Source: Neolewinella aurantiaca
Lineage (GTDB): Bacteria > Bacteroidota > Bacteroidia > Chitinophagales > Saprospiraceae
Assembly (NCBI RefSeq): GCF_008014675.1
Contig: NZ_VOXD01000001.1
Coordinates: 248,001 to 312,000 of the forward strand
Direction: 5' to 3'
Length of the DNA: 64,000 bases
Shown: positions 1 through 64,000 of the stretch, piece after piece
Position numbering within the stretch: the stretch's first letter is position 1
Layout: every line of letters starts with the position of its first letter
Translations under genes and position numbers: made by a program
Notes under the pieces: generated by a model
Told to the model about the DNA's origin: nothing
What the model saw: the letters and a program-made list of their open reading frames with translations, nothing else
Databases searched by the model: none

Positions 1-499
1 GCAGTAAAACCGCCGGGCTGTGCTTCCTGATTTTGCGGCGCAGGCTTTTGTGGTAGCCCGTCCGGATGGTGTCGAAGTCGGGGCTGAGATCGAGTACGAA
101 GTTAGTCCTGAGGCTCGTAGTGTACGGAGGGGGAACATCGGCCGCAACCACGTTTTCGGTAAGTGGCAGGACGAATGAATTCAATCCGGAGGGTAAGTTG
201 CCAAAAACATCGGGCACATCTCCGGGGAGCAGGTTCCCGAAGGGGCCGCATTGTTGCGTGAACGGCGGTCTTTGCACCTGCGGTCGCGCCTGGCTACTGA
301 ACGGGCGGCGCAAAGAAAAAGGCTCGCGGGGAAGGGCCATTACGGCCCGGTAGTCATCAAAAACCAAACCGTCCCATCTGCCCGGACAAACAGCATCGAG
401 CCACCACGAAAAACCATACGGAAGATAGGTCGGATCATCCGCCACCGCTTTATTCCAGCGTATGGTGTCTATTTCTCCATACTTGAGGTAGCTTACCAT
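1..499 (-). CDS. GNAT/FemAB-like acyltransferase, N-terminal part
   Basis: The minus strand is open from an ATG at 499 to the window edge, so the 3' end is missing. The visible 166 residues begin MVSYLKYGEIDTIRW and include SWWLDAVCPGRWDGLVFDDY, then MALPRE and a PFTQQCGPFG segment, and later YHKSLRRKIRK. This resembles the N-terminal half of Bacteroidota FemAB/GNAT-type acyltransferases, which carry a ..PFTQQLG.. segment. Repeat copy 272-290 lies in frame and encodes ARPQVQ directly before PPFTQQ, which looks like a short insertion in a loop. No alternative ATG is found upstream before an in-frame stop near 580. The family call rests on recalled motifs; that the frame is coding seems safe from its composition. 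Confidence 0.6.
   Translation of the reverse strand, partial: MVSYLKYGEIDTIRWNKAVADDPTYLPYGFSWWLDAVCPGRWDGLVFDDYRAVMALPREPFSLRRPFSSQARPQVQRPPFTQQCGPFGNLLPGDVPDVFGNLPSGLNSFVLPLTENVVAADVPPPYTTSLRTNFVLDLSPDFDTIRTGYHKSLRRKIRKHSPAVLL
272..290 (+). repeat. Bipartite 19-mer repeat, copy 1 (intragenic)
   Basis: TTGCACCTGCGGTCGCGCC, a perfect match to TTGCACCTGCG-N3-GCGCC. It lies inside the partial acyltransferase gene; on the coding strand it reads A-R-P-Q-V-Q in frame. Confidence 0.85.
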
Positions 500-655
500 C
501 TTGGGGGTCTGTAATGCTGTATTCCGCCAGCTGCGGTACCAATGTCTGTTGCAGCCTTGTCCCTTGCCTTCCAGGGATTAAGTGACCAGGGAGTGGTGCA
601 ACCCTGCCGGTCACATTGATCGGGGCAGCACCGGCCCGCTGCGAAATACTGGCAG

Positions 656-1075
656 CTATTCGGCAGCCAGGGCTTTACTTACATACTCGCGGTAGCGTAC
701 CTGCCGGTATTCCCGCCACTTCTCATAGTTCTTAGGAAACTTATTGAGCTCTCCCTTAAAGGTCTGGAATGGACGCGGACGTTTGAGGGCGTAGGTGAGG
801 GCTTGCCACAGTTCCTGATTACGTACGCGATCGGTGAAGTCTTTCATCACCTGAATAGCGTCTGGAGTGGGCATTCTCTCGATGTGAATATAAGCGTCGG
901 GATCGGTGGAAATATCCTGCATTATAGCTTCGAAAACTTCCGGATCGGCACGAACGTTACGCTCCGGGTCATCGGCAATCAGCATCCGTCCGTGTTCGCG
1001 GTGGATGTAGACTTCCATTCCCCGGCGAATAGCGGTAGCGGCTTCGTTGATTTCGGCGTCACTTAATTGGGCCAT
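656..1075 (-). CDS. UPF0158 family protein
   Basis: A 139-residue soluble protein of unknown function, matching UPF0158 (Pfam PF03682 by memory). The N-terminal part LSDAEINEAATAIRRGMEVYIHRE, a central acidic segment (DPEVFEAIMQDI, IERMPTPDAIQVMKDF) and the C-terminal pattern LTYALKRPRPFQTFKGEL followed by EKWREYRQVRYREY are typical of the family. It has no signal peptide or membrane segment. The gene stands alone, with a 520-bp gap upstream and the acyltransferase gene downstream on the same strand. The function of the family is not established, and nothing in the neighbourhood points to one. Confidence 0.85.
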   Translation of the reverse strand: MAQLSDAEINEAATAIRRGMEVYIHREHGRMLIADDPERNVRADPEVFEAIMQDISTDPDAYIHIERMPTPDAIQVMKDFTDRVRNQELWQALTYALKRPRPFQTFKGELNKFPKNYEKWREYRQVRYREYVSKALAAE

Positions 1076-1596
1076 TTTGGTTTTTGTTTAATGCTTTACG
1101 GGTAGTCGTTGTTTATGAGGATTGGGCACTCCGAAACAAGTCCGGATGCCAACGGGAGTCAGATGGCTTGCGCAAATATGCGTTCGTTTTGACCAACTGC
1201 CAAGTTCCGGGCCAATCCGTCCTGATATTTTTCTGCATTGTTACCTTACTCAAAGCAGTGAATTGCAAATATGGGGACTTTTACCTTAGAAAGGTTCGAA
1301 TTGGCCGTGATGACGCTGCACGCCATTTTTATTGTCGGTTACGGCTTTACAGTGCCAAAGTCAGTAAATCTGAATCAGTTGTTCCCCAACTTGCCCGCTC
1401 TGAGGCCGGAGACACCCTCTGCGCTGCCGCACAGGGATATAAAATTCTCAGATCCGGCGGATCGGAATTACAACAGGAATAGTATCAGGCAGGGTTTTGC
1501 AAGCAGGGGTTGTAACAGGAGGGAGTTGATAAAAACGCTACGCGTTTTATGTTGCAACTGCCAGTCTGTTTTAGCATCGCACTACACGCCCTGGTT
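1076..1596. other. Intergenic gap, no gene recognised
   Basis: Short open frames occur here (for example around 1084-1482 and 1271-1600 on +), but their translations are rich in Cys, Arg and Ser and look non-coding. The only structured element seen is the hairpin at 1532-1548 beyond the arginine decarboxylase gene. The rest presumably holds the promoter of the UPF0158 gene. Confidence 0.5.
1525..1550 (-). terminator. Rho-independent terminator of speA-like gene
   Basis: AAAACGC (1532-1538) and GCGTTTT (1542-1548) form a short stem with a TAC loop. Read on the minus strand the stem is followed by TTTTTATC, about 50 bp after the arginine decarboxylase stop codon. Confidence 0.5.
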
Positions 1597-2994
1597 TTAG
1601 TAGCCCAATATCTGCAGCATGCTCTCAGCGGTCTGCTTGGGGTGCAGAACCCGGTCTACAAGGTTTCCTTCTTCGTCGAGGTCGATGATGATGTGCTGAG
1701 GACTGGGGATCATACAGTGCTTGATGCCTCCGTAGCCGGATATATTGTCCTGGTAAGCACCGGTATGGAAGAAGCCGAGGTAGAGCTTCTCTTCGTCGGT
1801 TTCTTTGTTTACGGGCAGGTAAACCTGGCTTTCGTGAATTTCAGAGTTGTAGTAATCCGAGTTGTCGCAGCTTAGTCCTCCGATGTTGACACGGTGGTAG
1901 TTGTTGTCCCATTTGTTGATGGGCAGTAAAATGAAACGCTCACCGATGCCCCAGGCATCGGGTAGGGTAGTCATCAGGGAGTTGTCGATCATGTACCACA
2001 TCTCCGAGTCGTTCTGTTGCTTCTGCTCCAGGACGGAGAAGATGGTCGCACCAGACTCACCTACGGTATACTTGCCGAACTCGGTGTAAATGTCAGGTTC
2101 GGGTACTTCGATTTCTTCGCAGGCTTCAAGGATGTTGGAAACGATCTCCCGAACCATATACTTGTAGTCGAACTCAAAACCGAGGCTGTTCCGGATGGGC
2201 ATACCACCACCGATGTTGAGCGCGTGCAGTTGTTCACTCTCCTGTTTCAGAGCGCCGTAGAGTCTGACGGCCTTTTTCAGTTCGCCCCAGTAATAAAGGC
2301 TGTCTTTGATGCCCGTATCGACGAAGAAGTGAAGCATATGGAGTTCCAGCTTAGGGTTGTCCTTAATTTTTTCGTTGAAAAGCGGAATAACATCCGCGCC
2401 CCGAAGCCCAAGTCTGCTGGTGTAGAACTCGAAATTCGGTTCTTCCTCGGTTGCTACCCTGATTCCGATCTTGGCTTTTTCGTTTACGTGCTTAGAGTAG
2501 TAGTCGAGTTCGTGGGCGTTGTCGACTACGGTAATGAGGTTTTCAAAGCCATCGTTAATCAGGCCGGTGATGGCCTGCAGGTAATTGAGGGGCTTGAAAC
2601 CATTGCAGACAATGGTGATGTCTTTGGTGATTTTCCCACGTTCAAGAAGCCGCCTGATCAAATCTACGTCGTACGCCGAGCTGATCTCCAGCTGAACGCC
2701 ATGGTCCAGTGCTTCCTCTACAACGTGGGCGAAATGGCTGCTTTTGGTACAGTAACAGTAGTGGTACTTGCCGGAGTAGCCCTGGCTGCGCATAGCCCTG
2801 CGAAAAAGGTTTCTCGCTTCTTTGATCTTGCGGCCAATACTGGGAAGATAGGTAAGCTTCAGCGGTGACCCGTATTTCTTGATCAGGTGGATCAAGGGGA
2901 TATTATTGAAGGTAAGGTACCCGTTCTCCAGATCGAATCCGTTCTGGGGGAAATAGAAGGTTTGATCAATAAGATCAAAATACTTGTTAGCCAC
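1597..2994 (-). CDS. speA: Arginine decarboxylase (PLP-dependent, fold III)
   Basis: This 465-residue protein belongs to the alanine-racemase-fold (fold III) decarboxylases, which release CO2 from arginine to give agmatine for polyamine synthesis. The PLP lysine is K84 in the motif YCYCTKSSHF. The phosphate-binding Gly-rich loop is IGGGMP at 261-266, and the active-site cysteine segment is CDNSD at 376-380. The length and the N-terminal pattern DLIDQTFYFPQ..F match the roughly 460-residue Bacteroidota version rather than the roughly 630-residue E. coli SpeA. Diaminopimelate or ornithine decarboxylase is an alternative specificity within this fold. The protein is cytoplasmic. It is divergent from arfB across a 309-bp gap and is followed by a hairpin terminator. 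Confidence 0.8.
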   Translation of the reverse strand: MANKYFDLIDQTFYFPQNGFDLENGYLTFNNIPLIHLIKKYGSPLKLTYLPSIGRKIKEARNLFRRAMRSQGYSGKYHYCYCTKSSHFAHVVEEALDHGVQLEISSAYDVDLIRRLLERGKITKDITIVCNGFKPLNYLQAITGLINDGFENLITVVDNAHELDYYSKHVNEKAKIGIRVATEEEPNFEFYTSRLGLRGADVIPLFNEKIKDNPKLELHMLHFFVDTGIKDSLYYWGELKKAVRLYGALKQESEQLHALNIGGGMPIRNSLGFEFDYKYMVREIVSNILEACEEIEVPEPDIYTEFGKYTVGESGATIFSVLEQKQQNDSEMWYMIDNSLMTTLPDAWGIGERFILLPINKWDNNYHRVNIGGLSCDNSDYYNSEIHESQVYLPVNKETDEEKLYLGFFHTGAYQDNISGYGGIKHCMIPSPQHIIIDLDEEGNLVDRVLHPKQTAESMLQILGY

Positions 2995-3168
2995 CGGCGA
3001 TATCAGTTTTGCGGGGCGAAGATAGTCGCTGCAATCTTATCGGACTGTGTCCGGTCGAAAATTTGTTGGGGCCGTGGGGTTATCCGTCCAATGGTGTGAG
3101 GACAGGGGGCCAGGGACTCAATCCACCTGTCGCGTTGTGCTCCTGCTGTGAAGGCTGCAGGTGACAGG

Positions 3169-3187
3169 GGCGCGACCGCAGGTGCAA
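3169..3187 (-). repeat. Bipartite 19-mer repeat, copy 2
   Basis: The plus strand reads GGCGCGACCGCAGGTGCAA; the reverse complement is identical to copy 1, including the central GTC. It lies in the divergent gap between speA and arfB, 174 bp from the speA start (pointing towards it) and 116 bp from the arfB start. Confidence 0.85.
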
Positions 3188-3303
3188 TGGCGGTTGCGGA
3201 GGGGCAGGGTGCTCATCCGGTTTTGCCCGAAACTTATTCACCGAGCTAAACCATTAGGGAGTGTGCTGCTTTTTAAGAGCAGAGAGAATAACCGTAACAA
3301 CGT

Positions 3304-3705
3304 ATGAATTGGCCTAAAATCCGTGAAGAAATTGAACTCCGCACTTCCCGCAGTAGTGGTGCCGGAGGGCAGCACGTAAATAAAACGGAAAGCAGGGTAG
3401 AGCTGGTCCTCGATCTCCTGGCCAGCGAGGCCTTCTCGGAGCGGGAACTGAAAAACCTCCGGTACCACCTGGCGAAGCAGCTCGACGCTAACGGTCGTAT
3501 TTCAATCGTGGATCAGTCGGGGCGCAGTCAGCACACTAACCGCAAGCGTGCGTTGCTGAGGCTGAAGGAAATGCTCGAAAGAGGAGCGCGGCCCATTCCC
3601 AAACCACATAAAGGGAAGGCTTTTGTTGCCAACAAACGAAAACGTCTGGACTGGAAAAAGAAACGCGGAGAGCTAAAGGCTTCGCGGGGTAAGAAGTGGA
3701 TTTAG
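3304..3705 (+). CDS. arfB: Alternative ribosome-rescue factor B (peptidyl-tRNA hydrolase ArfB/YaeJ)
   Basis: A 133-residue release-factor-like protein that hydrolyses peptidyl-tRNA on ribosomes stalled without a stop codon. The catalytic GGQ is at residues 21-23 in GAGGQHVNKTESRV. A globular domain ends near residue 95, and the C-terminal tail from about 98 is rich in Lys/Arg (KRKRLDWKKKRGE, SRGKKW), as expected for the segment that enters the empty mRNA channel. It lacks the codon-recognition domains of RF1/RF2. The length agrees with the family (about 135-140). It is followed 134 bp later by the DUF2452 gene on the same strand, with repeat copy 3 in the gap. Confidence 0.92.
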   Translation: MNWPKIREEIELRTSRSSGAGGQHVNKTESRVELVLDLLASEAFSERELKNLRYHLAKQLDANGRISIVDQSGRSQHTNRKRALLRLKEMLERGARPIPKPHKGKAFVANKRKRLDWKKKRGELKASRGKKWI

Positions 3706-3755
3706 GTTTTACCACCTTCGTGAATACCGAAGGAACTACTGCTTTAACCGGGTTA

Positions 3756-3774
3756 ATGCACCTGCGGCCGCGCC
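3756..3774 (+). repeat. Bipartite 19-mer repeat, copy 3
   Basis: ATGCACCTGCGGCCGCGCC; one difference at position 1. It lies between arfB and the DUF2452 gene, 65 bp before the DUF2452 start and pointing towards it. Confidence 0.85.
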
Positions 3775-3839
3775 TCGTAACTTATTGTCTGCCGCGTCTT
3801 ATTCCCAACAATTTCAGCGCATAGCCGTTACTCAGCAAT

Positions 3840-4334
3840 ATGGCGCAAAAAGACCAACCTAAGGATACAGATAACCAGCGTAAAACGACTCCGGCTGATG
3901 ACTTCATTAACCCGATCGATGCGGATAAGATTGCCGAAAACCCCGGTTTGCTTCCCTATGCGCACGAACGTGGCGGAGCAACCATCAAGCCCATGGATGC
4001 CGGTAAGATGAAAGGTCTGGCAATGTCTTCGATGTACGAGCAAACCGATATGCAGCTCGACCAGATAAAGGCTCAGATCGAGTTGCTTGCCCGCCAGGCC
4101 AATGAAATTCAGAACCGGATGACGATCAGTGAGCGCATCTACGAGGCCGAAATGGGCATCGATCCCATCATCGGGCGGACTTACTTTTTATACCGGAACA
4201 AAAAGAAAAAACACTTGCTCAGTATGGTCAGCCCGGCTGAGTGGGGGCCACGCATCCCTTACGAGTATATTGCTACCGTAAAACTACTCGGGGATCACAC
4301 CTGGGATATTCTGGAGCGAAAAGAAGAAATTTGA
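3840..4334 (+). CDS. DUF2452 domain protein
   Basis: A 164-residue cytoplasmic protein of the DUF2452 family, whose function is unknown. Conserved family segments are visible: NPGLLPYAHERGGATIKP near residues 35-52, MYEQTDMQLDQIKAQIELLARQA as a predicted amphipathic helix near 62-84, then ISERIYEAEMGIDPIIGRTYFLYR and the C-terminal VKLLGDHTWDIL. The first 25 residues are polar and probably disordered. It is convergent with the anti-sigma gene 42 bp away, with no clear terminator in between. No signal peptide is present. Confidence 0.85.
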   Translation: MAQKDQPKDTDNQRKTTPADDFINPIDADKIAENPGLLPYAHERGGATIKPMDAGKMKGLAMSSMYEQTDMQLDQIKAQIELLARQANEIQNRMTISERIYEAEMGIDPIIGRTYFLYRNKKKKHLLSMVSPAEWGPRIPYEYIATVKLLGDHTWDILERKEEI

Positions 4335-4376
4335 TTGTGGGTGGTCTGCTTGACGTAACTACTGCTTTCGGCTTCG

Positions 4377-5186
4377 TTAACCTACGTTGCCGATAACCTG
4401 CAGCTGGCTAAGATCGGGGGCGGGCTTACCGCCTTCATCCTCGAGGGTAATGGCAAATGCCTGTACCCCGGTAAGATAACTTACTTCAAGAATTACGTCT
4501 CCGGCCAGGTTGGTCGCTAAAACCCCCAGGTCTTTTGGCCCGTCGCCATCTATGGCCCACAATTGGTACTGCTTGCCGGTGGGCGGTGGCGGCAGATTGG
4601 TAGCCTTGAAAAGGGTTTTTTCAGTAGCCGGATTGTAGAAAACGATGGCACTCTTTTCGGGAGTATTCTCTGAGCCGGCAAGAATGATTTCCTGCGTAGA
4701 CGGGTTGGTCAGATCGTTGAGGAACTGCTGGGTAGACCGGAGGGTTTGTTGACTTTCGTTGCAGTCTTTTTCCAGCTTGTCGTACCTGGCTTGTAGTACA
4801 TTCAGTTTTTCTTCCTGGTTTCCGGCTTGCAGGAAGAAATAAACGAGGCCAAGGATACCGACGATCGCCACGATCCAGGGGAGGATGCTGCCGATGAGTC
4901 CGCGGCTGGCCTTCTCGGCGGGGACCTTCGGAACTTCATCCGTAAGTTTTTCGGATTCCGGAGACAGGCGGGTTTCGGCCAGAAGGCGATCCAGGATGTC
5001 GGGGTTAACCTCCGGAGCATCGGTCATGGCAAATCCTTCCAGCGAGAGTTCAATCTGGTCGATTTCGGCTTTAACCTCCGGGAACCGGGCAGCCATAGCC
5101 TCCACCTCCCGCATCTCTGCAGGTTCAAGGCGGTCCAGAACGTATAGTTCCAGTATGCCGGAGGTTATGTATTGCTGAATATTCAA
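4377..5186 (-). CDS. Membrane anti-sigma factor, RskA-like
   Basis: This 269-residue single-pass protein is predicted to hold the ECF sigma factor encoded just upstream at the membrane. Residues 1-75 form the cytoplasmic sigma-binding part (SGILELYVLDRLEPAEMREVEA, typical of RskA-type domains). A transmembrane helix lies at about 97-120. Residues 124-150 are a short coiled coil. The periplasmic C-terminal domain has the RskA pattern (YNPATEKTLFKATNLPPPPTGKQYQLW, then GVQAFAITLEDEGGKP). Its start is only 3 bp after the sigma stop, so the two are almost certainly translated from one mRNA. The inducing signal cannot be read from the sequence. Confidence 0.85.
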   Translation of the reverse strand: MNIQQYITSGILELYVLDRLEPAEMREVEAMAARFPEVKAEIDQIELSLEGFAMTDAPEVNPDILDRLLAETRLSPESEKLTDEVPKVPAEKASRGLIGSILPWIVAIVGILGLVYFFLQAGNQEEKLNVLQARYDKLEKDCNESQQTLRSTQQFLNDLTNPSTQEIILAGSENTPEKSAIVFYNPATEKTLFKATNLPPPPTGKQYQLWAIDGDGPKDLGVLATNLAGDVILEVSYLTGVQAFAITLEDEGGKPAPDLSQLQVIGNVG

Positions 5187-5189
5187 AAC

Positions 5190-5786
5190 TTAAAAAGATA
5201 GGTTAGATAAAAGAGATAACAACGTAAGCCACACCATTTCATTTTGCAGGAGAGTGCGAAGTTGAGAAATGGCACGGCGCGCCCTGGTCTTGATCGTACC
5301 CAACGGGACGTTCAATTCCTTGGCTGCTTCAGACTGGGTGTAGTCCTGTAGGTAAAGCAGGTTGATAATGGGACGGTGATCCTCATCCAGATTTTTTAGC
5401 AAAGAACTCACACCGATGTGCTCGACGGAGGGCGTTTGGCTCATTTCCTTGCGTCTACCTACGATGTCATCTATCTCATCGGTTTTGTTGGACTTACGAT
5501 AGTTTTTAGAGCGAAGTTTGTCGATGGCGGCATTACGTGCGATCCTTGCCATCCAGGTAAAAAACCTGCTTTTAGAGGCATCATAGCGGTCTATATTGTT
5601 CCAAACCTTCAGGAGGACATCGTGTAATACCTCTTCCGCGACCTCCTTTTGCGGTAGCACGGATTGAATGATCGTCATCAAAGCTCCGGAATAAAATTGA
5701 AAGAGCTGACGCATACCCTCTTCGTTTCGCTGCTGTAGCAAACGGAGAACGATATCCTGTCTTTCGTTAGATTTAGTGGGCTTCAT
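5190..5786 (-). CDS. ECF RNA polymerase sigma factor
   Basis: A sigma-70 family regulator of the SigK/RskA-associated ECF type. Region 2 is visible (EEVLHDVLLKVWNNIDRYDASKSRFFTWMARIARNAAIDKLRS), and region 4 contains the helix-turn-helix YTQSEAAKELNVPLGTIKTRARRAISQLR. An in-frame ATG exists at 5852, but it overlaps a TATGTTTG -7-like element (5846-5853), so transcription would begin downstream of it. The ATG at 5786 (MKPTKSNERQ) is therefore preferred, giving 198 residues. It is co-transcribed with the anti-sigma gene and divergent from the lytic transglycosylase gene. Confidence 0.85.
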   Translation of the reverse strand: MKPTKSNERQDIVLRLLQQRNEEGMRQLFQFYSGALMTIIQSVLPQKEVAEEVLHDVLLKVWNNIDRYDASKSRFFTWMARIARNAAIDKLRSKNYRKSNKTDEIDDIVGRRKEMSQTPSVEHIGVSSLLKNLDEDHRPIINLLYLQDYTQSEAAKELNVPLGTIKTRARRAISQLRTLLQNEMVWLTLLSLLSNLSF

Positions 5787-5845
5787 TGACAATCGGGCAT
5801 CTTCTTTAATAGTATCAGAGCGTGACAGAAGAGATGCAAGTTCGA

Positions 5846-5853
5846 CAAACATA
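5846..5853 (-). promoter_or_regulatory. -7 promoter element of the sigma/anti-sigma operon
   Basis: TATGTTTG on the minus strand fits the Bacteroidota TAnnTTTG consensus. It overlaps the upstream in-frame ATG and lies 60 bp before the preferred sigma start. No convincing -33 TTTG is seen. Confidence 0.45.
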
Positions 5854-5938
5854 GGTAAAAACCCCAGATTAAATTCCGTTCTTTAAATAATCTACCGAAA
5901 AAATGCAGGTAACTTCGCGCCCCTAAAGTTAGATCCTT

Positions 5939-6871
5939 ATGAAACATTTACTTACTGGCCTGGGCATAGGCATCGTATTTCTAACTGGCTGGCTGGTTTT
6001 ACTGAGTTCCGAGCGTGCCGACACAACGGGCGGGCCTTCATTTGCGCAGGAAATGAGCTCTGCCGACAACCTTCAGTTGCCACAAAGAGTAAGAGGAGTA
6101 GACCTGGACGGCCCTTTCACGTTTGCGGGCGAGACGATTCCGGTAGACAACTTCGACGTACGGGAACGACTCGATCAGGAGCTACTCCGCAACGCTTATT
6201 TTCACCGCAATACCATCATGCTCCTTAAACGGCAGCAGCGGTATTTCCCGACGATTGAGCGCATTTTGGCGGAAGAAGGCGTACCCGACGACCTCAAATA
6301 TCTTGCTGTAGCGGAGAGCGGCCTTTCCAACGCAACCAGTGTAGCCGGAGCCAAAGGCGTCTGGCAGTTCATGACGCCCACAGGGAAAGGATTCGGATTG
6401 GAGATCAACGGTGAAGTCGATGAGCGTTACCACCTCGAAAAAGCAACAAGAGCAGCCTGTAAGTACCTGAAGGGGTATTATGAAACGTACAAAGACTGGC
6501 GGTGGGTAGCTGCTGCTTACAATATGGGCGGGCCTAACGTGAATAAGTGGAAAAGCAGACAACAGGCCGAAACAGTTTTTGAACTCGACATAAACAGCGA
6601 GACCATGGCCTACCTGTTTCGCATCGTCGCCCTCAAAACCATTCTCAAGGATCCGCTGGCTTTTGGTTACGAAATTTCTCCCGAAGAACATTATCCACCT
6701 CTCGATAGCTACAAGTCCATAACCATCACCAAAAGTATTCCGGACCTGGCGGATTTTGCAAAGCAGCAGGGGACCTCCTACCGGATGCTTAAAGTTTACA
6801 ATCCCTGGTTGATCAGCGGTTCACTCACAGTGTCTTCGGGGAACAGTTATGAAGTTAAAATTCCGGTTTAG
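5939..6871 (+). CDS. Lytic transglycosylase (MltD-like, SLT domain plus LysM-like tail)
   Basis: A 310-residue envelope enzyme that cleaves peptidoglycan glycan strands to 1,6-anhydro products. The N-terminus is a hydrophobic signal or anchor (LLTGLGIGIVFLTGWLVLL). The SLT domain spans about 85-235: the catalytic glutamate is E126 in AVAESGLSN, followed by GVWQFMTPTGKGFGL and AAYNMGGPNVNKW. The C-terminal residues 255-310 (SITITKSIPDLADFAKQQGTSYRMLKVYNPWL) resemble a LysM peptidoglycan-binding module. It is divergent from the sigma/anti-sigma operon, with only about 85-150 bp shared upstream DNA, so co-regulation is possible but not shown. Confidence 0.87.
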   Translation: MKHLLTGLGIGIVFLTGWLVLLSSERADTTGGPSFAQEMSSADNLQLPQRVRGVDLDGPFTFAGETIPVDNFDVRERLDQELLRNAYFHRNTIMLLKRQQRYFPTIERILAEEGVPDDLKYLAVAESGLSNATSVAGAKGVWQFMTPTGKGFGLEINGEVDERYHLEKATRAACKYLKGYYETYKDWRWVAAAYNMGGPNVNKWKSRQQAETVFELDINSETMAYLFRIVALKTILKDPLAFGYEISPEEHYPPLDSYKSITITKSIPDLADFAKQQGTSYRMLKVYNPWLISGSLTVSSGNSYEVKIPV

Positions 6872-6919
6872 TTCCGGAGGAACTGTGCTTCAGCGAGCCC
6901 GGAGGGGAAACCCTGCAAA

Positions 6920-6938
6920 GGCGCGCACGCAGGTGCAG
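6920..6938 (-). repeat. Bipartite 19-mer repeat, copy 4
   Basis: The plus strand reads GGCGCGCACGCAGGTGCAG. It lies between the lytic transglycosylase and GH3-like genes, 67 bp before the GH3 start but in the opposite orientation to that gene. Confidence 0.85.
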
Positions 6939-7005
6939 TGCACGGGTAGAGGAACAAGGTGAGCGCTGCCGCGTTATTACCTTATATTTTAAGTTAACCA
7001 GCATA

Positions 7006-8490
7006 ATGAAGTCATACTTACTCAAGCCTTACGCGCATTTCGTCCGTCGTCAGGTTCGCAACGTTAGTGAGCGCGCAGTACTTGCGCAGCAGGAAACCAT
7101 GGGAGACCTGGTCAGAACCGCCCGCGACACCGCTTTTGGTAAAGACCACGATTTTGCCTCGATCAGAAATTACGACGATTTCAAAGCGCGCGTCCCCATC
7201 GGCGATTACGAGTACTTTAAGCCCTACGCCGACCGCATTAAAGCTGGCGAAAGAGACGTCAGCTGGGTTGGCCGACCCAAATATTTCGCCAAAACGAGCG
7301 GGACTACCAGCGGCGTAAAATACATCCCGCTCACCCGTGAGAGTATTCCGAATCACTTCGGGACGGCCCGCAATGCGCTGTTCAACTACATCGCCGAAAC
7401 GGGAAAGAGTAAATGGCTGGATGGCAAAATGATTTTCCTTAGTGGTAGTCCGGAAATGGACGAAACGAACGGCATCCTCACGGGCCGGCTATCCGGAATT
7501 GTAAACCATCAGGTTCCGGCCTGGCTGAGGACCAACCAGCTGCCCAGCTACGAAACGAACTGCATCGAAGACTGGGAGACCAAACTGGAGAGAATCGTCG
7601 ATGAAACCATCAACGCCGATATGCGCCTTATCTCCGGTATTCCACCTTGGGTACAGATGTACTACGAGCGCCTGCTGCAGCGCTCGGGAAAGTCTACCAT
7701 CCTTGAGCTCTTTCCCAACCTGGAAATGTTCGTCTACGGAGGCGTAAACTTCGAACCCTACCGGGATGCGCTGGAGGAGCTGGTCGGCGGCCGCATCCCC
7801 AGTGTTGAGACTTACCCTGCCAGTGAAGGCTTCATCGCCTTTCAGGACAGCCAGCACGAGGAGGGTTTATTGCTGAATGCAGATTCAGGCATCTTCTTTG
7901 AGTTCATCCCTGCCGGAGAAATCTTCGATGAAAACCCTACCCGACTCAGCCTGGGGCAGGTCGAAACAGGCGTTAACTACGCCATTATCCTGAATACCAA
8001 CGCCGGGCTTTGGGGTTACAACATCGGGGATACCGTTCGCTTTGTAAGTGTGGAACCTTACCGTTTGGTGGTCACCGGAAGGATCAAGCACTTCATCTCT
8101 GCCTTCGGCGAGCATGTTATTGGCAAAGAAGTGGAACTGGCTATGGCCGAAGCCGCTGCTAAACACAATGTTCGGGTTACTGAGTTTACGGTTGCTCCGC
8201 AGGTTTCACCTCCGGAGGGTGGGCTGCCTTACCACGAGTGGTTCGTAGAATTCGACCGTCCGCCGGTAAACGCAGAAGCTTTTTCCCGCGACCTGGATGC
8301 TGCGATGACCCGACAGAACATTTACTACCAGGACCTGATTAAAGGGGCCATCCTCAAACCGCTGGTAGTCTCCCCAACCAGAAGCGGTGCGTTCCGCGAT
8401 TACATGAAAAGTCAGGGGAAGCTTGGCGGGCAGAACAAGGTGCCACGGCTCAGCAATGATCGCAAAATAGCGGACGGGTTACAGCGGTAA
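7006..8490 (+). CDS. GH3 auxin-responsive-promoter-like acyl-adenylating enzyme
   Basis: This 494-residue protein belongs to the GH3 family, ANL-superfamily enzymes that activate carboxylic acids as acyl-adenylates and in plants join them to amino acids. The ATP-binding P-loop-like motif is SGTTSG at 98-103 in KTSGTTSGVKYIPLT. The second motif region is VETYPASEGFIAFQD (around 265-280). The hinge segment GYNIGDTVRFVSVEPYRLVVTGRIKHFISAFGEHV is near 340-375. Bacterial members are common in Bacteroidota, but their substrates are unknown. The length (about 500) is typical. It has no signal peptide and no operon partner. Confidence 0.85.
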   Translation: MKSYLLKPYAHFVRRQVRNVSERAVLAQQETMGDLVRTARDTAFGKDHDFASIRNYDDFKARVPIGDYEYFKPYADRIKAGERDVSWVGRPKYFAKTSGTTSGVKYIPLTRESIPNHFGTARNALFNYIAETGKSKWLDGKMIFLSGSPEMDETNGILTGRLSGIVNHQVPAWLRTNQLPSYETNCIEDWETKLERIVDETINADMRLISGIPPWVQMYYERLLQRSGKSTILELFPNLEMFVYGGVNFEPYRDALEELVGGRIPSVETYPASEGFIAFQDSQHEEGLLLNADSGIFFEFIPAGEIFDENPTRLSLGQVETGVNYAIILNTNAGLWGYNIGDTVRFVSVEPYRLVVTGRIKHFISAFGEHVIGKEVELAMAEAAAKHNVRVTEFTVAPQVSPPEGGLPYHEWFVEFDRPPVNAEAFSRDLDAAMTRQNIYYQDLIKGAILKPLVVSPTRSGAFRDYMKSQGKLGGQNKVPRLSNDRKIADGLQR

Positions 8491-8665
8491 ATTCAATGGA
8501 GTACGGTAGCCTCTAACTGAGGAATCAAGGTGGATAGCCAATCAAAAGATCGGCTATCCGAGAGACACTTGAACAACACTTAAATAGTTTATATACTTAC
8601 GTACGATAATTCCGCTAGCAAAGCTACGGAGGAGACCTGTTTTTAAAGTTGCCATATGTCAACTC

Positions 8666-9247
8666 CTACCGGTCCAGGCTTTGTTTTCTTTTGATTCTGC
8701 TGAGTGAGTGAGGTGAAATGCCAATAAAGGAGGCTAAATGAACCGCAGGGACATTGTTAACGATATTTGAATATTTCTCGGTCATCAGTTGGTACCCCTG
8801 AGTTCCGTTCAGATGGATCAGTCTGCGCGAGAGCAACAACTGATCCTGCATGTGTCGCTTGCAGATGCGATTGACCACCTCGTTCCAGAATGGTATCTCG
8901 CGCTTCAGGGATTCATATTGGCAACGCTCAAAGATGCGGACCTTCGTTTTTGTCAGTGCTTCAACGAAGCCTTCGGTGGATATCTGCTCCCAGAAACTGG
9001 TTAGGTCAGTAAAGAAGTCGCCGGGCTCCAGAAACATCTCGGTTTTAGCTTCTCCTTCTTCATTAATCGAAAAATAGCGGAGTATGCCTTCTTCCAGGTA
9101 CCAGACGCAATTACTTATTTCAGGTGCCTTTAGCAGCAAACTCCCTTTCGGATAGATTTTTATACAGGAGTGGTTCTGTATTGATTCCTGGTGCTTCTGA
9201 TTAACCGAGACATGCTCCCTGAGCAGGGAGAATAAATCTTTCTTCAT
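8666..9247 (-). CDS. Crp/Fnr family transcriptional regulator
   Basis: A 193-residue regulator with an N-terminal cyclic-nucleotide-binding-like barrel (residues about 25-115, including IKIYPKGSLLLKAPEISNCVWYLEEGILR and FLEPGDFFTDLTSF) and a C-terminal helix-turn-helix (VHLASFIGISPHSLSRIKRKQ). Such proteins in Bacteroidota usually do not conserve the cAMP-contact residues, and the ligand cannot be predicted. The surrounding 8.5-9.7 kb appears more A/T-rich than the neighbouring genes, which may mean a different ancestry. No target operator was recognised nearby. Confidence 0.85.
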   Translation of the reverse strand: MKKDLFSLLREHVSVNQKHQESIQNHSCIKIYPKGSLLLKAPEISNCVWYLEEGILRYFSINEEGEAKTEMFLEPGDFFTDLTSFWEQISTEGFVEALTKTKVRIFERCQYESLKREIPFWNEVVNRICKRHMQDQLLLSRRLIHLNGTQGYQLMTEKYSNIVNNVPAVHLASFIGISPHSLSRIKRKQSLDR

Positions 9248-9720
9248 AGTGAGTAGTTTTTTTTAGTGCAGGTAAACGCGTATAACAATGTTCTTACAGC
9301 GACTACAAAGCAGTGTTCTTTATGTTCAGGGATTACACCTTTGTACACATAAGTCTTCCGGAAATTCGACGAATTGACCGCTGCATTCCATAAAGGGCAT
9401 TAGCGGACAGTTAAATGGAGTCATCGATTGCCTCGGTGTGGTAATTTGAGTTCGGTTTCAGAAACAGGGATTACCACAAAATCCTCCCGGAATTGGCTAT
9501 CATGACTGAAGCCATACTACTGAGCATTTCGCTTCGCGGCTTCTTCGAGGTTTGGTTCCCTCTCCGCTGAGCCTTAGGCGAGCACGAAGTACTGCGAAGC
9601 AAACCTTGCCGGAGAGGGCGGAGGGTGAGGCGGAAAATCAAAAATGTCCAGTAGTATGGACTGAAGCACTGTGGTGTCAACTCAGAAGACAGGCAATACG
9701 TTTCAACCAAAAATCAAAAT
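9248..9720. other. Intergenic gap with an inverted-repeat element
   Basis: No credible gene was found; the open frames at 9471-9710 (-) and 9552-9782 (+) read through the inverted repeat at 9558-9618 and have non-protein-like composition. The gap separates the divergent Crp/Fnr and CoA-binding genes and must contain their promoters. Confidence 0.5.
9558..9618. repeat. Inverted repeat (CCCTCTCCG / CGGAGAGGG)
   Basis: CCCTCTCCG at 9558-9566 pairs with CGGAGAGGG at 9610-9618 around a 43-bp interior (with TTCGAGG before and GGTGAGG after). It resembles a REP-like or MITE-like palindrome more than a terminator, because no T tract follows. Only one copy was noticed in the window. Confidence 0.5.
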
Positions 9721-10083
9721 ATGAAAACGCTCGTTCTGGGGGCTACCCCCAATCCCCAACGCTATGCTTTTGCTGCTGCTAACAAATTAGTAAAGCACGG
9801 TCACGAAATCGTCAACGTAGGCATCAAGCAGGGAGAAGTGGCTGGCGCCCCTATTCTCAACGGAACTCCCGCTATGGAAGAAGAGGTTGACACAGTTACC
9901 TTATACGTTGGACCTAAAAACCAGGAGCCCTATTACGATTGGCTTATAAACGAAGTGAAGCCCCGTCGGATCATCTTCAATCCAGGAACCGAAAACGCTG
10001 AACTGAGTATGTTGGCACATAAAGCCGGTATCGAAACTGAAACCGGGTGTACCTTGGTGATGCTTTCCAGCGGTCATTATTGA
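9721..10083 (+). CDS. CoA-binding domain protein
   Basis: A 120-residue single-domain Rossmann protein of the CoA_binding_2 type. The nucleotide-binding start is KTLVLGATPNPQRYAFAAANKL (residues 2-23), then VNVGIKQGEVAGAPI, VDTVTLYVGPKNQEPYYDWL and RIIFNPGTENAEL. These match short CoA-binding proteins of the YccU kind, whose cellular role is unsettled. It lacks the succinyl-CoA ligase catalytic domains. It is followed by a membrane-protein gene on the same strand, with no obvious functional link. Confidence 0.8.
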   Translation: MKTLVLGATPNPQRYAFAAANKLVKHGHEIVNVGIKQGEVAGAPILNGTPAMEEEVDTVTLYVGPKNQEPYYDWLINEVKPRRIIFNPGTENAELSMLAHKAGIETETGCTLVMLSSGHY

Positions 10084-10244
10084 TCGCTCCTGATCCGAAA
10101 GCCAGCATAAAGCCCCCGGCATCCGCTGATTAAACGATCCACCCTAAATACAGTACCATCCAGCATCCAGATACACCGAATAGCTCAGCTGAGGAGCAAA
10201 CAAAACAATTTCCCGAAACCGGGCCGGGGGCAGAGTTCATTCGC

Positions 10245-11111
10245 TTGGCGGCCATCACAGCTTTCATTGGTGCCGGACTGCAGGCCCTGCTGGGAGACTT
10301 TCCGCTGAGGGCTCTCCTGTGGGACCAAAGCTGGTTTACCTGGTGGGCGCAGTTGCTGGGCTTCACCTGGTCAGAATGGGTTACCAGCCTGTCGGTCGAT
10401 CAAACCATCGATTGGCTCGGCAAATTATTCGGTGGCCTATTGCTCGTTGGCGGTTTGATACTTGTTTTCAGAACTAAAAAGTACCGGCTGGCCATACGTA
10501 TGCTGTTAATTGGAAGTGTTTTGGTTTTACTACTCCGGAATTTTCTCATTTGGAAAGAACACTTCTGGCAAATAGGCCAACTCCTGGAGATGTTCATTCT
10601 CACGGGAGCTCCTATCATTTATCTGACGCGAACAGCCTGGTCCGCAGGCAGTAAAGACTTGTTTCCGATCGTTCTCCGGTTACTCATCGCATGTACGTTT
10701 ATCGGACACGGTCTTTACGCGGTAGGCTTTCATCCCGTGCCGGCCAATTTTGTGTTTATGACTCAATCTGGTCTCGGGGTAGGAGAGGACTTGGCCCGGC
10801 AGTTGCTGAAAGTGGTAGGAATTCTTGATTTCGTAGCGGCGGCCTTACTGGTACTGCCCTCACGAAGAGCCTGGCTTACGGCGCTGGTTTGGATCATCCC
10901 CTGGGCGGTTTTAACAACCTTTGCCCGCGTCTGGAGTTACGGCGGCTACGTAGGAGCCCACACCCTGATTTCTCAGTGGATTCCGGAAGTGGTGGTGCGC
11001 CTGCCACATATTTTGTTGCCGCTGGCGCTCTTCTTTTTGGCGCGAACGCAGGATGTAGACACTGTTGGAGGCAAGGATAAAGCCAACGCAATTAGTACTG
11101 CATGTGACTAA
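10245..11111 (+). CDS. Polytopic membrane protein, unknown function
   Basis: I do not recognise the family, although the layout of helices is DoxX/TQO-like. From the TTG at 10245 the product has 288 residues with about seven to eight hydrophobic segments (for example LFGGLLLVGGLILVF, MLLIGSVLVLLLRNFLI, LTALVWIIPWAVLTTF, ILLPLALFFLA). The frame stays open upstream to a stop at 10131, and the extra 37 codons read as a plausible hydrophilic N-terminus (..AEEQTKQFPETGPGAEFIRLAA) but contain no ATG, GTG or TTG, so the true start is uncertain. Repeat copy 5 encodes ARTQDV right after the last helix. Confidence 0.6.
   Translation: MAAITAFIGAGLQALLGDFPLRALLWDQSWFTWWAQLLGFTWSEWVTSLSVDQTIDWLGKLFGGLLLVGGLILVFRTKKYRLAIRMLLIGSVLVLLLRNFLIWKEHFWQIGQLLEMFILTGAPIIYLTRTAWSAGSKDLFPIVLRLLIACTFIGHGLYAVGFHPVPANFVFMTQSGLGVGEDLARQLLKVVGILDFVAAALLVLPSRRAWLTALVWIIPWAVLTTFARVWSYGGYVGAHTLISQWIPEVVVRLPHILLPLALFFLARTQDVDTVGGKDKANAISTACD
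11039..11058 (-). repeat. Bipartite repeat, copy 5 (20-nt variant, intragenic)
   Basis: The plus strand reads GGCGCGAACGCAGGATGTAG. An extra A splits the GGTGCA arm, as in copies 12 and 20. It lies in the membrane-protein gene just after the last transmembrane helix and reads A-R-T-Q-D-V in frame. Confidence 0.55.
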
Positions 11112-11185
11112 ACGTCTTTTTGGGGGTCTTAAAATTAGTTTTCAGGCGATCATTTTACGGTAGGCGGTTTGCCTTCCAACGTTTA

Positions 11186-11204
11186 CTGCACCTGCGCCCG
11201 CGCC
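11186..11204 (+). repeat. Bipartite 19-mer repeat, copy 6
   Basis: CTGCACCTGCGCCCGCGCC. It lies in the gap before glgX, 74 bp upstream of its start and pointing towards it. Confidence 0.85.
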
Positions 11205-11278
11205 TTATCGAAAGCCGGCAGAAAAGCAAATCTCTAACAGCCCGAACCTTAGTGTTTCAACTCCGTTTATAACATCCG

Positions 11279-13555
11279 ATGACAGCATTAACCCGCATTT
11301 GCGACCAACAAGACAATCAGGCCTACGGCAAATTTGGTAACCTCGAAGTATGGCCAGGGAAGCCCTATCCCCTTGGTGCCTCCTGGAGCCCGGAAGGAGT
11401 CAACTTTGCCGTGTTCAGCGAACACGCCACCCGGATAGACCTTTGTCTGTTCACGGAGAGTGATCCTGATACCGAAGCGTACCGTATCAAGATGATGGAA
11501 CAGACAGACCTGGTCTGGCACTGTTACATTCCTAACCTGAAACCAGGTTGGCGGTACGGTTTCAGGGCGCACGGAGAATGGAACCCAGAGCAGGGAATGG
11601 TCTTTAACCCCAACAAACTCCTGATCGATCCCTACACGAAAGCGATTGACGGAAACATAGACTGGAACCCCGCAGTTTTTGCGTATCCGATCGAGGAGCA
11701 GGACGAGAACCGTTATCTGATAAAGGATGAGTCCGATTCCGCGCCCTTTCTCACCAAAGGCGTCATCATCGATACGAGTTACGACTGGGAAGGTGTAACC
11801 CGCCCGGAGTTGCCGATGCACGAAACCATAATCTACGAAGCACACGTAAAGGGCCTGACGCAGCAGCACCCGGATATCCCGGAAAACCTTCGGGGAACCT
11901 ACGCCGGACTGGCCCATCCCGTCATCATCGAGTACCTTAAAAACCTGGGCATCACGGCAATTGAACTGATGCCGGTGCACCATTTTGTACAAGACGATCG
12001 CTTAGTCAACATGGGCCTGCGCAATTACTGGGGGTACAACAGCCTGAGCTTCTTCGCTCCTCATGCCGATTACGCCGCCAGCGGCCACGCCGGTCAGCAG
12101 GTGAGGGAGTTTAAAGACATGGTCAAAAAGTTCCACAAGGCAGGGATTGAAGTTATCCTGGACGTCGTGTACAACCACACCGCCGAAGGCAACCACTACG
12201 GCCCGATGCTAAGCATGAAAGGCCTCGATAACTGGAGTTATTACCGGCTGAAATCTGACGATAAACAGTATTACATGGATTATACCGGAACCGGTAATAC
12301 CGTGAATATGCTGCACCCCCGCACCCTCCAACTGGTTATGGATAGCCTGCGGTACTGGGTCGTCGATATGCAGGTGGATGGCTTTCGGTTCGACCTGGCC
12401 AGTGCTCTTGCCCGTGGCCTGTTTGAGGTCGGTAAACTGAGTACTTTCCTTGATACCATCCACCAGGATCCGATTATTAGTCAGGTAAAACTCATCGCTG
12501 AGCCCTGGGATGTAGGCCCCGGAGGTTATCAGGTCGGTAACTTCCCGGTACTCTGGAGTGAGTGGAACGGTAAATACAGAGACAACGTCCGCTCCTTCTG
12601 GAGGGGCGACGCCGTGGGCGTCGGCGAACTGGCTTACCGTTTATCCGGTTCTTCGGACCTCTACGAATTGAGTGGCCGTAAGCCCTCGGCGAGTGTTAAC
12701 TTCGTTACGGCGCACGACGGTTTCACCCTGCGTGACCTCTGGAGCTATAATGAAAAGCACAATGAAGCCAACGGTGAAGGCAACCGGGATGGCGACAACA
12801 ATAACCACAGTTGGAACTGTGGGGTGGAAGGCCCTACGGAAGACAAGGAAATCAATACCCTGCGTGCAAAAATGCAGCGCAATATGCTCTCTACGCTCTT
12901 CCTCAGTCAGGGAGTACCCATGCTCACCATGGGGGATGAATACGGACGAACCCAAAACGGTAACAACAACGCTTACTGTCAGGACAACGAAATCAGTTGG
13001 TTCAACTGGGAATGGACGGCAGAACAACGGACTTTACACAGTTTCACCAAAGCGCTCATACAGCTCCGTAAAGAAAACCCGATTTTCCACCGCCGCCGCT
13101 TCTTCAACGGGCGGAAAATGGAAGACAGCGCCCTGGGAGATATCCTTTGGGTCAACGCCAGCGGCCACGAAATGACCAACAGCGACTGGAGTGACCCCCT
13201 TACCCGCAGCCTGGGGATGATCCTGAACGGCGAAGCCATGGTCGAATTCGATGAACGGGGCCGGCAAATCAAAGATGATATTTTCCTGCTCGTGATGAAT
13301 GCCTGGAAAGAAGGCGTCAATTTCACCCTCCCGGGCGTACGGGACTTCACTCATTGGGAACAGTTGATCGATACCAATACCGGAACAATTCCTGTAGGTT
13401 CTGAGCAACCTGCCGACACTGAAATCATTCTGGCTCCGCGCTCTCTTTCCCTTTTCCGCCTCAAGAACCAGAAGTCTAACCTGACGGACTTCGGTAAACG
13501 CAGGGTGAACATCGTGGATCAGGTACGCAGGCTATGGGAACTGATTCAGGAGTAG
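11279..13555 (+). CDS. glgX: Glycogen debranching enzyme GlgX
   Basis: This 758-residue isoamylase-type GH13 enzyme hydrolyses alpha-1,6 branches of glycogen or limit dextrin. An N-terminal CBM48-like domain (PLGASWSPEGVNFAVFSEHATRIDLCLF) precedes the catalytic barrel. The catalytic aspartate is in DGFRFDLASAL (near residue 371), the acid glutamate in LIAEPWDVG (near 407) and the third aspartate in VTAHDGFTL (near 480). NFVTAHDGFTLRDLWSYNEKHN followed by ANGEGNRDGDNNNHSWNCG is a strong GlgX/TreX signature. There is no signal peptide, so it acts in the cytoplasm. No other glycogen gene is adjacent. A GC hairpin (13603-13621) follows it. Confidence 0.93.
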   Translation: MTALTRICDQQDNQAYGKFGNLEVWPGKPYPLGASWSPEGVNFAVFSEHATRIDLCLFTESDPDTEAYRIKMMEQTDLVWHCYIPNLKPGWRYGFRAHGEWNPEQGMVFNPNKLLIDPYTKAIDGNIDWNPAVFAYPIEEQDENRYLIKDESDSAPFLTKGVIIDTSYDWEGVTRPELPMHETIIYEAHVKGLTQQHPDIPENLRGTYAGLAHPVIIEYLKNLGITAIELMPVHHFVQDDRLVNMGLRNYWGYNSLSFFAPHADYAASGHAGQQVREFKDMVKKFHKAGIEVILDVVYNHTAEGNHYGPMLSMKGLDNWSYYRLKSDDKQYYMDYTGTGNTVNMLHPRTLQLVMDSLRYWVVDMQVDGFRFDLASALARGLFEVGKLSTFLDTIHQDPIISQVKLIAEPWDVGPGGYQVGNFPVLWSEWNGKYRDNVRSFWRGDAVGVGELAYRLSGSSDLYELSGRKPSASVNFVTAHDGFTLRDLWSYNEKHNEANGEGNRDGDNNNHSWNCGVEGPTEDKEINTLRAKMQRNMLSTLFLSQGVPMLTMGDEYGRTQNGNNNAYCQDNEISWFNWEWTAEQRTLHSFTKALIQLRKENPIFHRRRFFNGRKMEDSALGDILWVNASGHEMTNSDWSDPLTRSLGMILNGEAMVEFDERGRQIKDDIFLLVMNAWKEGVNFTLPGVRDFTHWEQLIDTNTGTIPVGSEQPADTEIILAPRSLSLFRLKNQKSNLTDFGKRRVNIVDQVRRLWELIQE

Positions 13556-13602
13556 GCCGCAAAGTTATAATGCGGGAAAGGGAGGCTTAAATATGCCCTT
13601 AC

Positions 13603-13621
13603 CCGCAAGCCGGGCTTGCGG
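13603..13621. other. GC-rich hairpin downstream of glgX
   Basis: CCGCAAGC (13603-13610) and GCTTGCGG (13614-13621) form an 8-bp stem with a CGG loop. There is no T tract, so whether it terminates transcription is uncertain. Confidence 0.4.
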
Positions 13622-13689
13622 AGGCAACGTACAGATTTACGACACTGAAGAAGCTCCGTGAATGTGCACAACTATACCGTTTGCCAATC

Positions 13690-13697
13690 TATATTTG
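13690..13697 (+). promoter_or_regulatory. -7 promoter element before phosphoribosyltransferase gene
   Basis: TATATTTG followed by CGCC and the ATG at 13702. This fits TAnnTTTG and implies a nearly leaderless mRNA starting at or just before the ATG. It also argues against the TTG at 13681 as a start. Confidence 0.5.
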
Positions 13698-13701
13698 CGC
13701 C

Positions 13702-14193
13702 ATGATTCTCTTAAACCACCAACAGATAGCCAGTAAAGTAACCCGTCTGGCAATGGAAATCCTGGAACGGAATACTACAGAATCTGAGCTCTACATCATC
13801 GGGGTAAACAAAAGGGGGATGGAATTGGCCCGCCGTCTGCTGGCCGATCTGAAGACTATTTCCAGCGCGCCTTTCCACTTGCGGGAACTCACCATCGACC
13901 CTGCATCTCCGCTGGCTCCCGGCCCGGAACTTGAAGGTCAACTCGAAGAAATGACCGGCAAAGCCGTCCTTCTGGTGGATGATGTAGCCAATACCGGCCG
14001 TACGCTGTTTTACGCCCTGAAACCTCTGACCGAAATTCTCCCGGGTAAGATCGAAGTTGCCGTACTGGTTGATCGCCGCCACAAAACGTGGCCTGTTTAT
14101 GTTACTTACCGTGGCATGGATCTTTCCACTACCATCGGAGATAATGTATTGGTTTCTTTCTCAGACGGGGGAGATGTTGCAGTGCTGGAGTAG
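13702..14193 (+). CDS. Phosphoribosyltransferase (PyrR-like)
   Basis: A 163-residue type I phosphoribosyltransferase. The PRPP-binding motif VLLVDDVANTGRT is at about 89-101, preceded by the hood/loop segment LYIIGVNKRGMELARRL. Overall length and order resemble PyrR (uracil phosphoribosyltransferase/attenuation protein), but regulation of pyrimidine genes cannot be claimed, because no pyr operon or attenuator is nearby. The start at 13702 is chosen because a TATATTTG promoter element lies 4 bp before it; an in-frame TTG seven codons upstream lies within the promoter. Confidence 0.8.
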   Translation: MILLNHQQIASKVTRLAMEILERNTTESELYIIGVNKRGMELARRLLADLKTISSAPFHLRELTIDPASPLAPGPELEGQLEEMTGKAVLLVDDVANTGRTLFYALKPLTEILPGKIEVAVLVDRRHKTWPVYVTYRGMDLSTTIGDNVLVSFSDGGDVAVLE

Positions 14194-14244
14194 GCCAGGA
14201 TTTCGGCCAAAAATATGTGCCGATGCGTTCGTAACCTGTTGCGT

Positions 14245-15015
14245 TTATTTCTCGGTCAGGTATTTCCAGTAACGCTTTGGTACGTGCTGCAGGTGAAGCT
14301 TCATGTTTCGTCGTTCAGGAATGTCAACCGCTTTGAAGTAAACGTTCCAAAGGTCCTGATAGTCAGACTCCGTACTGGTAAGCATCTCTGAGGACAGCTG
14401 GCGCAGGTTTCCATCGTTACTCGTATCGAGCGTAATGAAGTCTGCCTTTTTCAGGTCGGAATTCCAGTGCAACCCGTAATGCCTTTTCGTATCGTAAATG
14501 AGCCACTCCATGGCTGGGTACCTTGCCGCAAAATGCTCTCCCAGAAGTGGCAGACAATTGAAGTCCGGGTTAATCAGCGCTACGAACATACCGTCGGGCG
14601 TTTCCTGAAAGCGGACAAAAGCGTGCATCCGGTGAACCTCGCGGCCCATTTGCTGGTGCAGCTGCAGTAGCTTACGGATTTTCGGGTCTCCTGCATCCTT
14701 CCGTACATCAGAGGTGCTTTCCATCTGCCGCTCGACGTAATGCAAAATCAGACGCTCAGTGCCGGGTTGTTCGGTAAGGAATACTTTTTTCAGCCACTTG
14801 GCAACGTCATTTCCCGCTCGTTTCTGCAGGCCTGCAATCACTCTTTTAGCGTGTGCTGGTTCGGTCTCTACGTGGGTTGCTTCACTGAAGAGTTGCTGCT
14901 GGAAAACATCTTCCGCTATTATATCTGCTGCTTTTGCTTTGAGCCGGTAGCGCTCAAAGATGACGGATAGCAACCCCTCGAAAGTAGCATCGTAAGTGAA
15001 TAGGATGGCTGACAA
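14245..15015 (-). CDS. TIGR03915-type (DUF4130) predicted DNA repair/modification protein
   Basis: This 256-residue protein matches the family that is nearly always encoded with a radical SAM partner (TIGR03916) and is predicted to act in DNA repair or base modification; the biochemical reaction is unknown. Signature segments are FTYDATFEGLLSVIFERY at the N-terminus, KLLQLHQQMGREVHRMHAFVRFQ near 120-142, and HFAARYPAMEWLIYDTKRHYGLHW near 165-188. The C-terminus is basic (NMKLHLQHVPKRYWKYLTEK). The partner radical SAM gene lies nearby on the other strand (15989-17254), with the DUF151 gene in between, 35 bp upstream of this one. Confidence 0.85.
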   Translation of the reverse strand: MSAILFTYDATFEGLLSVIFERYRLKAKAADIIAEDVFQQQLFSEATHVETEPAHAKRVIAGLQKRAGNDVAKWLKKVFLTEQPGTERLILHYVERQMESTSDVRKDAGDPKIRKLLQLHQQMGREVHRMHAFVRFQETPDGMFVALINPDFNCLPLLGEHFAARYPAMEWLIYDTKRHYGLHWNSDLKKADFITLDTSNDGNLRQLSSEMLTSTESDYQDLWNVYFKAVDIPERRNMKLHLQHVPKRYWKYLTEK

Positions 15016-15050
15016 AAGTTTGAATGGTGGTAATCCAGTCGGTTAGGAGA

Positions 15051-15650
15051 TCAGGAAGCCTCTCTGCGCTGTAATTCATCCCGGATACGAGCGGCCTCTT
15101 CGTAGTTCTCATCCTGAAGCATTTGTTCGAGGTGAAGGTTGAGGTCCTTGATGTTCATCCGGCTGAGACTGGGCCCTTGATCGGAACTGTCGCTAACGGA
15201 TTCCATAGCGTGCTCTTCCTGATGGTCGGCTTCGTCGTCGCCCTCGAGTACAATTCCGGCAGATTCCAGAATGTCGTTGTAGGTATAAATAGGGCATTCG
15301 AAACGGGTTGCCAGTGCGAGGGCGTCGCTTGTCCGGCTGTCAACCTCAATGATCTCCCCGTCACGATCCAACACCAGGCGAGCGAAGAAAATACCTTCGC
15401 GTAAATCCGTAATGATGATCTCACGCAGCTCGGTTCGTAGGGTTTCGAGCGTATTCTTGAACAGGTCGTGGGTCAGGGGGCGTGAAGCGACCAGCCCTTC
15501 CAGCGCAACAGCAATAGCCTGGGCCTCAGCGTTGCCAATGATGACGGGAAGCCGGCGCATACCTCTTACCTCACCGAGAATAAGGGCGTAGTTAGCTGTG
15601 TTCGTTACACTGCGATTAATGGCCATCACCCGGAGCTCGATCTTGTTCAT
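15051..15650 (-). CDS. Bifunctional nuclease (DUF151) with UVR domain
   Basis: A 199-residue protein with a DUF151/BFN nuclease domain (residues 1-135: MRRLPVIIGNAEAQAIAVALEG, RPLTHDLFKNTL, SRTSDALALATRFECPIYT) and a C-terminal UVR motif (about 166-197: MNIKDLNLHLEQMLQDENYEEAARIRDEL), the UvrB/UvrC-interacting helix pair. An acidic linker joins them. The fusion is known in Bacteroidota and hints at nucleotide-excision-repair contacts. The ATG at 15650 (MNKIELRVMAI) is preferred to an in-frame ATG 16 codons upstream, because it begins with the conserved family start. It probably forms an operon with the TIGR03915-type gene. Confidence 0.87.
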   Translation of the reverse strand: MNKIELRVMAINRSVTNTANYALILGEVRGMRRLPVIIGNAEAQAIAVALEGLVASRPLTHDLFKNTLETLRTELREIIITDLREGIFFARLVLDRDGEIIEVDSRTSDALALATRFECPIYTYNDILESAGIVLEGDDEADHQEEHAMESVSDSSDQGPSLSRMNIKDLNLHLEQMLQDENYEEAARIRDELQRREAS

Positions 15651-15874
15651 AAACGAATTACATTCTTTCTTGCTACTAACGACCGCTGAAGTGAACAAGT
15701 TGACCTGCTCCCCCCTTTTGCGGCCCGCAAAGGTATGAAAAACCCAGCTTCAAATTTTAACCACGGATTATTTTAAGCAACCAAAAGGTACTGAACGGTA
15801 TTCCGGAATGCTGGTTTTGCCTGCATAAAGCGATCTGAAACCAATCATTTCACCTTGTCGACTAACCCTTTATA

Positions 15875-15893
15875 GGCGCAAACGCAGGTGCAG
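15875..15893 (-). repeat. Bipartite 19-mer repeat, copy 7
   Basis: The plus strand reads GGCGCAAACGCAGGTGCAG. It lies in the divergent gap, 95 bp before the radical SAM gene start and 224 bp from the DUF151 start, pointing towards the latter. Confidence 0.85.
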
Positions 15894-15976
15894 GGGAACG
15901 GTAAAATGAAATGTTAAAACAATATATAGGGTGGTTTTAATTAAAGATGTGTTTAGTTTTAAAGTTTGAAAAGTTG

Positions 15977-15984
15977 TATATTTG
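15977..15984 (+). promoter_or_regulatory. -7 promoter element before radical SAM gene
   Basis: TATATTTG, followed by TGCT and the ATG at 15989. The same arrangement is seen before the phosphoribosyltransferase gene at 13690. Confidence 0.5.
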
Positions 15985-15988
15985 TGCT

Positions 15989-17254
15989 ATGAACCACAAA
16001 ACCGGAGAAAAGCTAAAAATCCTCGCCGACGCGGCCAAATACGACGTCAGTTGCAGCAGCAGCGGCTCCAAACGGAAAAACACTCCGGACGGATTGGGTA
16101 ACGCTACCGGTACGGGAATTTGTCATACTTATACCCAGGATGGACGCTGTGTCTCCCTGCTCAAGATTTTGCTCACCAATCACTGTATTTTTGACTGCGC
16201 TTACTGTGTCAGCCGCAAAAGCAACGACATCAAACGTGCTGCTTTTACGGTTGACGAAGTGGTAGACCTGACGATCAGTTTTTACAAGCGCAACTATATT
16301 GAGGGCCTTTTCCTCAGTTCCGGTATTTTTAAAAGTGCGGATTATACCATGGAACGCCTCGTCCGGATCGCCAAAAAACTGCGGACCGAGCACAAATTCA
16401 ATGGCTACATCCACCTCAAGGCCATCCCCGGCGCGAGCGACGAACTGATTCACCAGGCCGGTCTCTACGCCGACCGGCTGAGCGTTAACCTGGAGATGCC
16501 CAGCGAAGCGAGCCTCAAAAAAGTAGCTCCGGAGAAAAGCTTCAAGGACGCCTTCCAGCCCATGAATTACCTCAAGGACAGCATCGATGACCACCGCAGC
16601 CAGAGCACCGCTCTGGTGAAAAGCCATCACCTGCCCAGCTATGTTCCCGCTGGCCAGTCAACCCAGATGGTCATCGGTGCCAGCCCCGAAACCGATCAGG
16701 ATATTCTCTCTTTGGCCACATCGCTGTACGATGAACAGTCCCTCAAGCGCGTTTACTACAGCGGTTACGTTCCCATCAGCGACGACGCCCGCCTGCCGAG
16801 CCTCTCCGCACCACCGCTCCGACGTGAAAACCGCCTCTACCAGGCAGACTGGCTGATGCGGTTCTACGGCTTCGACGCGAAGGAAATCGTCGATGACGCG
16901 AACCCGATGCTCGACCCTGATGTAGACCCTAAGCTCGCCTACGCCCTCCGCAATCCGCATCTCTTTCCGGTAGACATCAATAAGGCACCCTTGGAAATGA
17001 TCCTGCGGGTGCCGGGCATCGGCGTAAAGTCTGCCCGCAAAATCGTTAATACCAGGCGCTTCCGCGCCATCCGACGGGAGCATCTGAAACAAATCGGTAT
17101 CGTCTGGAAACGGGCGCAGTACTTTATCATCACGTCCGACAACGATTTCAGGCAACTCGGTTTCGATCCTGCTATCATTCGTCGGCGCGTACTGCACGAA
17201 CGCTCAGCCAACGGCCGCCACGTCGATACTGGTCAGCTGGCCCTGTTTGGCTAA
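15989..17254 (+). CDS. Putative DNA modification/repair radical SAM protein (TIGR03916-type)
   Basis: A 421-residue radical SAM enzyme with the [4Fe-4S] motif CIFDCAYC (C66, C70, C73), preceded by two other cysteines (CHTYTQDGRC). The radical SAM core runs to about residue 300. Residues about 333-355 (MILRVPGIGVKSARKIVNTRR) are a helix-hairpin-helix DNA-binding motif, which supports action on DNA. The family is predicted to pair with TIGR03915 proteins; both are present here, on opposite strands of one locus. The reaction is unknown. The ATG at 15989 is chosen because of the TATATTTG element just before it, instead of an in-frame ATG 14 codons upstream. Confidence 0.88.
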   Translation: MNHKTGEKLKILADAAKYDVSCSSSGSKRKNTPDGLGNATGTGICHTYTQDGRCVSLLKILLTNHCIFDCAYCVSRKSNDIKRAAFTVDEVVDLTISFYKRNYIEGLFLSSGIFKSADYTMERLVRIAKKLRTEHKFNGYIHLKAIPGASDELIHQAGLYADRLSVNLEMPSEASLKKVAPEKSFKDAFQPMNYLKDSIDDHRSQSTALVKSHHLPSYVPAGQSTQMVIGASPETDQDILSLATSLYDEQSLKRVYYSGYVPISDDARLPSLSAPPLRRENRLYQADWLMRFYGFDAKEIVDDANPMLDPDVDPKLAYALRNPHLFPVDINKAPLEMILRVPGIGVKSARKIVNTRRFRAIRREHLKQIGIVWKRAQYFIITSDNDFRQLGFDPAIIRRRVLHERSANGRHVDTGQLALFG

Positions 17255-17357
17255 GCGGAGCTGTGGACGCGCTGTAGCCCGGTGGTATGGATCAAGCTTG
17301 AAGCCCCGCTTTTTGCAGCGCAACTTTTGCAGCAGGGGAGAGCGTTCTTTGGCCGCT

Positions 17358-18755
17358 ATGCCTAAACTTAGAGCAAAAGACCTGATTAAACGCGGTTGGC
17401 CCAAACGCCCCGCCGGACTCGCCGTTACCATCATGAACAAATCGTTCAAACGGGAGACCGATGCCTGGCGAGACGCCACTTTGGCTAATGTACTTGCTCA
17501 TCCGGACAACTTCGTCGGCGACGATATCTGGGGGCACGTTGCTGCGGAACTCGGAGGCCGGAAACAGGATGGCATCGCTGCCATCATCCGTCCTGAACCG
17601 CGTAAATCTCCCTTGGCTTTCAATATTTTCAAAAGCAAGGCGGGCATCGCTCCCAATGCCGTACAACAACTCTACGATGCTATGCGGTTGCCAGTTGCTG
17701 CTGCCGGAGCACTAATGCCCGACGCGCACCACGGGTATGGCCTGCCGATTGGTGGAGTCCTCGCCACGGTAGGGGCGGTAATTCCCTATGGTGTCGGGGT
17801 TGATATCGGCTGTCGGATGTGCCTTTCCGTTTATGACCTGCCCGGCAACCTGGCCGATACCGATCAGTCGCGGCTGGCAACAATTCTTCGTAAGGAAACG
17901 GCTTTTGGTCTCAACGCCCACGCCCGGGTCAATGACCACGCTGTGTTGGCAGACGAGACCTTCAGGTATCTGCCCGCTGCAAAAAAGCTGCTGGGTAAAG
18001 CGGCTAAACAACTTGGCTCCAGCGGCGGAGGCAACCATTTTGTTGAGTTTGGCAACGTTGAACTACCGGCGGACAATGCTTTTGAGCGTCCGGCAGGGAG
18101 CTACCTCGCTGTTCTCTCTCATTCCGGCTCCCGCGGAATGGGAGCTGCCCTGGCGATGCACTACACCGATCTGGCCATGAAGGAATGTCGCCTGCCGAAG
18201 CAACTTAAAAGTCTCGCCTGGCTTGACCTTCGGAAGGATGCCGGAGCCGAATACTGGGCCGCAATGACGCTGGCCGGAGACTACGCCTCCGCCTGCCACG
18301 ACGATATCCACGCCCGCATCGGGGCGTCCCTCGGCGAAAAATCCATCGTCCGCATCGAGAACCACCACAATTTCGCCTGGAAAGACAAGCTCCCCGACGG
18401 AACGGACGTGGTGGTTCACCGTAAGGGTGCTACCCCGGCGGCAAAAGGTGAGCTCGGCATCATCCCCGGCTCGATGGCTGACCCTGGATTCATCGTTCGG
18501 GGGCTGGGAAATCCTGCTTCGCTGAATTCAGCCAGCCACGGTGCTGGCCGCCAACTCTCCCGGTCTGAGGCTAAAAACAGCATATCGGGGTCGTCGCTCA
18601 AATCATTGCTGAAAGAACGGAAAGTACTCCTCATCGGCGGGGGATTGGACGAAGCGCCGGGCGCTTACAAAGACATCCGGGAAGTAATGGCTGGCCAAAC
18701 AGATTTGGTGGAGGTGCTGGGGGAGTTCCACCCCAGGGTCGTGCGCATGGCTTAG
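17358..18755 (+). CDS. rtcB: RtcB-family RNA ligase
   Basis: A 465-residue RNA ligase of the RtcB family, which joins 2',3'-cyclic phosphate (or 3'-phosphate) and 5'-OH RNA ends using GTP and Mn2+. Metal and guanylate residues are visible: LMPDAHHGYGLPIGGV, the cysteine in VGVDIGCRMC (near 152), the histidine in SGGGNHFVEFG (near 227), LSHSGSRGMG, and IENHHNFAW. The C-terminal VEVLGEFHPRVVRMA is typical. The start at 17358 (MPKLRAKDLIKRGWP) is preferred; the frame is open 37 codons further upstream but reads as low-quality sequence. It is 103 bp downstream of the radical SAM repair gene. No archease gene was seen. Confidence 0.87.
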   Translation: MPKLRAKDLIKRGWPKRPAGLAVTIMNKSFKRETDAWRDATLANVLAHPDNFVGDDIWGHVAAELGGRKQDGIAAIIRPEPRKSPLAFNIFKSKAGIAPNAVQQLYDAMRLPVAAAGALMPDAHHGYGLPIGGVLATVGAVIPYGVGVDIGCRMCLSVYDLPGNLADTDQSRLATILRKETAFGLNAHARVNDHAVLADETFRYLPAAKKLLGKAAKQLGSSGGGNHFVEFGNVELPADNAFERPAGSYLAVLSHSGSRGMGAALAMHYTDLAMKECRLPKQLKSLAWLDLRKDAGAEYWAAMTLAGDYASACHDDIHARIGASLGEKSIVRIENHHNFAWKDKLPDGTDVVVHRKGATPAAKGELGIIPGSMADPGFIVRGLGNPASLNSASHGAGRQLSRSEAKNSISGSSLKSLLKERKVLLIGGGLDEAPGAYKDIREVMAGQTDLVEVLGEFHPRVVRMA

Positions 18756-18783
18756 CTATGTTTCCGCCTTCAGGCGAAAGATT

Positions 18784-19275
18784 TTATTCCGTTGCTCCGA
18801 ACAGCTTCCGTGCGTCGTTAACCTCGATCCAGTAGCCATCCAGGTCCTTGAAATATACCTGCTCGGCTCCGTCGGGCCTCCCGTTGGACTGCATCGGCAC
18901 ACCCTGCCAGCTGAAAAATTGCAGGTTGATGGACCGCAGGTGTTCCACGAAGCGGTCAAACTCTTTAACCGAGATCGATAAGTGTACTCCTTTTTGCAGG
19001 CGAATTTCGCTGCGGTCGGATTCAATCACGTGCAAGCTCATCCCGTTGCCAAGGCTCAGCCAGCGGATATTGTCTTTTTCGGTTCCGTCGTATATCTCTT
19101 CCAGGGCCAGTACTTTCTGGTAGAAGGCAACGCTTTCGTCTACGTCATCAACGTTGATGGCGTAATGGTCGAAGCTTGCGCCAAAGCGACCGGTCTCGGT
19201 ACCGAACACGGCGGCTTTCGGGGTACAGGACGACAGGCCTGCGGACAAAATAAGTAGGTAAAACAGTCTTTGCAT
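18784..19275 (-). CDS. VOC/glyoxalase-fold lipoprotein
   Basis: A 163-residue protein with a lipoprotein signal (MQRLFYLLILSAGLSSC, Cys 17) followed by a vicinal-oxygen-chelate domain: FDHYAINVDDVDESVAFYQKVL near 35-56, GMSLHVIESD near 77-86 and VYFKDLDGYWIEVNDARKLF at the end. VOC proteins bind a metal and cover glyoxalases, dioxygenases and resistance proteins; the substrate is unknown. The export to the envelope is the notable point. It is convergent with rtcB, 28 bp away. Confidence 0.8.
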   Translation of the reverse strand: MQRLFYLLILSAGLSSCTPKAAVFGTETGRFGASFDHYAINVDDVDESVAFYQKVLALEEIYDGTEKDNIRWLSLGNGMSLHVIESDRSEIRLQKGVHLSISVKEFDRFVEHLRSINLQFFSWQGVPMQSNGRPDGAEQVYFKDLDGYWIEVNDARKLFGATE

Positions 19276-19385
19276 GATCGATAGATTCTAAAGAGGAGAC
19301 ATACTTTGGTCCGGCGGGTTTACCCGGGCGGGGCATCTCCGGTCCGGAAATTCGCTCCAAGGTACATTCGACCTGTAGAAAATGC

Positions 19386-19393
19386 TAGCTTTG
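19386..19393 (+). promoter_or_regulatory. -7 promoter element before the 19.5-kb membrane-protein gene
   Basis: TAGCTTTG fits TAnnTTTG; a TTCG lies 15 bp upstream (19367-19370). If used, the transcript begins near 19400, upstream of the protein-like extension that precedes the first ATG at 19548. Confidence 0.4.
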
Positions 19394-19547
19394 CCACCAA
19401 CGAACCCCGCCACCAATCAAGCACTCTGCCAAATACGCCCTTCTGATCTGCTACTTCTTCATTGCGGTAGTACACTTCGCATATTATCCTAAATGGAACC
19501 AGGAAGGTGCCGAGGCAACCATCAGTTACGATGTAAGTGGCTACTAC

Positions 19548-21251
19548 ATGTATCTCCCTGCGGCTTTCATCTACAAAGATCTCAAAGAGGTTAAATTCCT
19601 CGATGATATAATTGCGGAATACCGCCCAACTGCCGATCCCTACCAGGTTTTTACCCATGAGTCGGGCAATAAGGTGATGAAGTACAGTATTGGTCAGGCG
19701 ATCATGTACTCGCCCTTCTTCGCCGTGGCGCACGCGTGGGCGTCATCAAGCGATGCTTACCCCGCTGATGGTTTCAGTTTTCCGTACCAGTTCATGATTT
19801 CCCTGGGGAGTCTGGTGGTCAGTTTACTGGGTTTGTTCTGGTTGATGACCGTCTTGCGGCATTATTTCAGGGAAGAAATGGTAGGGCTTACGTTGCTACT
19901 CATTGTTTTCGGAACCAATTACCTCAACTACTCGGCCATCGACGGTGCGATGACGCACAACAATGTTTTTAGCCTTGGGGCCTTGCTCTTATTAACCTCA
20001 CATCGCTTCTACGTCCGCGCCACCTTATCACGTGCGTTATTGATCGGGTTGTGCACCGGTCTGATGGCCCTGACCCGGCCCACCGAAATTATCGTAGCCA
20101 TCATTCCACTGTTGTGGGGACTTGACCTGACGCAGAAAGGCGCGATCAGCAAACGAATAGAGTTCTTCGGCTCACACTGGGGGAAACTTCTTGCGGCTGC
20201 CGCCGTCACCCTGGCGATTGGTAGCATTCAGGTTATATACTGGAAATACGTGAGTGGTGATTGGCTCGTGTACAGTTATCAGGATCAGGGCTTCGATTGG
20301 TTTAGTCCACACCTCAACAAAGGGTTCTTCAGCTATAAAGCCGGCTGGCTGATTTATACCCCGATGATGATCTTCGGCCTGCTTGGGTTCATCCCTTTAT
20401 ATAGGCGCAAACCGGCTCTTTTCCCGGCACTCTTTATCCATGCGTTGTTCTTCATTTACGTGGCCTTCAGTTGGTCTGTGTGGTGGTACGGTGGTAGTTT
20501 GGGACAGCGGACGATGGTGCAGGAATATGCCGTTCTTTCTTTTCCTCTGGCTGCTTTCTTGAGTTGGGTTTTCCGGGCGCGGCCGCAGGTGCAAAAGCCG
20601 GTTAGGTGGCAATGGTGGAAGTATGCTGTAGCGGCAGTTATCGCTCTTTTTACCTGGCACAATCTCTACTACACGCACCAGGCACACCGCGGCGGATTGT
20701 ACATTACCGAACAGATGAACAACGCTTACTTCTGGCGCACGCTCTACAAGTTCGAAAGAGACCCGGAGGATAAGCTCCGGCTCGATACCCGTGAATTCTT
20801 CACGGCAGTTCCCGCCAAAACGGAAACCCTGCTCAGCGATGATTTCGAAGACCGTTCTACCGCAGATTGTGGTTTGGACCCCATTAACGGCAACGGCTCC
20901 CTGTGCCTGATCGGGAAAAACGAAAATAGCCCGGAGTTCAGATTGGAAATCGACCTGCCGCCCCGTACCTGGCTGCGGGCCCGGGTACAGGCCAAAATCA
21001 ATGCTCCCCGGGGCAATAAAGACAACCACACCCAGATGATCCTTACTTTCCGCCGCGATGGGGTAGAGGTGAAAAAGCGGATCATCCGTATGCACCGCCT
21101 CCTCAATCACGAATGGCGCCGTGAGGTTCAGATCGATTCGAAAGTGCCGGATGAAGGCGCAGACCAGCTAATCGTCCGCTTTTGGAACGGAGGAAGCACA
21201 CAGCCAGCTCTGGTACTTGACGACTTGGTCATCGAGAGGATATACGAGTAA
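19548..21251 (+). CDS. Polytopic membrane protein, glycosyltransferase (GT-C)-like
   Basis: From the first ATG this is a 567-residue protein with about ten hydrophobic segments in the first 400 residues and a soluble, beta-rich C-terminal domain (about 430-567, LRARVQAKINAPRG..). The layout suggests a GT-C mannosyltransferase-like enzyme, but no catalytic motif was identified. Coding clearly starts earlier: the frame from 19389 reads ..KYALLICYFFIAVVHFAYYP, a transmembrane helix followed by NQEGAEATISYDVSGYYMYLP, yet no ATG, GTG or TTG exists there. Repeat copy 8 encodes RARPQVQKP in the loop between two helices. Confidence 0.6.
   Translation: MYLPAAFIYKDLKEVKFLDDIIAEYRPTADPYQVFTHESGNKVMKYSIGQAIMYSPFFAVAHAWASSSDAYPADGFSFPYQFMISLGSLVVSLLGLFWLMTVLRHYFREEMVGLTLLLIVFGTNYLNYSAIDGAMTHNNVFSLGALLLLTSHRFYVRATLSRALLIGLCTGLMALTRPTEIIVAIIPLLWGLDLTQKGAISKRIEFFGSHWGKLLAAAAVTLAIGSIQVIYWKYVSGDWLVYSYQDQGFDWFSPHLNKGFFSYKAGWLIYTPMMIFGLLGFIPLYRRKPALFPALFIHALFFIYVAFSWSVWWYGGSLGQRTMVQEYAVLSFPLAAFLSWVFRARPQVQKPVRWQWWKYAVAAVIALFTWHNLYYTHQAHRGGLYITEQMNNAYFWRTLYKFERDPEDKLRLDTREFFTAVPAKTETLLSDDFEDRSTADCGLDPINGNGSLCLIGKNENSPEFRLEIDLPPRTWLRARVQAKINAPRGNKDNHTQMILTFRRDGVEVKKRIIRMHRLLNHEWRREVQIDSKVPDEGADQLIVRFWNGGSTQPALVLDDLVIERIYE
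20576..20594 (-). repeat. Bipartite 19-mer repeat, copy 8 (intragenic)
   Basis: The plus strand reads GGCGCGGCCGCAGGTGCAA, a perfect match. In the membrane-protein gene it reads A-R-P-Q-V-Q between two transmembrane helices. Confidence 0.85.
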
Positions 21252-21350
21252 GCGCGCCGCAATTTGTCCTTTTGGGCTCTGTAATACACAGCATCATAAA
21301 CGGAAACAAGCTCTGTTTTGCTTTATGGCCTGGAGGTGCAATATGTCATT

Positions 21351-22361
21351 TTATTCCAGTTCGTATACGATCATATCGTCAAGCTCGGGTTCTCCGCCAT
21401 GATGGCCGCAGCCACTGGCCATAATGAGTTTGCCGTCGTGATGGATGATCCCCGTGCCGTGCCGTCCCCGGCTCAAAGAATCGAGCGTGTGCCATTTGCC
21501 GGTGGCGACCGATAAAGCTTCCACTTCACTGTGCGCCAGCAGCTGGTCTTTTGATTCTCCGCCCACGACAAGAATACTATCGTTTAGGACGATGGCGGCG
21601 TTGCCAGCCCGGTGGGTCGGCAAGGTGTCGGAGAGGGTAGACCATGCTCCTGTTTTGAAGTCGTACACATCAACTTCACCGATGGTGTTGGCAAACGGGT
21701 TAGTCGCAGCGGTGGTGGTTCGCCCGGCGAGGGCGTACAGCTTACTGCCGTGTACAACGGCTTGAAAGTGGTCACGGGCACGCGGTGCGTCGGGTAGTTT
21801 TCTCCACGCTCCGGTCTTCAGGTCGTACTCGTCGAACCAGGCAACGTGGCCGCCGCGGTGCCCATCGGTGATGCCGCAGACAAGGTAGAGCTTATTGTTG
21901 TGGATTACCGCTCCGGCACCGCCGCGACGGCGGTCTGCGGGGATTTCAGGGCCGGTACTCCATGAATCGGTGGCGGGGGAGTAGACGTGGATGTCCGGTA
22001 GCGGTGTTTCGCCGGGGTAGCCGCCCGTCATGGCCCCGAGGAGAAGAATTTCCTTATTCCATACCACCGGCTGAAAGTGATGGATCTCGACCGGAGGCTT
22101 AGCTCCCGAACTCCAGACCTGTGTCTTGTTGTCAAAAATATCTACCGGCTTTATGCCCCGGCCGCCGAGGAGGTAGTATTTATCGTCGATGCCGATGAAA
22201 GCGGCTTCGTGGCGGGCGGTGGGGGCCGAGGAGTCAGTGGCGATTATTTCGTGCCAGCCTGTTTGGGGTGTTGGGCCTTCGGGAGGGGTGATAGCCGGTG
22301 GTTCGGAGCTTCCACAGGCGACAAGGAAAAACATAAAGGGGAGGAAGAGAATGATTTTCAT
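21351..22361 (-). CDS. Kelch-repeat lipoprotein
   Basis: A 336-residue envelope lipoprotein. The signal MKIILFLPFMFFLVACGS has the lipidated cysteine at 16. About five kelch-type blades follow, with repeated patterns such as YYLLGGRGIKPVDIFDNKTQVW, VYSPATDSWSTGPEIP, YDLKTGAWRKLPDAP and VYDFKTGAWSTL, so a beta-propeller is expected. Galactose-oxidase-type catalytic residues were not identified, so a binding role is as likely as catalysis. The frame extends upstream to 22460, but the ATG at 22361 begins the signal peptide. It is downstream of the T9SS cargo gene, beyond a strong terminator. Confidence 0.8.
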   Translation of the reverse strand: MKIILFLPFMFFLVACGSSEPPAITPPEGPTPQTGWHEIIATDSSAPTARHEAAFIGIDDKYYLLGGRGIKPVDIFDNKTQVWSSGAKPPVEIHHFQPVVWNKEILLLGAMTGGYPGETPLPDIHVYSPATDSWSTGPEIPADRRRGGAGAVIHNNKLYLVCGITDGHRGGHVAWFDEYDLKTGAWRKLPDAPRARDHFQAVVHGSKLYALAGRTTTAATNPFANTIGEVDVYDFKTGAWSTLSDTLPTHRAGNAAIVLNDSILVVGGESKDQLLAHSEVEALSVATGKWHTLDSLSRGRHGTGIIHHDGKLIMASGCGHHGGEPELDDMIVYELE

Positions 22362-22458
22362 TTCGGGAAGGTAGCGTAAACTTTTTTTTGAACACTTCCG
22401 AAAGGCTTCTCGAAAAAGGAATAATTGGTTCAATGAATAAGTAAGCGTATATATCTGC

Positions 22459-22500
22459 AAAAAATAACGGGCGACGCTTTCGATGAAACGTCGCCCGTTA
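22459..22500 (-). terminator. Rho-independent terminator of the T9SS cargo gene
   Basis: TAACGGGCGACG (22465-22476) and CGTCGCCCGTTA (22489-22500) form a perfect 12-bp stem with a 12-nt loop; on the minus strand it is followed by TTTTTTGC. It lies 28 bp after the stop of the gene at 22528-25506. Confidence 0.8.
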
Positions 22501-22527
22501 ATGGCTGAAATTTACTATCTACCGTGA

Positions 22528-25506
22528 CTATCGAATGTGCTGCACAGCATTGATACTGAAACGACCGGAAGCGTACCAGGATCGCAGCCAGTAGGTACCC
22601 GCAGGCAATTCGCTGAGGTCGAAACTACCAGACGAACCACGCGCGGCTACCTCACGCAATAATTGACCTTGTTGGCTGAAGAGTTGCAGCTGATCCAGTT
22701 GTTCCCCTTCTGGGGCAAGGATAGTCAGGGGAAACTCCCCTACAGGGTTTGGGAACACCTTGGCGGCTAATTGAGTGGGTTCGGCATCCGTCGGGACCAG
22801 CTCGTAAGCAATACGGTAAAGCTCATCGGTGGAGCCTACCGCTTCGCGGCCAATGAAATAGAAATCTTCACCAGCACTTACCATGTTAAACGGATGAGCG
22901 TCACCCGCCCCAGCGTGCAGGTCGACGATAAGTTCCGGAACATTATCACGTAGGTGCAGACGGTAGAGTTCGTACCCGGAAGGTCCGTTAGCTGAGAAAA
23001 ACAGAGTACTGTCGATCAGGGAGAAATTACCAGGGTTGGAGGAACCGGCACCCGGATTAATTTCGGGGAGCATAAACGTTCCTTCCTCGGTACCGTCGGT
23101 AAACCATAGCTCATTACCATTCGTACCGTCGTTGGCAGCGAAGAAAAAACCGGTAGACGTGCTAAACAATTGTTGCGTTGATTGAGTACCGAATCCTCTG
23201 CCAGGGTTGATGTCTTTCAGTAGGCTAATACTTTCGGTTGCGGGGTCTGCAACCACCCATTCCCGGCCCAGATCCGGGCTATCTCCTACGAACAAAAGGC
23301 GACCGTTCAAGGGATAAAAAGACCGGTTAGCGTAAGCATTTACCACGGTGTCAAACAGCATAACCCGGGCAGGACTGGCATCGGAAGGGAAAAAGATCAT
23401 CGTTGGTTCGAAGGTAAAACTGTTGACCGTTTCAACAAAAGTACCTGCGCTGGTGATAGACCTGATGACTGCACCAGTAGATACCGTGAAGTCATAACGG
23501 CCTCCACCACTATAGTTGAACACGGACACGTCTTTTTCTTCACCGTCGGCAATGGCAAGGGCAAAAAACTCAGTGTCCGAAAACTCAGTTCTGAGCTCAT
23601 CTTCAAAACCAGGGGGCATAAAAGGGATTAGCCGCAGGGAGTCACCGTCAATACGGGCCAGTAACCTGCGGGAGGGTGAGCCGTTACCCGGAGAAAAAGT
23701 AGTCTGTCGGGTATTATCATTTAAAACCTCTCCTAAAGAGACAGAATACATATTGGGGTCAAAATCACCGGCATCAGCCAGAGGGAGTTCACTCAATACC
23801 CCGTTGCTGAGTTCCAGTACTCTTCCGTAACCTGTAGTGTCCCTGACGTAATAGAACGTTTCTCCATCGACTTTGCCGAAAAATCTGATAAAAAAGTTGT
23901 CGTTGTAATTGGGGGGATGTACTACTTCGCTGAATTCATCGGTTGCTCCTTTGTAGATTACCCGACTTCCGTTAAACAGGAATACTTCATTTTTTGTAGG
24001 GTCTACGCCGTAAATAAATGGGTTTCTGCGTTGCGACGGGTCGATGTAATTCCCAATCGTGATTAGGGTATCCGCATCAGCAGCAAGAAACTTTAAGCCG
24101 GTTTGTTCTCCGGTCTCAATCAGATAAGCACCTCTGGGAGTGACAGCCAGCGGGTTGACATTGGCCAAGGAAGAAATACCAGAACGGTATAAATTGACGC
24201 TGGGTTGAATGAGGCTACCATTTCTTTTGTCGTACCGGATCAGTATTCTATTGAAAAGGTTCGTAACGTAAACAAAACGATCGTCTGCGGAAAGGTAGTA
24301 GCTACCTAAGTCGTCGGCGAAAAAACTGCCGAGTTCCTCAGGAGCATCGGCTTCTGCTGTATAAGCATATATAAACAGGCTGTCTTCCCGGTTACGGGAT
24401 AGATAATACATGGTATCCGCTACGATCGCGGCATTGGAATAGTCCTCATAAAGGCGCATGGCCGAATTCGCGGCGGCAAGTATAGGCGTCAGGGTGAGCC
24501 CATCCTGTCCACTAATGCGATAGAGGTCGTTGCCGTTGTCACCATCTGTCCTTCCGGCAAAGAGATACAGACTGTCGTTGAAAACCTGGAACTCTATCTG
24601 ACGGTAATTATTTGGAAGCGCAAACATACTCGGTAAAACCGGAAGGGGAACTTCCTGAATATTCAGGTTCTCCTCATCCAACCTGTAAACCGTTGCGGGA
24701 TCAATGCTAAAGCGAGAAACTCCGTATAAGTAGAAAGCTTCATTGTGATAGGCAATCGGGTTATAGACCGGGCGGGAAAGAGAGGGGATGATGAATTGAC
24801 CAAATCCTTCTCCGACCAGCGATAATCCTGCTCCTTCTGGTTCGTAAACGTAGAATATTTGTGAACCGTTATCGGCGATGCCAATCAAAAGCTTGTCGGT
24901 ACCCGGTACTATCCGGATAAAATCAGCGGTGGAGAACGAAAGCAGTGTACTTACCCGTTGCGTGCCAGCGGCAGTGCCGTCCGTCCGCCATAGTTCAGCA
25001 AGCAGGTCGCCGAATCCGGCTGGGTTTTGTCGAATCGGCAGCATCCCGGTGATAAAGTATAAGCTATCGCCAAAAACAACGGGCTGCGTGAAACTCAGGG
25101 ATCCGGAACTAAGTAGCAGCTCGGGTTCGGAGCCATCCAGGCGATAAAGGTTGTTGCCGGACGCAAGATCTCTCTGGAGACCAAACAACATGCCGCCAGC
25201 TTCGAACACTGCGGGTTCGTCGATGAAAGAACCTCCCCCGAACCAATGCGTTTGATTAGGGTCCAGTAGCGGAGTAGGAGTGCCGGTTGTACCGTCAATT
25301 CTGGAGAGAAGCCCGGCTGCGTCGTCGCCGAAAATTTGACTCAGGTTGGCGTAGAGCTGACCATTTACGGAATGCACAGAGCTGATGATGTTTTCACCGG
25401 TACCTCCGTAGTTGAAATCGGAGATTTTAGTCACGGTCTCTTGTCCTGAGAGCATACCGGTGAGGGCCGTCACTACGGACAGCAAAAGAAGATAACGTAA
25501 ATACAT
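22528..25506 (-). CDS. Secreted protein with C-terminal T9SS sorting domain
   Basis: This 992-residue protein is exported (signal YLLLLSVVTALTGMLSGQ) and carries a type A T9SS sorting domain at its end (KVFPNPVGEFPLTI, then LFSQQGQLLREV and LPAGTYWLR). The body is made of about 15 beta-rich segments containing LYFITG/LYRLDG-like strands and two clear ELWxTDGT..GT motifs (AELWRTDGTAAGTQ, NELWFTDGTEEGT), suggesting a propeller-like or hyalin-like repeat surface protein. Catalytic residues were not found. It would be translocated by the T9SS and probably attached to the cell surface. Confidence 0.8.
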   Translation of the reverse strand: MYLRYLLLLSVVTALTGMLSGQETVTKISDFNYGGTGENIISSVHSVNGQLYANLSQIFGDDAAGLLSRIDGTTGTPTPLLDPNQTHWFGGGSFIDEPAVFEAGGMLFGLQRDLASGNNLYRLDGSEPELLLSSGSLSFTQPVVFGDSLYFITGMLPIRQNPAGFGDLLAELWRTDGTAAGTQRVSTLLSFSTADFIRIVPGTDKLLIGIADNGSQIFYVYEPEGAGLSLVGEGFGQFIIPSLSRPVYNPIAYHNEAFYLYGVSRFSIDPATVYRLDEENLNIQEVPLPVLPSMFALPNNYRQIEFQVFNDSLYLFAGRTDGDNGNDLYRISGQDGLTLTPILAAANSAMRLYEDYSNAAIVADTMYYLSRNREDSLFIYAYTAEADAPEELGSFFADDLGSYYLSADDRFVYVTNLFNRILIRYDKRNGSLIQPSVNLYRSGISSLANVNPLAVTPRGAYLIETGEQTGLKFLAADADTLITIGNYIDPSQRRNPFIYGVDPTKNEVFLFNGSRVIYKGATDEFSEVVHPPNYNDNFFIRFFGKVDGETFYYVRDTTGYGRVLELSNGVLSELPLADAGDFDPNMYSVSLGEVLNDNTRQTTFSPGNGSPSRRLLARIDGDSLRLIPFMPPGFEDELRTEFSDTEFFALAIADGEEKDVSVFNYSGGGRYDFTVSTGAVIRSITSAGTFVETVNSFTFEPTMIFFPSDASPARVMLFDTVVNAYANRSFYPLNGRLLFVGDSPDLGREWVVADPATESISLLKDINPGRGFGTQSTQQLFSTSTGFFFAANDGTNGNELWFTDGTEEGTFMLPEINPGAGSSNPGNFSLIDSTLFFSANGPSGYELYRLHLRDNVPELIVDLHAGAGDAHPFNMVSAGEDFYFIGREAVGSTDELYRIAYELVPTDAEPTQLAAKVFPNPVGEFPLTILAPEGEQLDQLQLFSQQGQLLREVAARGSSGSFDLSELPAGTYWLRSWYASGRFSINAVQHIR

Positions 25507-25737
25507 AGATGAGATTGTAGTTATAAGATTTAGGTGGTAACTATGGCAAACTAAAATATTAAGTCAGTTCACCTTGATAAGTGACAAAAATAGCAAAATT
25601 TGTCACAAATGAGTTAGACGCTTTTATTACTTTATAAATGATGGGTTACAAAACCCAATTGCTTCCTATCCGTCCCCTGCCGACAAAACCAAAGCCGCAC
25701 CGCTTGCCGTAACTGTTTTTTTTAGCACCTTTGCCGC

Positions 25738-26397
25738 ATGCCCCAGTTCCATACTGCCATTCTTCTTTTTTCCCGTTCGGCTTCAGCCGAGGCGGAGAAC
25801 AAAAGTTTTGGTGGGGGCAAAGCAGATAAGCGCATTACCGAGGCTCTCATCTCACGCACCGAAGAAACAATTGCGCGAACTGGCCTGAGAGTTTATCGCT
25901 CCGACGAAGCATCCCAGCGGGGAGAAACCTTCGGCGAGCGCCTGGCGCTCGCCATGAAAGAAGTCTTTGAAAAAGGCGCTGAGCGCCTTTTAGTGGTAGG
26001 CAATGATTGCCCTCAAATCTCCACATCGCACCTGCGCTCCGCCGCCCTTAAGCTGGCCGCTGGCGAAAACGTAATCGGCCCCGACCGGCGTGGTGGCGTA
26101 TGGCTCATTGGCCTGCAGCGTTCCGATTTCGACGCTGAGCTATTCGCCGGTATCGGCTGGCAAACCGAAAATTTGCTTAATGAGCTGGTGCAGATACTGC
26201 CTCGCCATTCCGAGGCAATTCGCCTGGGGGATCTGAACTGTTTTGAGGACCTTAGTCAGCATTGGTTCCTGTTGCGCAAGCAATTATCGGAATTGTTTGA
26301 CCTGATGTTACTTGCCGATGCAGCATTTGGCGTTGTGCCTGAAACTGTTGAACCAGTTACTGTTATGCGGCGTCTGGGGCGTGCTCCTCCCATTTAA
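25738..26397 (+). CDS. DUF2064 (TIGR04282-like) glycosyltransferase-fold protein
   Basis: A 219-residue protein of the DUF2064 group, a nucleotide-sugar-transferase-like fold often annotated as TIGR04282. Visible motifs are AILLFSRSASAEAENKSF at the N-terminus, a QRGETFGERLALAMKEVFEKGAERLLVVGNDCP segment (near 60-95) and NVIGPDRRGGVWLIGL (near 112-127). The family's donor and acceptor are unknown. It precedes the SusC/SusD pair on the same strand by 54 bp and could be in the same transcript, though a functional link is unproven. Confidence 0.75.
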   Translation: MPQFHTAILLFSRSASAEAENKSFGGGKADKRITEALISRTEETIARTGLRVYRSDEASQRGETFGERLALAMKEVFEKGAERLLVVGNDCPQISTSHLRSAALKLAAGENVIGPDRRGGVWLIGLQRSDFDAELFAGIGWQTENLLNELVQILPRHSEAIRLGDLNCFEDLSQHWFLLRKQLSELFDLMLLADAAFGVVPETVEPVTVMRRLGRAPPI

Positions 26398-26451
26398 TAT
26401 GTAGTTCGTAGTTTATCCCAACCTAGTTCATCAACTTTACAAGTCTGTTAT

Positions 26452-29400
26452 ATGCTTCGCATTCGTATGCTGGCCACCTTTATTGGCCTGCTTTTTTCCG
26501 TCGTTTTACCGGCGCAAACCACTGTGTCTGGTACCGTCATTGATGCTATTACTCAGGAACCGCTAATTGGGGCTTCCGTGTTGGCGCCCGAAGGGGCCGA
26601 CGTTGGATCCATTACCGATATTGACGGTAACTTCTCGCTTGAAATTCCGGAAGGCTCCAACCATCTCCGGATCAGTTATATCGGTTACAAGAGCCGTAAG
26701 TATAATCTGGGCGCGGCCGCAGGTGCAAAGGAAGGTTTGGTGATCGCTCTCCAACCGGGAACTTCGCTCGGCGAAGTGGTGGTTACGGCCCTTGGCCTTG
26801 AGCGGGACAACCGCGAACTCGGCTACGCCGTCCAGCAAATCGACGGTGAGGCACTGACCGACGTTCAGGCCGTCAACTTCCTCGATAACCTCTCCGGTCA
26901 GGTGGCTGGGCTGCAGGTTACTTCCGGCGCGACCGGGGTTGGTTCTACCAGCCAGATCGTCATCCGGGGGCAAACTTCGTTTACCAACAACAATCCGCTT
27001 TTCGTTGTCGACGGTACGCCCATCAACAATAATACTATCATCAACCTGACCAACGAGGATGCTTCCGGCTTCCAGGAAGTAGATTTCGGAAACGGTGCTA
27101 TGGACGTTAACCCCGCTGACATCGAATCCGTAAGTGTACTGAAGGGAGCTTCGGCAGCGGCACTTTACGGCACCAGAGCGGCCAACGGAGTTGTTCAGAT
27201 CACGACCAAATCCGGCGGACGGAAACAAGGGTTGGGCGTTAGCTTCAATTCCAGTTTCACGGTCGACAATCCTTTTCAGTTGCCACAACTCCAGAACACC
27301 TACGGCCAGGGGCAGGGTGGTCAGTTCGAATTCGTTGACGGCCTCGGCGCCGGAATTTCCGATAACATCACCTACAGCTACGGCCCTGAGCTCGACGCAG
27401 GCCTGAACATCGCTCAGTTCGACAGCCCGGTTACGCTGCCCGACGGCAGCGTTGTCCGGGGGGGCGACGTGGCCGTCCACGGTGGTTTGCCCATTACCCC
27501 AACCCCGTGGGTGAGCAACCCCGACAACCTGAAAGATTTTTACGAAACGGGAACCACAGCCATCAACAGCCTCGCCATCAGTGGTGGTGGTGATTTTGGC
27601 GATTTCAGACTCTCCGCGTCAGATCTTCGTTCCACCAGCTACATCCCGGGGGTAAATCTGAAAAGAAAAAATATCTCCGGAAAGTTCAGCTTTCGCCCGT
27701 CGGATAAACTCCGGGTGAACGCCAACATCAACTATATAAACACCAACTCCGACAACCGACCGGCTGCGGGCTACGGATCCGAAAACATCGGTTACAGTCT
27801 TACGGCCTGGTACGGCCGCCAGACGAATACCGAGAGCCTGCGTGATTACTGGCAACCCGGTCTGGAAGGAACACAGCAGTACAGTTTCAACTATACCTTC
27901 TTCGACAATCCTTTCTTCATCCTCGAGGAAAACCGCAACAGCTTCAACCGGGACCGGCTCTTTGGGAATGTTTCGGCGAGCTATGAATTCACCTCTACAC
28001 TAAAGGCTACCATCCGTACGGGCATGGACTACAGCAACGAGAAGCGCCAGTTCCTCCGCAACTTCAGTAGTAACCGCTTTACACAGGGCGGTTACGCTGA
28101 AAACGACGTACTCTACCGGGAAGTCAATACCGACTTTTTGCTCGATTACCGCCCCAACGTGGGAGGTGAAATTAGTGTAAACCTTCTTGTGGGTGGCAAC
28201 CGCTTCGACCAAACCGCTCAGAATACCCAGAGTCAGGCCCTCACGCTGGCCCAGCCGGGTATTTTCCGACTCAGCAATGCTGCCAGTCCCGTAGAAATCT
28301 TCGACCAGGTAGCAGACAAGCGAATCAACAGCGTTTACGGGCTGGCGAAGTTTGGCTACAAAGACTTTCTCTTTCTCGACGTGACGGGGCGTAACGACTG
28401 GTCTTCGGCTCTCGCTACGCCGACCAATGCGGACAACACGAGTTTCTTTTATCCTTCCGTAAGTCTGAGTTTCCTGCCCAAGCGCGTCTTTGACCTTCCG
28501 GATAACGTAAGCTTTCTTCAGTTGCGGGCCAACTGGGCTCAGGTGGGCAACGACACCGACCCTTACCGGACAAGTTCGACTTTCGTAGCTCAGACACCGT
28601 TTGGCGGCGAACCGACGTTCTCCGAACAAGCTGTACTGGCGGCGCCCGGTCTTGTTCCGGAGAAAACCACAAGTGCAGAAGCAGGCTTCGATGCCCGCTT
28701 CATCGACGACCGGATCGGCCTTGATGTAACGTACTACACCCAGACTACGGAGAACCAGATCCTGAGCCTGCCCGTTCCTTCTTCCTCCGGTTACAGCGAA
28801 CAAATCGTGAACGGCGGCAAAGTGAGCGCCAACGGCCTGGAGGCTGTCCTGAGCCTGCGTCCTGTCTGGAACAATAAGATCAAATGGACGAGCCGCTTCA
28901 ACTTCAGCACCAATAAAGCCACGGTAGATGAGTTGCCGGAGGGGACAGATCGTTTCACCCTGGCTTTCAGCCGGGTTTATAACTCGGTCAATCAGACGGT
29001 GTTCTTCATTGTTGAAGAAGGCGGTGAAATCGGCGACATCTGGGGAACGGGTTACCTCCGCAACGATGACGGCGACCTGGTCCTCAACTCTAGTGGTGGT
29101 TTCATCGAAGACAATAACCTGAAGAAGCTTGGTAATTCGAACCCCGACTTCATCCTCGGTTTCCAGAACAACGTCCGCTTCGGCAATTTCGACCTGGGCG
29201 TGCTGCTGGACTGGCGTCAAGGTGGAGAGTTGGTCTCACGTACCCTGGCGTTGGCCGGCGTTGCGGGACAACTGGAAGAAACGGAAAATCGTCCGGATGA
29301 TGGCTTTGTAATCGAAGGCGTCCAAAATACGGGCACAAGCGACAATCCTGTTTACACCCAGAACACAACTGCGGTCTCGGCCGAGAGCTTCTACCGCAGC

Positions 29401-29694
29401 TTTTACAACCGGAATCACGAAGAGAACAACGTTTACGACGCGAGCTACCTCAAAATTCGTGAAGTTTCCCTTACCTATCGTTTGGGGCAGCAGCAACTCG
29501 ATGACACCTTTCTGGACGGACTCGGCAGCCTGAGCATCAGCCTGACCGGCCGTAACCTTTATGCTTTTACGGAGATTCCTCACTTTGATCCGGAGCAATT
29601 TGCCATTCAGGGGCAGAGCATTGTCGGTGGAGTAGAAGACATCTCTTACCCTTCAGCGAGATCCTTCGGTATCAACCTCGGGGTAGAGTTCTAG
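26452..29694 (+). CDS. SusC/RagA-family TonB-dependent outer-membrane transporter
   Basis: A 1080-residue TonB-linked porin for import of large oligosaccharides or peptides, working with the SusD-like lipoprotein encoded next. Order: signal peptide 1-22, carboxypeptidase-regulatory-like domain about 23-105 (VSGTVIDAITQEPLIGASV..DIDGNFSLEIP), plug domain about 115-235 (EVVVTALG, LDNLSGQVAGLQV, PLFVVDGTPI, VSVLKGASAAALYGTRAANGVV), and a C-terminal barrel ending ARSFGINLGVEF. Repeat copy 9 encodes GAAAGAK within a loop of the N-terminal domain. The substrate cannot be predicted: no degradative enzyme is adjacent, and the lack of an STN domain suggests no anti-sigma signalling. Confidence 0.93.
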   Translation: MLRIRMLATFIGLLFSVVLPAQTTVSGTVIDAITQEPLIGASVLAPEGADVGSITDIDGNFSLEIPEGSNHLRISYIGYKSRKYNLGAAAGAKEGLVIALQPGTSLGEVVVTALGLERDNRELGYAVQQIDGEALTDVQAVNFLDNLSGQVAGLQVTSGATGVGSTSQIVIRGQTSFTNNNPLFVVDGTPINNNTIINLTNEDASGFQEVDFGNGAMDVNPADIESVSVLKGASAAALYGTRAANGVVQITTKSGGRKQGLGVSFNSSFTVDNPFQLPQLQNTYGQGQGGQFEFVDGLGAGISDNITYSYGPELDAGLNIAQFDSPVTLPDGSVVRGGDVAVHGGLPITPTPWVSNPDNLKDFYETGTTAINSLAISGGGDFGDFRLSASDLRSTSYIPGVNLKRKNISGKFSFRPSDKLRVNANINYINTNSDNRPAAGYGSENIGYSLTAWYGRQTNTESLRDYWQPGLEGTQQYSFNYTFFDNPFFILEENRNSFNRDRLFGNVSASYEFTSTLKATIRTGMDYSNEKRQFLRNFSSNRFTQGGYAENDVLYREVNTDFLLDYRPNVGGEISVNLLVGGNRFDQTAQNTQSQALTLAQPGIFRLSNAASPVEIFDQVADKRINSVYGLAKFGYKDFLFLDVTGRNDWSSALATPTNADNTSFFYPSVSLSFLPKRVFDLPDNVSFLQLRANWAQVGNDTDPYRTSSTFVAQTPFGGEPTFSEQAVLAAPGLVPEKTTSAEAGFDARFIDDRIGLDVTYYTQTTENQILSLPVPSSSGYSEQIVNGGKVSANGLEAVLSLRPVWNNKIKWTSRFNFSTNKATVDELPEGTDRFTLAFSRVYNSVNQTVFFIVEEGGEIGDIWGTGYLRNDDGDLVLNSSGGFIEDNNLKKLGNSNPDFILGFQNNVRFGNFDLGVLLDWRQGGELVSRTLALAGVAGQLEETENRPDDGFVIEGVQNTGTSDNPVYTQNTTAVSAESFYRSFYNRNHEENNVYDASYLKIREVSLTYRLGQQQLDDTFLDGLGSLSISLTGRNLYAFTEIPHFDPEQFAIQGQSIVGGVEDISYPSARSFGINLGVEF
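26710..26728 (-). repeat. Bipartite 19-mer repeat, copy 9 (intragenic)
   Basis: The plus strand reads GGCGCGGCCGCAGGTGCAA, identical to copy 8. In the susC-like gene it is read in a different frame (G-A-A-A-G-A) and lies in a loop of the carboxypeptidase-regulatory-like domain. Confidence 0.85.
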
Positions 29695-29836
29695 TGGCTG
29701 ACCAGAAGCCCACGATTGAATGCCCACAGGTATTAGTCCGTGGCTTTCATCGGCCGGTTTACGGTGCTCTGAGGGCACTGTGTTGGCCCGGAGCCATGCT
29801 CCGGGCCGTGACCTCAACCCGAACCGGCAACTTACT

Positions 29837-29855
29837 CTGCACCCGCGTTCGCGCC
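29837..29855 (+). repeat. Bipartite 19-mer repeat, copy 10
   Basis: CTGCACCCGCGTTCGCGCC (one T to C change in the left arm). It ends 13 bp before the susD-like start and points towards it, so it is likely part of the mRNA. Confidence 0.75.
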
Positions 29856-29868
29856 AAAAAAAATTAAA

Positions 29869-31305
29869 ATGAAAAAGCTAACCCTCCTTATATTTTTAAC
29901 TCCTTTTCTTCTTTTTTTCGCCTGTACCGATGATTTCGAGGCAATAAATACCAACCAGAACGCCCCGAGCGAGGTCCAGCCGGAGCTGCTTCTGCGGCAG
30001 GTTCTGTACGGATACGGTGATGCAATGAGTTACGAAGGTTTCGTAGCCGGTAACTTGCTGAGTCAGCACTTTTCCATGATCGATTTTAACCTGTTTGATC
30101 GTCATGCGCTAAGCTCTCCGCAGGAGGGCGGCAACCCCTGGCCAATTTTATATACGAACCTGCGCGACAACGAAACGATCCTTGAACTGAGCCGTCAGAA
30201 TCCGGCCCGTCAGGTGTACGAAGGCCCCGCTCTGGTGATGAAAGCCTACCTGGCAATGACGCTGACCGATCTGTTCGGCGATGTCCCTTACTTCGAAGCT
30301 TTCGCGGGCCGCTCCACGGGAGTTACTGCCCCGAAATACGATAAGCAGGAAGACATCTACAATGCAGAAAACGGAATCCTGGATAACCTCGAAAAAGCAG
30401 TTCAGGCAATGGATGCTTACCAGGGAGCGGTGCCGCTGAGCGGCGACATCGTTTTCGACGGCGATCTGGACGGTTGGATTCGTTTTGCGAACAGTCTTCG
30501 GATCAAGGCACTCATCCGGATTTCAGCACGGCAAGACCCCGGAGATGAGATCCAAGAGATCGTTGATGGGGGCCGTTACCTGCAAACCAACGCACAGAAC
30601 GCTACCTTCGATTTTGCTTCCGGACCTCCAAACAGTTATCCCTTCGCTACGGCACGGGTTGGTATTTTCAACGTCTTCCTGATGTCGGAAACCGCCGAGG
30701 AAATCCTTGCACCTTTGAATGACCGCCGGCTCGATGTCATTTACCGGCCAAGTACCGCCAACAATGATTTCAACGGAATCATTAACGGAATCGATGCCAG
30801 CAGCGCTATCGTACCCGACAACTATGCCCGCCCGGGAACCATCTTCCGGGAAAACACCGGTGATCTCGACTTCAATTTCCTAACCGCATGGGAGACTAAC
30901 CTGCTGCTGGCGGAAGCGGTGGTAAAGGGATACCTCGAAGGAGACGCAAAGACCTATTATGATCTGGGTGTCAACCAGGCCTTCGAATACTACAACCGCC
31001 TTCCTGCGGAGTCTTACCTCTCGGTTGCGCCTACGGCTTTCGATGAAGACCGCGCGCTGGAGCAGATTATTACCCAAAAGTGGATTGCCAACATCAGCAA
31101 TGCCTACGAAAGCTGGGCCGAATGGAGACGGACCGGTTTCCCGGAACTGAAGCCAGTAGAGGCGAGCCTCAACGATGGTCTCTATCCCGTTCGGATGCCT
31201 TACCCCAGCGATGAGCAGGCCCTCAATTTCGAGAACTACCAGTCTGCTGCCGCAGCAACTCAGGATAATTCGATCAACGTCCCGGTATGGTGGGACGTAA
31301 ACTAG
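29869..31305 (+). CDS. SusD/RagB-like nutrient-binding lipoprotein
   Basis: A 478-residue outer-membrane lipoprotein that forms the lid of the SusC-like transporter. The lipobox is LLFFACTDDFEAINTN (lipidated Cys 19). TPR-like helical segments and typical motifs are present: PWPILYTNLRDNETILEL near 102-119, VMKAYLAMTLTDLFGDVPYFEA near 123-144, NSLRIKALIRIS, and a C-terminal WISNAYESWAEWRRTGFPEL-like segment. This is the SusD-like 2 subgroup. The gene lies 174 bp after susC on the same strand and ends at a strong terminator, closing the unit. Confidence 0.92.
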   Translation: MKKLTLLIFLTPFLLFFACTDDFEAINTNQNAPSEVQPELLLRQVLYGYGDAMSYEGFVAGNLLSQHFSMIDFNLFDRHALSSPQEGGNPWPILYTNLRDNETILELSRQNPARQVYEGPALVMKAYLAMTLTDLFGDVPYFEAFAGRSTGVTAPKYDKQEDIYNAENGILDNLEKAVQAMDAYQGAVPLSGDIVFDGDLDGWIRFANSLRIKALIRISARQDPGDEIQEIVDGGRYLQTNAQNATFDFASGPPNSYPFATARVGIFNVFLMSETAEEILAPLNDRRLDVIYRPSTANNDFNGIINGIDASSAIVPDNYARPGTIFRENTGDLDFNFLTAWETNLLLAEAVVKGYLEGDAKTYYDLGVNQAFEYYNRLPAESYLSVAPTAFDEDRALEQIITQKWIANISNAYESWAEWRRTGFPELKPVEASLNDGLYPVRMPYPSDEQALNFENYQSAAAATQDNSINVPVWWDVN

Positions 31306-31314
31306 CGGAATGAT

Positions 31315-31351
31315 ACGGGAGCTGAGCAGTATGCATCAGCTCCCGTTTTTT
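31315..31351 (+). terminator. Rho-independent terminator after susCD
   Basis: ACGGGAGCTGA (31315-31325) and TCAGCTCCCGT (31336-31346) make a perfect 11-bp stem with a 10-nt loop, followed by TTTTT, 10 bp after the susD stop codon. Confidence 0.85.
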
Positions 31352-31477
31352 ATTGCTTTTGTCCACGGTACTGGATATTTTGTCTTAAACTGTTGTTGAA
31401 AATTAAACCTCTTTATCATCGAAAATATCACATTCATTCAATGGCTGCTGGTCATCGCTTCCAGCCTTTTACTATTT

Positions 31478-32851
31478 GTGGTTGCACCTTTTGCCCGTAC
31501 CACTGCTCAGTTTTTCGGCGGCGCTAAAAAAGACCGGGCACCATCTACCATTGCTCTTATCAGCAGCCTCGTAATCAGTTGGTTGTTTGCCAAGTCGATC
31601 ACCAACGGCGCAAACCTTGGCCTGGCCTTCGGCCTGGTTGGTGGTGTAGCGTACGCTGCTTACTATTTCGGTTTTGCGGTTGCGGGCTGGGTGATTTACA
31701 GAATGCGGACCAAGGGCGGCTTCCGGAGTATTCATCATTTTCTTGAGACCCGTTTCGGGAAATCGGCGATGGTCGTCTTCTCGCTGCTGATCTGTTTTCG
31801 TTTGTTTAACGAGATTTGGTCGAACACGATGGTGATCGGTAGTTATTTTGGCGGGGTAGGGGACACGGCCTACTACGCCGCGATCCTGGTGTTTACCGGG
31901 CTGACGTTGGCCTACAGCCTGAAGGGAGGCATGTCTTCTTCGATCCTCACCGATGTGATTCAGATGGTCTTCTTCGGTATTCTCATTACGGTTATCTTAT
32001 TGGCCATCATGCCGCGGGTGGATTATGACGTAGCTCCCATCCTGACTTCGGGAGAGTGGACGTTAGCGACGGGAGGCAACCTCTTACTGGTGGCTATCCT
32101 CCAGAGTTTCAGCTATCCGTTTCACGATCCGGTGATGACTGACCGGGGGTTTCTGAGCGATCCCAAAACAACACTCAAGGCCTTCTTATGGGCTGCGCCG
32201 ATTGGTTTTGTTTGCATCATTCTTTTCAGCGTCGTTGGCATTTATGGTCAAATTGAAGGCGTGCAGGGTCAGGCACCGGTAGAAGTCGCTAAACTACTGG
32301 GCGGGCCTATTCTGTTGGTGATGAATTTCATTATGGTCACTTCAGCTGCCAGTACGCTCGATTCTACCTTCACCAGTTTTTCCAAGCTTGCGGTGATGGA
32401 TCTTGGCGTGGGTAAAACGGAGGCGCTGCCGCAGGTGCAACACCCGGTTTCGGAAGAGAACGGCACCGACGAAAAATCCGCTCCGCACTTTAGTGGCGGG
32501 TCCAAAAAAACGGTTACTGCCGGGAGGCTGGCGATGGTCACCATCACCGTTTTCGGTACTATTCCCGTGTTCCTCAATCCGGCGATACTCTCGGCGACCA
32601 CGATTTCAGGTGCAATGGTGGCCGGCCTTGCTCCCGTATTTTGTTTGTGGTGGGTTAAAGCACCACCGCTCAGCTTCTGGCTCTCTATCGGTTTTGGCTT
32701 ACTCTGTGGTTTTCTGCTCATCTTTGGCTCCTGGCCGGAATACCTGACGGTTTCTACCGGTAAATACGCTGACTTGCTGGGAGTTACGCTCGTGGAACTG
32801 GTCGGCTGTTTCGGCTTGTACCTCCTCCCGATGCTTTTCGCAAGAAAGTAG
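31478..32851 (+). CDS. Sodium:solute symporter (SSS family)
   Basis: A roughly 457-residue (or longer) SSS transporter with about eleven to twelve hydrophobic segments, for example IALISSLVISWLF, AYSLKGGMSSSILTDVIQMVFFG, and TSAASTLDSTFTSFSKLAV, the last being the conserved sodium-site helix. The annotated GTG start cuts the first helix: the open frame from 31400 reads LNLFIIENITFIQWLLVIASSLLLFVVAPFARTT but has no ATG, GTG or TTG, so the real start is unresolved. Repeat copy 11 encodes EALPQVQHP in a polar cytoplasmic loop (around 310-340). The substrate is unknown. Confidence 0.82.
   Translation: MVAPFARTTAQFFGGAKKDRAPSTIALISSLVISWLFAKSITNGANLGLAFGLVGGVAYAAYYFGFAVAGWVIYRMRTKGGFRSIHHFLETRFGKSAMVVFSLLICFRLFNEIWSNTMVIGSYFGGVGDTAYYAAILVFTGLTLAYSLKGGMSSSILTDVIQMVFFGILITVILLAIMPRVDYDVAPILTSGEWTLATGGNLLLVAILQSFSYPFHDPVMTDRGFLSDPKTTLKAFLWAAPIGFVCIILFSVVGIYGQIEGVQGQAPVEVAKLLGGPILLVMNFIMVTSAASTLDSTFTSFSKLAVMDLGVGKTEALPQVQHPVSEENGTDEKSAPHFSGGSKKTVTAGRLAMVTITVFGTIPVFLNPAILSATTISGAMVAGLAPVFCLWWVKAPPLSFWLSIGFGLLCGFLLIFGSWPEYLTVSTGKYADLLGVTLVELVGCFGLYLLPMLFARK
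32422..32440 (-). repeat. Bipartite 19-mer repeat, copy 11 (intragenic)
   Basis: The plus strand reads GGCGCTGCCGCAGGTGCAA, a perfect match. In the symporter gene it reads A-L-P-Q-V-Q in a polar loop between transmembrane helices. Confidence 0.85.
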
Positions 32852-32874
32852 TCTTCCTTGGTTAAATTTACGTC

Positions 32875-33216
32875 ATGAATAACGATACTCCCCTCACCTG
32901 GTCTGAGTTTACCCGCGTGGAAATGCGCGTAGGAACCGTAATTGCTGCGCGCCACTTCCCCGAGGCCCGTAACCCGAGCTATATCCTCGAAATCGATTTT
33001 GGCCCGTTGGGCCAACGTAAGACTTCGGCCCAGATTACCGACCTGTACCAGCCCGAAGGGCTGGTGGGGCGGCAGGTTGTTGCGGTGGTCAACTTCCCAC
33101 CCAAACAGATTGCAAATATCATGAGTGAATGCCTCGTTCTGGGCGGTATGGAAGGCAAAGTTATCACCCTTCTCGCCCCGGATACACCGGTAGAGAACGG
33201 AACCAGAATCGGCTGA
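32875..33216 (+). CDS. csaA: tRNA-binding/export-related chaperone CsaA
   Basis: A 113-residue OB-fold protein of the CsaA type, homologous to the tRNA-binding domain of methionyl- and phenylalanyl-tRNA synthetases. Characteristic segments: FTRVEMRVGTVIAARHFPEARNPSY (11-35), LGQRKTSAQITDLYQPEGLVGRQVVAVVNFPPKQI (46-80) and MSECLVLGGM near 83-92. CsaA of Bacillus is reported as a secretion chaperone; the role here is inferred only. It follows the symporter by 23 bp on the same strand and may share its transcript. Confidence 0.9.
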   Translation: MNNDTPLTWSEFTRVEMRVGTVIAARHFPEARNPSYILEIDFGPLGQRKTSAQITDLYQPEGLVGRQVVAVVNFPPKQIANIMSECLVLGGMEGKVITLLAPDTPVENGTRIG

Positions 33217-33255
33217 TTCAGGTCAGGCTTTTTGCTGGTTTGCGCCCCTGTTACC

Positions 33256-33732
33256 CTACCAGACCCGTTCCATTATTACTGTGTCGATCCGCTTGCCTCC
33301 CACAAGGCCTATGGCTACCTGCGTGCCTACCATACGAAACCCGAAGCCTTCGTGAAAACGGATGCTGCTACCATTATTGGCCCATATTTTAGCCGTAAGG
33401 TGGCGGTAGCCAAGCGCGTAAGCTTCCGGTAGCAGTTCATCGTAAAGGTGTCCTCCCAGGCGCTTACCGACGGTTTCAGGCGCCATAAAAATGGTGATCT
33501 CTCCCGCAAGGATGTATCCTCCACGGTTGCTGTAGGGTTTCACGTAGGCAAAACCGATGACAATTTCCGCATCGTTGCACATAACGACACACGGTGAGTT
33601 TACGGCTTCGATAATGGGCTGGTAATCCGTAGCGGAGAGCGGCTCCAGCATCATGGTTGCAATGCCGAGGTATTGGTTGAAAATATCAGCAATAGCTTGA
33701 GCATCAGCTGGTTTTGCGAAGCGTATATTCAT
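33256..33732 (-). CDS. GNAT N-acetyltransferase (phosphinothricin-acetyltransferase-like)
   Basis: A 158-residue GNAT enzyme transferring an acetyl group from acetyl-CoA. The order of motifs matches the PAT/YncA-like group: IRFAKPADAQAIADIFNQYL (N-terminal motif C/D), GFAYVKPYSNRGGYILAGEITIFMAPETVGKRLGGHLYDELL (motif A with acetyl-CoA loop VGKRLGG near 87-93), then LTAKIWANNGSSIRFHEGFGFRMVGT. The substrate could be an amino acid analogue or amine. It is convergent with csaA (39 bp apart). Upstream lies a 390-bp gap with a repeat copy and a terminator. Confidence 0.85.
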   Translation of the reverse strand: MNIRFAKPADAQAIADIFNQYLGIATMMLEPLSATDYQPIIEAVNSPCVVMCNDAEIVIGFAYVKPYSNRGGYILAGEITIFMAPETVGKRLGGHLYDELLPEAYALGYRHLTAKIWANNGSSIRFHEGFGFRMVGTQVAIGLVGGKRIDTVIMERVW

Positions 33733-33967
33733 TGCAGTCAGCGTTTACCGAACGATTTGTGGGTGCAATGTACTACCCGCAGGAGGAAAAGGAAAGGTGT
33801 TTTCCGGCATCCTTTCGGTGTAAGCGCCAGCTGCATCGTGCTAGTCAACGAAGAGCAAATGGGGCGGCGGTGCGCGGGGTGCATTGTAAGGGTTTCGGAA
33901 GCAAGAAATGCGGCCAGGTGACTGCTGTGCCGGCTTGCGTTTTGCGGAGTCTGCCCGTCAACTTTCC

Positions 33968-33987
33968 CTGCATCCTGCGTCCGCGCC
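33968..33987 (+). repeat. Bipartite repeat, copy 12 (20-nt variant)
   Basis: CTGCATCCTGCGTCCGCGCC; an extra T splits the GCACC part, as in copies 5 and 20. It is intergenic and ends 18 bp before the terminator hairpin at 34006. Confidence 0.65.
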
Positions 33988-33994
33988 GGATACT

Positions 33995-34052
33995 GAAAAC
34001 AAAAAAGCGTTCAGCATTCAGTTGCCATTCGGCTACCTGAATACTGAACGCT
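33995..34052 (-). terminator. Rho-independent terminator of the secreted 126-residue protein gene
   Basis: AGCGTTCAGCATTCAG (34006-34021) pairs with CTGAATACTGAACGCT (34037-34052) with one mismatch and a 15-nt loop. On the minus strand it is followed by TTTTTTGTTTTC. Confidence 0.75.
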
Positions 34053-34126
34053 GTACTGCCCTGTTCTACGGACAGAGTTTATACCAGTGCAGGTGATGCC
34101 CGGATATTGGACATGGAGTAACTCCT

Positions 34127-34507
34127 TTACCTGCCTCTGGTGAAGAGGTACTGGGTACTTCCGCCGGTGGTGGAAGCATTGCCTTCGCTGGGCAGGACCA
34201 TAGCTTCCTGGTATACCCATCCGTTGCTGATGAGGTAGTTTACGGCGTGCATTACGGAGTTGAATTTGATGCGGTCACCGTCGTTGGGGTTGATCACCTC
34301 CATTCGTTGACGGCTGCCGCCCTGTACGCTCTGGCCGTAGTCGATAAAGATGGTCACTTTGCTGGAGAGGAAACGCTCCTGCGCAATCATCCGGATCATA
34401 GAAACCTCCTCGAGGTTGTTGATGTTGACGCCGTCTACCACGACTTGGGCAGAAGCGGCAGTGGTAGCCCCCGCGAATAACAGAAGGGCAAAAAGTAGCT
34501 TTTTCAT
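34127..34507 (-). CDS. Small secreted protein, unknown family
   Basis: I do not recognise this 126-residue protein. It has a clear signal peptide (MKKLLFALLLFAGATTAASAQ, cleavage after about 21). The mature part is a small mixed alpha/beta domain: VDGVNINNLEEVSMIRMIAQER, KVTIFIDYGQSV, then FNSVMHAVNYLISNGWVYQEAMVLP and a polar GNASTTGGSTQYLF tail. No metal-binding or catalytic motif is visible. It is a single gene with its own terminator, and is divergent from the DUF1573 gene. Confidence 0.75.
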   Translation of the reverse strand: MKKLLFALLLFAGATTAASAQVVVDGVNINNLEEVSMIRMIAQERFLSSKVTIFIDYGQSVQGGSRQRMEVINPNDGDRIKFNSVMHAVNYLISNGWVYQEAMVLPSEGNASTTGGSTQYLFTRGR

Positions 34508-34685
34508 TGGTATTGTATTGTTGGTTTATATGGTTAACCGCTTTTGGGTTCGTTTGATTGACCTGGCTTTCAAGTATAGGATTTTCTTAACGAAATTAAG
34601 CAAGACTGAAAACGTTTACTTCGTGCAGGAGCAGTAGTACGCTATCTTGTTTCCTGAACTCTTTCCAAAATTATTCTTTCCCCCG

Positions 34686-35051
34686 ATGATTTATCTTATC
34701 TCCTTACTGTTGAGTTTGAATATGACCGTTGCTCCGCCTGATGAACCGGTAGAATGGCTCGGCGAAACAACCTTTGATATGGGAGACATCCTGCGGGGTG
34801 AAGATCACGTCCACATTTTTAAGTTCAGGAACCTGACCGACGCTCCTATTCTGGTCGAGAACGTCCGGGTAGGGTGCGGGTGCACGGCTACCGACTGGAA
34901 CAATGTTCCCGTCGCGCCCGGCGAGGTAGGATCGATCAACGTCAGGTATGACGCGATGAACGCCGGTTATTTCCGGAAGTACGTCAAGGTTTTCTTCTAC
35001 GGACACCGCGGTGGGCATAAGCTGTGGCTGGAGGGATTCGTCGAGAATTGA
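34686..35051 (+). CDS. DUF1573 periplasmic protein
   Basis: A 121-residue exported protein of the DUF1573 family, an immunoglobulin-like beta-sandwich common in Bacteroidota. The signal is MIYLISLLLSLNMTVAP. The domain has the typical TTFDMGDILRGEDHVHIFKFRNLTDAPILVENVRVGCGCT..W and then PVAPGEVGSINVRYDAMNAGYFRKYVKVFF. The CGCT cysteine pair is a family hallmark. The ATG at 34686 begins the signal peptide; an in-frame TTG at 34647 is less likely. It lies 99 bp upstream of lepB on the same strand and may be co-transcribed. Confidence 0.82.
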   Translation: MIYLISLLLSLNMTVAPPDEPVEWLGETTFDMGDILRGEDHVHIFKFRNLTDAPILVENVRVGCGCTATDWNNVPVAPGEVGSINVRYDAMNAGYFRKYVKVFFYGHRGGHKLWLEGFVEN

Positions 35052-35150
35052 CCAAGGATCATCCGAAGGTGAGCCACGAGGCGGGGCAAATTGTTACCTT
35101 CGCGGTCGCTACTAAAAGACAAACAGACTAAAGGTCTAAAAGACTAACCA

Positions 35151-36767
35151 ATGACTTGGCTTACCTGGGTACTTCTACTCGGCTACATCGGCCTCAGCGC
35201 CGCGCTCTATAAACTTTTCCCTAAAGCGGGAAAACCTGCCAATCAGGCCCTCATCCCCGTTAAGAATATGATGGTGGTGGCCGAACTGGTAGGGCGCAAG
35301 CCATGGCACGCCTTACTGCTGCTGATTCCCTATTTCAACGTGTTCATCTTTGCGGGTTTGATGGTCGACCTGTGTCGTTCCTTCGGTCGGTTCAATTTCG
35401 GAGAGCACGTTTTATCGGTCATTGTCTCCTGGGGCTATTTTGGCTGGTTGGGTAAACAAGATGACGTTAAGTACGAAGGTCCGATTCTGGTAAAGGAGCG
35501 TGCCTTCCGCAAAGAACTGGCCGTTGCCGAAAAAACGCGGGATAAGCGCGAGATAAATCGGGTGTACGGCAGATACCGTGACTTTGAGAAACCCTTTTAC
35601 CGTGAATGGGCCGAAGCAGCCATCTTCGCCATCTTCGCTGCGGCAATGATCCGTTTGCTGCTCATCGAATCGTACATCATTCCCACACCCTCCATGGAGG
35701 GCAACCTGAACGTGGGCGACTTCCTCTTCGTTTCCAAGATTCATTACGGGCTTCGCCTCCCGGAAACCATTCTGATGATTCCTTTGGCGCACAACCGGGC
35801 CCCGTTCACGGGGGGAGAATCCTACATTGAAGGTGCAGAGCTTCCTTACCGCCGCCTTCCTGCGCTCGAAGCGATAGACCGCTACGATCCGGTAGTATTC
35901 AATGTTCCGGCAGGAGACAGTGTTTACATTACGCCTGGTCGTAACCATTATCCCTTTGAACTTCGTGCCGGAGGCATGATCCCGCAACAGACGGAGCGGG
36001 CCATCGCTAACGGTTATTACAAACTGACCACCCGCCCGCGGGATAAGCGTGATCACTACGTTAAGCGGGCTGTTGGCCTGCCAGGCGAACGTCTCGAAAT
36101 CAGAGACCGTCAGGTGATTATCAACGGCGAAGCCGTTCCCGATCCCGAAAACGTACAGTTCAGCTACATTGTCAGCCCTGCTCCAACGGCCATCTCCGAT
36201 GAATGGTCTGACTGGGGAATCAGTGCCGAGGACTACTATCAGGACCGGGAGGGGAATATGGTTTTCTTCCTTAATCAGGATCAGATCGACAAGATGAAAG
36301 CGGAAAACCCGGCCATCAGTATCACCCATACCGATAAATCCGCCGAAGGCGGAATCCGGATGTACCCCCATGATACCAAGTACTACGGTAACTGGTCTGT
36401 CGATAACTACGGGCCGGTGACCATCCCCGCCAAGGGAATGACGATCAAGCTCGACGACGCCACCCACCGCCTCTACTGGCGTGCCATCCGGGTGTACGAC
36501 GAAAACCCGAGTTACGAAGCCAAAGGCGGTAAATTTTACCTCGACGGTAAGGAAATCACCGAATACACCTTCCAGCAGGATTACTACTGGATGATGGGCG
36601 ACAACCGCCACAATTCGGAAGACAGCCGGATCTGGGGCTTTGTCCCTGAAGACCACATCCTCGGTAAGCCTCTTTTTGTATGGTTCTCCATCAAAGAAGG
36701 CAGCCTCGCCAATGGCGTCAACTGGCACCGAATCGGACGATCCGGGTCCGCCCAGGGAGGAAGATAG
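35151..36767 (+). CDS. lepB: Signal peptidase I with N-terminal membrane domain
   Basis: A 538-residue signal peptidase I that removes signal peptides at the outer face of the inner membrane. Residues 1-110 form an extra N-terminal domain with three hydrophobic helices (DUF5684-like), followed by a charged linker. The S26 domain follows: membrane helix about 155-175, catalytic Ser181 in IPTPSMEGNL, catalytic Lys305 in DHYVKRAVGLPGE, and GDNRHNSEDSR near residue 480. The protein is much longer than E. coli LepB (324) because of large insertions between the catalytic boxes, as is usual in Bacteroidota. The heptamer repeat begins directly after its stop codon. Confidence 0.92.
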   Translation: MTWLTWVLLLGYIGLSAALYKLFPKAGKPANQALIPVKNMMVVAELVGRKPWHALLLLIPYFNVFIFAGLMVDLCRSFGRFNFGEHVLSVIVSWGYFGWLGKQDDVKYEGPILVKERAFRKELAVAEKTRDKREINRVYGRYRDFEKPFYREWAEAAIFAIFAAAMIRLLLIESYIIPTPSMEGNLNVGDFLFVSKIHYGLRLPETILMIPLAHNRAPFTGGESYIEGAELPYRRLPALEAIDRYDPVVFNVPAGDSVYITPGRNHYPFELRAGGMIPQQTERAIANGYYKLTTRPRDKRDHYVKRAVGLPGERLEIRDRQVIINGEAVPDPENVQFSYIVSPAPTAISDEWSDWGISAEDYYQDREGNMVFFLNQDQIDKMKAENPAISITHTDKSAEGGIRMYPHDTKYYGNWSVDNYGPVTIPAKGMTIKLDDATHRLYWRAIRVYDENPSYEAKGGKFYLDGKEITEYTFQQDYYWMMGDNRHNSEDSRIWGFVPEDHILGKPLFVWFSIKEGSLANGVNWHRIGRSGSAQGGR

Positions 36768-36773
36768 TGAGTT

Positions 36774-36973
36774 GAGAGTCGGGAGTAATGAGTCTGGAGT
36801 CTGGAGTCGGGAGTCGCGCGTATGACAGCGACTCCAGACTCCCAACTCATTACTCCCGACTCATTACTCCCGCCCCATTCCCGCGAAACGAGAGCACCTG
36901 CGGCAGCGACTCCCGACTCAAGACTCCCGACTCCCAACTCCAGACTCCAGACTCCCAACTCCCGACTCATTAC
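36774..36973. repeat. Degenerate heptamer repeat block with long inverted repeats
   Basis: The whole 200-bp gap between the convergent lepB and GMC genes is built from AGTCTGG/AGTCGGG-type heptamers on the left (36776-36817) and their complements (GACTCCC, GACTCCA, ACTCATT) on the right (36828-36973). An 18-bp perfect inverted pair is GAGTCGGGAGTAATGAGT (36776-36793) with 36845-36862, and the inner 8-bp pair GGAGTCGC/GCGACTCC (36810-36817/36828-36835) surrounds a 10-nt loop. The repeat reaches the stop codons on both sides. It looks like the short tandem repeats described in cyanobacteria (STRR-like), and could act as a two-way terminator. Confidence 0.85.
36892..36910 (+). repeat. Bipartite 19-mer repeat, copy 13 (degenerate)
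   Basis: GAGCACCTGCGGCAGCGACT-like: GAGCACCTGCGGCAGCGAC, with three changes at the ends but an intact CACCTGCG-N3-GCG core. It is embedded in the heptamer repeat block. Confidence 0.5.
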
Positions 36974-38586
36974 GCCCCCCAGGAGTCGTCGTCTCCGGCC
37001 ACCCGGGCGGTTACTTCGATATTGGCGGTGGCGTTATCCGCCATGTATCCGTCGGATAGCGGGAAGTCCTTTGTGGTGAGTTTATCGCCTGCGAACCAGG
37101 CTGTTTTAATGTGTTCGGCTACCCGGATGGCGTTGGCGATGATCGTCAGCGTCGGGTTGGTGGCGCCCTGCGAAGGTTGGAAACTTGCGTCGACCACGTA
37201 GAGATTGTCGAGATCCCAGGCTTTACAGTTGGGGTCGAGCACGGATGTTTTGGGATCGGTGCCGAATTGTGCAGTTCCCGCCTGATGCCAAGTGAATTCT
37301 AACTCTTTCGTAGAACGGTAGAACTCACTGAAACCGGCCTTACGGAGGTACTTATTCTGGAACATGTCCAGAAACTCAAAATGACTTTTGCGGTTGTTGG
37401 GCCGGTAGTTGAACTTAATACCTTTGTCCGTCCATTCGATCCGGTTTTTGCGGTCGGGCAGGTCTTCGGAGGTGAACCAGAAATCTACGGCCAGGCGTTG
37501 CATTCGTTTTGCGTCCTCGATACTGAGGTCAAGATGGCTGTAATCACCAAGGATGCGGGTATAGTGAGCTTTACCGGTCAGTTGAATCGTCCCGAGCGGG
37601 TAGGGGTGCTCCGGTGAGCCGTGGTAAAAATCATGGCAACCCAAGGTTTTCTGGAATATGACGTCATTCTCTTTGTCCGGGTTGATAGCGGATATGCCAC
37701 TCTGGTTGTGTTTGGTGAAATTGCGGCCTACCTGATCGGATGAGTTGGCTACGCCACTCTTCAGGAGCAGTGCTGCAGAATTGATAGCTCCGCAGGAAAC
37801 GATGATGATGTCAGCGCTCAATTCCATGGGGACGCCATCTTTTTCCAGTTCGATGCGGGTGATCTTTCCGTTTTCCTCTACCAACCGGTTGACTTTGGAA
37901 TTGGTCCAGAGAGATACATTTTTGTGTTTCAGGGCGGGGCGGATCAGTGAAGTTTCAGCATCTGATTTTGCGTGAACCATACACGGGAAAGGGTCGCAGG
38001 TGTTACAGGCAATACAGGGGCGCCGCCACGGCTCATCGATGTCACGATTCAGCGCAAGGTTAGAATGGTGGATGTTCAGGCCGAGGTTGCTCAGGTCCTG
38101 GGCGACTTCAGCGATTCTTCCCTCGTGCGGGAAAGCCTTGAAGGGGAAGGGACCACTACGAAACCCGGAGGTTTTGTCTTCGCCGGCGTTGCCATGAATT
38201 TTCATAACGTGCTCAGCCATCATGTAGTACGGTTCGAATTCGTCGTAGCCGACGCACCATCCGGGGCTGATACCTTCTTTATGTTGCACTTCGGTAAAAT
38301 CTTCGGGACGCTGCCGGTGCAGCAGCGCGCCGTACATTTTGGTGTTTCCGCCTACGCGGTGGTAAACGATGGGCTTTACGACGGGCTGTTTTTCATCGGG
38401 GCCGATCCATTCCACCTTAGCTTTGTAACCATCTTCTCCGAAGATGAAATGAGGATCCCAGTTGCGTTTCTCGCGGGGCAGGAAGGTTCCCTGTTCCAGA
38501 ATAAGAATCTTTTTCCCGGTGTCGGCAAGGGTGTAAGCCATGGTACCGCCTCCCGCTCCGGAGCCGATAATTATTACGTCGTACAT
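36970..38586 (-). CDS. GMC-family oxidoreductase with cysteine cluster
   Basis: A 538-residue FAD-dependent oxidoreductase. The FAD-binding GSGAGGG is at 8-14, the second GMC signature VSCGAINSAALLLKSGV near 265-280, and the C-terminal active-site region ends with WDLDNLYVVDASFQPSQGATNPTLTIIANAIR. A cluster C191, C194, C197, C202 (CIACNTCDPFPC) resembles cysteine-rich insertions in some sugar or gluconate dehydrogenase subunits and may bind metal or an Fe-S centre. No Tat signal or small subunit is visible. The substrate (an alcohol or sugar) is unknown. It is divergent from mutS2, with a facing pair of repeats in between. Confidence 0.85.
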   Translation of the reverse strand: MYDVIIIGSGAGGGTMAYTLADTGKKILILEQGTFLPREKRNWDPHFIFGEDGYKAKVEWIGPDEKQPVVKPIVYHRVGGNTKMYGALLHRQRPEDFTEVQHKEGISPGWCVGYDEFEPYYMMAEHVMKIHGNAGEDKTSGFRSGPFPFKAFPHEGRIAEVAQDLSNLGLNIHHSNLALNRDIDEPWRRPCIACNTCDPFPCMVHAKSDAETSLIRPALKHKNVSLWTNSKVNRLVEENGKITRIELEKDGVPMELSADIIIVSCGAINSAALLLKSGVANSSDQVGRNFTKHNQSGISAINPDKENDVIFQKTLGCHDFYHGSPEHPYPLGTIQLTGKAHYTRILGDYSHLDLSIEDAKRMQRLAVDFWFTSEDLPDRKNRIEWTDKGIKFNYRPNNRKSHFEFLDMFQNKYLRKAGFSEFYRSTKELEFTWHQAGTAQFGTDPKTSVLDPNCKAWDLDNLYVVDASFQPSQGATNPTLTIIANAIRVAEHIKTAWFAGDKLTTKDFPLSDGYMADNATANIEVTARVAGDDDSWGA

Positions 38587-38655
38587 ACTAGTTTTTTGGT
38601 CAGTTGGGCTTTAAGCCCGTGGTTTAAAGCATCTTTTGGGTCAATGGTTCACTTT

Positions 38656-38674
38656 GGCGGGGTCGCAGGTGCAG
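38656..38674 (-). repeat. Bipartite 19-mer repeat, copy 14
   Basis: The plus strand reads GGCGGGGTCGCAGGTGCAG (one change in the right arm). It lies 69 bp upstream of the GMC gene and points towards it; it forms an outward-facing pair with copy 15, exactly 100 bp away. Confidence 0.8.
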
Positions 38675-38711
38675 GGTTTGTTGGATGAAATCGTCTGGAA
38701 TCTGCAGCAAA

Positions 38712-38738
38712 AAAGACCGCCAGCTAGCTTCGGTCTTT
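38712..38738. other. Hairpin midway between repeat copies 14 and 15
   Basis: AAAGACCG (38712-38719) and CGGTCTTT (38731-38738) form an 8-bp stem with an 11-nt loop (containing AGCTAGCT), placed centrally between the two repeats in the GMC/mutS2 divergent gap. Confidence 0.5.
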
Positions 38739-38755
38739 GCTTCGAAACGCTGATT

Positions 38756-38774
38756 TTGCACCTGCGACTGCGCC
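38756..38774 (+). repeat. Bipartite 19-mer repeat, copy 15
   Basis: TTGCACCTGCGACTGCGCC, a perfect match, followed by seven A. It lies 66 bp before the mutS2 start and points towards it. Confidence 0.85.
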
Positions 38775-38840
38775 AAAAAAAGCGAAATTCCGGAACTATC
38801 ACGGCCGAAAGTACGTTAGTACCCTTTACGAGAAGATACC

Positions 38841-41222
38841 ATGAATTTACAACCAAGGGACACCTACGAGAAACTGGAATTCGACAAGATTCTTCATATT
38901 TTGGAGGAACAGTGCAACGGCGAAATGGGCCGGATGCTCATCCGAGAAACCCAGCCTTCCGTCAAAGTTACCCACATCAACCGGATGCTGGATGAGGTCG
39001 CCGAATTCAAGCAGGGAACCGAAGAAAAGCAGCTCTTTTCCATCGGTGCTTACGATGATATTTCGGAAGAATTGAAGATGCTCATGATCGAAGGGTACGT
39101 CCTTTCAGAATCGGGCCTCGCCAAACTCAACGTTCTGTTGCTGCAAACCAAAGGCATCTTTGCCTTTTTCAATTCACCTGAGCGGAAAGAAAAGTACGAA
39201 GCACTCTTCGGACTTATCCGCAAGATCGACTTCGAGCCCCAGCTCTCTGCTGAAATTGAAAGCGTAATCGACGCCGAGGGCGTCATCCGTTCAGATGCTT
39301 CAGACGAACTCTCCCGCATACGCCGGCTCATCGGGTCTAAACAGCGCGAAGTGGAGAAGGTCTTCCGCCAGGTGATCGAGAAGTACCGCCGCGCTGGCTT
39401 CCTGTCCGATACCGTCGAAAGTATGCGCAACGGCCGCCGGGTACTCTCCGTGCCCAGCGAGCACAAGCGCAAGATTCGTGGTATCATCCACGACGAATCC
39501 GCCACGGGAAAAACGGCCTTCATCGAGCCCGATGCAGTAATCAGTATCAACAATGATATCTTCGATTTTCAACAGGAAGAAAAACGCGAAATCTACCGTA
39601 TCCTGCGGGAGCTGTCGGATAAACTACGCCCTTACGTAGATCACATGCGCGACTACGCCGATCTGATCGGTTATCTCGACGTGGTACAGGCAAAGGCAAA
39701 CCTCGCGCGCCAGTTGAAGGCCTCCCGACCCAAAGTACATCACCGCCCAACCATCGGTATTTTGCAGGGCTACCATCCTTTACTCTACCTGAAGAACAAG
39801 CCGTACGGCCGCAAGACGGTTCCTTTTGACTTGAACCTGACGGGCAAAAACCGTATCCTGATGCTTTCAGGGCCTAACGCCGGTGGTAAGTCGATTACCA
39901 TGAAAACCGTCGGCCTGTTGCAGCTGATGCTGCAATCCGGAATGCTGGTGACGGTCGAAGCCGAATCTAAAATGGGCGTATTCAAGCAGCTTTTCGCTGA
40001 CATCGGCGATCAGCAGAGCATTGAGGATGACCTCTCGACCTACAGCTCGCGGCTCAAAAATGCGAAAGCATTCCTTAAAGCAGCCGACGACGCAACGCTC
40101 GTCCTGATCGATGAGTTTGGCTCGGGCACCGACCCCGCTTCCGGAGGAGCAATTGCTGAAGGGATTCTTGACGGACTGAACTACCGGAAGGTTTTCGGGC
40201 TCATTACCACCCACTATTCCAACCTGAAGATTTACGCCTATAAAACGAAGGGAATCATCAACGGAGGGATGCACTTCGACACCGAAACCCTGGACCCCAC
40301 CTACGAGCTTAAGGTAGGTAAGCCCGGCTCAAGCTATGCCTTCGAGATCGCCACCAAAACCGGCCTGCCCAACCGCGTGATGGAATACGCCCGGCGTCGC
40401 GCGGGCAAAAACGAACGGGCTGTAGACCAGCTCCTCGTCGACTTGCAGCGCGAAAAAGCGGAGGCGGACGATAAGCTCCGCGAACTCGACCAGAAGCAGA
40501 AAACGCTCGATGCGCTGACCCGTACCTACGAGGAACTCCGGAAGGAACTGGAAGTCCGCCGTAAGCGCCTGAAGCTCGAAGCTAAGGAATCCTCTCTTCA
40601 GGAAACCGCAAAGTACAATAAGGAAATGGAGAACCTCATCCGCGATCTGCGGGAGGGAAAAAAACTGGAAGAGGCAAAAGAGAAAGCGAAGGAACTGCGC
40701 AGCAAGCGCACCGAAATCGCTGAACAGGTAACCGATTTGGTAGAGGATATCTACTACGCTCCCGTGAAGGGTGGAGACGACGACATCAAGGTCGGAGACC
40801 ACGTTCGGTTGCGCGCCGGAGGCGCGACGGGCGAAGTGGAATCCATCAATAAGAAACGGGCTACTATCATTGTGGGTGATCTTCGTCTTGAAGTCAAGCT
40901 CCGCGACCTCGAACAGGCCAATGCTCCGCTGACTATCCGGAACCAGAAGAGTGTGAGCAGTAACATTGCCGCCACGGCGACCTTCTCGAATAAGCTCGAC
41001 GTGCGGGGTATGCGCTACGAAGAGGTGTTAGCCACTATGGAACTCTTCGTGGACAACGCGCTGATCGCCAACGCAAGTCAGTTGCGAATCGTCCACGGCA
41101 AAGGAACCGGAACATTGAAGCGGGCCGTTCGCCAGAAACTATCGGAGTATAACCACAACTTCAAGCTCACCACGCCGCCGCGGGAGGCCGGGGGAGACGG
41201 GGTTACGATCGTAGACCTTTAA
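38841..41222 (+). CDS. mutS2: Endonuclease MutS2
   Basis: A 793-residue MutS2, an ATPase with a C-terminal nuclease acting in suppression of recombination and, in some bacteria, in rescue of collided ribosomes. The N-terminal core and clamp helices are followed by the ATPase: Walker A GPNAGGKS (near 344-351), Walker B LVLIDEFGSGTDP (near 420) and LITTHYSNLK. Residues about 520-640 form a long coiled coil (KAEADDKLRELDQKQ..). The Smr domain at the end (LDVRGMRYEEVLATMELFVDNAL, then LRIVHGKGTGTLKRAVRQKL) carries the nuclease motifs. It lacks the MutS mismatch-recognition domain, as expected. It stands alone with a strong terminator. Confidence 0.94.
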   Translation: MNLQPRDTYEKLEFDKILHILEEQCNGEMGRMLIRETQPSVKVTHINRMLDEVAEFKQGTEEKQLFSIGAYDDISEELKMLMIEGYVLSESGLAKLNVLLLQTKGIFAFFNSPERKEKYEALFGLIRKIDFEPQLSAEIESVIDAEGVIRSDASDELSRIRRLIGSKQREVEKVFRQVIEKYRRAGFLSDTVESMRNGRRVLSVPSEHKRKIRGIIHDESATGKTAFIEPDAVISINNDIFDFQQEEKREIYRILRELSDKLRPYVDHMRDYADLIGYLDVVQAKANLARQLKASRPKVHHRPTIGILQGYHPLLYLKNKPYGRKTVPFDLNLTGKNRILMLSGPNAGGKSITMKTVGLLQLMLQSGMLVTVEAESKMGVFKQLFADIGDQQSIEDDLSTYSSRLKNAKAFLKAADDATLVLIDEFGSGTDPASGGAIAEGILDGLNYRKVFGLITTHYSNLKIYAYKTKGIINGGMHFDTETLDPTYELKVGKPGSSYAFEIATKTGLPNRVMEYARRRAGKNERAVDQLLVDLQREKAEADDKLRELDQKQKTLDALTRTYEELRKELEVRRKRLKLEAKESSLQETAKYNKEMENLIRDLREGKKLEEAKEKAKELRSKRTEIAEQVTDLVEDIYYAPVKGGDDDIKVGDHVRLRAGGATGEVESINKKRATIIVGDLRLEVKLRDLEQANAPLTIRNQKSVSSNIAATATFSNKLDVRGMRYEEVLATMELFVDNALIANASQLRIVHGKGTGTLKRAVRQKLSEYNHNFKLTTPPREAGGDGVTIVDL

Positions 41223-41268
41223 TCTGGTCGCGGCATACTCCGTGGGCGAGCCTCCGGTTGCGAGATTT

Positions 41269-41303
41269 GAGACCCGGTATTTCCGAAGGAAATACCGGGT
41301 CTC
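41269..41303. terminator. Long perfect hairpin between mutS2 and the EEP-GDPD gene
   Basis: GAGACCCGGTATTTCC (41269-41284) and GGAAATACCGGGTCTC (41288-41303) pair perfectly over 16 bp with a 3-nt GAA loop, followed on + by ATGTTTTATC. It lies in the convergent gap and probably ends transcription in both directions. Confidence 0.75.
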
Positions 41304-41329
41304 ATGTTTTATCGACTGCGTTGATTGGT

Positions 41330-42889
41330 TTATTCAGCCGCAATTTCGCTTACCCGGTCCGGGTAGTTGGTGATGAAACCGTCGATTCCCAGGTCGAGCA
41401 GGTTGCGGATATCCTGGTGTGTGTTCACCGTCCAGGCGTAGATTTTCAGGTTGGCATCGTGCATTGTTTTGACGGATTCTGGGTTGAGACTACCCTTATA
41501 GGCATTGATGGAGAATGCCTTGATTTCCTTCGCCAGCTCAAGCGCAGCAAGGGGCGAACCATGGGGGAGAATTCCTATTTCGACCTGGTCGTTTAGCTGA
41601 CGCATCGTTTTAAGCTGGTCGTGCCGAAAGCTTGAAATATGGAAGTCCTCGATTTTCCAGCCGCGGTTATCAATGAAATCCCGGATGATGCGGTAGGTTG
41701 GCTCCGCGGTGCCTGGTCCTTTGAGTTCAATGTTGAGGCGCAGTTGCTTATCCATGACCTTCATCGCATCACTCAGCAGTGGAATGCGGGATCCGTCGGC
41801 TAAAGTTAACTGATTGAGTTCGGAAAGGGTGTAGTCCGCAATTTTGCCGTTTACACCGGTGAGCCTTTTCAGGTCACTGTCATGAAAGCAGACAACATTG
41901 CCGTCCTTCAGAGCGAAGACGTCGAGCTCGATCATGTCGGCATCGAGTTCGACGGCTTTACGGAAGGCCGCGAGGGAATTCTCGAGGGCGTAACCACTGG
42001 CTCCCCGGTGGGCAACAATAACCGGGCGCGGGCGCGGGTGCACAGTGGCGATTACGGGGAAGTGGTCGCTGGCGAAGCGTCCGTCGATTGCGTCGGTGAG
42101 GGTCGCGTAGCGAAGCACTTCGGTCCGGGGAGTCGATGAGGCAAAAACATAGTCTATCCGTCTGGTCGCCGGTTGACCGTACCGGAAACCGGTGAAGGTG
42201 CCCGATGGCCCGAGCCTGACCGAAGCGGCGTCGTGGGTATCCGTCATTTTGGCCCGGAATTTTTGGATGGGTTCGGAATCGGGCTCGAGGTTAAAATCTC
42301 CGGTTACGAAGTAGGGGACCTGGTCCTTGTTCAGCGAGTCGACCATGCGTAGAATCAGGTCTGCGCTTTGGGAGCGGGCCAGTTCGCCCACGTGGTCGAA
42401 GTGGGTATTGAAGACTATGAACTCATCACCGTTGCTGCGGGGTTGCAGCCGTACCCAGGTACATATCCGGTTCAGGGCTGCGTCCCATCCTTTAGAAATC
42501 TCAGCGGGTGTTTCGCTGAGCCAGAAAGTTCCGGAATCGGTTACGCTGAATTTATGGCGGTTGTAGAATACGGCGGAATACTCGCCGCGGTCACCGCCGT
42601 CGCGCCCCTGGCCGACGAAGCTGTAAGCGGATAGATGCTCGTTGAGCCACTTAACCTGCTCTGGCAATCCTTCCTGAGTACCGATCACGTCCGGTTGGTG
42701 GTAATTGATCTGGCTGGCAAGGAACGTTCGTCGTTCGGGCCAGGCATTTTCGCCGTCGCTGGCAACGTTCAGACGGATGTTGTAGCTCATTACCGATAGG
42801 GGCTGTGTATCGGGAACCTTGCTTTGCACCTGCGTGTGCGCCCAGCTGCAGCCAAGCGTAAGGAGGAAGAGGAGAATGAGTTTGGGCAT
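41330..42889 (-). CDS. Exported endonuclease/exonuclease/phosphatase-GDPD fusion
   Basis: A 519-residue two-domain hydrolase. After the signal (MPKLILLFLLTLGCSWA) comes an endonuclease/exonuclease/phosphatase (EEP) domain, about 25-275: SVMSYNIRLN, VIGTQEGLPEQ, FNTHFDHVG, FVTGDFNLEP and SDHFPVIA. Then a glycerophosphodiester phosphodiesterase (GDPD) domain, about 285-519: VIVAHRGASGYALENSLAAF, MIELDVFALKDG, VCFHDSDLKRLT and the end YAWTVNTHQDI..DGFITNYPD. It may strip head groups or phosphates from phospholipid-derived substrates in the envelope. Repeat copy 17 sits at the signal/mature boundary (A-H-T-Q-V-Q) and copy 16 at the domain junction (V-H-P-R-P-R-P). The frame is open further upstream, but 42889 starts the signal peptide. 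Confidence 0.87.
   Translation of the reverse strand: MPKLILLFLLTLGCSWAHTQVQSKVPDTQPLSVMSYNIRLNVASDGENAWPERRTFLASQINYHQPDVIGTQEGLPEQVKWLNEHLSAYSFVGQGRDGGDRGEYSAVFYNRHKFSVTDSGTFWLSETPAEISKGWDAALNRICTWVRLQPRSNGDEFIVFNTHFDHVGELARSQSADLILRMVDSLNKDQVPYFVTGDFNLEPDSEPIQKFRAKMTDTHDAASVRLGPSGTFTGFRYGQPATRRIDYVFASSTPRTEVLRYATLTDAIDGRFASDHFPVIATVHPRPRPVIVAHRGASGYALENSLAAFRKAVELDADMIELDVFALKDGNVVCFHDSDLKRLTGVNGKIADYTLSELNQLTLADGSRIPLLSDAMKVMDKQLRLNIELKGPGTAEPTYRIIRDFIDNRGWKIEDFHISSFRHDQLKTMRQLNDQVEIGILPHGSPLAALELAKEIKAFSINAYKGSLNPESVKTMHDANLKIYAWTVNTHQDIRNLLDLGIDGFITNYPDRVSEIAAE
42025..42043 (-). repeat. Bipartite 19-mer repeat, copy 16 (intragenic, domain junction)
   Basis: The plus strand reads GGCGCGGGCGCGGGTGCAC (two changes). 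It encodes the linker V-H-P-R-P-R-P between the EEP and GDPD domains. Confidence 0.65.
42824..42842 (+). repeat. Bipartite 19-mer repeat, copy 17 (intragenic, signal boundary)
   Basis: TTGCACCTGCGTGTGCGCC, a perfect match. On the coding strand it reads A-H-T-Q-V-Q at the signal-peptide/mature boundary of the EEP-GDPD protein. Confidence 0.85.
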
Positions 42890-43240
42890 GTCGGGTATTG
42901 TTTCGGGCGTTTTCCGAAGAGGGGATGGAGAATATGAACCTATATTTTCATCCTGCCCCCATTTTTGGGCTGATAGACTAAAGAAAAGCAAATATTTGCC
43001 CCGCGAAGGTAAACCGAATGTGACCTTTGAGCCGCTTATTAACGTCTTAATTCGGTAAGCAAAATGGCGGTGAACTCCCGAATTAGCACTAATTAGGGGG
43101 TAATAGACCAAAAATACCGCGAACATAGTTAAATTTGTTATGTTTCGTTTCCGGATGGTTCCCCTGGCACCGTCGGGATCAAACAAGCAATCATCCCTCT
43201 TTAAGAGCTTTCACCACTACTGATTACCTAAACACTCAAG
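42890..43240. other. Divergent promoter region of EEP-GDPD and PorE-like genes
   Basis: 351 bp without a gene. A TAAATTTG sequence at 43129-43136 could be the -7 element for the PorE-like gene, giving a leader of about 100 nt. Nothing else was recognised. Confidence 0.4.
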
Positions 43241-45676
43241 ATGAAAAGTCTTCTTCAATCATGCCTCGTTCTGCTACTGTTAGCCGTAGCTCTTCCCGTT
43301 CAGGCCCAATTCCGTAGCGAAATGCGGACGGCTAACAAAGAATACGAACTCAAAGCGTACAACCTGGCGGTTGAATCGTACAAACGTGCCCTCGCCCGCC
43401 GGCCTTCCGACGTGGAAGCTCTGAGCCGAATTGCCGACTCTTACCGGATGCTCAACCAGATGCAGACAGCCCATGGCTATTACCAGCAGGCTGTTTTGGA
43501 AAAGAGGGTAGAGCCTCACACTATCCTGGAACACGCGCATGTGCTCAAGAGCCTTGGTCGTTACCAGGAAGCAAAGCAGTGGTACCTTTTGTACGCTCGT
43601 GACCACGATAGCGTGGAGGGTAACCACTTTGCTCAAAGTTGCGATTTTGCCATTGCTCAGGCAAATGCCGATGGTGGATTTACCGTACAGGCCATCAGTG
43701 CCAACTCTCCGGTATCCGACTTTGGGCCCAGCATGGTGACACCAACAGAGTTGGTGTTCAACTCTTCCCGCACTGCCGCCGGAAGCTTTGATGGCGAAGC
43801 ACGCAACAAGCCTTTCGTTGCGGCCATCGGCCCTGACGGCACGCTCCAGCAGGCTTTCGAACTGCGCACCGGCTACACCGATGCCGCCGGGAACGTTGGC
43901 CCGGTGAGTTACAGCCCGGACGGCCGCCAGGTAATCTTCACCCGGAACAACTTTACCGCAGGCACCAGAATGGTTCCCGAAGCAGGCATCAGCATGAACC
44001 TGATGATCGCTGAAATTAACGCTGAACAGCAATGGGTAAATGCGCGTCCGCTTCCCTTCAATGGCACCGACATCAGCTCCGGTTACGGTACTTTTTCGGC
44101 CGATGGTAATACGATCTACTTTGCCAGTAACCGCCCCGAAGGATACGGTGGCTACGATATCTACCGCGTCAATCGTCAGGGACAAAGCTGGGAAGCTGTT
44201 CCGGAAAACCTCGGAACAGTCGTCAACTCAGTCGGAGACGAAATCACGCCTTTCTTTGATGGTCAGAGCTTATTCTTCTCCTCGAACTGGCACCACGGCC
44301 TGGGGTCTTACGATGTTTTCCGCGCTGAGGTCGTGAACGGCCGCCCATCCACGCTTTACCACATGGGTAAAGGAATTAACTCGGAGCGGGACGATATCGG
44401 GTTCACCTACGATGCTGTGACCAGCAGTGGTTACGTTGTTTCCAACCGCATCGGCGGCTCCGGACAAGAAGATATTTACCGCGTAGGACGGGCCAACGTT
44501 AACAAGGTACTGATGGTGATGTCTGCACAGGATGGCTCGGTTATTCCAAATGCAGCGGTTGATTTCAGTAGCTGTGGAGGTCAGGTTTACGCTACAGACG
44601 CTGGTGGTCGTTACGTTCTGCAACCAATTGAAGGGCTGAACTGTGATATCGTGATTGGCGCAAACGGCTTCCAGGCCGTTCGGGTACCGCTGCAAAGTCT
44701 CCAGCCCGACGCGCAGAACATCGTGCGTGTGTCACTGAATCCTGCTTCTTCCGTTGGCGGAAGCATCGGAACTGTCCCTCCTGGTGGTGGCCCAACTCCT
44801 CCGGGAACTTACCGCGGTTACGTTACCGACGCACAGACCGGTTACGGTATTCCCGGAGCTAACATCCAGATTGTACAACGTACCACCGGCCAGACGGCTA
44901 ACCTCAACACCGGGTCGGACGGAACTTACCTGATGGAACTCGCTCCCTACAACACTTACGACGTACAGATTACCGCTTACGGCTATGAAACGGTTCGTTT
45001 CCCGGTAACCAACAATGATGGCAGCGACCCCAACGTACTCGGTAATATGACGATGCTTCCCGACGCTTCTGTTTCAAGCGGAGGAGGAAGTTCCGGAGGC
45101 AGCAGCACGGGAGCGACGTCTTACACCCAGGTACAAGGATATTCCGTTCAGGTTGCCAGCCTTGCCAAATCGCCGGACCTGAACAAATTCAACAATGTGA
45201 GCGATCTCGGTCGGGTGTACGACGTGAACGACGGTAGTTCTTACAAAGTCCGGATCGGTGTATTCGCAACCCGCGCCGAAGCCGCTCGTGCAGCTGCCGA
45301 GGCAAAAGCTGATTACCCCGGTGCATTTGTAGTGGCAGACAGTGGTACGGCTGCGTTCTCATCTGGTGGTTCTACTTACGTTCCGCCCAGCAACCCGACC
45401 ACAATTACAACTCAGCCATCGAACCCGAGCAGCTTCGGCCGCTTCAAAGTACAGTTGGGAGCCTACGGCAAGCCGCAAAACTTCGTCCGCAGCAAAGCTC
45501 AGCAACTCGGTACGCTCGAAACCACCATGCGTGGTAACCTTACGCTGTTCATGATCGGCAATCTCAACTCGTTGACCGAAGCGCGTAACGTTCAAGCCAA
45601 CGCACAGGCGGCGGGTTACACCGGTGCATTCGTACTGGAAAGCATCAACGGAGTACTTACTAAGGTGCCTAACTAA
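43241..45676 (+). CDS. PorE-like envelope protein with TPR, PD40 propeller and SPOR domains
   Basis: An 811-residue exported protein (signal MKSLLQSCLVLLLLAVALPVQAQ). The order is TPR repeats about 25-145 (ANKEYELKAYNLAVESYKRALARRP..), a WD40-like PD40 propeller about 155-420 (VSYSPDGRQVIFTRNN, GTFSADGNTIYFASNRPEGYGGYDIY), two carboxypeptidase-regulatory-like domains (about 420-605), then two SPOR modules (QGYSVQVASLAKSPDLNKFNNV near 632-653; RFKVQLGAYGKPQNFVRSKAQQL near 730-752). This resembles the T9SS protein PorE, but with SPOR modules in place of OmpA for peptidoglycan binding. A T9SS anchoring role is inferred. A gliding-motility (SprE/GldN-linked) role is an alternative. Confidence 0.75.
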   Translation: MKSLLQSCLVLLLLAVALPVQAQFRSEMRTANKEYELKAYNLAVESYKRALARRPSDVEALSRIADSYRMLNQMQTAHGYYQQAVLEKRVEPHTILEHAHVLKSLGRYQEAKQWYLLYARDHDSVEGNHFAQSCDFAIAQANADGGFTVQAISANSPVSDFGPSMVTPTELVFNSSRTAAGSFDGEARNKPFVAAIGPDGTLQQAFELRTGYTDAAGNVGPVSYSPDGRQVIFTRNNFTAGTRMVPEAGISMNLMIAEINAEQQWVNARPLPFNGTDISSGYGTFSADGNTIYFASNRPEGYGGYDIYRVNRQGQSWEAVPENLGTVVNSVGDEITPFFDGQSLFFSSNWHHGLGSYDVFRAEVVNGRPSTLYHMGKGINSERDDIGFTYDAVTSSGYVVSNRIGGSGQEDIYRVGRANVNKVLMVMSAQDGSVIPNAAVDFSSCGGQVYATDAGGRYVLQPIEGLNCDIVIGANGFQAVRVPLQSLQPDAQNIVRVSLNPASSVGGSIGTVPPGGGPTPPGTYRGYVTDAQTGYGIPGANIQIVQRTTGQTANLNTGSDGTYLMELAPYNTYDVQITAYGYETVRFPVTNNDGSDPNVLGNMTMLPDASVSSGGGSSGGSSTGATSYTQVQGYSVQVASLAKSPDLNKFNNVSDLGRVYDVNDGSSYKVRIGVFATRAEAARAAAEAKADYPGAFVVADSGTAAFSSGGSTYVPPSNPTTITTQPSNPSSFGRFKVQLGAYGKPQNFVRSKAQQLGTLETTMRGNLTLFMIGNLNSLTEARNVQANAQAAGYTGAFVLESINGVLTKVPN

Positions 45677-45756
45677 TCATCAGCAAAGCATCCGGGGCTC
45701 TTTGCGTGAGCGTTTTGCACCGGATAATATCGCTACCTGATGTTGGCGTACTGCAT

Positions 45757-45822
45757 CCGGAAGAAATTCATTTAACCATTTAACGGTGAGTTGAATTTCT
45801 TCCGGGAGCTGTACGCTTTTTT
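45757..45822 (+). terminator. Rho-independent terminator after PorE-like gene
   Basis: CCGGAAGAAATTCA (45757-45770) pairs with TGAATTTCTTCCGG (45792-45805) over 14 bp, with a 21-nt loop; a run of seven T follows at about 45813-45822. Confidence 0.75.
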
Positions 45823-45846
45823 TGTTTTAGTTGAGGCTGTAAGTTT

Positions 45847-46062
45847 TTATCCATCAGCCCGTTCAACCTCGCTTTCCAGCTTCAGGACTTTACCGCCGTC
45901 TTCCTGTTCGATGTAGAGCGCTTTATCTTCGTCTGACCCGTTGCGGGTCACTTCCGATCCTTTGATTGTTTTGGTGACAGACCCGGTATAGGTCTCGTTT
46001 ACTTTGCCACTTGCGTGGCCGTTGCCCCATTTCCATTTTACTTCGGTTCCTTTCCTGATCAT
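45847..46062 (-). CDS. DUF2945 (hypervirulence-associated TUDOR-like) protein
   Basis: A 71-residue cytoplasmic protein made of one small SH3/TUDOR-like barrel of the DUF2945 family. Typical features are IRKGTEVKWKWGNGHASGKV at the start, a central VTKTIKGSEVTRNGSDEDKALYIEQEDGGKVLKLESEV and the conserved end. The function is unknown; the TUDOR likeness suggests binding of a peptide or nucleic acid. It is divergent from the esterase gene (78 bp) and convergent with the PorE-like gene. Confidence 0.87.
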   Translation of the reverse strand: MIRKGTEVKWKWGNGHASGKVNETYTGSVTKTIKGSEVTRNGSDEDKALYIEQEDGGKVLKLESEVERADG

Positions 46063-46126
46063 TTTATTTGGTTTTTCTTCTAAAAGTTAGCTTTTTTGAA
46101 AAATGTTCGGAACGATGACTTAGGTC

Positions 46127-46134
46127 TATATTTA
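46127..46134 (+). promoter_or_regulatory. -7-like promoter element before esterase gene
   Basis: TATATTTA, followed by GCGCT and the ATG at 46140; a TTCG lies 17 bp upstream (46106-46109). It fits the Bacteroidota pattern with one change. Confidence 0.4.
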
Positions 46135-46139
46135 GCGCT

Positions 46140-47066
46140 ATGAAATACTTTGCACTGGTAACCTTCCTTTGGCTCAGCGTAGCTGTTGGGGCGCAATCCA
46201 TCATCCCTTTGTATCCGGAAGGCATTCCCTGTGCCAACGAATTGACCGAAGAGGAACATATGGAAGAGCACATGGGGCGCTTCATCACCAGCGTCCACGC
46301 ACCGCTGCTGGAGCACTACTCACCGGTGCCTCAAATTGCTACCGGAGGAGCAGTTATGGTCATACCCGGCGGGGGATATTCCATCATGGCCTGGGGGCAC
46401 GAGGGGCACGATATCGCCCGGCACCTGTCGGTGGAGGGGTTGCACGTGTTTATACTCAGGCACCGTCTTCCTAAAAATGAACGTCCTGAATGCCGGAGCC
46501 ACGTTGCCCTCGACGATGCACAGCGGGGAATACAAATCATCCGGTTACTGGCTGACTCTTTGGGGGTGGATCGGGAAAAGGTAGCGGTTTTGGGTTTTTC
46601 TGCCGGAGGTCACCTTGCGGCTTCGGCGGCGATTCATACACTTGAGCCCGACAGCATAGCTTACCCTGCTGCCAGGGCTTTTTCGAGCCGTCCCAACCTG
46701 AGCATTCCCGTTTATCCCGTTACGATCATGGAGGATTCTGAAGCAGCTCACCGGGGCTCGATCAATAATCTGCTAGGCCCCAAACCGTGGGATCCCGACC
46801 TGCTGGAGCACTACAACCTGCCGGGGCAGGTGCACGCGCTGGTTCCGCCTACCTTTCTTGTGCACGCCGGTGACGATAAAGCGGTCCCGGTAGAAAATTC
46901 GCTGCGGTATTACTCGGCGTTGCAGCGGGCCGGAGTGCCCGCCGAATTGCACATCTATGCGCAGGGCGGGCACGGATTCGGGAGTGCATTCCAAACGGAT
47001 CTGCCGGTTCGTGGATGGATTGAAGAAATGTTGAACTGGTTGCGGGGCCACGGCTTTGTGCGCTAG
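46140..47066 (+). CDS. Secreted alpha/beta hydrolase (acetyl-xylan-esterase-like)
   Basis: A 308-residue exported esterase (signal MKYFALVTFLWLSVAVGAQ). The oxyanion region VMVIPGGGYSIMAWGHEG (near 73-90), nucleophile Ser in LGFSAGGHLAAS (near 154), an acidic residue in VHAGDDKAVP (near 240) and the histidine in GGHGFG (near 278) make a full alpha/beta-hydrolase set in the BD-FAE/acetyl xylan esterase group. Deacetylation of plant or algal polysaccharides is likely but not proven. It is followed 83 bp later by a dehydratase gene on the same strand, with no evident link. Confidence 0.82.
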   Translation: MKYFALVTFLWLSVAVGAQSIIPLYPEGIPCANELTEEEHMEEHMGRFITSVHAPLLEHYSPVPQIATGGAVMVIPGGGYSIMAWGHEGHDIARHLSVEGLHVFILRHRLPKNERPECRSHVALDDAQRGIQIIRLLADSLGVDREKVAVLGFSAGGHLAASAAIHTLEPDSIAYPAARAFSSRPNLSIPVYPVTIMEDSEAAHRGSINNLLGPKPWDPDLLEHYNLPGQVHALVPPTFLVHAGDDKAVPVENSLRYYSALQRAGVPAELHIYAQGGHGFGSAFQTDLPVRGWIEEMLNWLRGHGFVR

Positions 47067-47149
47067 CTTACCGGTGGAAGCTATAATTTTACGACCTTTA
47101 ATCTATCAGTCCCGTCAGGCTGATCGTCGATCACACTTACTTACGCTCC

Positions 47150-48121
47150 ATGATAGAACTCAACCCATTAAGTCAGCCACCAAATCAGGCCGATCTGCTG
47201 CTTACCCACGAAGCAATTCAGCCGTTCATACACCGGACGCCGGTGATGACCAACGCCAGCCTCGACCGGATGAGTGGGTGCAAACTGCTGTTCAAGTGTG
47301 AGAATTTTCAGAAAATAGGAGCCTTCAAAATGAGAGGGGCTGCTTCTGCGGCGCTGCGGCTTTCTGCCGCCGAGCGGGAACGTGGTTTAGCTACGCACAG
47401 CAGTGGGAACCACGCACAGGCAGTAGCCATGGCGGCAAAAAAACTTGGGGTGCCGGCCTACATCGTGATGCCCCACGATGCGCCGAAGGTCAAGATCGCT
47501 GCGGTGGAAGGTTACGGTGCTCAGATCAGCTACTGCGTAAACACGCCCAAAGACCGTCAGGAGGCATTGGATAAAGTGGTTGAAAAAACCGGGGCTGCGT
47601 TTATTCATCCGTTCGATGATTACGGCGTCATTGCCGGGCAGGCAACGGCGGCGATGGAACTGATCGAGGATACACCGGGGATCGTGCTCGACCTTATCCT
47701 CGCCCCCGTTGGGGGCGGTGGGCTGATGGCCGGAACTGCGCTGGCCTCCCGCTACTTCAGCGTCCAGGCAGAGGCCTGGGGAGCAGAGCCACACAATGTA
47801 GATGATGCGGCGCGATCGCTGGTGCAGGGGTCGGTTCAGATAAACGAAACCAATGAGACCGTCGCCGATGGCCTGCGGACTAACCTGGGTGAAAAGACCT
47901 TTGACATTATTTATAAGCGCGTTCCCCGGATTCTGATCGTCGATGAAGACGAAATTGTGGCCGCAATGCGCCTCATCTGGGAACGAATGAAGATTATCGT
48001 TGAACCAAGCTGCGCGGTGCCATTTGCTGCGGTGCTGCGTTATCCGGAGTTGTTTGCAGGCAAAAATGTGGGCATCATCCTGACCGGAGGAAACGTAGAC
48101 GTGGTCGGCTTACCGTTTTAA
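47150..48121 (+). CDS. Threonine/serine dehydratase-like PLP enzyme
   Basis: A 323-residue fold-II PLP enzyme. The Schiff-base lysine is K60 in FQKIGAFKMRGAASA; the substrate loop is SSGNHAQAVA; the phosphate loop is VGGGGLMAG (near 184-192); and the C-terminal EPSCAVPFAAVL and LTGGNVDV are typical. Length and lack of an ACT domain fit serine racemase or catabolic threonine dehydratase rather than the biosynthetic IlvA. Either isomerisation of L-serine or deamination to 2-oxo acid is possible. No signal peptide. No pathway partner is nearby. Confidence 0.87.
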   Translation: MIELNPLSQPPNQADLLLTHEAIQPFIHRTPVMTNASLDRMSGCKLLFKCENFQKIGAFKMRGAASAALRLSAAERERGLATHSSGNHAQAVAMAAKKLGVPAYIVMPHDAPKVKIAAVEGYGAQISYCVNTPKDRQEALDKVVEKTGAAFIHPFDDYGVIAGQATAAMELIEDTPGIVLDLILAPVGGGGLMAGTALASRYFSVQAEAWGAEPHNVDDAARSLVQGSVQINETNETVADGLRTNLGEKTFDIIYKRVPRILIVDEDEIVAAMRLIWERMKIIVEPSCAVPFAAVLRYPELFAGKNVGIILTGGNVDVVGLPF

Positions 48122-48197
48122 GAGTAATATCACTCTACCGGAAGACATCCGGGTCTGGCTTTATGTGCTCGTAGCGTCTTTGCTCATCCAACCTTCC

Positions 48198-48217
48198 TGG
48201 CACCTGCGTGCCGCGCC
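48198..48217 (+). repeat. Bipartite repeat, copy 18 (4-nt spacer)
   Basis: TGGCACCTGCGTGCCGCGCC; one change in the left arm and a four-base rather than three-base centre. It is intergenic, 161 bp before the subtilase start and pointing towards it. Confidence 0.65.
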
Positions 48218-48378
48218 CAAACTTTAAGCCTACATTAAGAACCACAGGTAAGAACAGATCGTTAACGAGAAAGAAACGATTTTAGGTCGTTCCTTAGACA
48301 AGATCATGCGAGAAAGTCAGTGTTAGTAGACCTTTCAGAAAAAACATTGCTTTCTTTGCAGCAAATTAGCAACCAAAT

Positions 48379-50004
48379 ATGAAAAAACTATTCACCCTGG
48401 CCCTCCTGCTCAGCACGGCCATCACCTTTGCACAGGATGCCCCCAATGATTGGTGGGACCTGGACCGTACCGACAACTCTTACCCAGGTGTGAGTGCCAA
48501 TAAGGCCCTCAAGTACCTCGAAGGTAAAACCGGACAGACCGTCGTAGTGGCGGTTATCGACTCCGGAGTCGACATTGAGCACGAAGACCTCAAAGACATC
48601 ATCTGGACCAACCCAGGTGAGATTGCCGGCAACGGCATCGATGATGATAACAATGGCTACGTGGACGACATCCACGGCTGGAACTTCATCGGCGGAAAAG
48701 ACGGACGTAACATCGACAAGGAGAACCTGGAAATCGTACGGGTTTACAACACCCTGAAGAGTAAGTACAACAACCGCAACCGCGAGGGCCTGAGCAAAAA
48801 GGAGAAAGTCGAGTACGACACGTACATCGAATACAAGGAGAAGATCGAAGCCGAACGTGCTGACCTCGAACCAACGGTAATGCAAATCATGCCGATCAAG
48901 GAAGCAATGGATAAGGTTGCAATGAATATCGGCAAAAAGCCCATGGAAGTAACCTGGGAAGACGTTGAAGCCCTCAAAACGAAAGATGCCTTCACCGGTA
49001 TCGTTCAGGGCATGGCCGCGCGCGCTTCCGCTCAGGGAGCAACCTTCTCTGACACCTACGGACAGATCAAGGGCTACGCTGACTACCTCGATCAGTCTTA
49101 CAACTACAACTACAACCCTGATTTCGACGCCCGCGATATCGTAGGCGATAACCCCGGAGACCTCGACGATCGGAACTACGGAAACAACGACGTAGAAGGT
49201 CCTGATGCAATGCACGGAACTCACGTATCCGGTATCATCGCTGCCGTTCGTGGCAACGGTATCGGTGTCGACGGTGTAGCCGGCCCCAATGTGCGCATCA
49301 TGTCTGTGCGTGCGGTTCCTAACGGAGACGAACGTGACAAAGACGTTGCAAACGCGATCCGTTATGCCGTAGACAACGGTGCATCTGTGATCAATATGAG
49401 CTTCGGTAAAGGTGCAAGCCCTTACAAGAAAGCGGTGGATGCTGCGATGAAGTACGCCGAGAAAAACGATGTTCTCCTCGTACACGCCGCAGGTAACGAC
49501 GGTAAGATGCTTACCCTGACCAATAACTTCCCTAACGATACTTACGAGGGTAAGAAGAAAACAAGCAAAACCTGGATCACTGTTGGTGCCTCCAGCTCGG
49601 ATTACGGCGAAACGCTGGCCGCTCCTTTCTCTAACTACAACAAGAAAATGGTAGACGTATTCGCTCCCGGTCACCGCATCTACGCGACTTTCCCGGACGA
49701 TAACTACAGCGCCATCAGTGGTACTTCGATGGCCGCACCCATGGTGGCTGGTATTGCCGCAATGCTGCGCAGCTACTTCCCCGATCTGAAAGCCAAGCAG
49801 GTAAAAGAGATCATTCTCGAGTCTGCGCTGCCCGTTAACCTTGACGTCGTTAAGCCTGGCTCCGACGAAAAGGTCAGCTTCGCTGAACTGTCTGCTACCG
49901 GTGGTCTTGCCAACGCTTATACTGCCGTTAAGCTCGCTGAGCGTACCAAGGGTAAGAAAAAGAAAGTTGCTAAGCGCGACGAAAGCCTGATGATGTTCAA
50001 GTAA
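48379..50004 (+). CDS. Secreted S8 subtilisin-like serine protease
   Basis: A 541-residue exported subtilase (signal MKKLFTLALLLSTAITFAQ). The catalytic triad is D61 (VVAVIDSGVDIEHEDL), H279 (DAMHGTHVSGIIA) and S450 (SGTSMAAPMVAG). Between D61 and H279 lies an unusually long insertion (about 110-260), highly charged and helical (KEKVEYDTYIEYKEKIEAE..), which could control access or bind a partner. No propeptide inhibitor domain and no C-terminal T9SS sorting domain were seen; the end is basic (KGKKKKVAKRDES). It may be periplasmic or retained on the surface by other means. Confidence 0.9.
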   Translation: MKKLFTLALLLSTAITFAQDAPNDWWDLDRTDNSYPGVSANKALKYLEGKTGQTVVVAVIDSGVDIEHEDLKDIIWTNPGEIAGNGIDDDNNGYVDDIHGWNFIGGKDGRNIDKENLEIVRVYNTLKSKYNNRNREGLSKKEKVEYDTYIEYKEKIEAERADLEPTVMQIMPIKEAMDKVAMNIGKKPMEVTWEDVEALKTKDAFTGIVQGMAARASAQGATFSDTYGQIKGYADYLDQSYNYNYNPDFDARDIVGDNPGDLDDRNYGNNDVEGPDAMHGTHVSGIIAAVRGNGIGVDGVAGPNVRIMSVRAVPNGDERDKDVANAIRYAVDNGASVINMSFGKGASPYKKAVDAAMKYAEKNDVLLVHAAGNDGKMLTLTNNFPNDTYEGKKKTSKTWITVGASSSDYGETLAAPFSNYNKKMVDVFAPGHRIYATFPDDNYSAISGTSMAAPMVAGIAAMLRSYFPDLKAKQVKEIILESALPVNLDVVKPGSDEKVSFAELSATGGLANAYTAVKLAERTKGKKKKVAKRDESLMMFK

Positions 50005-50025
50005 GAACCTCCCGAACCCGATAAT

Positions 50026-50065
50026 AGCGGGTCAGTGCCAGAAATGGTACTGACCCGCTTTTTTT
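50026..50065 (+). terminator. Rho-independent terminator of the subtilase gene
   Basis: AGCGGGTCAGTGCCA (50026-50040) pairs with TGGTACTGACCCGCT (50045-50059), closing a GAAA tetraloop and followed by TTTTTT. Repeat copy 19 starts two bases later. Confidence 0.9.
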
Positions 50066-50066
50066 A

Positions 50067-50085
50067 TGCGCGGACGCAGGTGCCG
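50067..50085 (-). repeat. Bipartite 19-mer repeat, copy 19
   Basis: The plus strand reads TGCGCGGACGCAGGTGCCG (changes at the outer ends). It directly abuts the T tract of the subtilase terminator. Confidence 0.65.
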
Positions 50086-50232
50086 GGGAAGCTTTCAAAA
50101 ACCTTTTGCTCTCCTGAGTCTGCTCTTCTCTTTCGGCAAAAGGTACCGGGGGGAGCGGCGTGCGAACCCAGATGCTCTGTTCTGTTATTCATGCGGTGCA
50201 ACGTATTTGGTAATCTATAAATTCAATATCCG

Positions 50233-50240
50233 TATATTCG
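50233..50240 (+). promoter_or_regulatory. -7-like promoter element before M20 gene
   Basis: TATATTCG, 20 bp before the ATG at 50261; it resembles TAnnTTTG with one change and supports 50261 as the start. Confidence 0.4.
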
Positions 50241-50260
50241 CTCGTTCTAAATCAACTACT

Positions 50261-51556
50261 ATGCGTAACCTTCTTCTTGTATTCTGTCTGCTTTCTGCCA
50301 CTTTGTTTGCCCAGGCGCAGCCCGACGCTAAAACCGCACGGGCCGCGGCCGAGATCGAGTCTAAGGTGATCGGGTGGCGGCATCACCTCCATGAGAACCC
50401 CGAACTGAGCAACCGCGAGTTCGAGACCGCCAGGTACGTCGAGAAACATCTCCGTGGCCTTGGCCTGGAGGTGAAAACCGGCATTGCTTACACCGGCGTG
50501 GTGGGTATCCTGAAGGGAGACAAGCCGGGCGGCGTTATCGCGTTGCGTGCTGATATGGACGCATTGCCGGTAACGGAAATCGTTGACCTGCCGTACGCCA
50601 GTAAAGTGAAGACGACCTACCTGGGTAAAGACGTAGGGGTGATGCACGCATGTGGCCACGATACCCACGTAGCAATGCTGATGGGAGCCGCCGAACTGCT
50701 CAGCAAACGAAAAGCGGAGATTGAAGGTACCGTCATCTTTATTTTTCAGCCAGCTGAAGAGGGCGCTCCGAAGGAAGAAGGAGGGGGAGCCAGAATGATG
50801 GTGGAGGAAGGTGTTTTGTCCGACTACAACGTAGAAACCGCCTTTGGTATCCACATCAATTCCCAGACTCCGGTAGGGCACGTAAATTACAAGCCCGGCG
50901 GCGCGATGGCGGCCAGTAACCCGTTCAAAATAGTGGTGAAGGGTAAGCAGGCGCACGGTTCGGCTCCCTGGGCCAGCGTGGATCCCGTTGTAGCTGCCGC
51001 TCAGATCATCATCGGCCTGCAAACCATCGTTTCCCGCCAGATGGACCTGACCAAAGAGCCCGTGGTGATCTCGGTAGGTAAGATCGAAGGTGGAGTCCGG
51101 AATAATATCATCCCCGATGAGGTAACCCTCATCGGTACCATTCGTACCCTCGACCGGGCAATGAAGAAAGATGTGTTCGAACGTATTCACAAAACGGCAA
51201 CCAGCATCGCCGAGGCGAGCGGAGCGAGCGCTGAAGTAGAAATCCAGGACGGAACCCTCATCACTTTCAACGATCCCGAAATCACCCGCCGCCTCATGCC
51301 GACCGTGGTCGCTACGGCGGGAGAAGACAATGTCCACCTGATCCGGCCGATCACCGGAGCGGAAGACTTCAGTTTCTACGCCGAGAAGGTGCCCAGCCTC
51401 TTTATCTTCCTCGGTGGTATGGATCCCGAAATGAACCGGGCAGATGCCCCCGGGCATCATACTCCGAACTTCCGGGTAGATGACCGGGGACTAAAACTAG
51501 GCGTGGAAATTTATACTAACGTAGCGCTGGACTATTTGGGGGGTAAAGCACGTTAA
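50261..51556 (+). CDS. Exported M20 amidohydrolase (hippurate hydrolase-like)
   Basis: A 431-residue metallo-hydrolase that likely removes acyl groups from N-acyl amino acids. The signal is MRNLLLVFCLLSATLFAQAQ. The metal-binding set is visible: LRADMDALPV, HACGHDTH (near 129-136), QPAEEGAPKEEGGG (catalytic Glu), HINSQTPVG and the late ITGAEDFSFYAEKVP, followed by GHHTPNFRVDD. Family homologues are usually cytoplasmic, so export is of note. The frame stays open upstream to 50066, but that stretch covers the repeat and an unlikely composition; 50261 is chosen because it starts the signal peptide after a promoter element. Confidence 0.88.
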   Translation: MRNLLLVFCLLSATLFAQAQPDAKTARAAAEIESKVIGWRHHLHENPELSNREFETARYVEKHLRGLGLEVKTGIAYTGVVGILKGDKPGGVIALRADMDALPVTEIVDLPYASKVKTTYLGKDVGVMHACGHDTHVAMLMGAAELLSKRKAEIEGTVIFIFQPAEEGAPKEEGGGARMMVEEGVLSDYNVETAFGIHINSQTPVGHVNYKPGGAMAASNPFKIVVKGKQAHGSAPWASVDPVVAAAQIIIGLQTIVSRQMDLTKEPVVISVGKIEGGVRNNIIPDEVTLIGTIRTLDRAMKKDVFERIHKTATSIAEASGASAEVEIQDGTLITFNDPEITRRLMPTVVATAGEDNVHLIRPITGAEDFSFYAEKVPSLFIFLGGMDPEMNRADAPGHHTPNFRVDDRGLKLGVEIYTNVALDYLGGKAR

Positions 51557-51587
51557 GGTGACCGGAAGGGATCAGAACACACCGATA

Positions 51588-51622
51588 AAACCAGCAAATG
51601 CTGGTTTCTGGCCCTTTTTTTT
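51588..51622 (+). terminator. Rho-independent terminator of M20 gene
   Basis: AAACCAGCA (51588-51596) and TGCTGGTTT (51599-51607) pair, and a run of eight T follows from 51615. It lies 31 bp after the stop codon. Confidence 0.75.
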
Positions 51623-51647
51623 GATTCATGGATCTTGAATTTTTTGC

Positions 51648-52604
51648 ATGCGTTTTCTGTTCATTTTTGTTTTGGTTTACTTTTTCGGGAGCACTCAGCT
51701 TTTCGCTCAGCGGGATTCCAGCTTCATCGAGCACTTCAGTAACCAGGCCCGGATCAACACAGGGTTTCGTTACCGGGATCGTTCGCTGGAGTTCGTCACT
51801 TCTTCGGGGGAGGAACTAAAATTAGAGAACGAGGTGCTGGCCTTCAGGATCGGCGGACGGTACAAGTTTGCCAGTTACACGTTCTCGATTCCTGTTGCCG
51901 ACCTGTCGGCAGGCGCGAACGAGGAAAAAGGCAAAAACCTCGGTCTGGGGCTGACGCTCTTTCTGCGACAGCACCTGCTTTCCGGCAGCTTCAGAAGCAC
52001 GAAGGGCTTCAGTTCGATTGCTCCGGACGGAGAGCGAACCTTCAGAGAAGACGTCGATCTCTTTTCGGCTACGCTGTATGGCTTTCACGTTTTCAACCAC
52101 AAACGCTTCAGCCTGCGCTCAAGCTTCAAGCAAAGAGACCGCCAACTAAAGAGTTACGGCTCATTTCTTGGCGGAGCGCTCTTCGATCGCCGGCTACTGA
52201 CTTCGGACGGATTGTTGGTCCCGCTTGAAAACGGCGAAGAGGAATGGCTTACGCGTCTTGCCCAAACCAAGATTGGGCTTGGGGTGGGCTACGCCCACAC
52301 TTTCATCCTCGGCAAGCGGGTGTTCATAACGCCCTTTGCGATCGTCGGGCCGGAATTTCGCTTCATCAATACCGATAACGTAAGCGGCAAACGAAAAACG
52401 GATAACCTGAGGATAAGTCCACGTTTGCGGGGCTATCTGGCTATCGGCTGGAACGGAGACAAAACTGCGGTCTCACTCAATACTCTTTACTTCCCCGGGC
52501 TGGATATCACCGAGAACCTGGATACCCGCTTCGACAACTTCACCGTCGAGCTAAGGGTGACCTGCCGGCTGCAACACTCCGCTGCTCACAAAAAAAAGAA
52601 CTAA
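51648..52604 (+). CDS. Outer-membrane beta-barrel-like protein (possible DUF4421)
   Basis: A 318-residue exported protein (signal MRFLFIFVLVYFFGSTQLFAQ) with alternating polar/hydrophobic strands throughout (INTGFRYRDRSLEFVTS, AFRIGGRYKFASYTFSIPVADL, LGLGLTLFLRQHLLSG, FSLRSSFKQRDRQL, RLRGYLAIGWNGD), which suggests an outer-membrane barrel. The general pattern recalls DUF4421 proteins of Bacteroidota, but I cannot confirm this. The function is unknown. Its stop overlaps the start of the next gene by one base, so translation is probably coupled. Confidence 0.6.
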   Translation: MRFLFIFVLVYFFGSTQLFAQRDSSFIEHFSNQARINTGFRYRDRSLEFVTSSGEELKLENEVLAFRIGGRYKFASYTFSIPVADLSAGANEEKGKNLGLGLTLFLRQHLLSGSFRSTKGFSSIAPDGERTFREDVDLFSATLYGFHVFNHKRFSLRSSFKQRDRQLKSYGSFLGGALFDRRLLTSDGLLVPLENGEEEWLTRLAQTKIGLGVGYAHTFILGKRVFITPFAIVGPEFRFINTDNVSGKRKTDNLRISPRLRGYLAIGWNGDKTAVSLNTLYFPGLDITENLDTRFDNFTVELRVTCRLQHSAAHKKKN

Positions 52605-52954
52605 TGCCGTTTCTAGTCATTGCCTTTGGAGTGCTGCTTATAGCTGCGGGAGTGTACCACTTCGTAAACCCTGCTTTTTACAACCCGATGATGCCCAGGT
52701 GGTTTCCGCGGGAGTTGGCCAACGTCGCTGGCGGCATCGCGGAGGTAATCATCGGTATTGCACTGCTGGTTCCTTCCTGGAAAACCTACGGGCTCTACGC
52801 AGCCTGCGCGCTGATGGTCGTCTTTTTGCCACTCCACATCTGGGACCTCCTGAAGCCCAGGCCAGCGATCGGGCCGCATTGGGTGGCAACTATTCGCTTG
52901 CTGCTGCAGTTCTTACTGATCTGGTGGCTTTGGTGGGAGGCTTCGGCGAAGTAA
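52604..52954 (+). CDS. DoxX-like four-helix membrane protein
   Basis: A 116-residue protein with four hydrophobic helices: FLVIAFGVLLIAAGVYHF, AEVIIGIALLVPSW, YAACALMVVFLPLHIWDLL and IRLLLQFLLIWWLWW. The motif VYHFVNPAFYNPMMPRWFP between helices 1 and 2 is typical of DoxX-like/MauE-type proteins of unknown function. It starts at ATG overlapping the stop of the preceding barrel gene (TAATG), indicating a two-gene operon. Confidence 0.78.
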   Translation: MPFLVIAFGVLLIAAGVYHFVNPAFYNPMMPRWFPRELANVAGGIAEVIIGIALLVPSWKTYGLYAACALMVVFLPLHIWDLLKPRPAIGPHWVATIRLLLQFLLIWWLWWEASAK

Positions 52955-53071
52955 CGTTAAGATACCGTGAAAATCGCCATATATTGCCCCTCTGTGATGT
53001 TAGCTGAGCATACTATTATGCATTCTCCGTTAGTTTTACATCAACACACCAGAAACTGAAAATTAAGTATT

Positions 53072-54040
53072 ATGGAAATCCAAGTTCAATCTGAAGCCGA
53101 ACAGAACGGCGACCGCAACGGAAAGGTAGCCGCAGGCATCGGTTTTATCTTATTCGTGATCGTACTGCTGATCCCCATTTTCTTTAAGCTCAACCCACCT
53201 CCGGGCCAGCCAGGTATCGCGGTGTTGCTTGCTTTCGATGATCAGGGATCGGGAGACAATCCCGCCGGGCCATCGTCTCCTTCGGAGCCGGTAACCGAGC
53301 CTCAGCCCGTAGAACCGCCGCCGCCCGCGCCGGAGGTCAAACCTGAACCTGTGCCTGAACCTCCTAAACCATCTTCTACGCCTAAGCCGGTAGTGGAGCA
53401 GCGTGATGTAATTCAGGAAGAAACGGCTCAGGATATCGCTATTCGTAAGCAGAAGGCTCAGGAAGAAGCCCGTAAGCGCCAGGAAGAGGAAGTTCGCCGC
53501 CGTGAGGAGGCCGCAGCTCAGGCGGCCCGCGATCAGGCAGCCAAAGAGCGCCGTGAACAGGAAGCCCGGGAACAGGCTATCCGCGAAGCCAATGCTAAGG
53601 CGGAGGCCGAGCGCCAGGCCCGCGAAGCGCGCGCGCAGGCACTGCGAGACCAACTCTCCGGAGGGCTCTCCGGCAGCGGCAGCGGCTCGGGCGATACCGG
53701 TAAACCCGGTACCCAGGGACGCCCCGACGGTGTGAACGACGGAAGCGGAATCGTTGCCGGCTCCGGCCGTGTTTCCGGTGGACTTGGTGGTCGTGGGCTG
53801 GTTTCCAGCCCTGCCGTGAGGGAAAGCTCCCAAAAGTCGGGTACGGTTATCGTTGAGGTATGTGTAGGAGCGGATGGAAAGGTTACTACCGCCAAGTTTA
53901 CCCAGTCGGGCAGTACTACCGCTGACCCCACACTGGTGAAGGCAGCCGTCGACAATGCTAAGACCTGGAAGTTCTCTTCCGATGCTACCGCTCCACCTTC
54001 GCAGTGCGGAAGAATCACTTATACCTTCAAGGTACAGTAA
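53072..54040 (+). CDS. TonB/TolA-like energy transducer
   Basis: A 322-residue inner-membrane-anchored protein. An N-terminal cytoplasmic stretch is followed by a transmembrane helix at about 20-40 (AAGIGFILFVIVLLIPIFF), then a Pro/Glu-rich region (about 65-110), a long charged Ala/Glu/Arg helix (about 115-200, QEEARKRQEEEVRRREEAAAQ..) as in TolA, a Gly/Ser-rich linker, and a C-terminal TonB-like domain (about 245-322: GTVIVEVCVGADGKVTTAKF, then LVKAAVDNAKTWKFS). It should couple the proton gradient to outer-membrane transporters such as the SusC-like protein. No exbB or exbD gene is adjacent. Confidence 0.8.
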   Translation: MEIQVQSEAEQNGDRNGKVAAGIGFILFVIVLLIPIFFKLNPPPGQPGIAVLLAFDDQGSGDNPAGPSSPSEPVTEPQPVEPPPPAPEVKPEPVPEPPKPSSTPKPVVEQRDVIQEETAQDIAIRKQKAQEEARKRQEEEVRRREEAAAQAARDQAAKERREQEAREQAIREANAKAEAERQAREARAQALRDQLSGGLSGSGSGSGDTGKPGTQGRPDGVNDGSGIVAGSGRVSGGLGGRGLVSSPAVRESSQKSGTVIVEVCVGADGKVTTAKFTQSGSTTADPTLVKAAVDNAKTWKFSSDATAPPSQCGRITYTFKVQ

Positions 54041-54054
54041 CGATTCTCAACCAA

Positions 54055-56016
54055 TTATTGCAACAACAGCACGCGGGCTTCCTTGCCCGCCAGACCTATC
54101 TTTTGCAGTGAAACCGATTCCTTGCCTCTGGTGAGGTCAAGGCCGGTTTTGTAGCCGCCAACCATCTCTTGGTAAGGGGAGAGATCGTCGAGCGAAACAG
54201 CTTCGTTGTTCCCGTTAAAAACCACCATCACCGTTTCGTCTCCCTGGTGGCGGAAGTACACGTATACTCCGTCTCTGGGCACGAACTGGGTGAGCTTTCC
54301 GGTGGAAAGCGCTTTGCTGGCACGACGGTAAGTTGCCAGCGACGAAACGAATTCATGCAGAGCAGCCTGCGTAGCATTACGCCCGTCGGAGGTGAAAAGG
54401 TCGGTTTTGTCCCCCGGCCATCCGCCGGGGAAATCGACACGGCCGCCTTCGCCGAATGATCCGCCGGCTCCGGTAAGGCCCACCTCCGCGCCGTAGTAGA
54501 GCATCGGTATGCCGCGCATTGTCAACAGCAGCGCGAAGGCACTTTTCATCTTGGTTACGTCTTCGCCCAGCGAGGTGAAAACGCGGGCAACGTCGTGGTT
54601 ATCGAGAAAGATTACGTTTCTGGACGGGTCTTCATACAGGTAATCCTGGGCGAGCGTATAGTACAACCTGTTTACGCCTTCTGCCCAGCCGGGGTCGCGC
54701 CCCAGTGCTTCGTGGATTGCGTGGTAGAGCTGGAAATCTGTGACACCCGGCAGGTTGGTGTCGAATGCTTCGTGCAGCTTCCGGCCGCCCGCAAACCAGG
54801 CCTGAATTCCTATCCCGTTCATCCAGGTTTCTCCGTAGATACCCAGGTGCGGAATTTCCTGAAGTAACCGACGGTTCCATTCTGCGGCGAAGTCTCCGTC
54901 TGCGTAGGCGTAGGTATCGATCCGGTAGGCGTCCTGATTCGACCACAGGGTCCACCAGATGCTGTTCTGAATAAGGTAGTTGGCCACGTGTTTATTCTGC
55001 TGGTTGAGGTCCGGCATGTGCTTGTCGAACCAGCCGTCGGTCATCAGCTTGCGGTCGTATTCGCTTGCGTTGGGATCGAGGAGTGTAGGGGCCCGATAAG
55101 TTGTTTTGGTATATTCCGGCCACTGGTGAATCCAATCTGTTCCGGGGAGGTCCCGCATGAGGTAGTGCTGGTCACCAACGTGGTTGAAGATTACATCCAT
55201 AATTACCTTGATGCCTTTTTCGTGGGCTTTAGCGACCAGCTCTTTGTACTTTTCGTTGTCGCCCAGGCGGGGATCGATGCTGTAGTGATCAGTAACGGCG
55301 TAACCGTGATAACTGGCGTAGGCCTGGTTGTTTTCCAGGACAGGATTGAGCCAGAGAGCCGTGACTCCGAGCTTATGCAGGTAGTCCAGTTTATTGATGA
55401 TCCCCTGCAGATCGCCACCGTGCCGGAAGAAAAATTTCTGACGGTTCAGCAAGGTGTCATGCGTGCCGGCAACGACATCATTAGAAGGATCGCCGTTGGC
55501 AAACCGGTCGGGCATGACAAGGTAAATCATGTCCTGGGGCCCCAGTTGATCCCGGTCTACCCAGTCCTTACGGGGGTGGGGCAGTAACTCATAAGTTATG
55601 GTTTTTGGGGCGCGGCCGCGGGATGCAAGCTCCAGTTTTAAGGAGCATGGTTTTGTGCCGGGACTGATCCGAAGACCTATGAACAGATAGTTCGGGTTGG
55701 CCTCTCTGCTTACATACTCTACCGAAACACCTGGTTGCTGTACCGCAACGCTGGTATACGCAGCTATATCTTTTTCGTGAACCATTATTTCGAGCGCGGG
55801 CTCCTCCATGTTGGTCCACCAGTTGGGCGGGAATACACCCGTGTTGTCGGGATTTTCAAGTCCGGTTGGCTCACGCAGGAAGTATTCCGACTCCGGCTGA
55901 CCAAGCGCCCGCTGCTGCATCGGGTCATCGTTGTAAACAGCAGGGTCCTGGGCAAAACAATTCAACGCTCCAATCGCCAGCGCGAGGAGTAAAAGGGTTT
56001 TCATACTACTTTTCAT
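54055..56016 (-). CDS. Secreted alpha-amylase family enzyme (neopullulanase/SusA-like)
   Basis: A 653-residue GH13 enzyme acting on starch-type glucans. The signal is MKSSMKTLLLLALAIGALNCFAQ. An N-terminal beta-sandwich (about 60-160) precedes the barrel: VMPDRFANGDPSND, MDVIFNHVGD, the nucleophile in AYRIDTYAYAD (near 367), the acid in YGETWMNGIG (near 393) and the third carboxylate in FLDNHDVAR (near 475). Family members are neopullulanases and cyclomaltodextrinases. Repeat copy 20 encodes ASRGRAP in the N-terminal domain. It is convergent with the tonB gene, 14 bp apart. The start at 56016 is chosen as the first ATG of the signal peptide; the ATG at 56004 is possible. Confidence 0.9.
   Translation of the reverse strand: MKSSMKTLLLLALAIGALNCFAQDPAVYNDDPMQQRALGQPESEYFLREPTGLENPDNTGVFPPNWWTNMEEPALEIMVHEKDIAAYTSVAVQQPGVSVEYVSREANPNYLFIGLRISPGTKPCSLKLELASRGRAPKTITYELLPHPRKDWVDRDQLGPQDMIYLVMPDRFANGDPSNDVVAGTHDTLLNRQKFFFRHGGDLQGIINKLDYLHKLGVTALWLNPVLENNQAYASYHGYAVTDHYSIDPRLGDNEKYKELVAKAHEKGIKVIMDVIFNHVGDQHYLMRDLPGTDWIHQWPEYTKTTYRAPTLLDPNASEYDRKLMTDGWFDKHMPDLNQQNKHVANYLIQNSIWWTLWSNQDAYRIDTYAYADGDFAAEWNRRLLQEIPHLGIYGETWMNGIGIQAWFAGGRKLHEAFDTNLPGVTDFQLYHAIHEALGRDPGWAEGVNRLYYTLAQDYLYEDPSRNVIFLDNHDVARVFTSLGEDVTKMKSAFALLLTMRGIPMLYYGAEVGLTGAGGSFGEGGRVDFPGGWPGDKTDLFTSDGRNATQAALHEFVSSLATYRRASKALSTGKLTQFVPRDGVYVYFRHQGDETVMVVFNGNNEAVSLDDLSPYQEMVGGYKTGLDLTRGKESVSLQKIGLAGKEARVLLLQ
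55609..55628 (-). repeat. Bipartite repeat, copy 20 (20-nt variant, intragenic)
   Basis: The plus strand reads GGCGCGGCCGCGGGATGCAA; the extra A matches copies 5 and 12. On the coding strand of the amylase gene it reads L-A-S-R-G-R-A-P in a loop of the N-terminal domain. Confidence 0.6.
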
Positions 56017-56113
56017 GGTGTGAATATAAGGTCTTCTTTCAGACTGTAAACTTCTTTTCGTAACACAGTAACTGTGCGAAGCTACGGGCCATTGTTTGCT
56101 CAAAAAACTGCCC

Positions 56114-56132
56114 TTGCACCTGCGACCGCGCC
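56114..56132 (+). repeat. Bipartite 19-mer repeat, copy 21
   Basis: TTGCACCTGCGACCGCGCC, a perfect match. It is intergenic, 97 bp upstream of the amylase start and pointing away from it. Confidence 0.85.
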
Positions 56133-56312
56133 CACAAATCAGGTCAGTTGAGCAAAAGGAAATGGCTGTGATTGCCTCCGGAAAGTTTGACCAGGCAGGA
56201 CCGTGAGGTCTTCGTTTTCTTTAGCTGCGGTTTCAACAACAAGGTATATTGTCATCGGGCGCAAGCCAGATTGTCGAGTGGGTGTAAAGCCATAAAAGCC
56301 GGCCGGACCGCC

Positions 56313-56352
56313 ATTAAATAAAATGGGCTGGTTGCACAGCAACCAGCCCATT
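56313..56352 (-). terminator. Rho-independent terminator of the TPR gene
   Basis: AATGGGCTGGTTGC (56322-56335) pairs with GCAACCAGCCCATT (56339-56352), a perfect 14-bp stem with an ACA loop; on the minus strand TTTATTTAATGG follows. Confidence 0.8.
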
Positions 56353-56386
56353 CTGCTTTGGAAATAAGAGTTCCGGTGGGAATCTC

Positions 56387-57721
56387 TTACATGCCTTTCT
56401 CCTTGAAGTAAGACTTCTCAACTGTTCCACCGGCCTGGATGGTCTCGATCCGTGTCTTGAACTCGCCGGAAATTTCGTACTCGCTGTTACGGGCGTACAT
56501 TTCCTTAAGGGCGATAAGGGTGTTCAAGTCGCTTGGGTCAGCCATTTCTGCTTTCTGGAAGTAAGGAAGCGCTTTGTTGAACTCAGCGTCTACTTTTTCT
56601 TTCAGTTCTGCGTACTTTTTCTGGCCTTCTTTGCTGAAGTCGCTGTCGAGCTCAACGAGCTGCTGAGACATGCTTGCACCGCGGTTGTAGATCATAGCAC
56701 CGAGGCTGTAGATCAGGCGGGCAGCTTCGGGGTCTTTGGTAAGACCTTCTTCGTACTTGCTCTGAGCCTTCATGAAGTACTCATCGGCAGCTTCAGTGTT
56801 GCCTTCCTCTTTGTTGCTGTTGTAGAGCTGCTCGTACACCTGGCCGAGGGTAGCGTAGAGGCTGATGTTGTCAGGTTCTCTTGCAATCGCTTCGTCAAGT
56901 TTAGCAGTGAGCACGTCCAGTTGCTTTTCAGCGAGGTAGTAGTTGATCTCAGTAAAGAGGAGCGAGCTTTCGTCAGGGAAAGCAGCACGGCCTTCCTGAA
57001 GAACCTTGAAGGCGTTCTCTTTGTCACCCTTGGCGTCGTAGACCTTGTAGAGGCCATCGTAAACAGAAGCGTCGTCGTACTTGGCTTCGTAGAGGCTTAC
57101 GAACAGTGGCTCGGCAGTCTCGAAGTCTTCCATCAGGATGGCAGAAAGGCCACCGTAGTACTTCTCATCCATCACTTTAGTGTCGTCAAGGCTGGATTCT
57201 CCTCCGTTTGCACCGAGGAATTCGTGAACCATCACGCTGGTCTGGAAAGCGTCCAGAGATGCTTTGTAGTCCTGGTCTTTGATGGCGTAGATGCCTTCGT
57301 TGGAAAGGTTAGCCTGAAGTGCAGCGAGTCCTTTGAGGGCTGCCTTTTTATCTTTCTTACCTTTCTTCGGGTCAGCGTTTTTAAACGCCATCATGTAAGC
57401 TTCGGCTGCTTTTACAGCGGGGCTTTCAACAAGGTTGGTTACTTCTCCGAGACCGGTAGAGCGGGCCAGTACGTAAGAGTTAACCGCGCCGGAGTAGATG
57501 TCACCGGCTTCAACCAATGCCTTGGAGTTGGACTTCATAGAGCCGTCTGCCATTACTTTGTTGATCATGTCAACAGCTTCGGTGAGCTTAGTGGCATCCT
57601 GGTTGAGAGTATAAGAATCGAACGCTTTTTTAGCGCTTTTGAGTGCCTCCTCTGCAGTTTGAGCCATTACTGATGTAACGGACAAAAAGAGAACGAGCAT
57701 GCTGAAGAATAATTTACGCAT
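56387..57721 (-). CDS. Secreted TPR-repeat protein downstream of gyrA
   Basis: A 444-residue exported protein (signal MRKLFFSMLVLFLSVTSVMAQ). The mature part is helical and composed of tetratricopeptide repeats, with KAFDSYTLNQDATKLTEAVDMINKVM near 32-57 and recognisable repeat pairs such as ASVYDGLYKVYDAKGDKENAFKVLQEGRAAFP, AREPDNISLYATLGQVYEQLY and FMKAQSKYEEGLTKDPE. It is a scaffold for unknown envelope partners. A TPR gene immediately after gyrA is, as far as I recall, a recurring arrangement in Bacteroidota. It has its own terminator and a 249-bp gap to gyrA. Confidence 0.8.
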   Translation of the reverse strand: MRKLFFSMLVLFLSVTSVMAQTAEEALKSAKKAFDSYTLNQDATKLTEAVDMINKVMADGSMKSNSKALVEAGDIYSGAVNSYVLARSTGLGEVTNLVESPAVKAAEAYMMAFKNADPKKGKKDKKAALKGLAALQANLSNEGIYAIKDQDYKASLDAFQTSVMVHEFLGANGGESSLDDTKVMDEKYYGGLSAILMEDFETAEPLFVSLYEAKYDDASVYDGLYKVYDAKGDKENAFKVLQEGRAAFPDESSLLFTEINYYLAEKQLDVLTAKLDEAIAREPDNISLYATLGQVYEQLYNSNKEEGNTEAADEYFMKAQSKYEEGLTKDPEAARLIYSLGAMIYNRGASMSQQLVELDSDFSKEGQKKYAELKEKVDAEFNKALPYFQKAEMADPSDLNTLIALKEMYARNSEYEISGEFKTRIETIQAGGTVEKSYFKEKGM

Positions 57722-57879
57722 GGTTGGTTGTTTGTTGGTTTTTCGTAATTGTTGACGCCCTGTATGACGTTTCCTATCCCAAAGGGAACAACATGAAAAC
57801 GTTAAGCGCGGGCGCAAATGTCGTTAATGGAAGCTTAAAAAAGAAAGATTCCGGAGAGGCAGTGCAAATTGAGCCTCCT

Positions 57880-57926
57880 CTACTTAAAATGCCCGCCCCA
57901 CCATTTTGTTCGGCTGGGCGGGCATT
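57880..57926 (-). terminator. Rho-independent terminator of gyrA
   Basis: AATGCCCGCCC (57888-57898) pairs with GGGCGGGCATT (57916-57926) over 11 bp with a 17-nt loop; it lies 45 bp after the gyrA stop. The trailing T tract is weak. Confidence 0.7.
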
Positions 57927-57970
57927 ACGTTGTGTCGGCAGCGGGTCACCGCTGCTGAAGAGAGCCTGGT

Positions 57971-60529
57971 CTATTCTTCCTCGTCGTCTTCCCCTGCAGG
58001 AACCACGGCGACGTCAGCAATAGAGTCTCCTTTTTCGAGGCGGATGAGCTTAACACCCTGAGTAGAACGGCCCATTACCCGCAGGTCAGCCATTTTGGTC
58101 CGGATGAGAATACCCGAGCGGTTGGTGATCATCAGGTCATTGTCTTCTGTGACTCCCTTGATGGTTACCAGCTCACCGGTTTTATCGGTGATGTTCATGG
58201 TTTTTACACCTTTACCACCCCGGTTTGTAACGCGGTATTCTTTCCAGTCGGTTCGCTTACCCATTCCCTGGGAGCTCACCACGAGGATGGTCTTGTCCGC
58301 ATCCTGTTCGTGATCCAGCGTGACCATGCCTACGACTTCGTCGTCGGGGCCGTCGAGCGAGATACCCCGTACACCTGCCGCATTGCGGCCCATGTTCCGG
58401 ACTTTAGCTTCCTCGAAGTGGATCGCCTGGCCTTTCTTGGTTGCCAGGAAGACCGCACTGCTGCCGTTGGTAAGCTTAACTTCCAGCAACTGATCACCTT
58501 CGTTGATGGTGATGGCGTTGATTCCATTGGTCCGCGGACGGCTGTACGCCTCCAGGCTGGTTTTCTTGACCTGGCCACGTTTGGTGGCAAAAATGATGGA
58601 ATGAGAGTTCAGGAACTCCTCGTCCGTGAGGTCTGCAACGCTGATGTAAGCCTTCACGTTGTCGTCTTTCGGCATCGCGAGGATGTTCTGGATGACGCGA
58701 CCTGCAGATTGTTTGCCGGCTTCGGGGATCTCGTAGATGCGCAACCAGAAGCAACGTCCCTGCTCGGTGAAGAGCATCAGGTAGTTGTGGTTACTGGCGA
58801 TAAACATGTGCTCAAGGAAATCCTTGTCCCGTGTTTTGGAGCCGCGGCTGCCGCGGCCACCTCTGCTTTGCGAGCGGTATTCGGCAACGGGCGTACGCTT
58901 GATGTAACCGAGTTTAGAGATGGTGACCACAACGTCCTCATCGGGGATCATATCGGTGATCGAAATCTCCGAAGTGTCGAAGCTGATTTCCGAACGGCGC
59001 TCGTCTCCGAAGCGGGTTTTTACTTCCGTTAGTTCTTCTTTTACGATGGTGCGTTGGCGTGCTTCGCTGGCCAGGATGTCCTTAAGGTCATCAATGATGC
59101 CTTTGATCTCAGCGTATTCTTCGCGGATCTTATCGATTTCAAGACCGGTCAGTTTCTGGAGGCGCATATCGAGGATGGCCTTAGCTTGCCACTCCGAGAG
59201 TACATTGTCTCCTTCAACGATGAATTCTCCGGTTTGAACTTCTTCGACGAGATCACGGAACTTGGCCCAGAAGGCTTTTTTGTCGTCGATGAAATCGCCT
59301 TTCATCAGTCCCTGCTTCGCTTCTTCCGGGTTGGCGCTGGCGCGGATCAGGGCGATCACTTCGTCCAGATAATCCAGTGCGATCAGCAGACCGATCAGGA
59401 TGTGGGCCCGGGCAAGGGCTTTGTTGAGCTCGAACTGGGTCCGGCGTTGGATGACTTCGATGCGGAAGAGGATGAACTCTTCCATCTGCTCTTTGAGGTT
59501 CAGTGTCATCGGGCGACCGTTGACGAGGCAGACGTTGTTGACACCGTAGCTGCTCTGGAGCGGCGTGTACTTAAAGAGGTAGCTGAGAACGATAGAGGCC
59601 ATCGCGTCGCGCTTCACTTCTACCTCAACCCGCAGTCCGTCACGGTCCGAAAGATCGGCTACGTTACGGATTCCTTCTACTTTGCCTTCGTTCGCCAGTT
59701 CGGCAATTTTCTGGACGAGGACAGATTTGTTTACCTGATAAGGGATCTCGGTAATCACGATCGTCTCGCGGTCATCGGAATCAACAACGATCTCGGTACG
59801 TGCGCGCAGTACTACGCGGCCACGGCCGGTACGGAAAGCTTCTTTTACTCCTTCGATACCGTAGATGATACCACCGGTTGGAAAGTCGGGGGCTTTAACG
59901 AACTCCATGAGTTCGTCGATGGTGATTTCCGGATTGTCAACAGTCGCAATGATTCCATCGACCACCTCATTGAGGTTGTGGGGCATCATGTTGGTTGCCA
60001 TACCTACAGCGATACCAGAGGCACCGTTCACGAGGAGGTTCGGTATTTTTGTAGGTAGAACAGTAGGTTCCTTCAGCGTGTCGTCGAAGTTGAGCTGATG
60101 GTCTACGGTGTCTTTATCGAGATCACCAAGGATGCTTTCGCTGATGCGACGCATCCGGGCCTCGGTATATCGCATTGCAGCGGGAGAGTCGCCATCCATG
60201 GAGCCGAAGTTACCCTGCCCGTCTACAAGAGGGTAGCGGAGGCTCCAGTCCTGGGCCATCCGCACCATGGTGTCGTAAACAGAAGTGTCTCCGTGAGGGT
60301 GGTATTTACCAAGCACCTCACCAACAATACGGGCCGATTTTTTGTGGCTGTTGCGGAAGCTCAGTCCGAGCTGTTCCATACCGAAAAGTACGCGGCGGTG
60401 CACTGGTTTCAGTCCGTCGCGTACATCGGGCAGAGCCCGGCTCACGATCACCGACATCGAATAGTCGATGTAAGCCGATTTCATCTGGTCTTCAATGTTG
60501 ACCGGGATGATTCGCTGTTTATCTGGCAT
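57971..60529 (-). CDS. gyrA: DNA gyrase subunit A
   Basis: An 852-residue GyrA, the DNA-breaking and rejoining subunit of gyrase. The active-site tyrosine is Y121 in [10 protein letters not shown]. The quinolone-resistance region reads [21 protein letters not shown], with Thr82 at the place of E. coli Ser83 and Asp86 retained at that of Asp87. The C-terminal beta-pinwheel contains six blades, with the GyrA box near 540-550 ([23 protein letters not shown]) and an acidic tail ([11 protein letters not shown]). ParC is the alternative, but the GyrA box and the acidic tail favour GyrA. Upstream is a repeat pair (copies 22 and 23). Confidence 0.93.
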
Positions 60530-60567
60530 ATTTTTTTATCTGGTATCTAAATCTTTTGCAGTATTTT

Positions 60568-60586
60568 GGCGCGGCCGCTGGTACAG
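60568..60586 (-). repeat. Bipartite 19-mer repeat, copy 22 (degenerate)
   Basis: The plus strand reads GGCGCGGCCGCTGGTACAG (three changes from the consensus). It lies 38 bp upstream of gyrA and points towards it. Confidence 0.6.
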
Positions 60587-60657
60587 GGATCGTTGAAAGC
60601 CAGGGTAGAAAGAGCCAGCGTTAAACTGGCGGAGACTACCATGCTCTTCAACCTTTT

Positions 60658-60676
60658 TTGCACCTGCGTCAGCGCC
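60658..60676 (+). repeat. Bipartite 19-mer repeat, copy 23
   Basis: TTGCACCTGCGTCAGCGCC, a perfect match. It lies 144 bp before the thioredoxin-fold lipoprotein start and points towards it; with copy 22 it forms an outward-facing pair. Confidence 0.85.
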
Positions 60677-60820
60677 CGTAAAACACGCTCTGCAAGTCCG
60701 TTCAGGACTGTTCGCGAAGGTACAAATTTTCCCGCCGTTTACCTATTTTTACGGCCCTAAAACCCCTCCGGAAACCTGGATTTTATCAACCCTCACCCTG
60801 TTAACAAACTCAACGCAACC

Positions 60821-61936
60821 ATGAAGCGCATTTTACCTCTTTTCTGTCTTCTTTTTTTCATGTTTTCCTGTGGTCAGGACCCTGCTATGGACCCACTGGT
60901 AGCTGCCCGCCAAAAGCTGGAACTGGCGACATCGGTCTCCTTTGAGATGAGCCAGGTATGGAATAATACCTACCTGAACGACACGCTTGTGGACCCCATC
61001 CGCAAGGGCATTTTTCTACGCACTGATCAGGCAGATTTTCCCTACGATTTTATCTATGAGGGCGAGAATGTTACAAGTGTCAATCTCAACGGACAACTGA
61101 GAAAAGTCGAGTTGCAAAAGGGCCGAATCATCACCTTTTCTCCTGAAGAGGCCATCGAGGACTTAGCTTATGAAGGTAACTATTACAGCATGCTGACGCC
61201 TATGATGCTGGTGAAAGACACAGCCTGGTCACGTGCCGGAGCCGAGGAGAATATCGTGTACTATGATAAAGTAATGACAGACACCGTAGATGAGTACGGG
61301 CACCATTATTTTTTTGCCCGCCTGCACATCGATTCGCTTTCTTCTCAAGTCGTAATGCGTGAGCAGATGTCCACCCGTGATGGGAAACCGGTACAGCACA
61401 TTCAACGTATTTTCTCGAACTTCGCATACAACGAGGTTGATGACCTTACCTATGCCTATCCGGAAGGCTTCCAAACCATCGCTTATGCCGACCTGGAACA
61501 ACAAAGAGAAAATGAATTGATAAAGGTGGGCGATCACCTACCTGAGTTTGACCTCACAGATGTGGATGGCAATACCTACTCCGAAAAGACACTTGAGGGG
61601 AAAAAGGCGGTTTTCGTCTTCTCCTTCATCGGCTGTGGTGGCTGTGAGTTGGCGCGCAAGGATTTGGCGAAATCCGGTTTTCAATTTTCAGACGACTATG
61701 TTGCCCTGTACGTGAACCCAATGAATACCGCTGAACAGATTGCCAACTACCACCTGAACAAACCCTGGCCCTTCAAATTAGCCGCCACCGATTATGATTT
61801 TTCCGCAAAGTTCGGCGTTTACAGCTATCCGACCTTTATAACTGTGGACGAGTCCGGCATCGTAGAGGAGGTAATAGAAGGGTACGAAGAGGAGGAATTC
61901 TTAGAATTCCTCGCTGGCAAGGGAAGTGTCCGCTAA
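60821..61936 (+). CDS. Thioredoxin-fold (TlpA/ResA-like) lipoprotein
   Basis: A 371-residue envelope lipoprotein. The lipobox is LFFMFSCGQDP (lipidated Cys 17). Residues about 25-225 form a large N-terminal region with beta strands (YDFIYEGENVTSVNL, HYFFARLHIDSLSSQVVMREQ), as in some Bacteroidota outer-envelope redox proteins. The C-terminal redoxin domain (about 235-365) begins VGDHLPEFDLTDVDGN and has the redox motif CGGC (near 272-275) in FSFIGCGGCELA; the cis-proline region is VYSYPTFITVDESG. The CGGC spacing is as in TlpA (CxxC), but the second Gly is unusual. It may reduce disulfides in envelope proteins. Confidence 0.82.
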   Translation: MKRILPLFCLLFFMFSCGQDPAMDPLVAARQKLELATSVSFEMSQVWNNTYLNDTLVDPIRKGIFLRTDQADFPYDFIYEGENVTSVNLNGQLRKVELQKGRIITFSPEEAIEDLAYEGNYYSMLTPMMLVKDTAWSRAGAEENIVYYDKVMTDTVDEYGHHYFFARLHIDSLSSQVVMREQMSTRDGKPVQHIQRIFSNFAYNEVDDLTYAYPEGFQTIAYADLEQQRENELIKVGDHLPEFDLTDVDGNTYSEKTLEGKKAVFVFSFIGCGGCELARKDLAKSGFQFSDDYVALYVNPMNTAEQIANYHLNKPWPFKLAATDYDFSAKFGVYSYPTFITVDESGIVEEVIEGYEEEEFLEFLAGKGSVR

Positions 61937-62108
61937 AACAATCTATGTCCGAAAAGCAGCAAATCGGATTTCCGGGGATGAAAGAATGGAACTCATCAGT
62001 CGTTAATTTCAGGCTCTTTGGCGTGCTTCTCCGCAGGAGGGGAAGAATTAGTCGATAAGCTTTCACTTTTTTCTGAAACCTTCTGTGGTGCCGCTGGTTC
62101 CTTAGGGT

Positions 62109-62846
62109 ATGACGCACGATCACGATACCGTAAAGCCATACGGCCACGCCAGTTCCAAGAAAGCCGAAGTAGGCGAAATGTTTGACAGCATTGCCCCAAC
62201 TTATGATCTCCTGAACCGCGGCACCTCCCTCGGGGTGGATACGCTCTGGCGGGCAAAGATGATTCGCCAGCTTGATGCTTCGGTACACAAGAAAATACTT
62301 GACGTTGCTACCGGGACGGCAGACGTGGCCATCCAAACCGTTAAGCGGGCCAACGTAGACCACGTGACGGGCCTCGACCTTAGCGAGGGGATGCTCAGCT
62401 ACGGCCGCAAAAAAGTAACTGCTGCCGGCCTGGACGAACGCATCACCCTGGTACAGGGCGACAGTGAGAACCTGCCCTATGCTGACGATTCATTTGATGC
62501 CGTAACGGTTTCCTTCGGCGTGCGCAACTTCGAAAACCTCGAAAAAGGCTTGTCAGAAATGCGCCGCGTCCTCCGGCCGGGAGGGAAATTAGTGATTCTG
62601 GAGTTCAGTCGGATTACCTTTGCGCCGATTCGTTGGGGGTTTAATTTCTACTTCGGTAAAATTATGCCGCTGATTGGTCGTTTACAGTCCAAAGATCCCA
62701 GAGCTTATGCCTACCTGTTCGAGAGCGTACAGGCCTTTCCCAGCGGTAAGACCTTCACGAGCATTCTCGATGAAGTAGGCTACAAACAAACTGAATGCAA
62801 AGCGTTAACTTTCGGAATAGCCTCCATCTACACCGCCGTGAAGTAA
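62109..62846 (+). CDS. ubiE: Demethylmenaquinone methyltransferase (UbiE/MenG)
   Basis: A 245-residue SAM-dependent methyltransferase catalysing the last step of menaquinone synthesis. The family pattern is complete: MFDSIAPTYDLLNRGTSLGVDTLWR (24-48), SAM motif I KKILDVATGTADVA (61-74), VTGLDLSEGML, GDSENLPYADDSFDAVTVSFGVRNFENLEKGLSEM, and a final YKQTECKALTFGIASIY. A Bacteroidota identity (menaquinone as sole quinone) fits. It is followed immediately by the porT-like gene; the ubiE-porT neighbourhood is, as I recall, common in this phylum. Confidence 0.93.
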   Translation: MTHDHDTVKPYGHASSKKAEVGEMFDSIAPTYDLLNRGTSLGVDTLWRAKMIRQLDASVHKKILDVATGTADVAIQTVKRANVDHVTGLDLSEGMLSYGRKKVTAAGLDERITLVQGDSENLPYADDSFDAVTVSFGVRNFENLEKGLSEMRRVLRPGGKLVILEFSRITFAPIRWGFNFYFGKIMPLIGRLQSKDPRAYAYLFESVQAFPSGKTFTSILDEVGYKQTECKALTFGIASIYTAVK

Positions 62847-62893
62847 AAAATCGTAGGCCGGAATTCACTTACCCTGGTAAGATTAGTAAGAGA

Positions 62894-63613
62894 TTGTCCT
62901 TCACCGCAAGGGTGCTGGGGCTCTTTCTTTGTCTTTCTCTCTTACCTGCGGTAGCCTCGGCCCAGTTCACCGGCGGCAACAACTATAATTTTTACGACTT
63001 CCAGAACAAGCCATTCTATTTCGGCCTGACGCTTGGTTTCAACTCCAGCCGGTACACGCCTTACCGAAGCGAGGAGTTCATCTACTCAGATTCCATCATC
63101 GGGGTGAAGAGCCTCAATGGACCGGGCTTCAACCTCAACATGATCGCGAACCTGAAAATCGGTCAGTACTTCGATTTTCGGTTTACCCCCGGGTTCAGTT
63201 TCGCCGAGCGAAAGTTGAACTATACCCAGAACGCAAACACCATCCGCGAAATCGAAAAGTCTGTTCAGTCGGTATTCGTCGAGATGCCTTTCCTGTTCCG
63301 GTACAAATCTGCACCCTACAGGGATAAGCGCTTGTTCCTCATTGGGGGGGTGAAGTACAGTTTTGATGTTGCCAGCGAAAGCCGCGCCAAACAGGCGGAC
63401 GGGAATCTGCTGAGGATCAGTCCGCATGATTTTCATATAGAATACGGAGCCGGAATTCAGTTCTTCTTCGACTACTTCATTTTCTCTCCGGAATTCAAGG
63501 TCAGCCAGGGCATAGGTAATACATTGCTATTCAACCCGAACCTGCCGGAAAGTACCGCACTGGAGAAAGTACTTAGCCGGACGTTCACCATCAGTTTCCA
63601 TATTGAAGGGTAG
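62894..63613 (+). CDS. porT: PorT-like type IX secretion outer-membrane barrel
   Basis: A 239-residue outer-membrane beta-barrel. The N-terminus MSFTARVLGLFLCLSLLPAVASAQ (starting at TTG 62894) is a signal peptide. Strands follow: FYFGLTLGFNSSRYTPY, GPGFNLNMIANLKIGQYFDFRFTPGFSFAERKLNY, FVEMPFLFRYKSAPY, LFLIGGVKYSFDVAS, HIEYGAGIQFFFDYFIFSPEFKVSQGIGN and RTFTISFHIEG. This order matches the PorT/outer_membrane_beta_barrel_2 group of the T9SS. No ATG lies between the ubiE stop and the signal peptide; an ATG at 62795 overlapping ubiE would add an unlikely 33-residue leader. The T9SS cargo at 22.5-25.5 kb would be a client. Confidence 0.78.
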   Translation: MSFTARVLGLFLCLSLLPAVASAQFTGGNNYNFYDFQNKPFYFGLTLGFNSSRYTPYRSEEFIYSDSIIGVKSLNGPGFNLNMIANLKIGQYFDFRFTPGFSFAERKLNYTQNANTIREIEKSVQSVFVEMPFLFRYKSAPYRDKRLFLIGGVKYSFDVASESRAKQADGNLLRISPHDFHIEYGAGIQFFFDYFIFSPEFKVSQGIGNTLLFNPNLPESTALEKVLSRTFTISFHIEG

Positions 63614-63730
63614 GGCGTAAGGTCAGGAAGTTTTACTTTCCTTGGCAGCTTCGCGCTGTTTGCCCTAAACCACTTCGTTTCAGGTATAAGCGACAATTTG
63701 GTTGGTGCGCTCCTGAGTTATTGTTTTCTC

Positions 63731-63746
63731 AATGCTCCGGAGCATT
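63731..63746. terminator. Perfect 16-bp palindrome between porT and YagU-like gene
   Basis: AATGCTCCGGAGCATT is a perfect palindrome in the convergent gap, followed on + by TTCG. A stem of six pairs with a CCGG loop could form; it is a weak terminator candidate. Confidence 0.4.
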
Positions 63747-63761
63747 TTCGGGAACAGGTCC

Positions 63762-64000
63762 CTATTCTACAGCATAAAAATCATCCTCTGTCATTTCATG
63801 ACCAATGAAATCATGATCGTTCAATACATACTGCCGCATTCCGCGGCGGACGATTTCGAGGGTTGCGGCGTAGACAAGATGTCCGACAAACTCGTTTACT
63901 GCGTACTCGCGTTTTGTCTGGGTTGGCCAGGGTTCCAGGTCTAATAGTGGGACTACCGAGCCATGCGTACCTCCGTAGAACGCAAGGCCAAAAGGAAGTC
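63762..64000 (-). CDS. YagU/DUF1440-like membrane protein, C-terminal part
   Basis: The minus strand is open from the window edge to a TAG at 63762-63764; the start lies beyond 64000. The 78 residues seen include LAFYGGTHGSVVPLLDLEPWP, then REYAVNEFVGHLVYAATLEIVRRGMRQYV and an acidic tail ending EDDFYAVE. The NEFVGHLVY..EIVRR stretch is like the end of YagU/DUF1440 inner-membrane proteins. The function is unknown (YagU is linked to acid resistance in E. coli by report). It is convergent with the porT-like gene. Confidence 0.5.
   Translation of the reverse strand, partial: LPFGLAFYGGTHGSVVPLLDLEPWPTQTKREYAVNEFVGHLVYAATLEIVRRGMRQYVLNDHDFIGHEMTEDDFYAVE

Follow-up and report, generated by a model that had tools for sequence, protein, structure and literature searches.

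To our knowledge, self tags for DNA uptake that are encoded in the genome occur in two lineages, Neisseriaceae (DUS) and Pasteurellaceae (USS), both of which use type IV pili. Origin by substitution, not insertion, is a defining trait of the DUS/USS class, fairly even spacing is another of its traits, and the AT tracts of USS lie on one side only. Other short repeats include the REP/REPIN elements with RAYT (Y1) transposases, which are short, dispersed, mostly intergenic and found in inverted pairs, and HIP1 of cyanobacteria, a highly iterated 8-bp palindrome of coding and non-coding DNA. For neisserial DUS, two reports give about 900 to 5,900 copies per genome (PMC2397512, PMC3630211), 34-42% of them in genes (PMC2397512), and describe permissive positions, species dialects such as wadDUS, which differs by an inserted base, and the occurrence of inverted pairs (PMC2397512, PMC3630211). 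For USS, PMC7811141 describes a core with AT-rich flanking tracts, a spacing of ~1 kb and uptake via the type IV pilus.

The motif analyzed here was noticed in a 64-kb stretch of Neolewinella aurantiaca DNA, referred to below as the window. It resembles neisserial DUS in copy number, in-gene share (44% here), permissive positions, dialects and inverted pairs, but its sequence is unrelated, and whereas 10-mers are counted for DUS, we are dealing with a core of ~20 bp plus flanks. DUS occur once per ~1.1-1.5 kb and this motif about once per 3.3 kb; inverted DUS pairs are at most 21 nt apart and located in terminators, whereas those found here are typically separated by tens of bp to more than 100 bp; and DUS have a type IV pilin receptor, whereas our PF00437 search found no pilus ATPase. 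A core with AT-rich flanking tracts is shared with USS, although the core differs and A-rich segments are present on both sides. Like REP/REPIN elements the copies are short, dispersed, mostly intergenic and include inverted pairs; in contrast to these elements, the single unit has no obvious internal palindrome, coding copies come without length change, and their number is not linked to that of Y1_Tnp. As with HIP1, an iterated word occurs in both coding and non-coding DNA, but here the motif is long and polar and its sites are evenly spaced. Among the literature matches listed, including those for the string GCACCTGCG, neither the motif nor a Bacteroidota uptake sequence is described; as far as our searches show, this would be the first DNA-uptake-sequence-like tag in Bacteroidota.

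Form and abundance of the motif

A preliminary description of the window had reported 23 copies of GCACCTGCG-N3-GCGCC, 11 on the forward and 12 on the reverse strand. A position weight matrix, trained on copies with at most one mismatch in an 842-kb part of this genome that contains the window, reproduces both the count and the strand split at scores of 6 or higher, with three sites being weak (scores 7.8, 11.1 and 7.3). Instead of the 15 intergenic copies claimed, our own gene model places 14 between genes and 9 in predicted genes:

272..290, + strand: motif copy, in a predicted gene, antisense
3169..3187, - strand: motif copy, intergenic
3756..3774, + strand: motif copy, intergenic
6920..6938, - strand: motif copy, intergenic
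11039..11057, - strand: weak motif copy (score 7.8), in a gene
11186..11204, + strand: motif copy, intergenic
15875..15893, - strand: motif copy, intergenic
20003..20021, + strand: weak motif copy (score 11.1), in a gene
20576..20594, - strand: motif copy within gene 19548-21251, antisense
26710..26728, - strand: motif copy within the 1080-aa ORF 26452-29694 (putative SusC-like, read from size and neighbourhood), antisense
29837..29855, + strand: motif copy between ORF 26452-29694 and the next ORF, 29869-31305
32422..32440, - strand: motif copy in a variable-length linker within gene 31478-32851
33969..33987, + strand: spacing variant TGCATCCTGCG.., found by the weight matrix
38656..38674, - strand: motif copy, left member of a '- +' pair, between a GMC oxidoreductase gene and mutS2 (Pfam)
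38756..38774, + strand: motif copy, right member of this pair, upstream of mutS2
42025..42043, - strand: motif copy within gene 41330-42889, sense
42824..42842, + strand: motif copy within gene 41330-42889, antisense
47809..47827, - strand: motif copy within gene 47150-48121 (read as putative threonine dehydratase-like)
48198..48217, + strand: weak spacing variant with one extra base (score 7.3)
50067..50085, - strand: motif copy, intergenic by our gene model, where the longest local frame begins
56114..56132, + strand: motif copy, intergenic
60568..60586, - strand: motif copy upstream of a gyrase A/topoisomerase IV gene (Pfam), forming a '- +' pair as its left member
60658..60676, + strand: motif copy, right member of the pair with 60568..60586

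The motif is abundant beyond what base composition would give. With up to three mismatches, the window contains 20 matches compared to a mean of 0.87 and a maximum of 4 in 100 shuffled sequences, and the genome contains 880 exact copies without strand bias (436/444) compared to none of the reversed pattern; the preliminary description had named counts explained by composition as its possible refutation, and this explanation fails. The weight matrix detects 275 sites in the 842 kb at scores of at least 6 (8 in the reversed sequence) and 246 at scores of at least 16 (none reversed), which indicates a discrete class of sites. At the latter threshold, 500 kb each of N. lacunae and IMCC34191 yield 128 and 69 sites, respectively, and none in reversed sequence. 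A scan of N. lacunae with the core has a noticeable background (149 matches versus 24 in the reversed sequence), and the weight matrix thus provides the better count for this species. A fuzzy regular-expression count (13 matches, below the plain scan) was set aside.

The core of the motif is TTTGCACCTGCG[T/G]CCGCGCCC, and the whole motif is polar and comprises ~45 bp, with AAAAC upstream and an A-rich tract downstream, so that a GC-rich core of ~20 bp sits between A-rich segments. Two details of the preliminary description have to be revised. The three central bases are not free, as the last two are C in 73% and 78% of 147 copies with at most two mismatches, and similarity does not end with the 19 bases, as weak but clear conservation continues to about -20 on one side of the core and +24 on the other.

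Placement, spacing and origin of the copies

Placement is permissive. Out of 253 copies, 141 are intergenic and 112 (44%) are located in genes, at densities of 1.12 copies/kb between genes and 0.132 in genes past the first 120 nt. The intergenic density is similar in co-directional (1.03 per kb), divergent (1.35) and convergent (1.06) regions. Copies in genes are found equally often in sense and antisense orientation (56 each), and with antisense frames 0, 2 and 1 used 27, 28 and 1 times, one antisense frame is avoided. Spacing is more even than in 500 simulations in which gene structure was kept and copies within 300 bp were merged: the coefficient of variation (CV) is 0.672 in the window's own genome (simulated 0.915 +/- 0.06; 0/500 as low), 0.625 in N. 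lacunae (simulated 0.929; 0/500) and 0.772 in IMCC34191 (simulated 0.995; 12/500). Tags of the DUS/USS class would be depleted in DNA of recent acquisition; the longest motif-free gaps here contain ordinary-looking genes, as judged by eye.

The preliminary description had considered a very small mobile element and proposed to look for empty sites at orthologous loci. At all six testable coding sites (10 site-relative pairs), relatives without the motif show identical length, as is the case at 4/4 sites under stricter terms (at most one mismatch in the own copy, at least four in the relative); the filter applied, flanks aligned to within 25 nt, was passed by coding sites and no intergenic site. 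Site 47809..47827 in the window is gap-free in relatives lacking the copy. Judged from these alignments, motif copies in genes seem to arise by substitution. Intergenic flanks, which were compared unfiltered, differ in length at most sites, and intergenic copies may therefore have originated by insertion. Copy 42824..42842 is retained in a relative (L064) although the flanking sequence on either side has another length there; what had first looked like an 82-nt deletion at 42826 in this relative is turnover of the flanks around a preserved motif. The junction copy 29837..29855 is also present in N. persica (L109), the linker carrying copy 32422 is absent in N. lacunae, and the stretches of the variants 33969..33987 and 48198..48217 match many places in relatives.

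Neighbouring copies within 300 bp are mostly arranged in '- +' geometry (21/26 in the own genome, 14/19 in N. lacunae), with a spacing of 65-105 bp in 10/21 and 9/14 of these pairs, respectively. The pairs involve a minority of copies, and the second dialect shows no such excess (1/4). By eye, several N. lacunae pairs have complementary inner tails, and some pairs flank terminator-like hairpins. Upstream flanks are shared in 35/87 N. lacunae copies compared to 15/98 motif-free controls, including a subfamily alike over ~39 bp, and downstream flanks are shared in 4/141, 3/87 and 0/36 intergenic copies of three sets. Y1_Tnp is present in 20/21 genomes, and the number of its matches does not follow that of the motif copies: in G018 there are no match and 675 motif copies, in G006 two matches and 1,176 copies, and in G001 four matches and no copy. 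Equal length at the testable coding sites, rarely shared downstream flanks and the missing link to Y1/RAYT all speak against the mobile element considered initially.

Distribution, dialects and uptake machinery

Exact copies in 18 congeners range from 0 to 1,176 (own-type counts, G030 and G031 excluded). Across the order, a scan of 119 genomes found more than one copy only in three Neolewinella (425, 364 and 12 copies), a single copy in each of two further genomes and none in 114, which include 10 genomes from nine other genera of the family; among the genomes searched, the motif is thus restricted to the genus. No comparable over-represented word was found in samples of three other genera (G020, 100 kb; G029, 60 kb; G019, 33 kb; with G028, 17 kb, left out). 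IMCC34191 has no own-type copy and 184 copies of a related dialect, ACCYGCGCTCSGCSGCC, which occurs three times in the genome of the window. Clade restriction combined with species dialects is a property of the DUS/USS class and is observed here as well. Carriage by phages was considered and appears unlikely: one scan of IMG/VR turned up 32 contigs, each containing a single match.

ComEC is encoded in 21/21 genomes, and both ComEC and HHH_3 are present irrespective of motif abundance; neither thus discriminates between genomes with and without an abundant motif. A type IV pilus ATPase was not found in the 21 genomes in a PF00437 search (ATPase family only). Partial matches occurred in 20/21 genomes, and those in 11/21 were just over the family cut-off, with at most 25.5 bits; these were rejected as pilus ATPases, as a scan of one of these proteins identified it as a Clp-type AAA+ ATPase, which three more resemble by eye. 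The motor that normally drives an uptake pilus seems to be absent from these bacteria. With ComEC being universal but no pilus ATPase found in this search, a receptor would differ from those of the DUS and USS systems. Among the literature matches listed, none deals with competence in Neolewinella. PMC8459023 reports natural competence in Riemerella, another member of the Bacteroidota, where the proteins essential to it do not resemble the uptake machinery known elsewhere.

A candidate uptake tag and its rivals

The suggestion in the preliminary description of protein recognition or an uptake-like sequence fits a discrete, high-information motif on both strands with even spacing, dialects and substitution at testable coding sites. 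We give an even chance to the motif being a genus-specific, DNA-uptake-sequence-like self tag. A sequence-specific DNA-binding receptor would recognise the ~45-bp polar motif during DNA uptake; tag-bearing fragments would be favoured and recombine back, so that point mutations creating or improving a tag would spread. Receptor, uptake bias and recombination drive are what we infer in this model. Tags would accumulate on both strands at permissive positions, such as intergenic DNA, tolerated frames, the ends of signal peptides and linkers that vary, until the majority of fragments a few kb long bear one, receptor change would let species drift to different dialects, and copies would be lost where uptake stops. 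ComEC in all 21 genomes and the competence of Riemerella speak for this model. The '- +' geometry of close neighbours is not predicted by uptake and thus argues against it, as do the pilus ATPase that the PF00437 search did not find, ComEC and HHH_3 that fail to discriminate, the ordinary-looking genes in the longest gaps, the linker of copy 32422 that is absent in N. lacunae, the intergenic flanks of differing length and the samples of three other genera without a comparable word. That the motif is an independently arisen self-recognition (uptake) signal of Bacteroidota, with a non-type-IV-pilin receptor and at least two dialects within one genus, is in our view slightly less probable than an even chance. 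Such an independent case would make the motif a bait for the missing receptor at the outer-membrane step of uptake in this phylum, and the congeners, which range from 0 to 1,176 copies and include one switched dialect, would represent a comparative series on tag spread.

The main rival to an uptake tag is that a protein specific to the genus binds the copies to organise the chromosome, for example as a nucleoid-associated or condensin-loading factor. It would need a site every few kb, selection for regular coverage would keep the sites, and dialects would follow from drift of the protein. Even spacing, a discrete motif class, the lack of strand bias, '- +' pairs that would suit a dimer or a protein bridging two sites and the lack of a pilus ATPase in the PF00437 search are consistent with this explanation. 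However, an essential organiser is hard to square with the range of copy numbers among the 18 congeners, and selection would have to act on more than 1,000 sites, 44% of them in genes; known chromosome-organiser sites are far fewer and regional. We consider such a role unlikely, and if it applied, sites arranged as a regular lattice, one in about every 3 kb, would come as no less of a surprise. More doubtful still is a very small mobile element (REPIN/MITE-like), with '- +' pairs as complete inverted-repeat elements and single copies as halves: the '- +' excess, the complementary inner tails and shared upstream flanks in N. lacunae, the missing linker of copy 32422 and the variable intergenic flank lengths would agree with it, but the six gap-free coding sites, the rarely shared downstream flanks, the Y1_Tnp counts, the even spacing and the second dialect without '- +' pairs in excess would not.

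Intergenic enrichment and the hairpins within some '- +' pairs might point to a regulatory or RNA element (promoter, operator, terminator or riboswitch), which is nevertheless quite improbable given the similar density in all three types of intergenic regions, the 44% of copies in genes with sense equalling antisense, the hundreds of copies and the lack of Rfam matches in the window. Finally, 23 of the 253 copies lie in sense near the beginning of a gene, within 120 nt, 17 of these in one frame, and 16 of the 17 resemble signal peptides by eye, with ends reading ..CTCVRAQ; in the low-copy G017, the same holds for 5 of the 21 copies read (22 listed). A codon string kept at the protein level, with the DNA motif only apparent, would explain these copies but is hardly credible for the remainder, as 141/253 copies are intergenic, 56 are antisense and flanking conservation is also seen in intergenic copies. 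Signal peptides were therefore rejected as a general cause, accounting for ~6-7% of copies, but can be the source of some residual copies in low-copy species.

Abundance and anatomy of the motif

The motif is strongly over-represented in the window, where a search with TTGCACCTGCGNNNGCGCC gives 20 matches at up to three mismatches versus 0.87 expected, and a weight matrix whose training set included the window itself finds 23 sites (11 on the + strand, 12 on the - strand), exactly the number of copies reported in the preliminary description. In the genome of Neolewinella aurantiaca (5,995,659 bases in 104 contigs), the core GCACCTGCGNNNGCGCC occurs in 880 exact copies distributed evenly over both strands (436/444), and the reversed pattern of the core has no exact match there. 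Detailed counts were made on 842 kb from five contigs (14% of this genome), which contain 253 copies at up to two mismatches versus 13 in the reversed sequence, and 246 sites scoring at least 16 versus none, with few intermediates; extrapolation suggests about 1,750 copies in total.

Across 141 intergenic copies, the core reads TTT-GCACCTGCG-[T/G]CC-GCGCC(C) and precedes an A-rich tract (+19 to +24), while the upstream half comprises a weak C/T-rich stretch (about -20 to -14), AAAAC (-12 to -8) and a C at -4. These conserved positions indicate a motif of about 45 bp; similarity thus does not stop after 19 bases, as had been proposed, and the supposedly free three-base centre is free only in part, with a preference for [T/G]CC. 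In N. lacunae this centre is mostly GCC. Spacing variants are found at window positions 33969 and 48198, and both stretches match many places in relatives. A degenerate tandem repeat with a 14-base unit (GACTCCCGACTCCC..) occupies 36816-36999 and encloses a poor match to the motif (36892). In N. lacunae, several copies (loci L082-L086 and L183-L202) are directly preceded by a CCCCCC..GGGGGG hairpin, about 39 bp being alike; other frequent words in this species include AACTCCATG.

Neighbouring copies within 300 bp are mostly arranged with the left copy on the - and the right copy on the + strand (21/26 in N. aurantiaca, 14/19 in N. lacunae), so that their upstream tails face each other, and 10 of these 21 and 9 of these 14 pairs are 65-105 bp apart. 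This excess is absent in strain IMCC34191 (1/4 neighbours within 300 bp).

Placement and spacing

With gene calls from a simple predictor written for this analysis, copy density in N. aurantiaca is 1.12 per kb in intergenic regions versus 0.132 within genes, the first 120 nt of each excluded. Intergenic densities are 1.03, 1.35 and 1.06 per kb between co-directional, divergent and convergent genes, respectively, so the motif is tied to neither promoters nor terminators. Copies within genes are 56 sense and 56 antisense. Among the latter, frames 0 and 2 are used 27 and 28 times and frame 1, which would read R-x-R-R-C, only once; for the second dialect, a related motif abundant in IMCC34191, the antisense frames are used 14, 2 and 2 times. 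The first 120 nt of genes hold 23 sense copies; 17 share one frame, and 16 of these 17 encode, as judged by eye, signal-peptide ends like LLLTFFCTCVRAQ. CTCVRAQ-like ends encoded by the core are seen in many proteins (e.g. L003 726, L004 15861).

With copies less than 300 bp apart merged, the motif is more regularly spaced than in 500 simulations with preserved gene structure. This holds for N. aurantiaca (coefficient of variation 0.672 versus 0.915 simulated; 0/500 as low), N. lacunae (0.625 versus 0.929; 0/500) and IMCC34191 (0.772 versus 0.995; 12/500). A motif-free stretch of 11.7 kb (G000:C8:9156-20813), in which the gene model places no gene wholly inside, is possibly one very long open frame.

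Distribution across species and dialects

The compared congeners include N. persica, agarilytica, lacunae, antarctica, marina, litorea, xylanilytica and aquimaris as well as Lewinella strains. Exact copies of the N. aurantiaca type vary widely among them:

Exact own-type copies per congener genome (G003 is 88% and G010 55% complete)
G001 (IMCC34191) 0; G002 820; G003 639; G004 11; G005 786; G006 1176
G007 17; G008 480; G009 114; G010 434; G011 3; G012 110
G013 59; G014 624; G015 167; G016 59; G017 (N. aquimaris) 22; G018 675

No exact copy was found in 11 genomes of other genera. With a stricter pattern, 114 of 119 genomes of the order contain none, three Neolewinella genomes contain 425, 364 and 12, and two others one each. 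In IMCC34191, ACCTGCGCTCCGCCGCC is over-represented, and the second dialect ACCYGCGCTCSGCSGCC has 184 matches there, 3 in N. aurantiaca and 0-28 in the other 19 genomes. Five of 21 copies inspected in N. aquimaris (22 listed) resemble signal peptides, and most others are in longer open frames; signal-peptide-like copies persist even in this low-copy genome.

The mutS2 gene of the window has a full-length match in 18 of 20 congeners (68-93% identity); G018 has two partial pieces, and G010, 55% complete, only a distant paralogue. In a midpoint-rooted tree of this one gene from 19 genomes, without G010 and G018, the species with at least 167 own-type copies form one clade, which also holds N. antarctica, whose own-type count is missing, and every genome with more than six second-dialect copies sits in the other clade. 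Recurrent GGAACTATC..GTTAG-like words upstream of several mutS2 start codons (L021-L028) may be a promoter.

Origin of the copies and possible function

We compared N. aurantiaca copies with orthologous stretches of relatives, regarding the motif as lacking at three or more mismatches. Six coding sites had at least one motif-lacking relative, only one of them with an exact own copy, and length was equal in 10/10 site-relative pairs; on stricter terms (own copy at most one mismatch, relative at least four) it was equal at 4/4 coding sites. Two coding sites carry the motif in both partners, and the adjoining linkers there are of unequal length. Copy 32422 lies within a linker absent from N. lacunae. 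When the window sites, most of which are intergenic, were compared without filtering, the flank-to-flank distance varied at the majority of them; the motif is retained at 29837, 38656, 48198 and 42826, and G008 lacks it at 38758. Copy 32422 and these varying distances do not fit an origin by substitution so simply. Few intergenic copies share their downstream flank with another copy (4/141 in N. aurantiaca, 3/87 in N. lacunae and 0/36 in a third genome). Upstream flanks are shared at 21/141, 35/87 and 0/36, and motif-free intergenic controls at 19/206, 15/98 and 0/88; the upstream sharing is due partly to the paired cores themselves and partly to the N. lacunae hairpin subfamily. Transposases of the Y1 family, known from REP/REPIN elements, number 0 to 7 per genome and show no relation to copy number.

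Uptake sequences of the Neisseriaceae are evenly spaced and arise by substitution. The motif resembles them in being abundant on both strands, polar, permissively placed, evenly spaced, restricted to the genus and split into dialects, with no length change at coding sites. Of the Neisseriaceae sequences, 34-42% are in genes, permissive regions are preferred, and dialects include an inserted-base variant (PMC2397512, PMC3630211). From this likeness we infer that the motif works like an uptake tag of the Neisseriaceae kind; it may instead be a chromosome-organising site, the main rival explanation.

The uptake channel ComEC is encoded in 21/21 genomes and a helix-hairpin-helix domain (HHH_3) in 20/21. 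PilB/PilT-family searches gave only partial matches of about 85 residues or fewer and at most 25.5 bits, just reaching the cut-off in 11/21 genomes; a Pfam scan identified one such protein as a Clp-type AAA+ ATPase, and three more resemble it. Because these searches found no pilus ATPase, we do not class the motif as a DUS or USS, the uptake sequences of Neisseriaceae and Pasteurellaceae. Transformation of Riemerella requires ComEC, DprA, ComF and RecA (as annotated) and four proteins unlike known machinery (PMC8459023), which makes it plausible that bacteria of this phylum become competent even if they lack a standard type IV pilus; pilus-type homologues in Flavobacterium are discussed in another Riemerella paper (PMC7965970).

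Locus L009 (G000:C1:160001-180000) contains two other repeats. A 50-bp repeat at 17476-17525, unrelated to the motif, has more than 20 matches in G003, with an identity of about 84%. Another of about 60 bp at 8128-8187 is also present in G008; in G003 it matches the same places in both orientations (93-94%) and is therefore probably palindromic.
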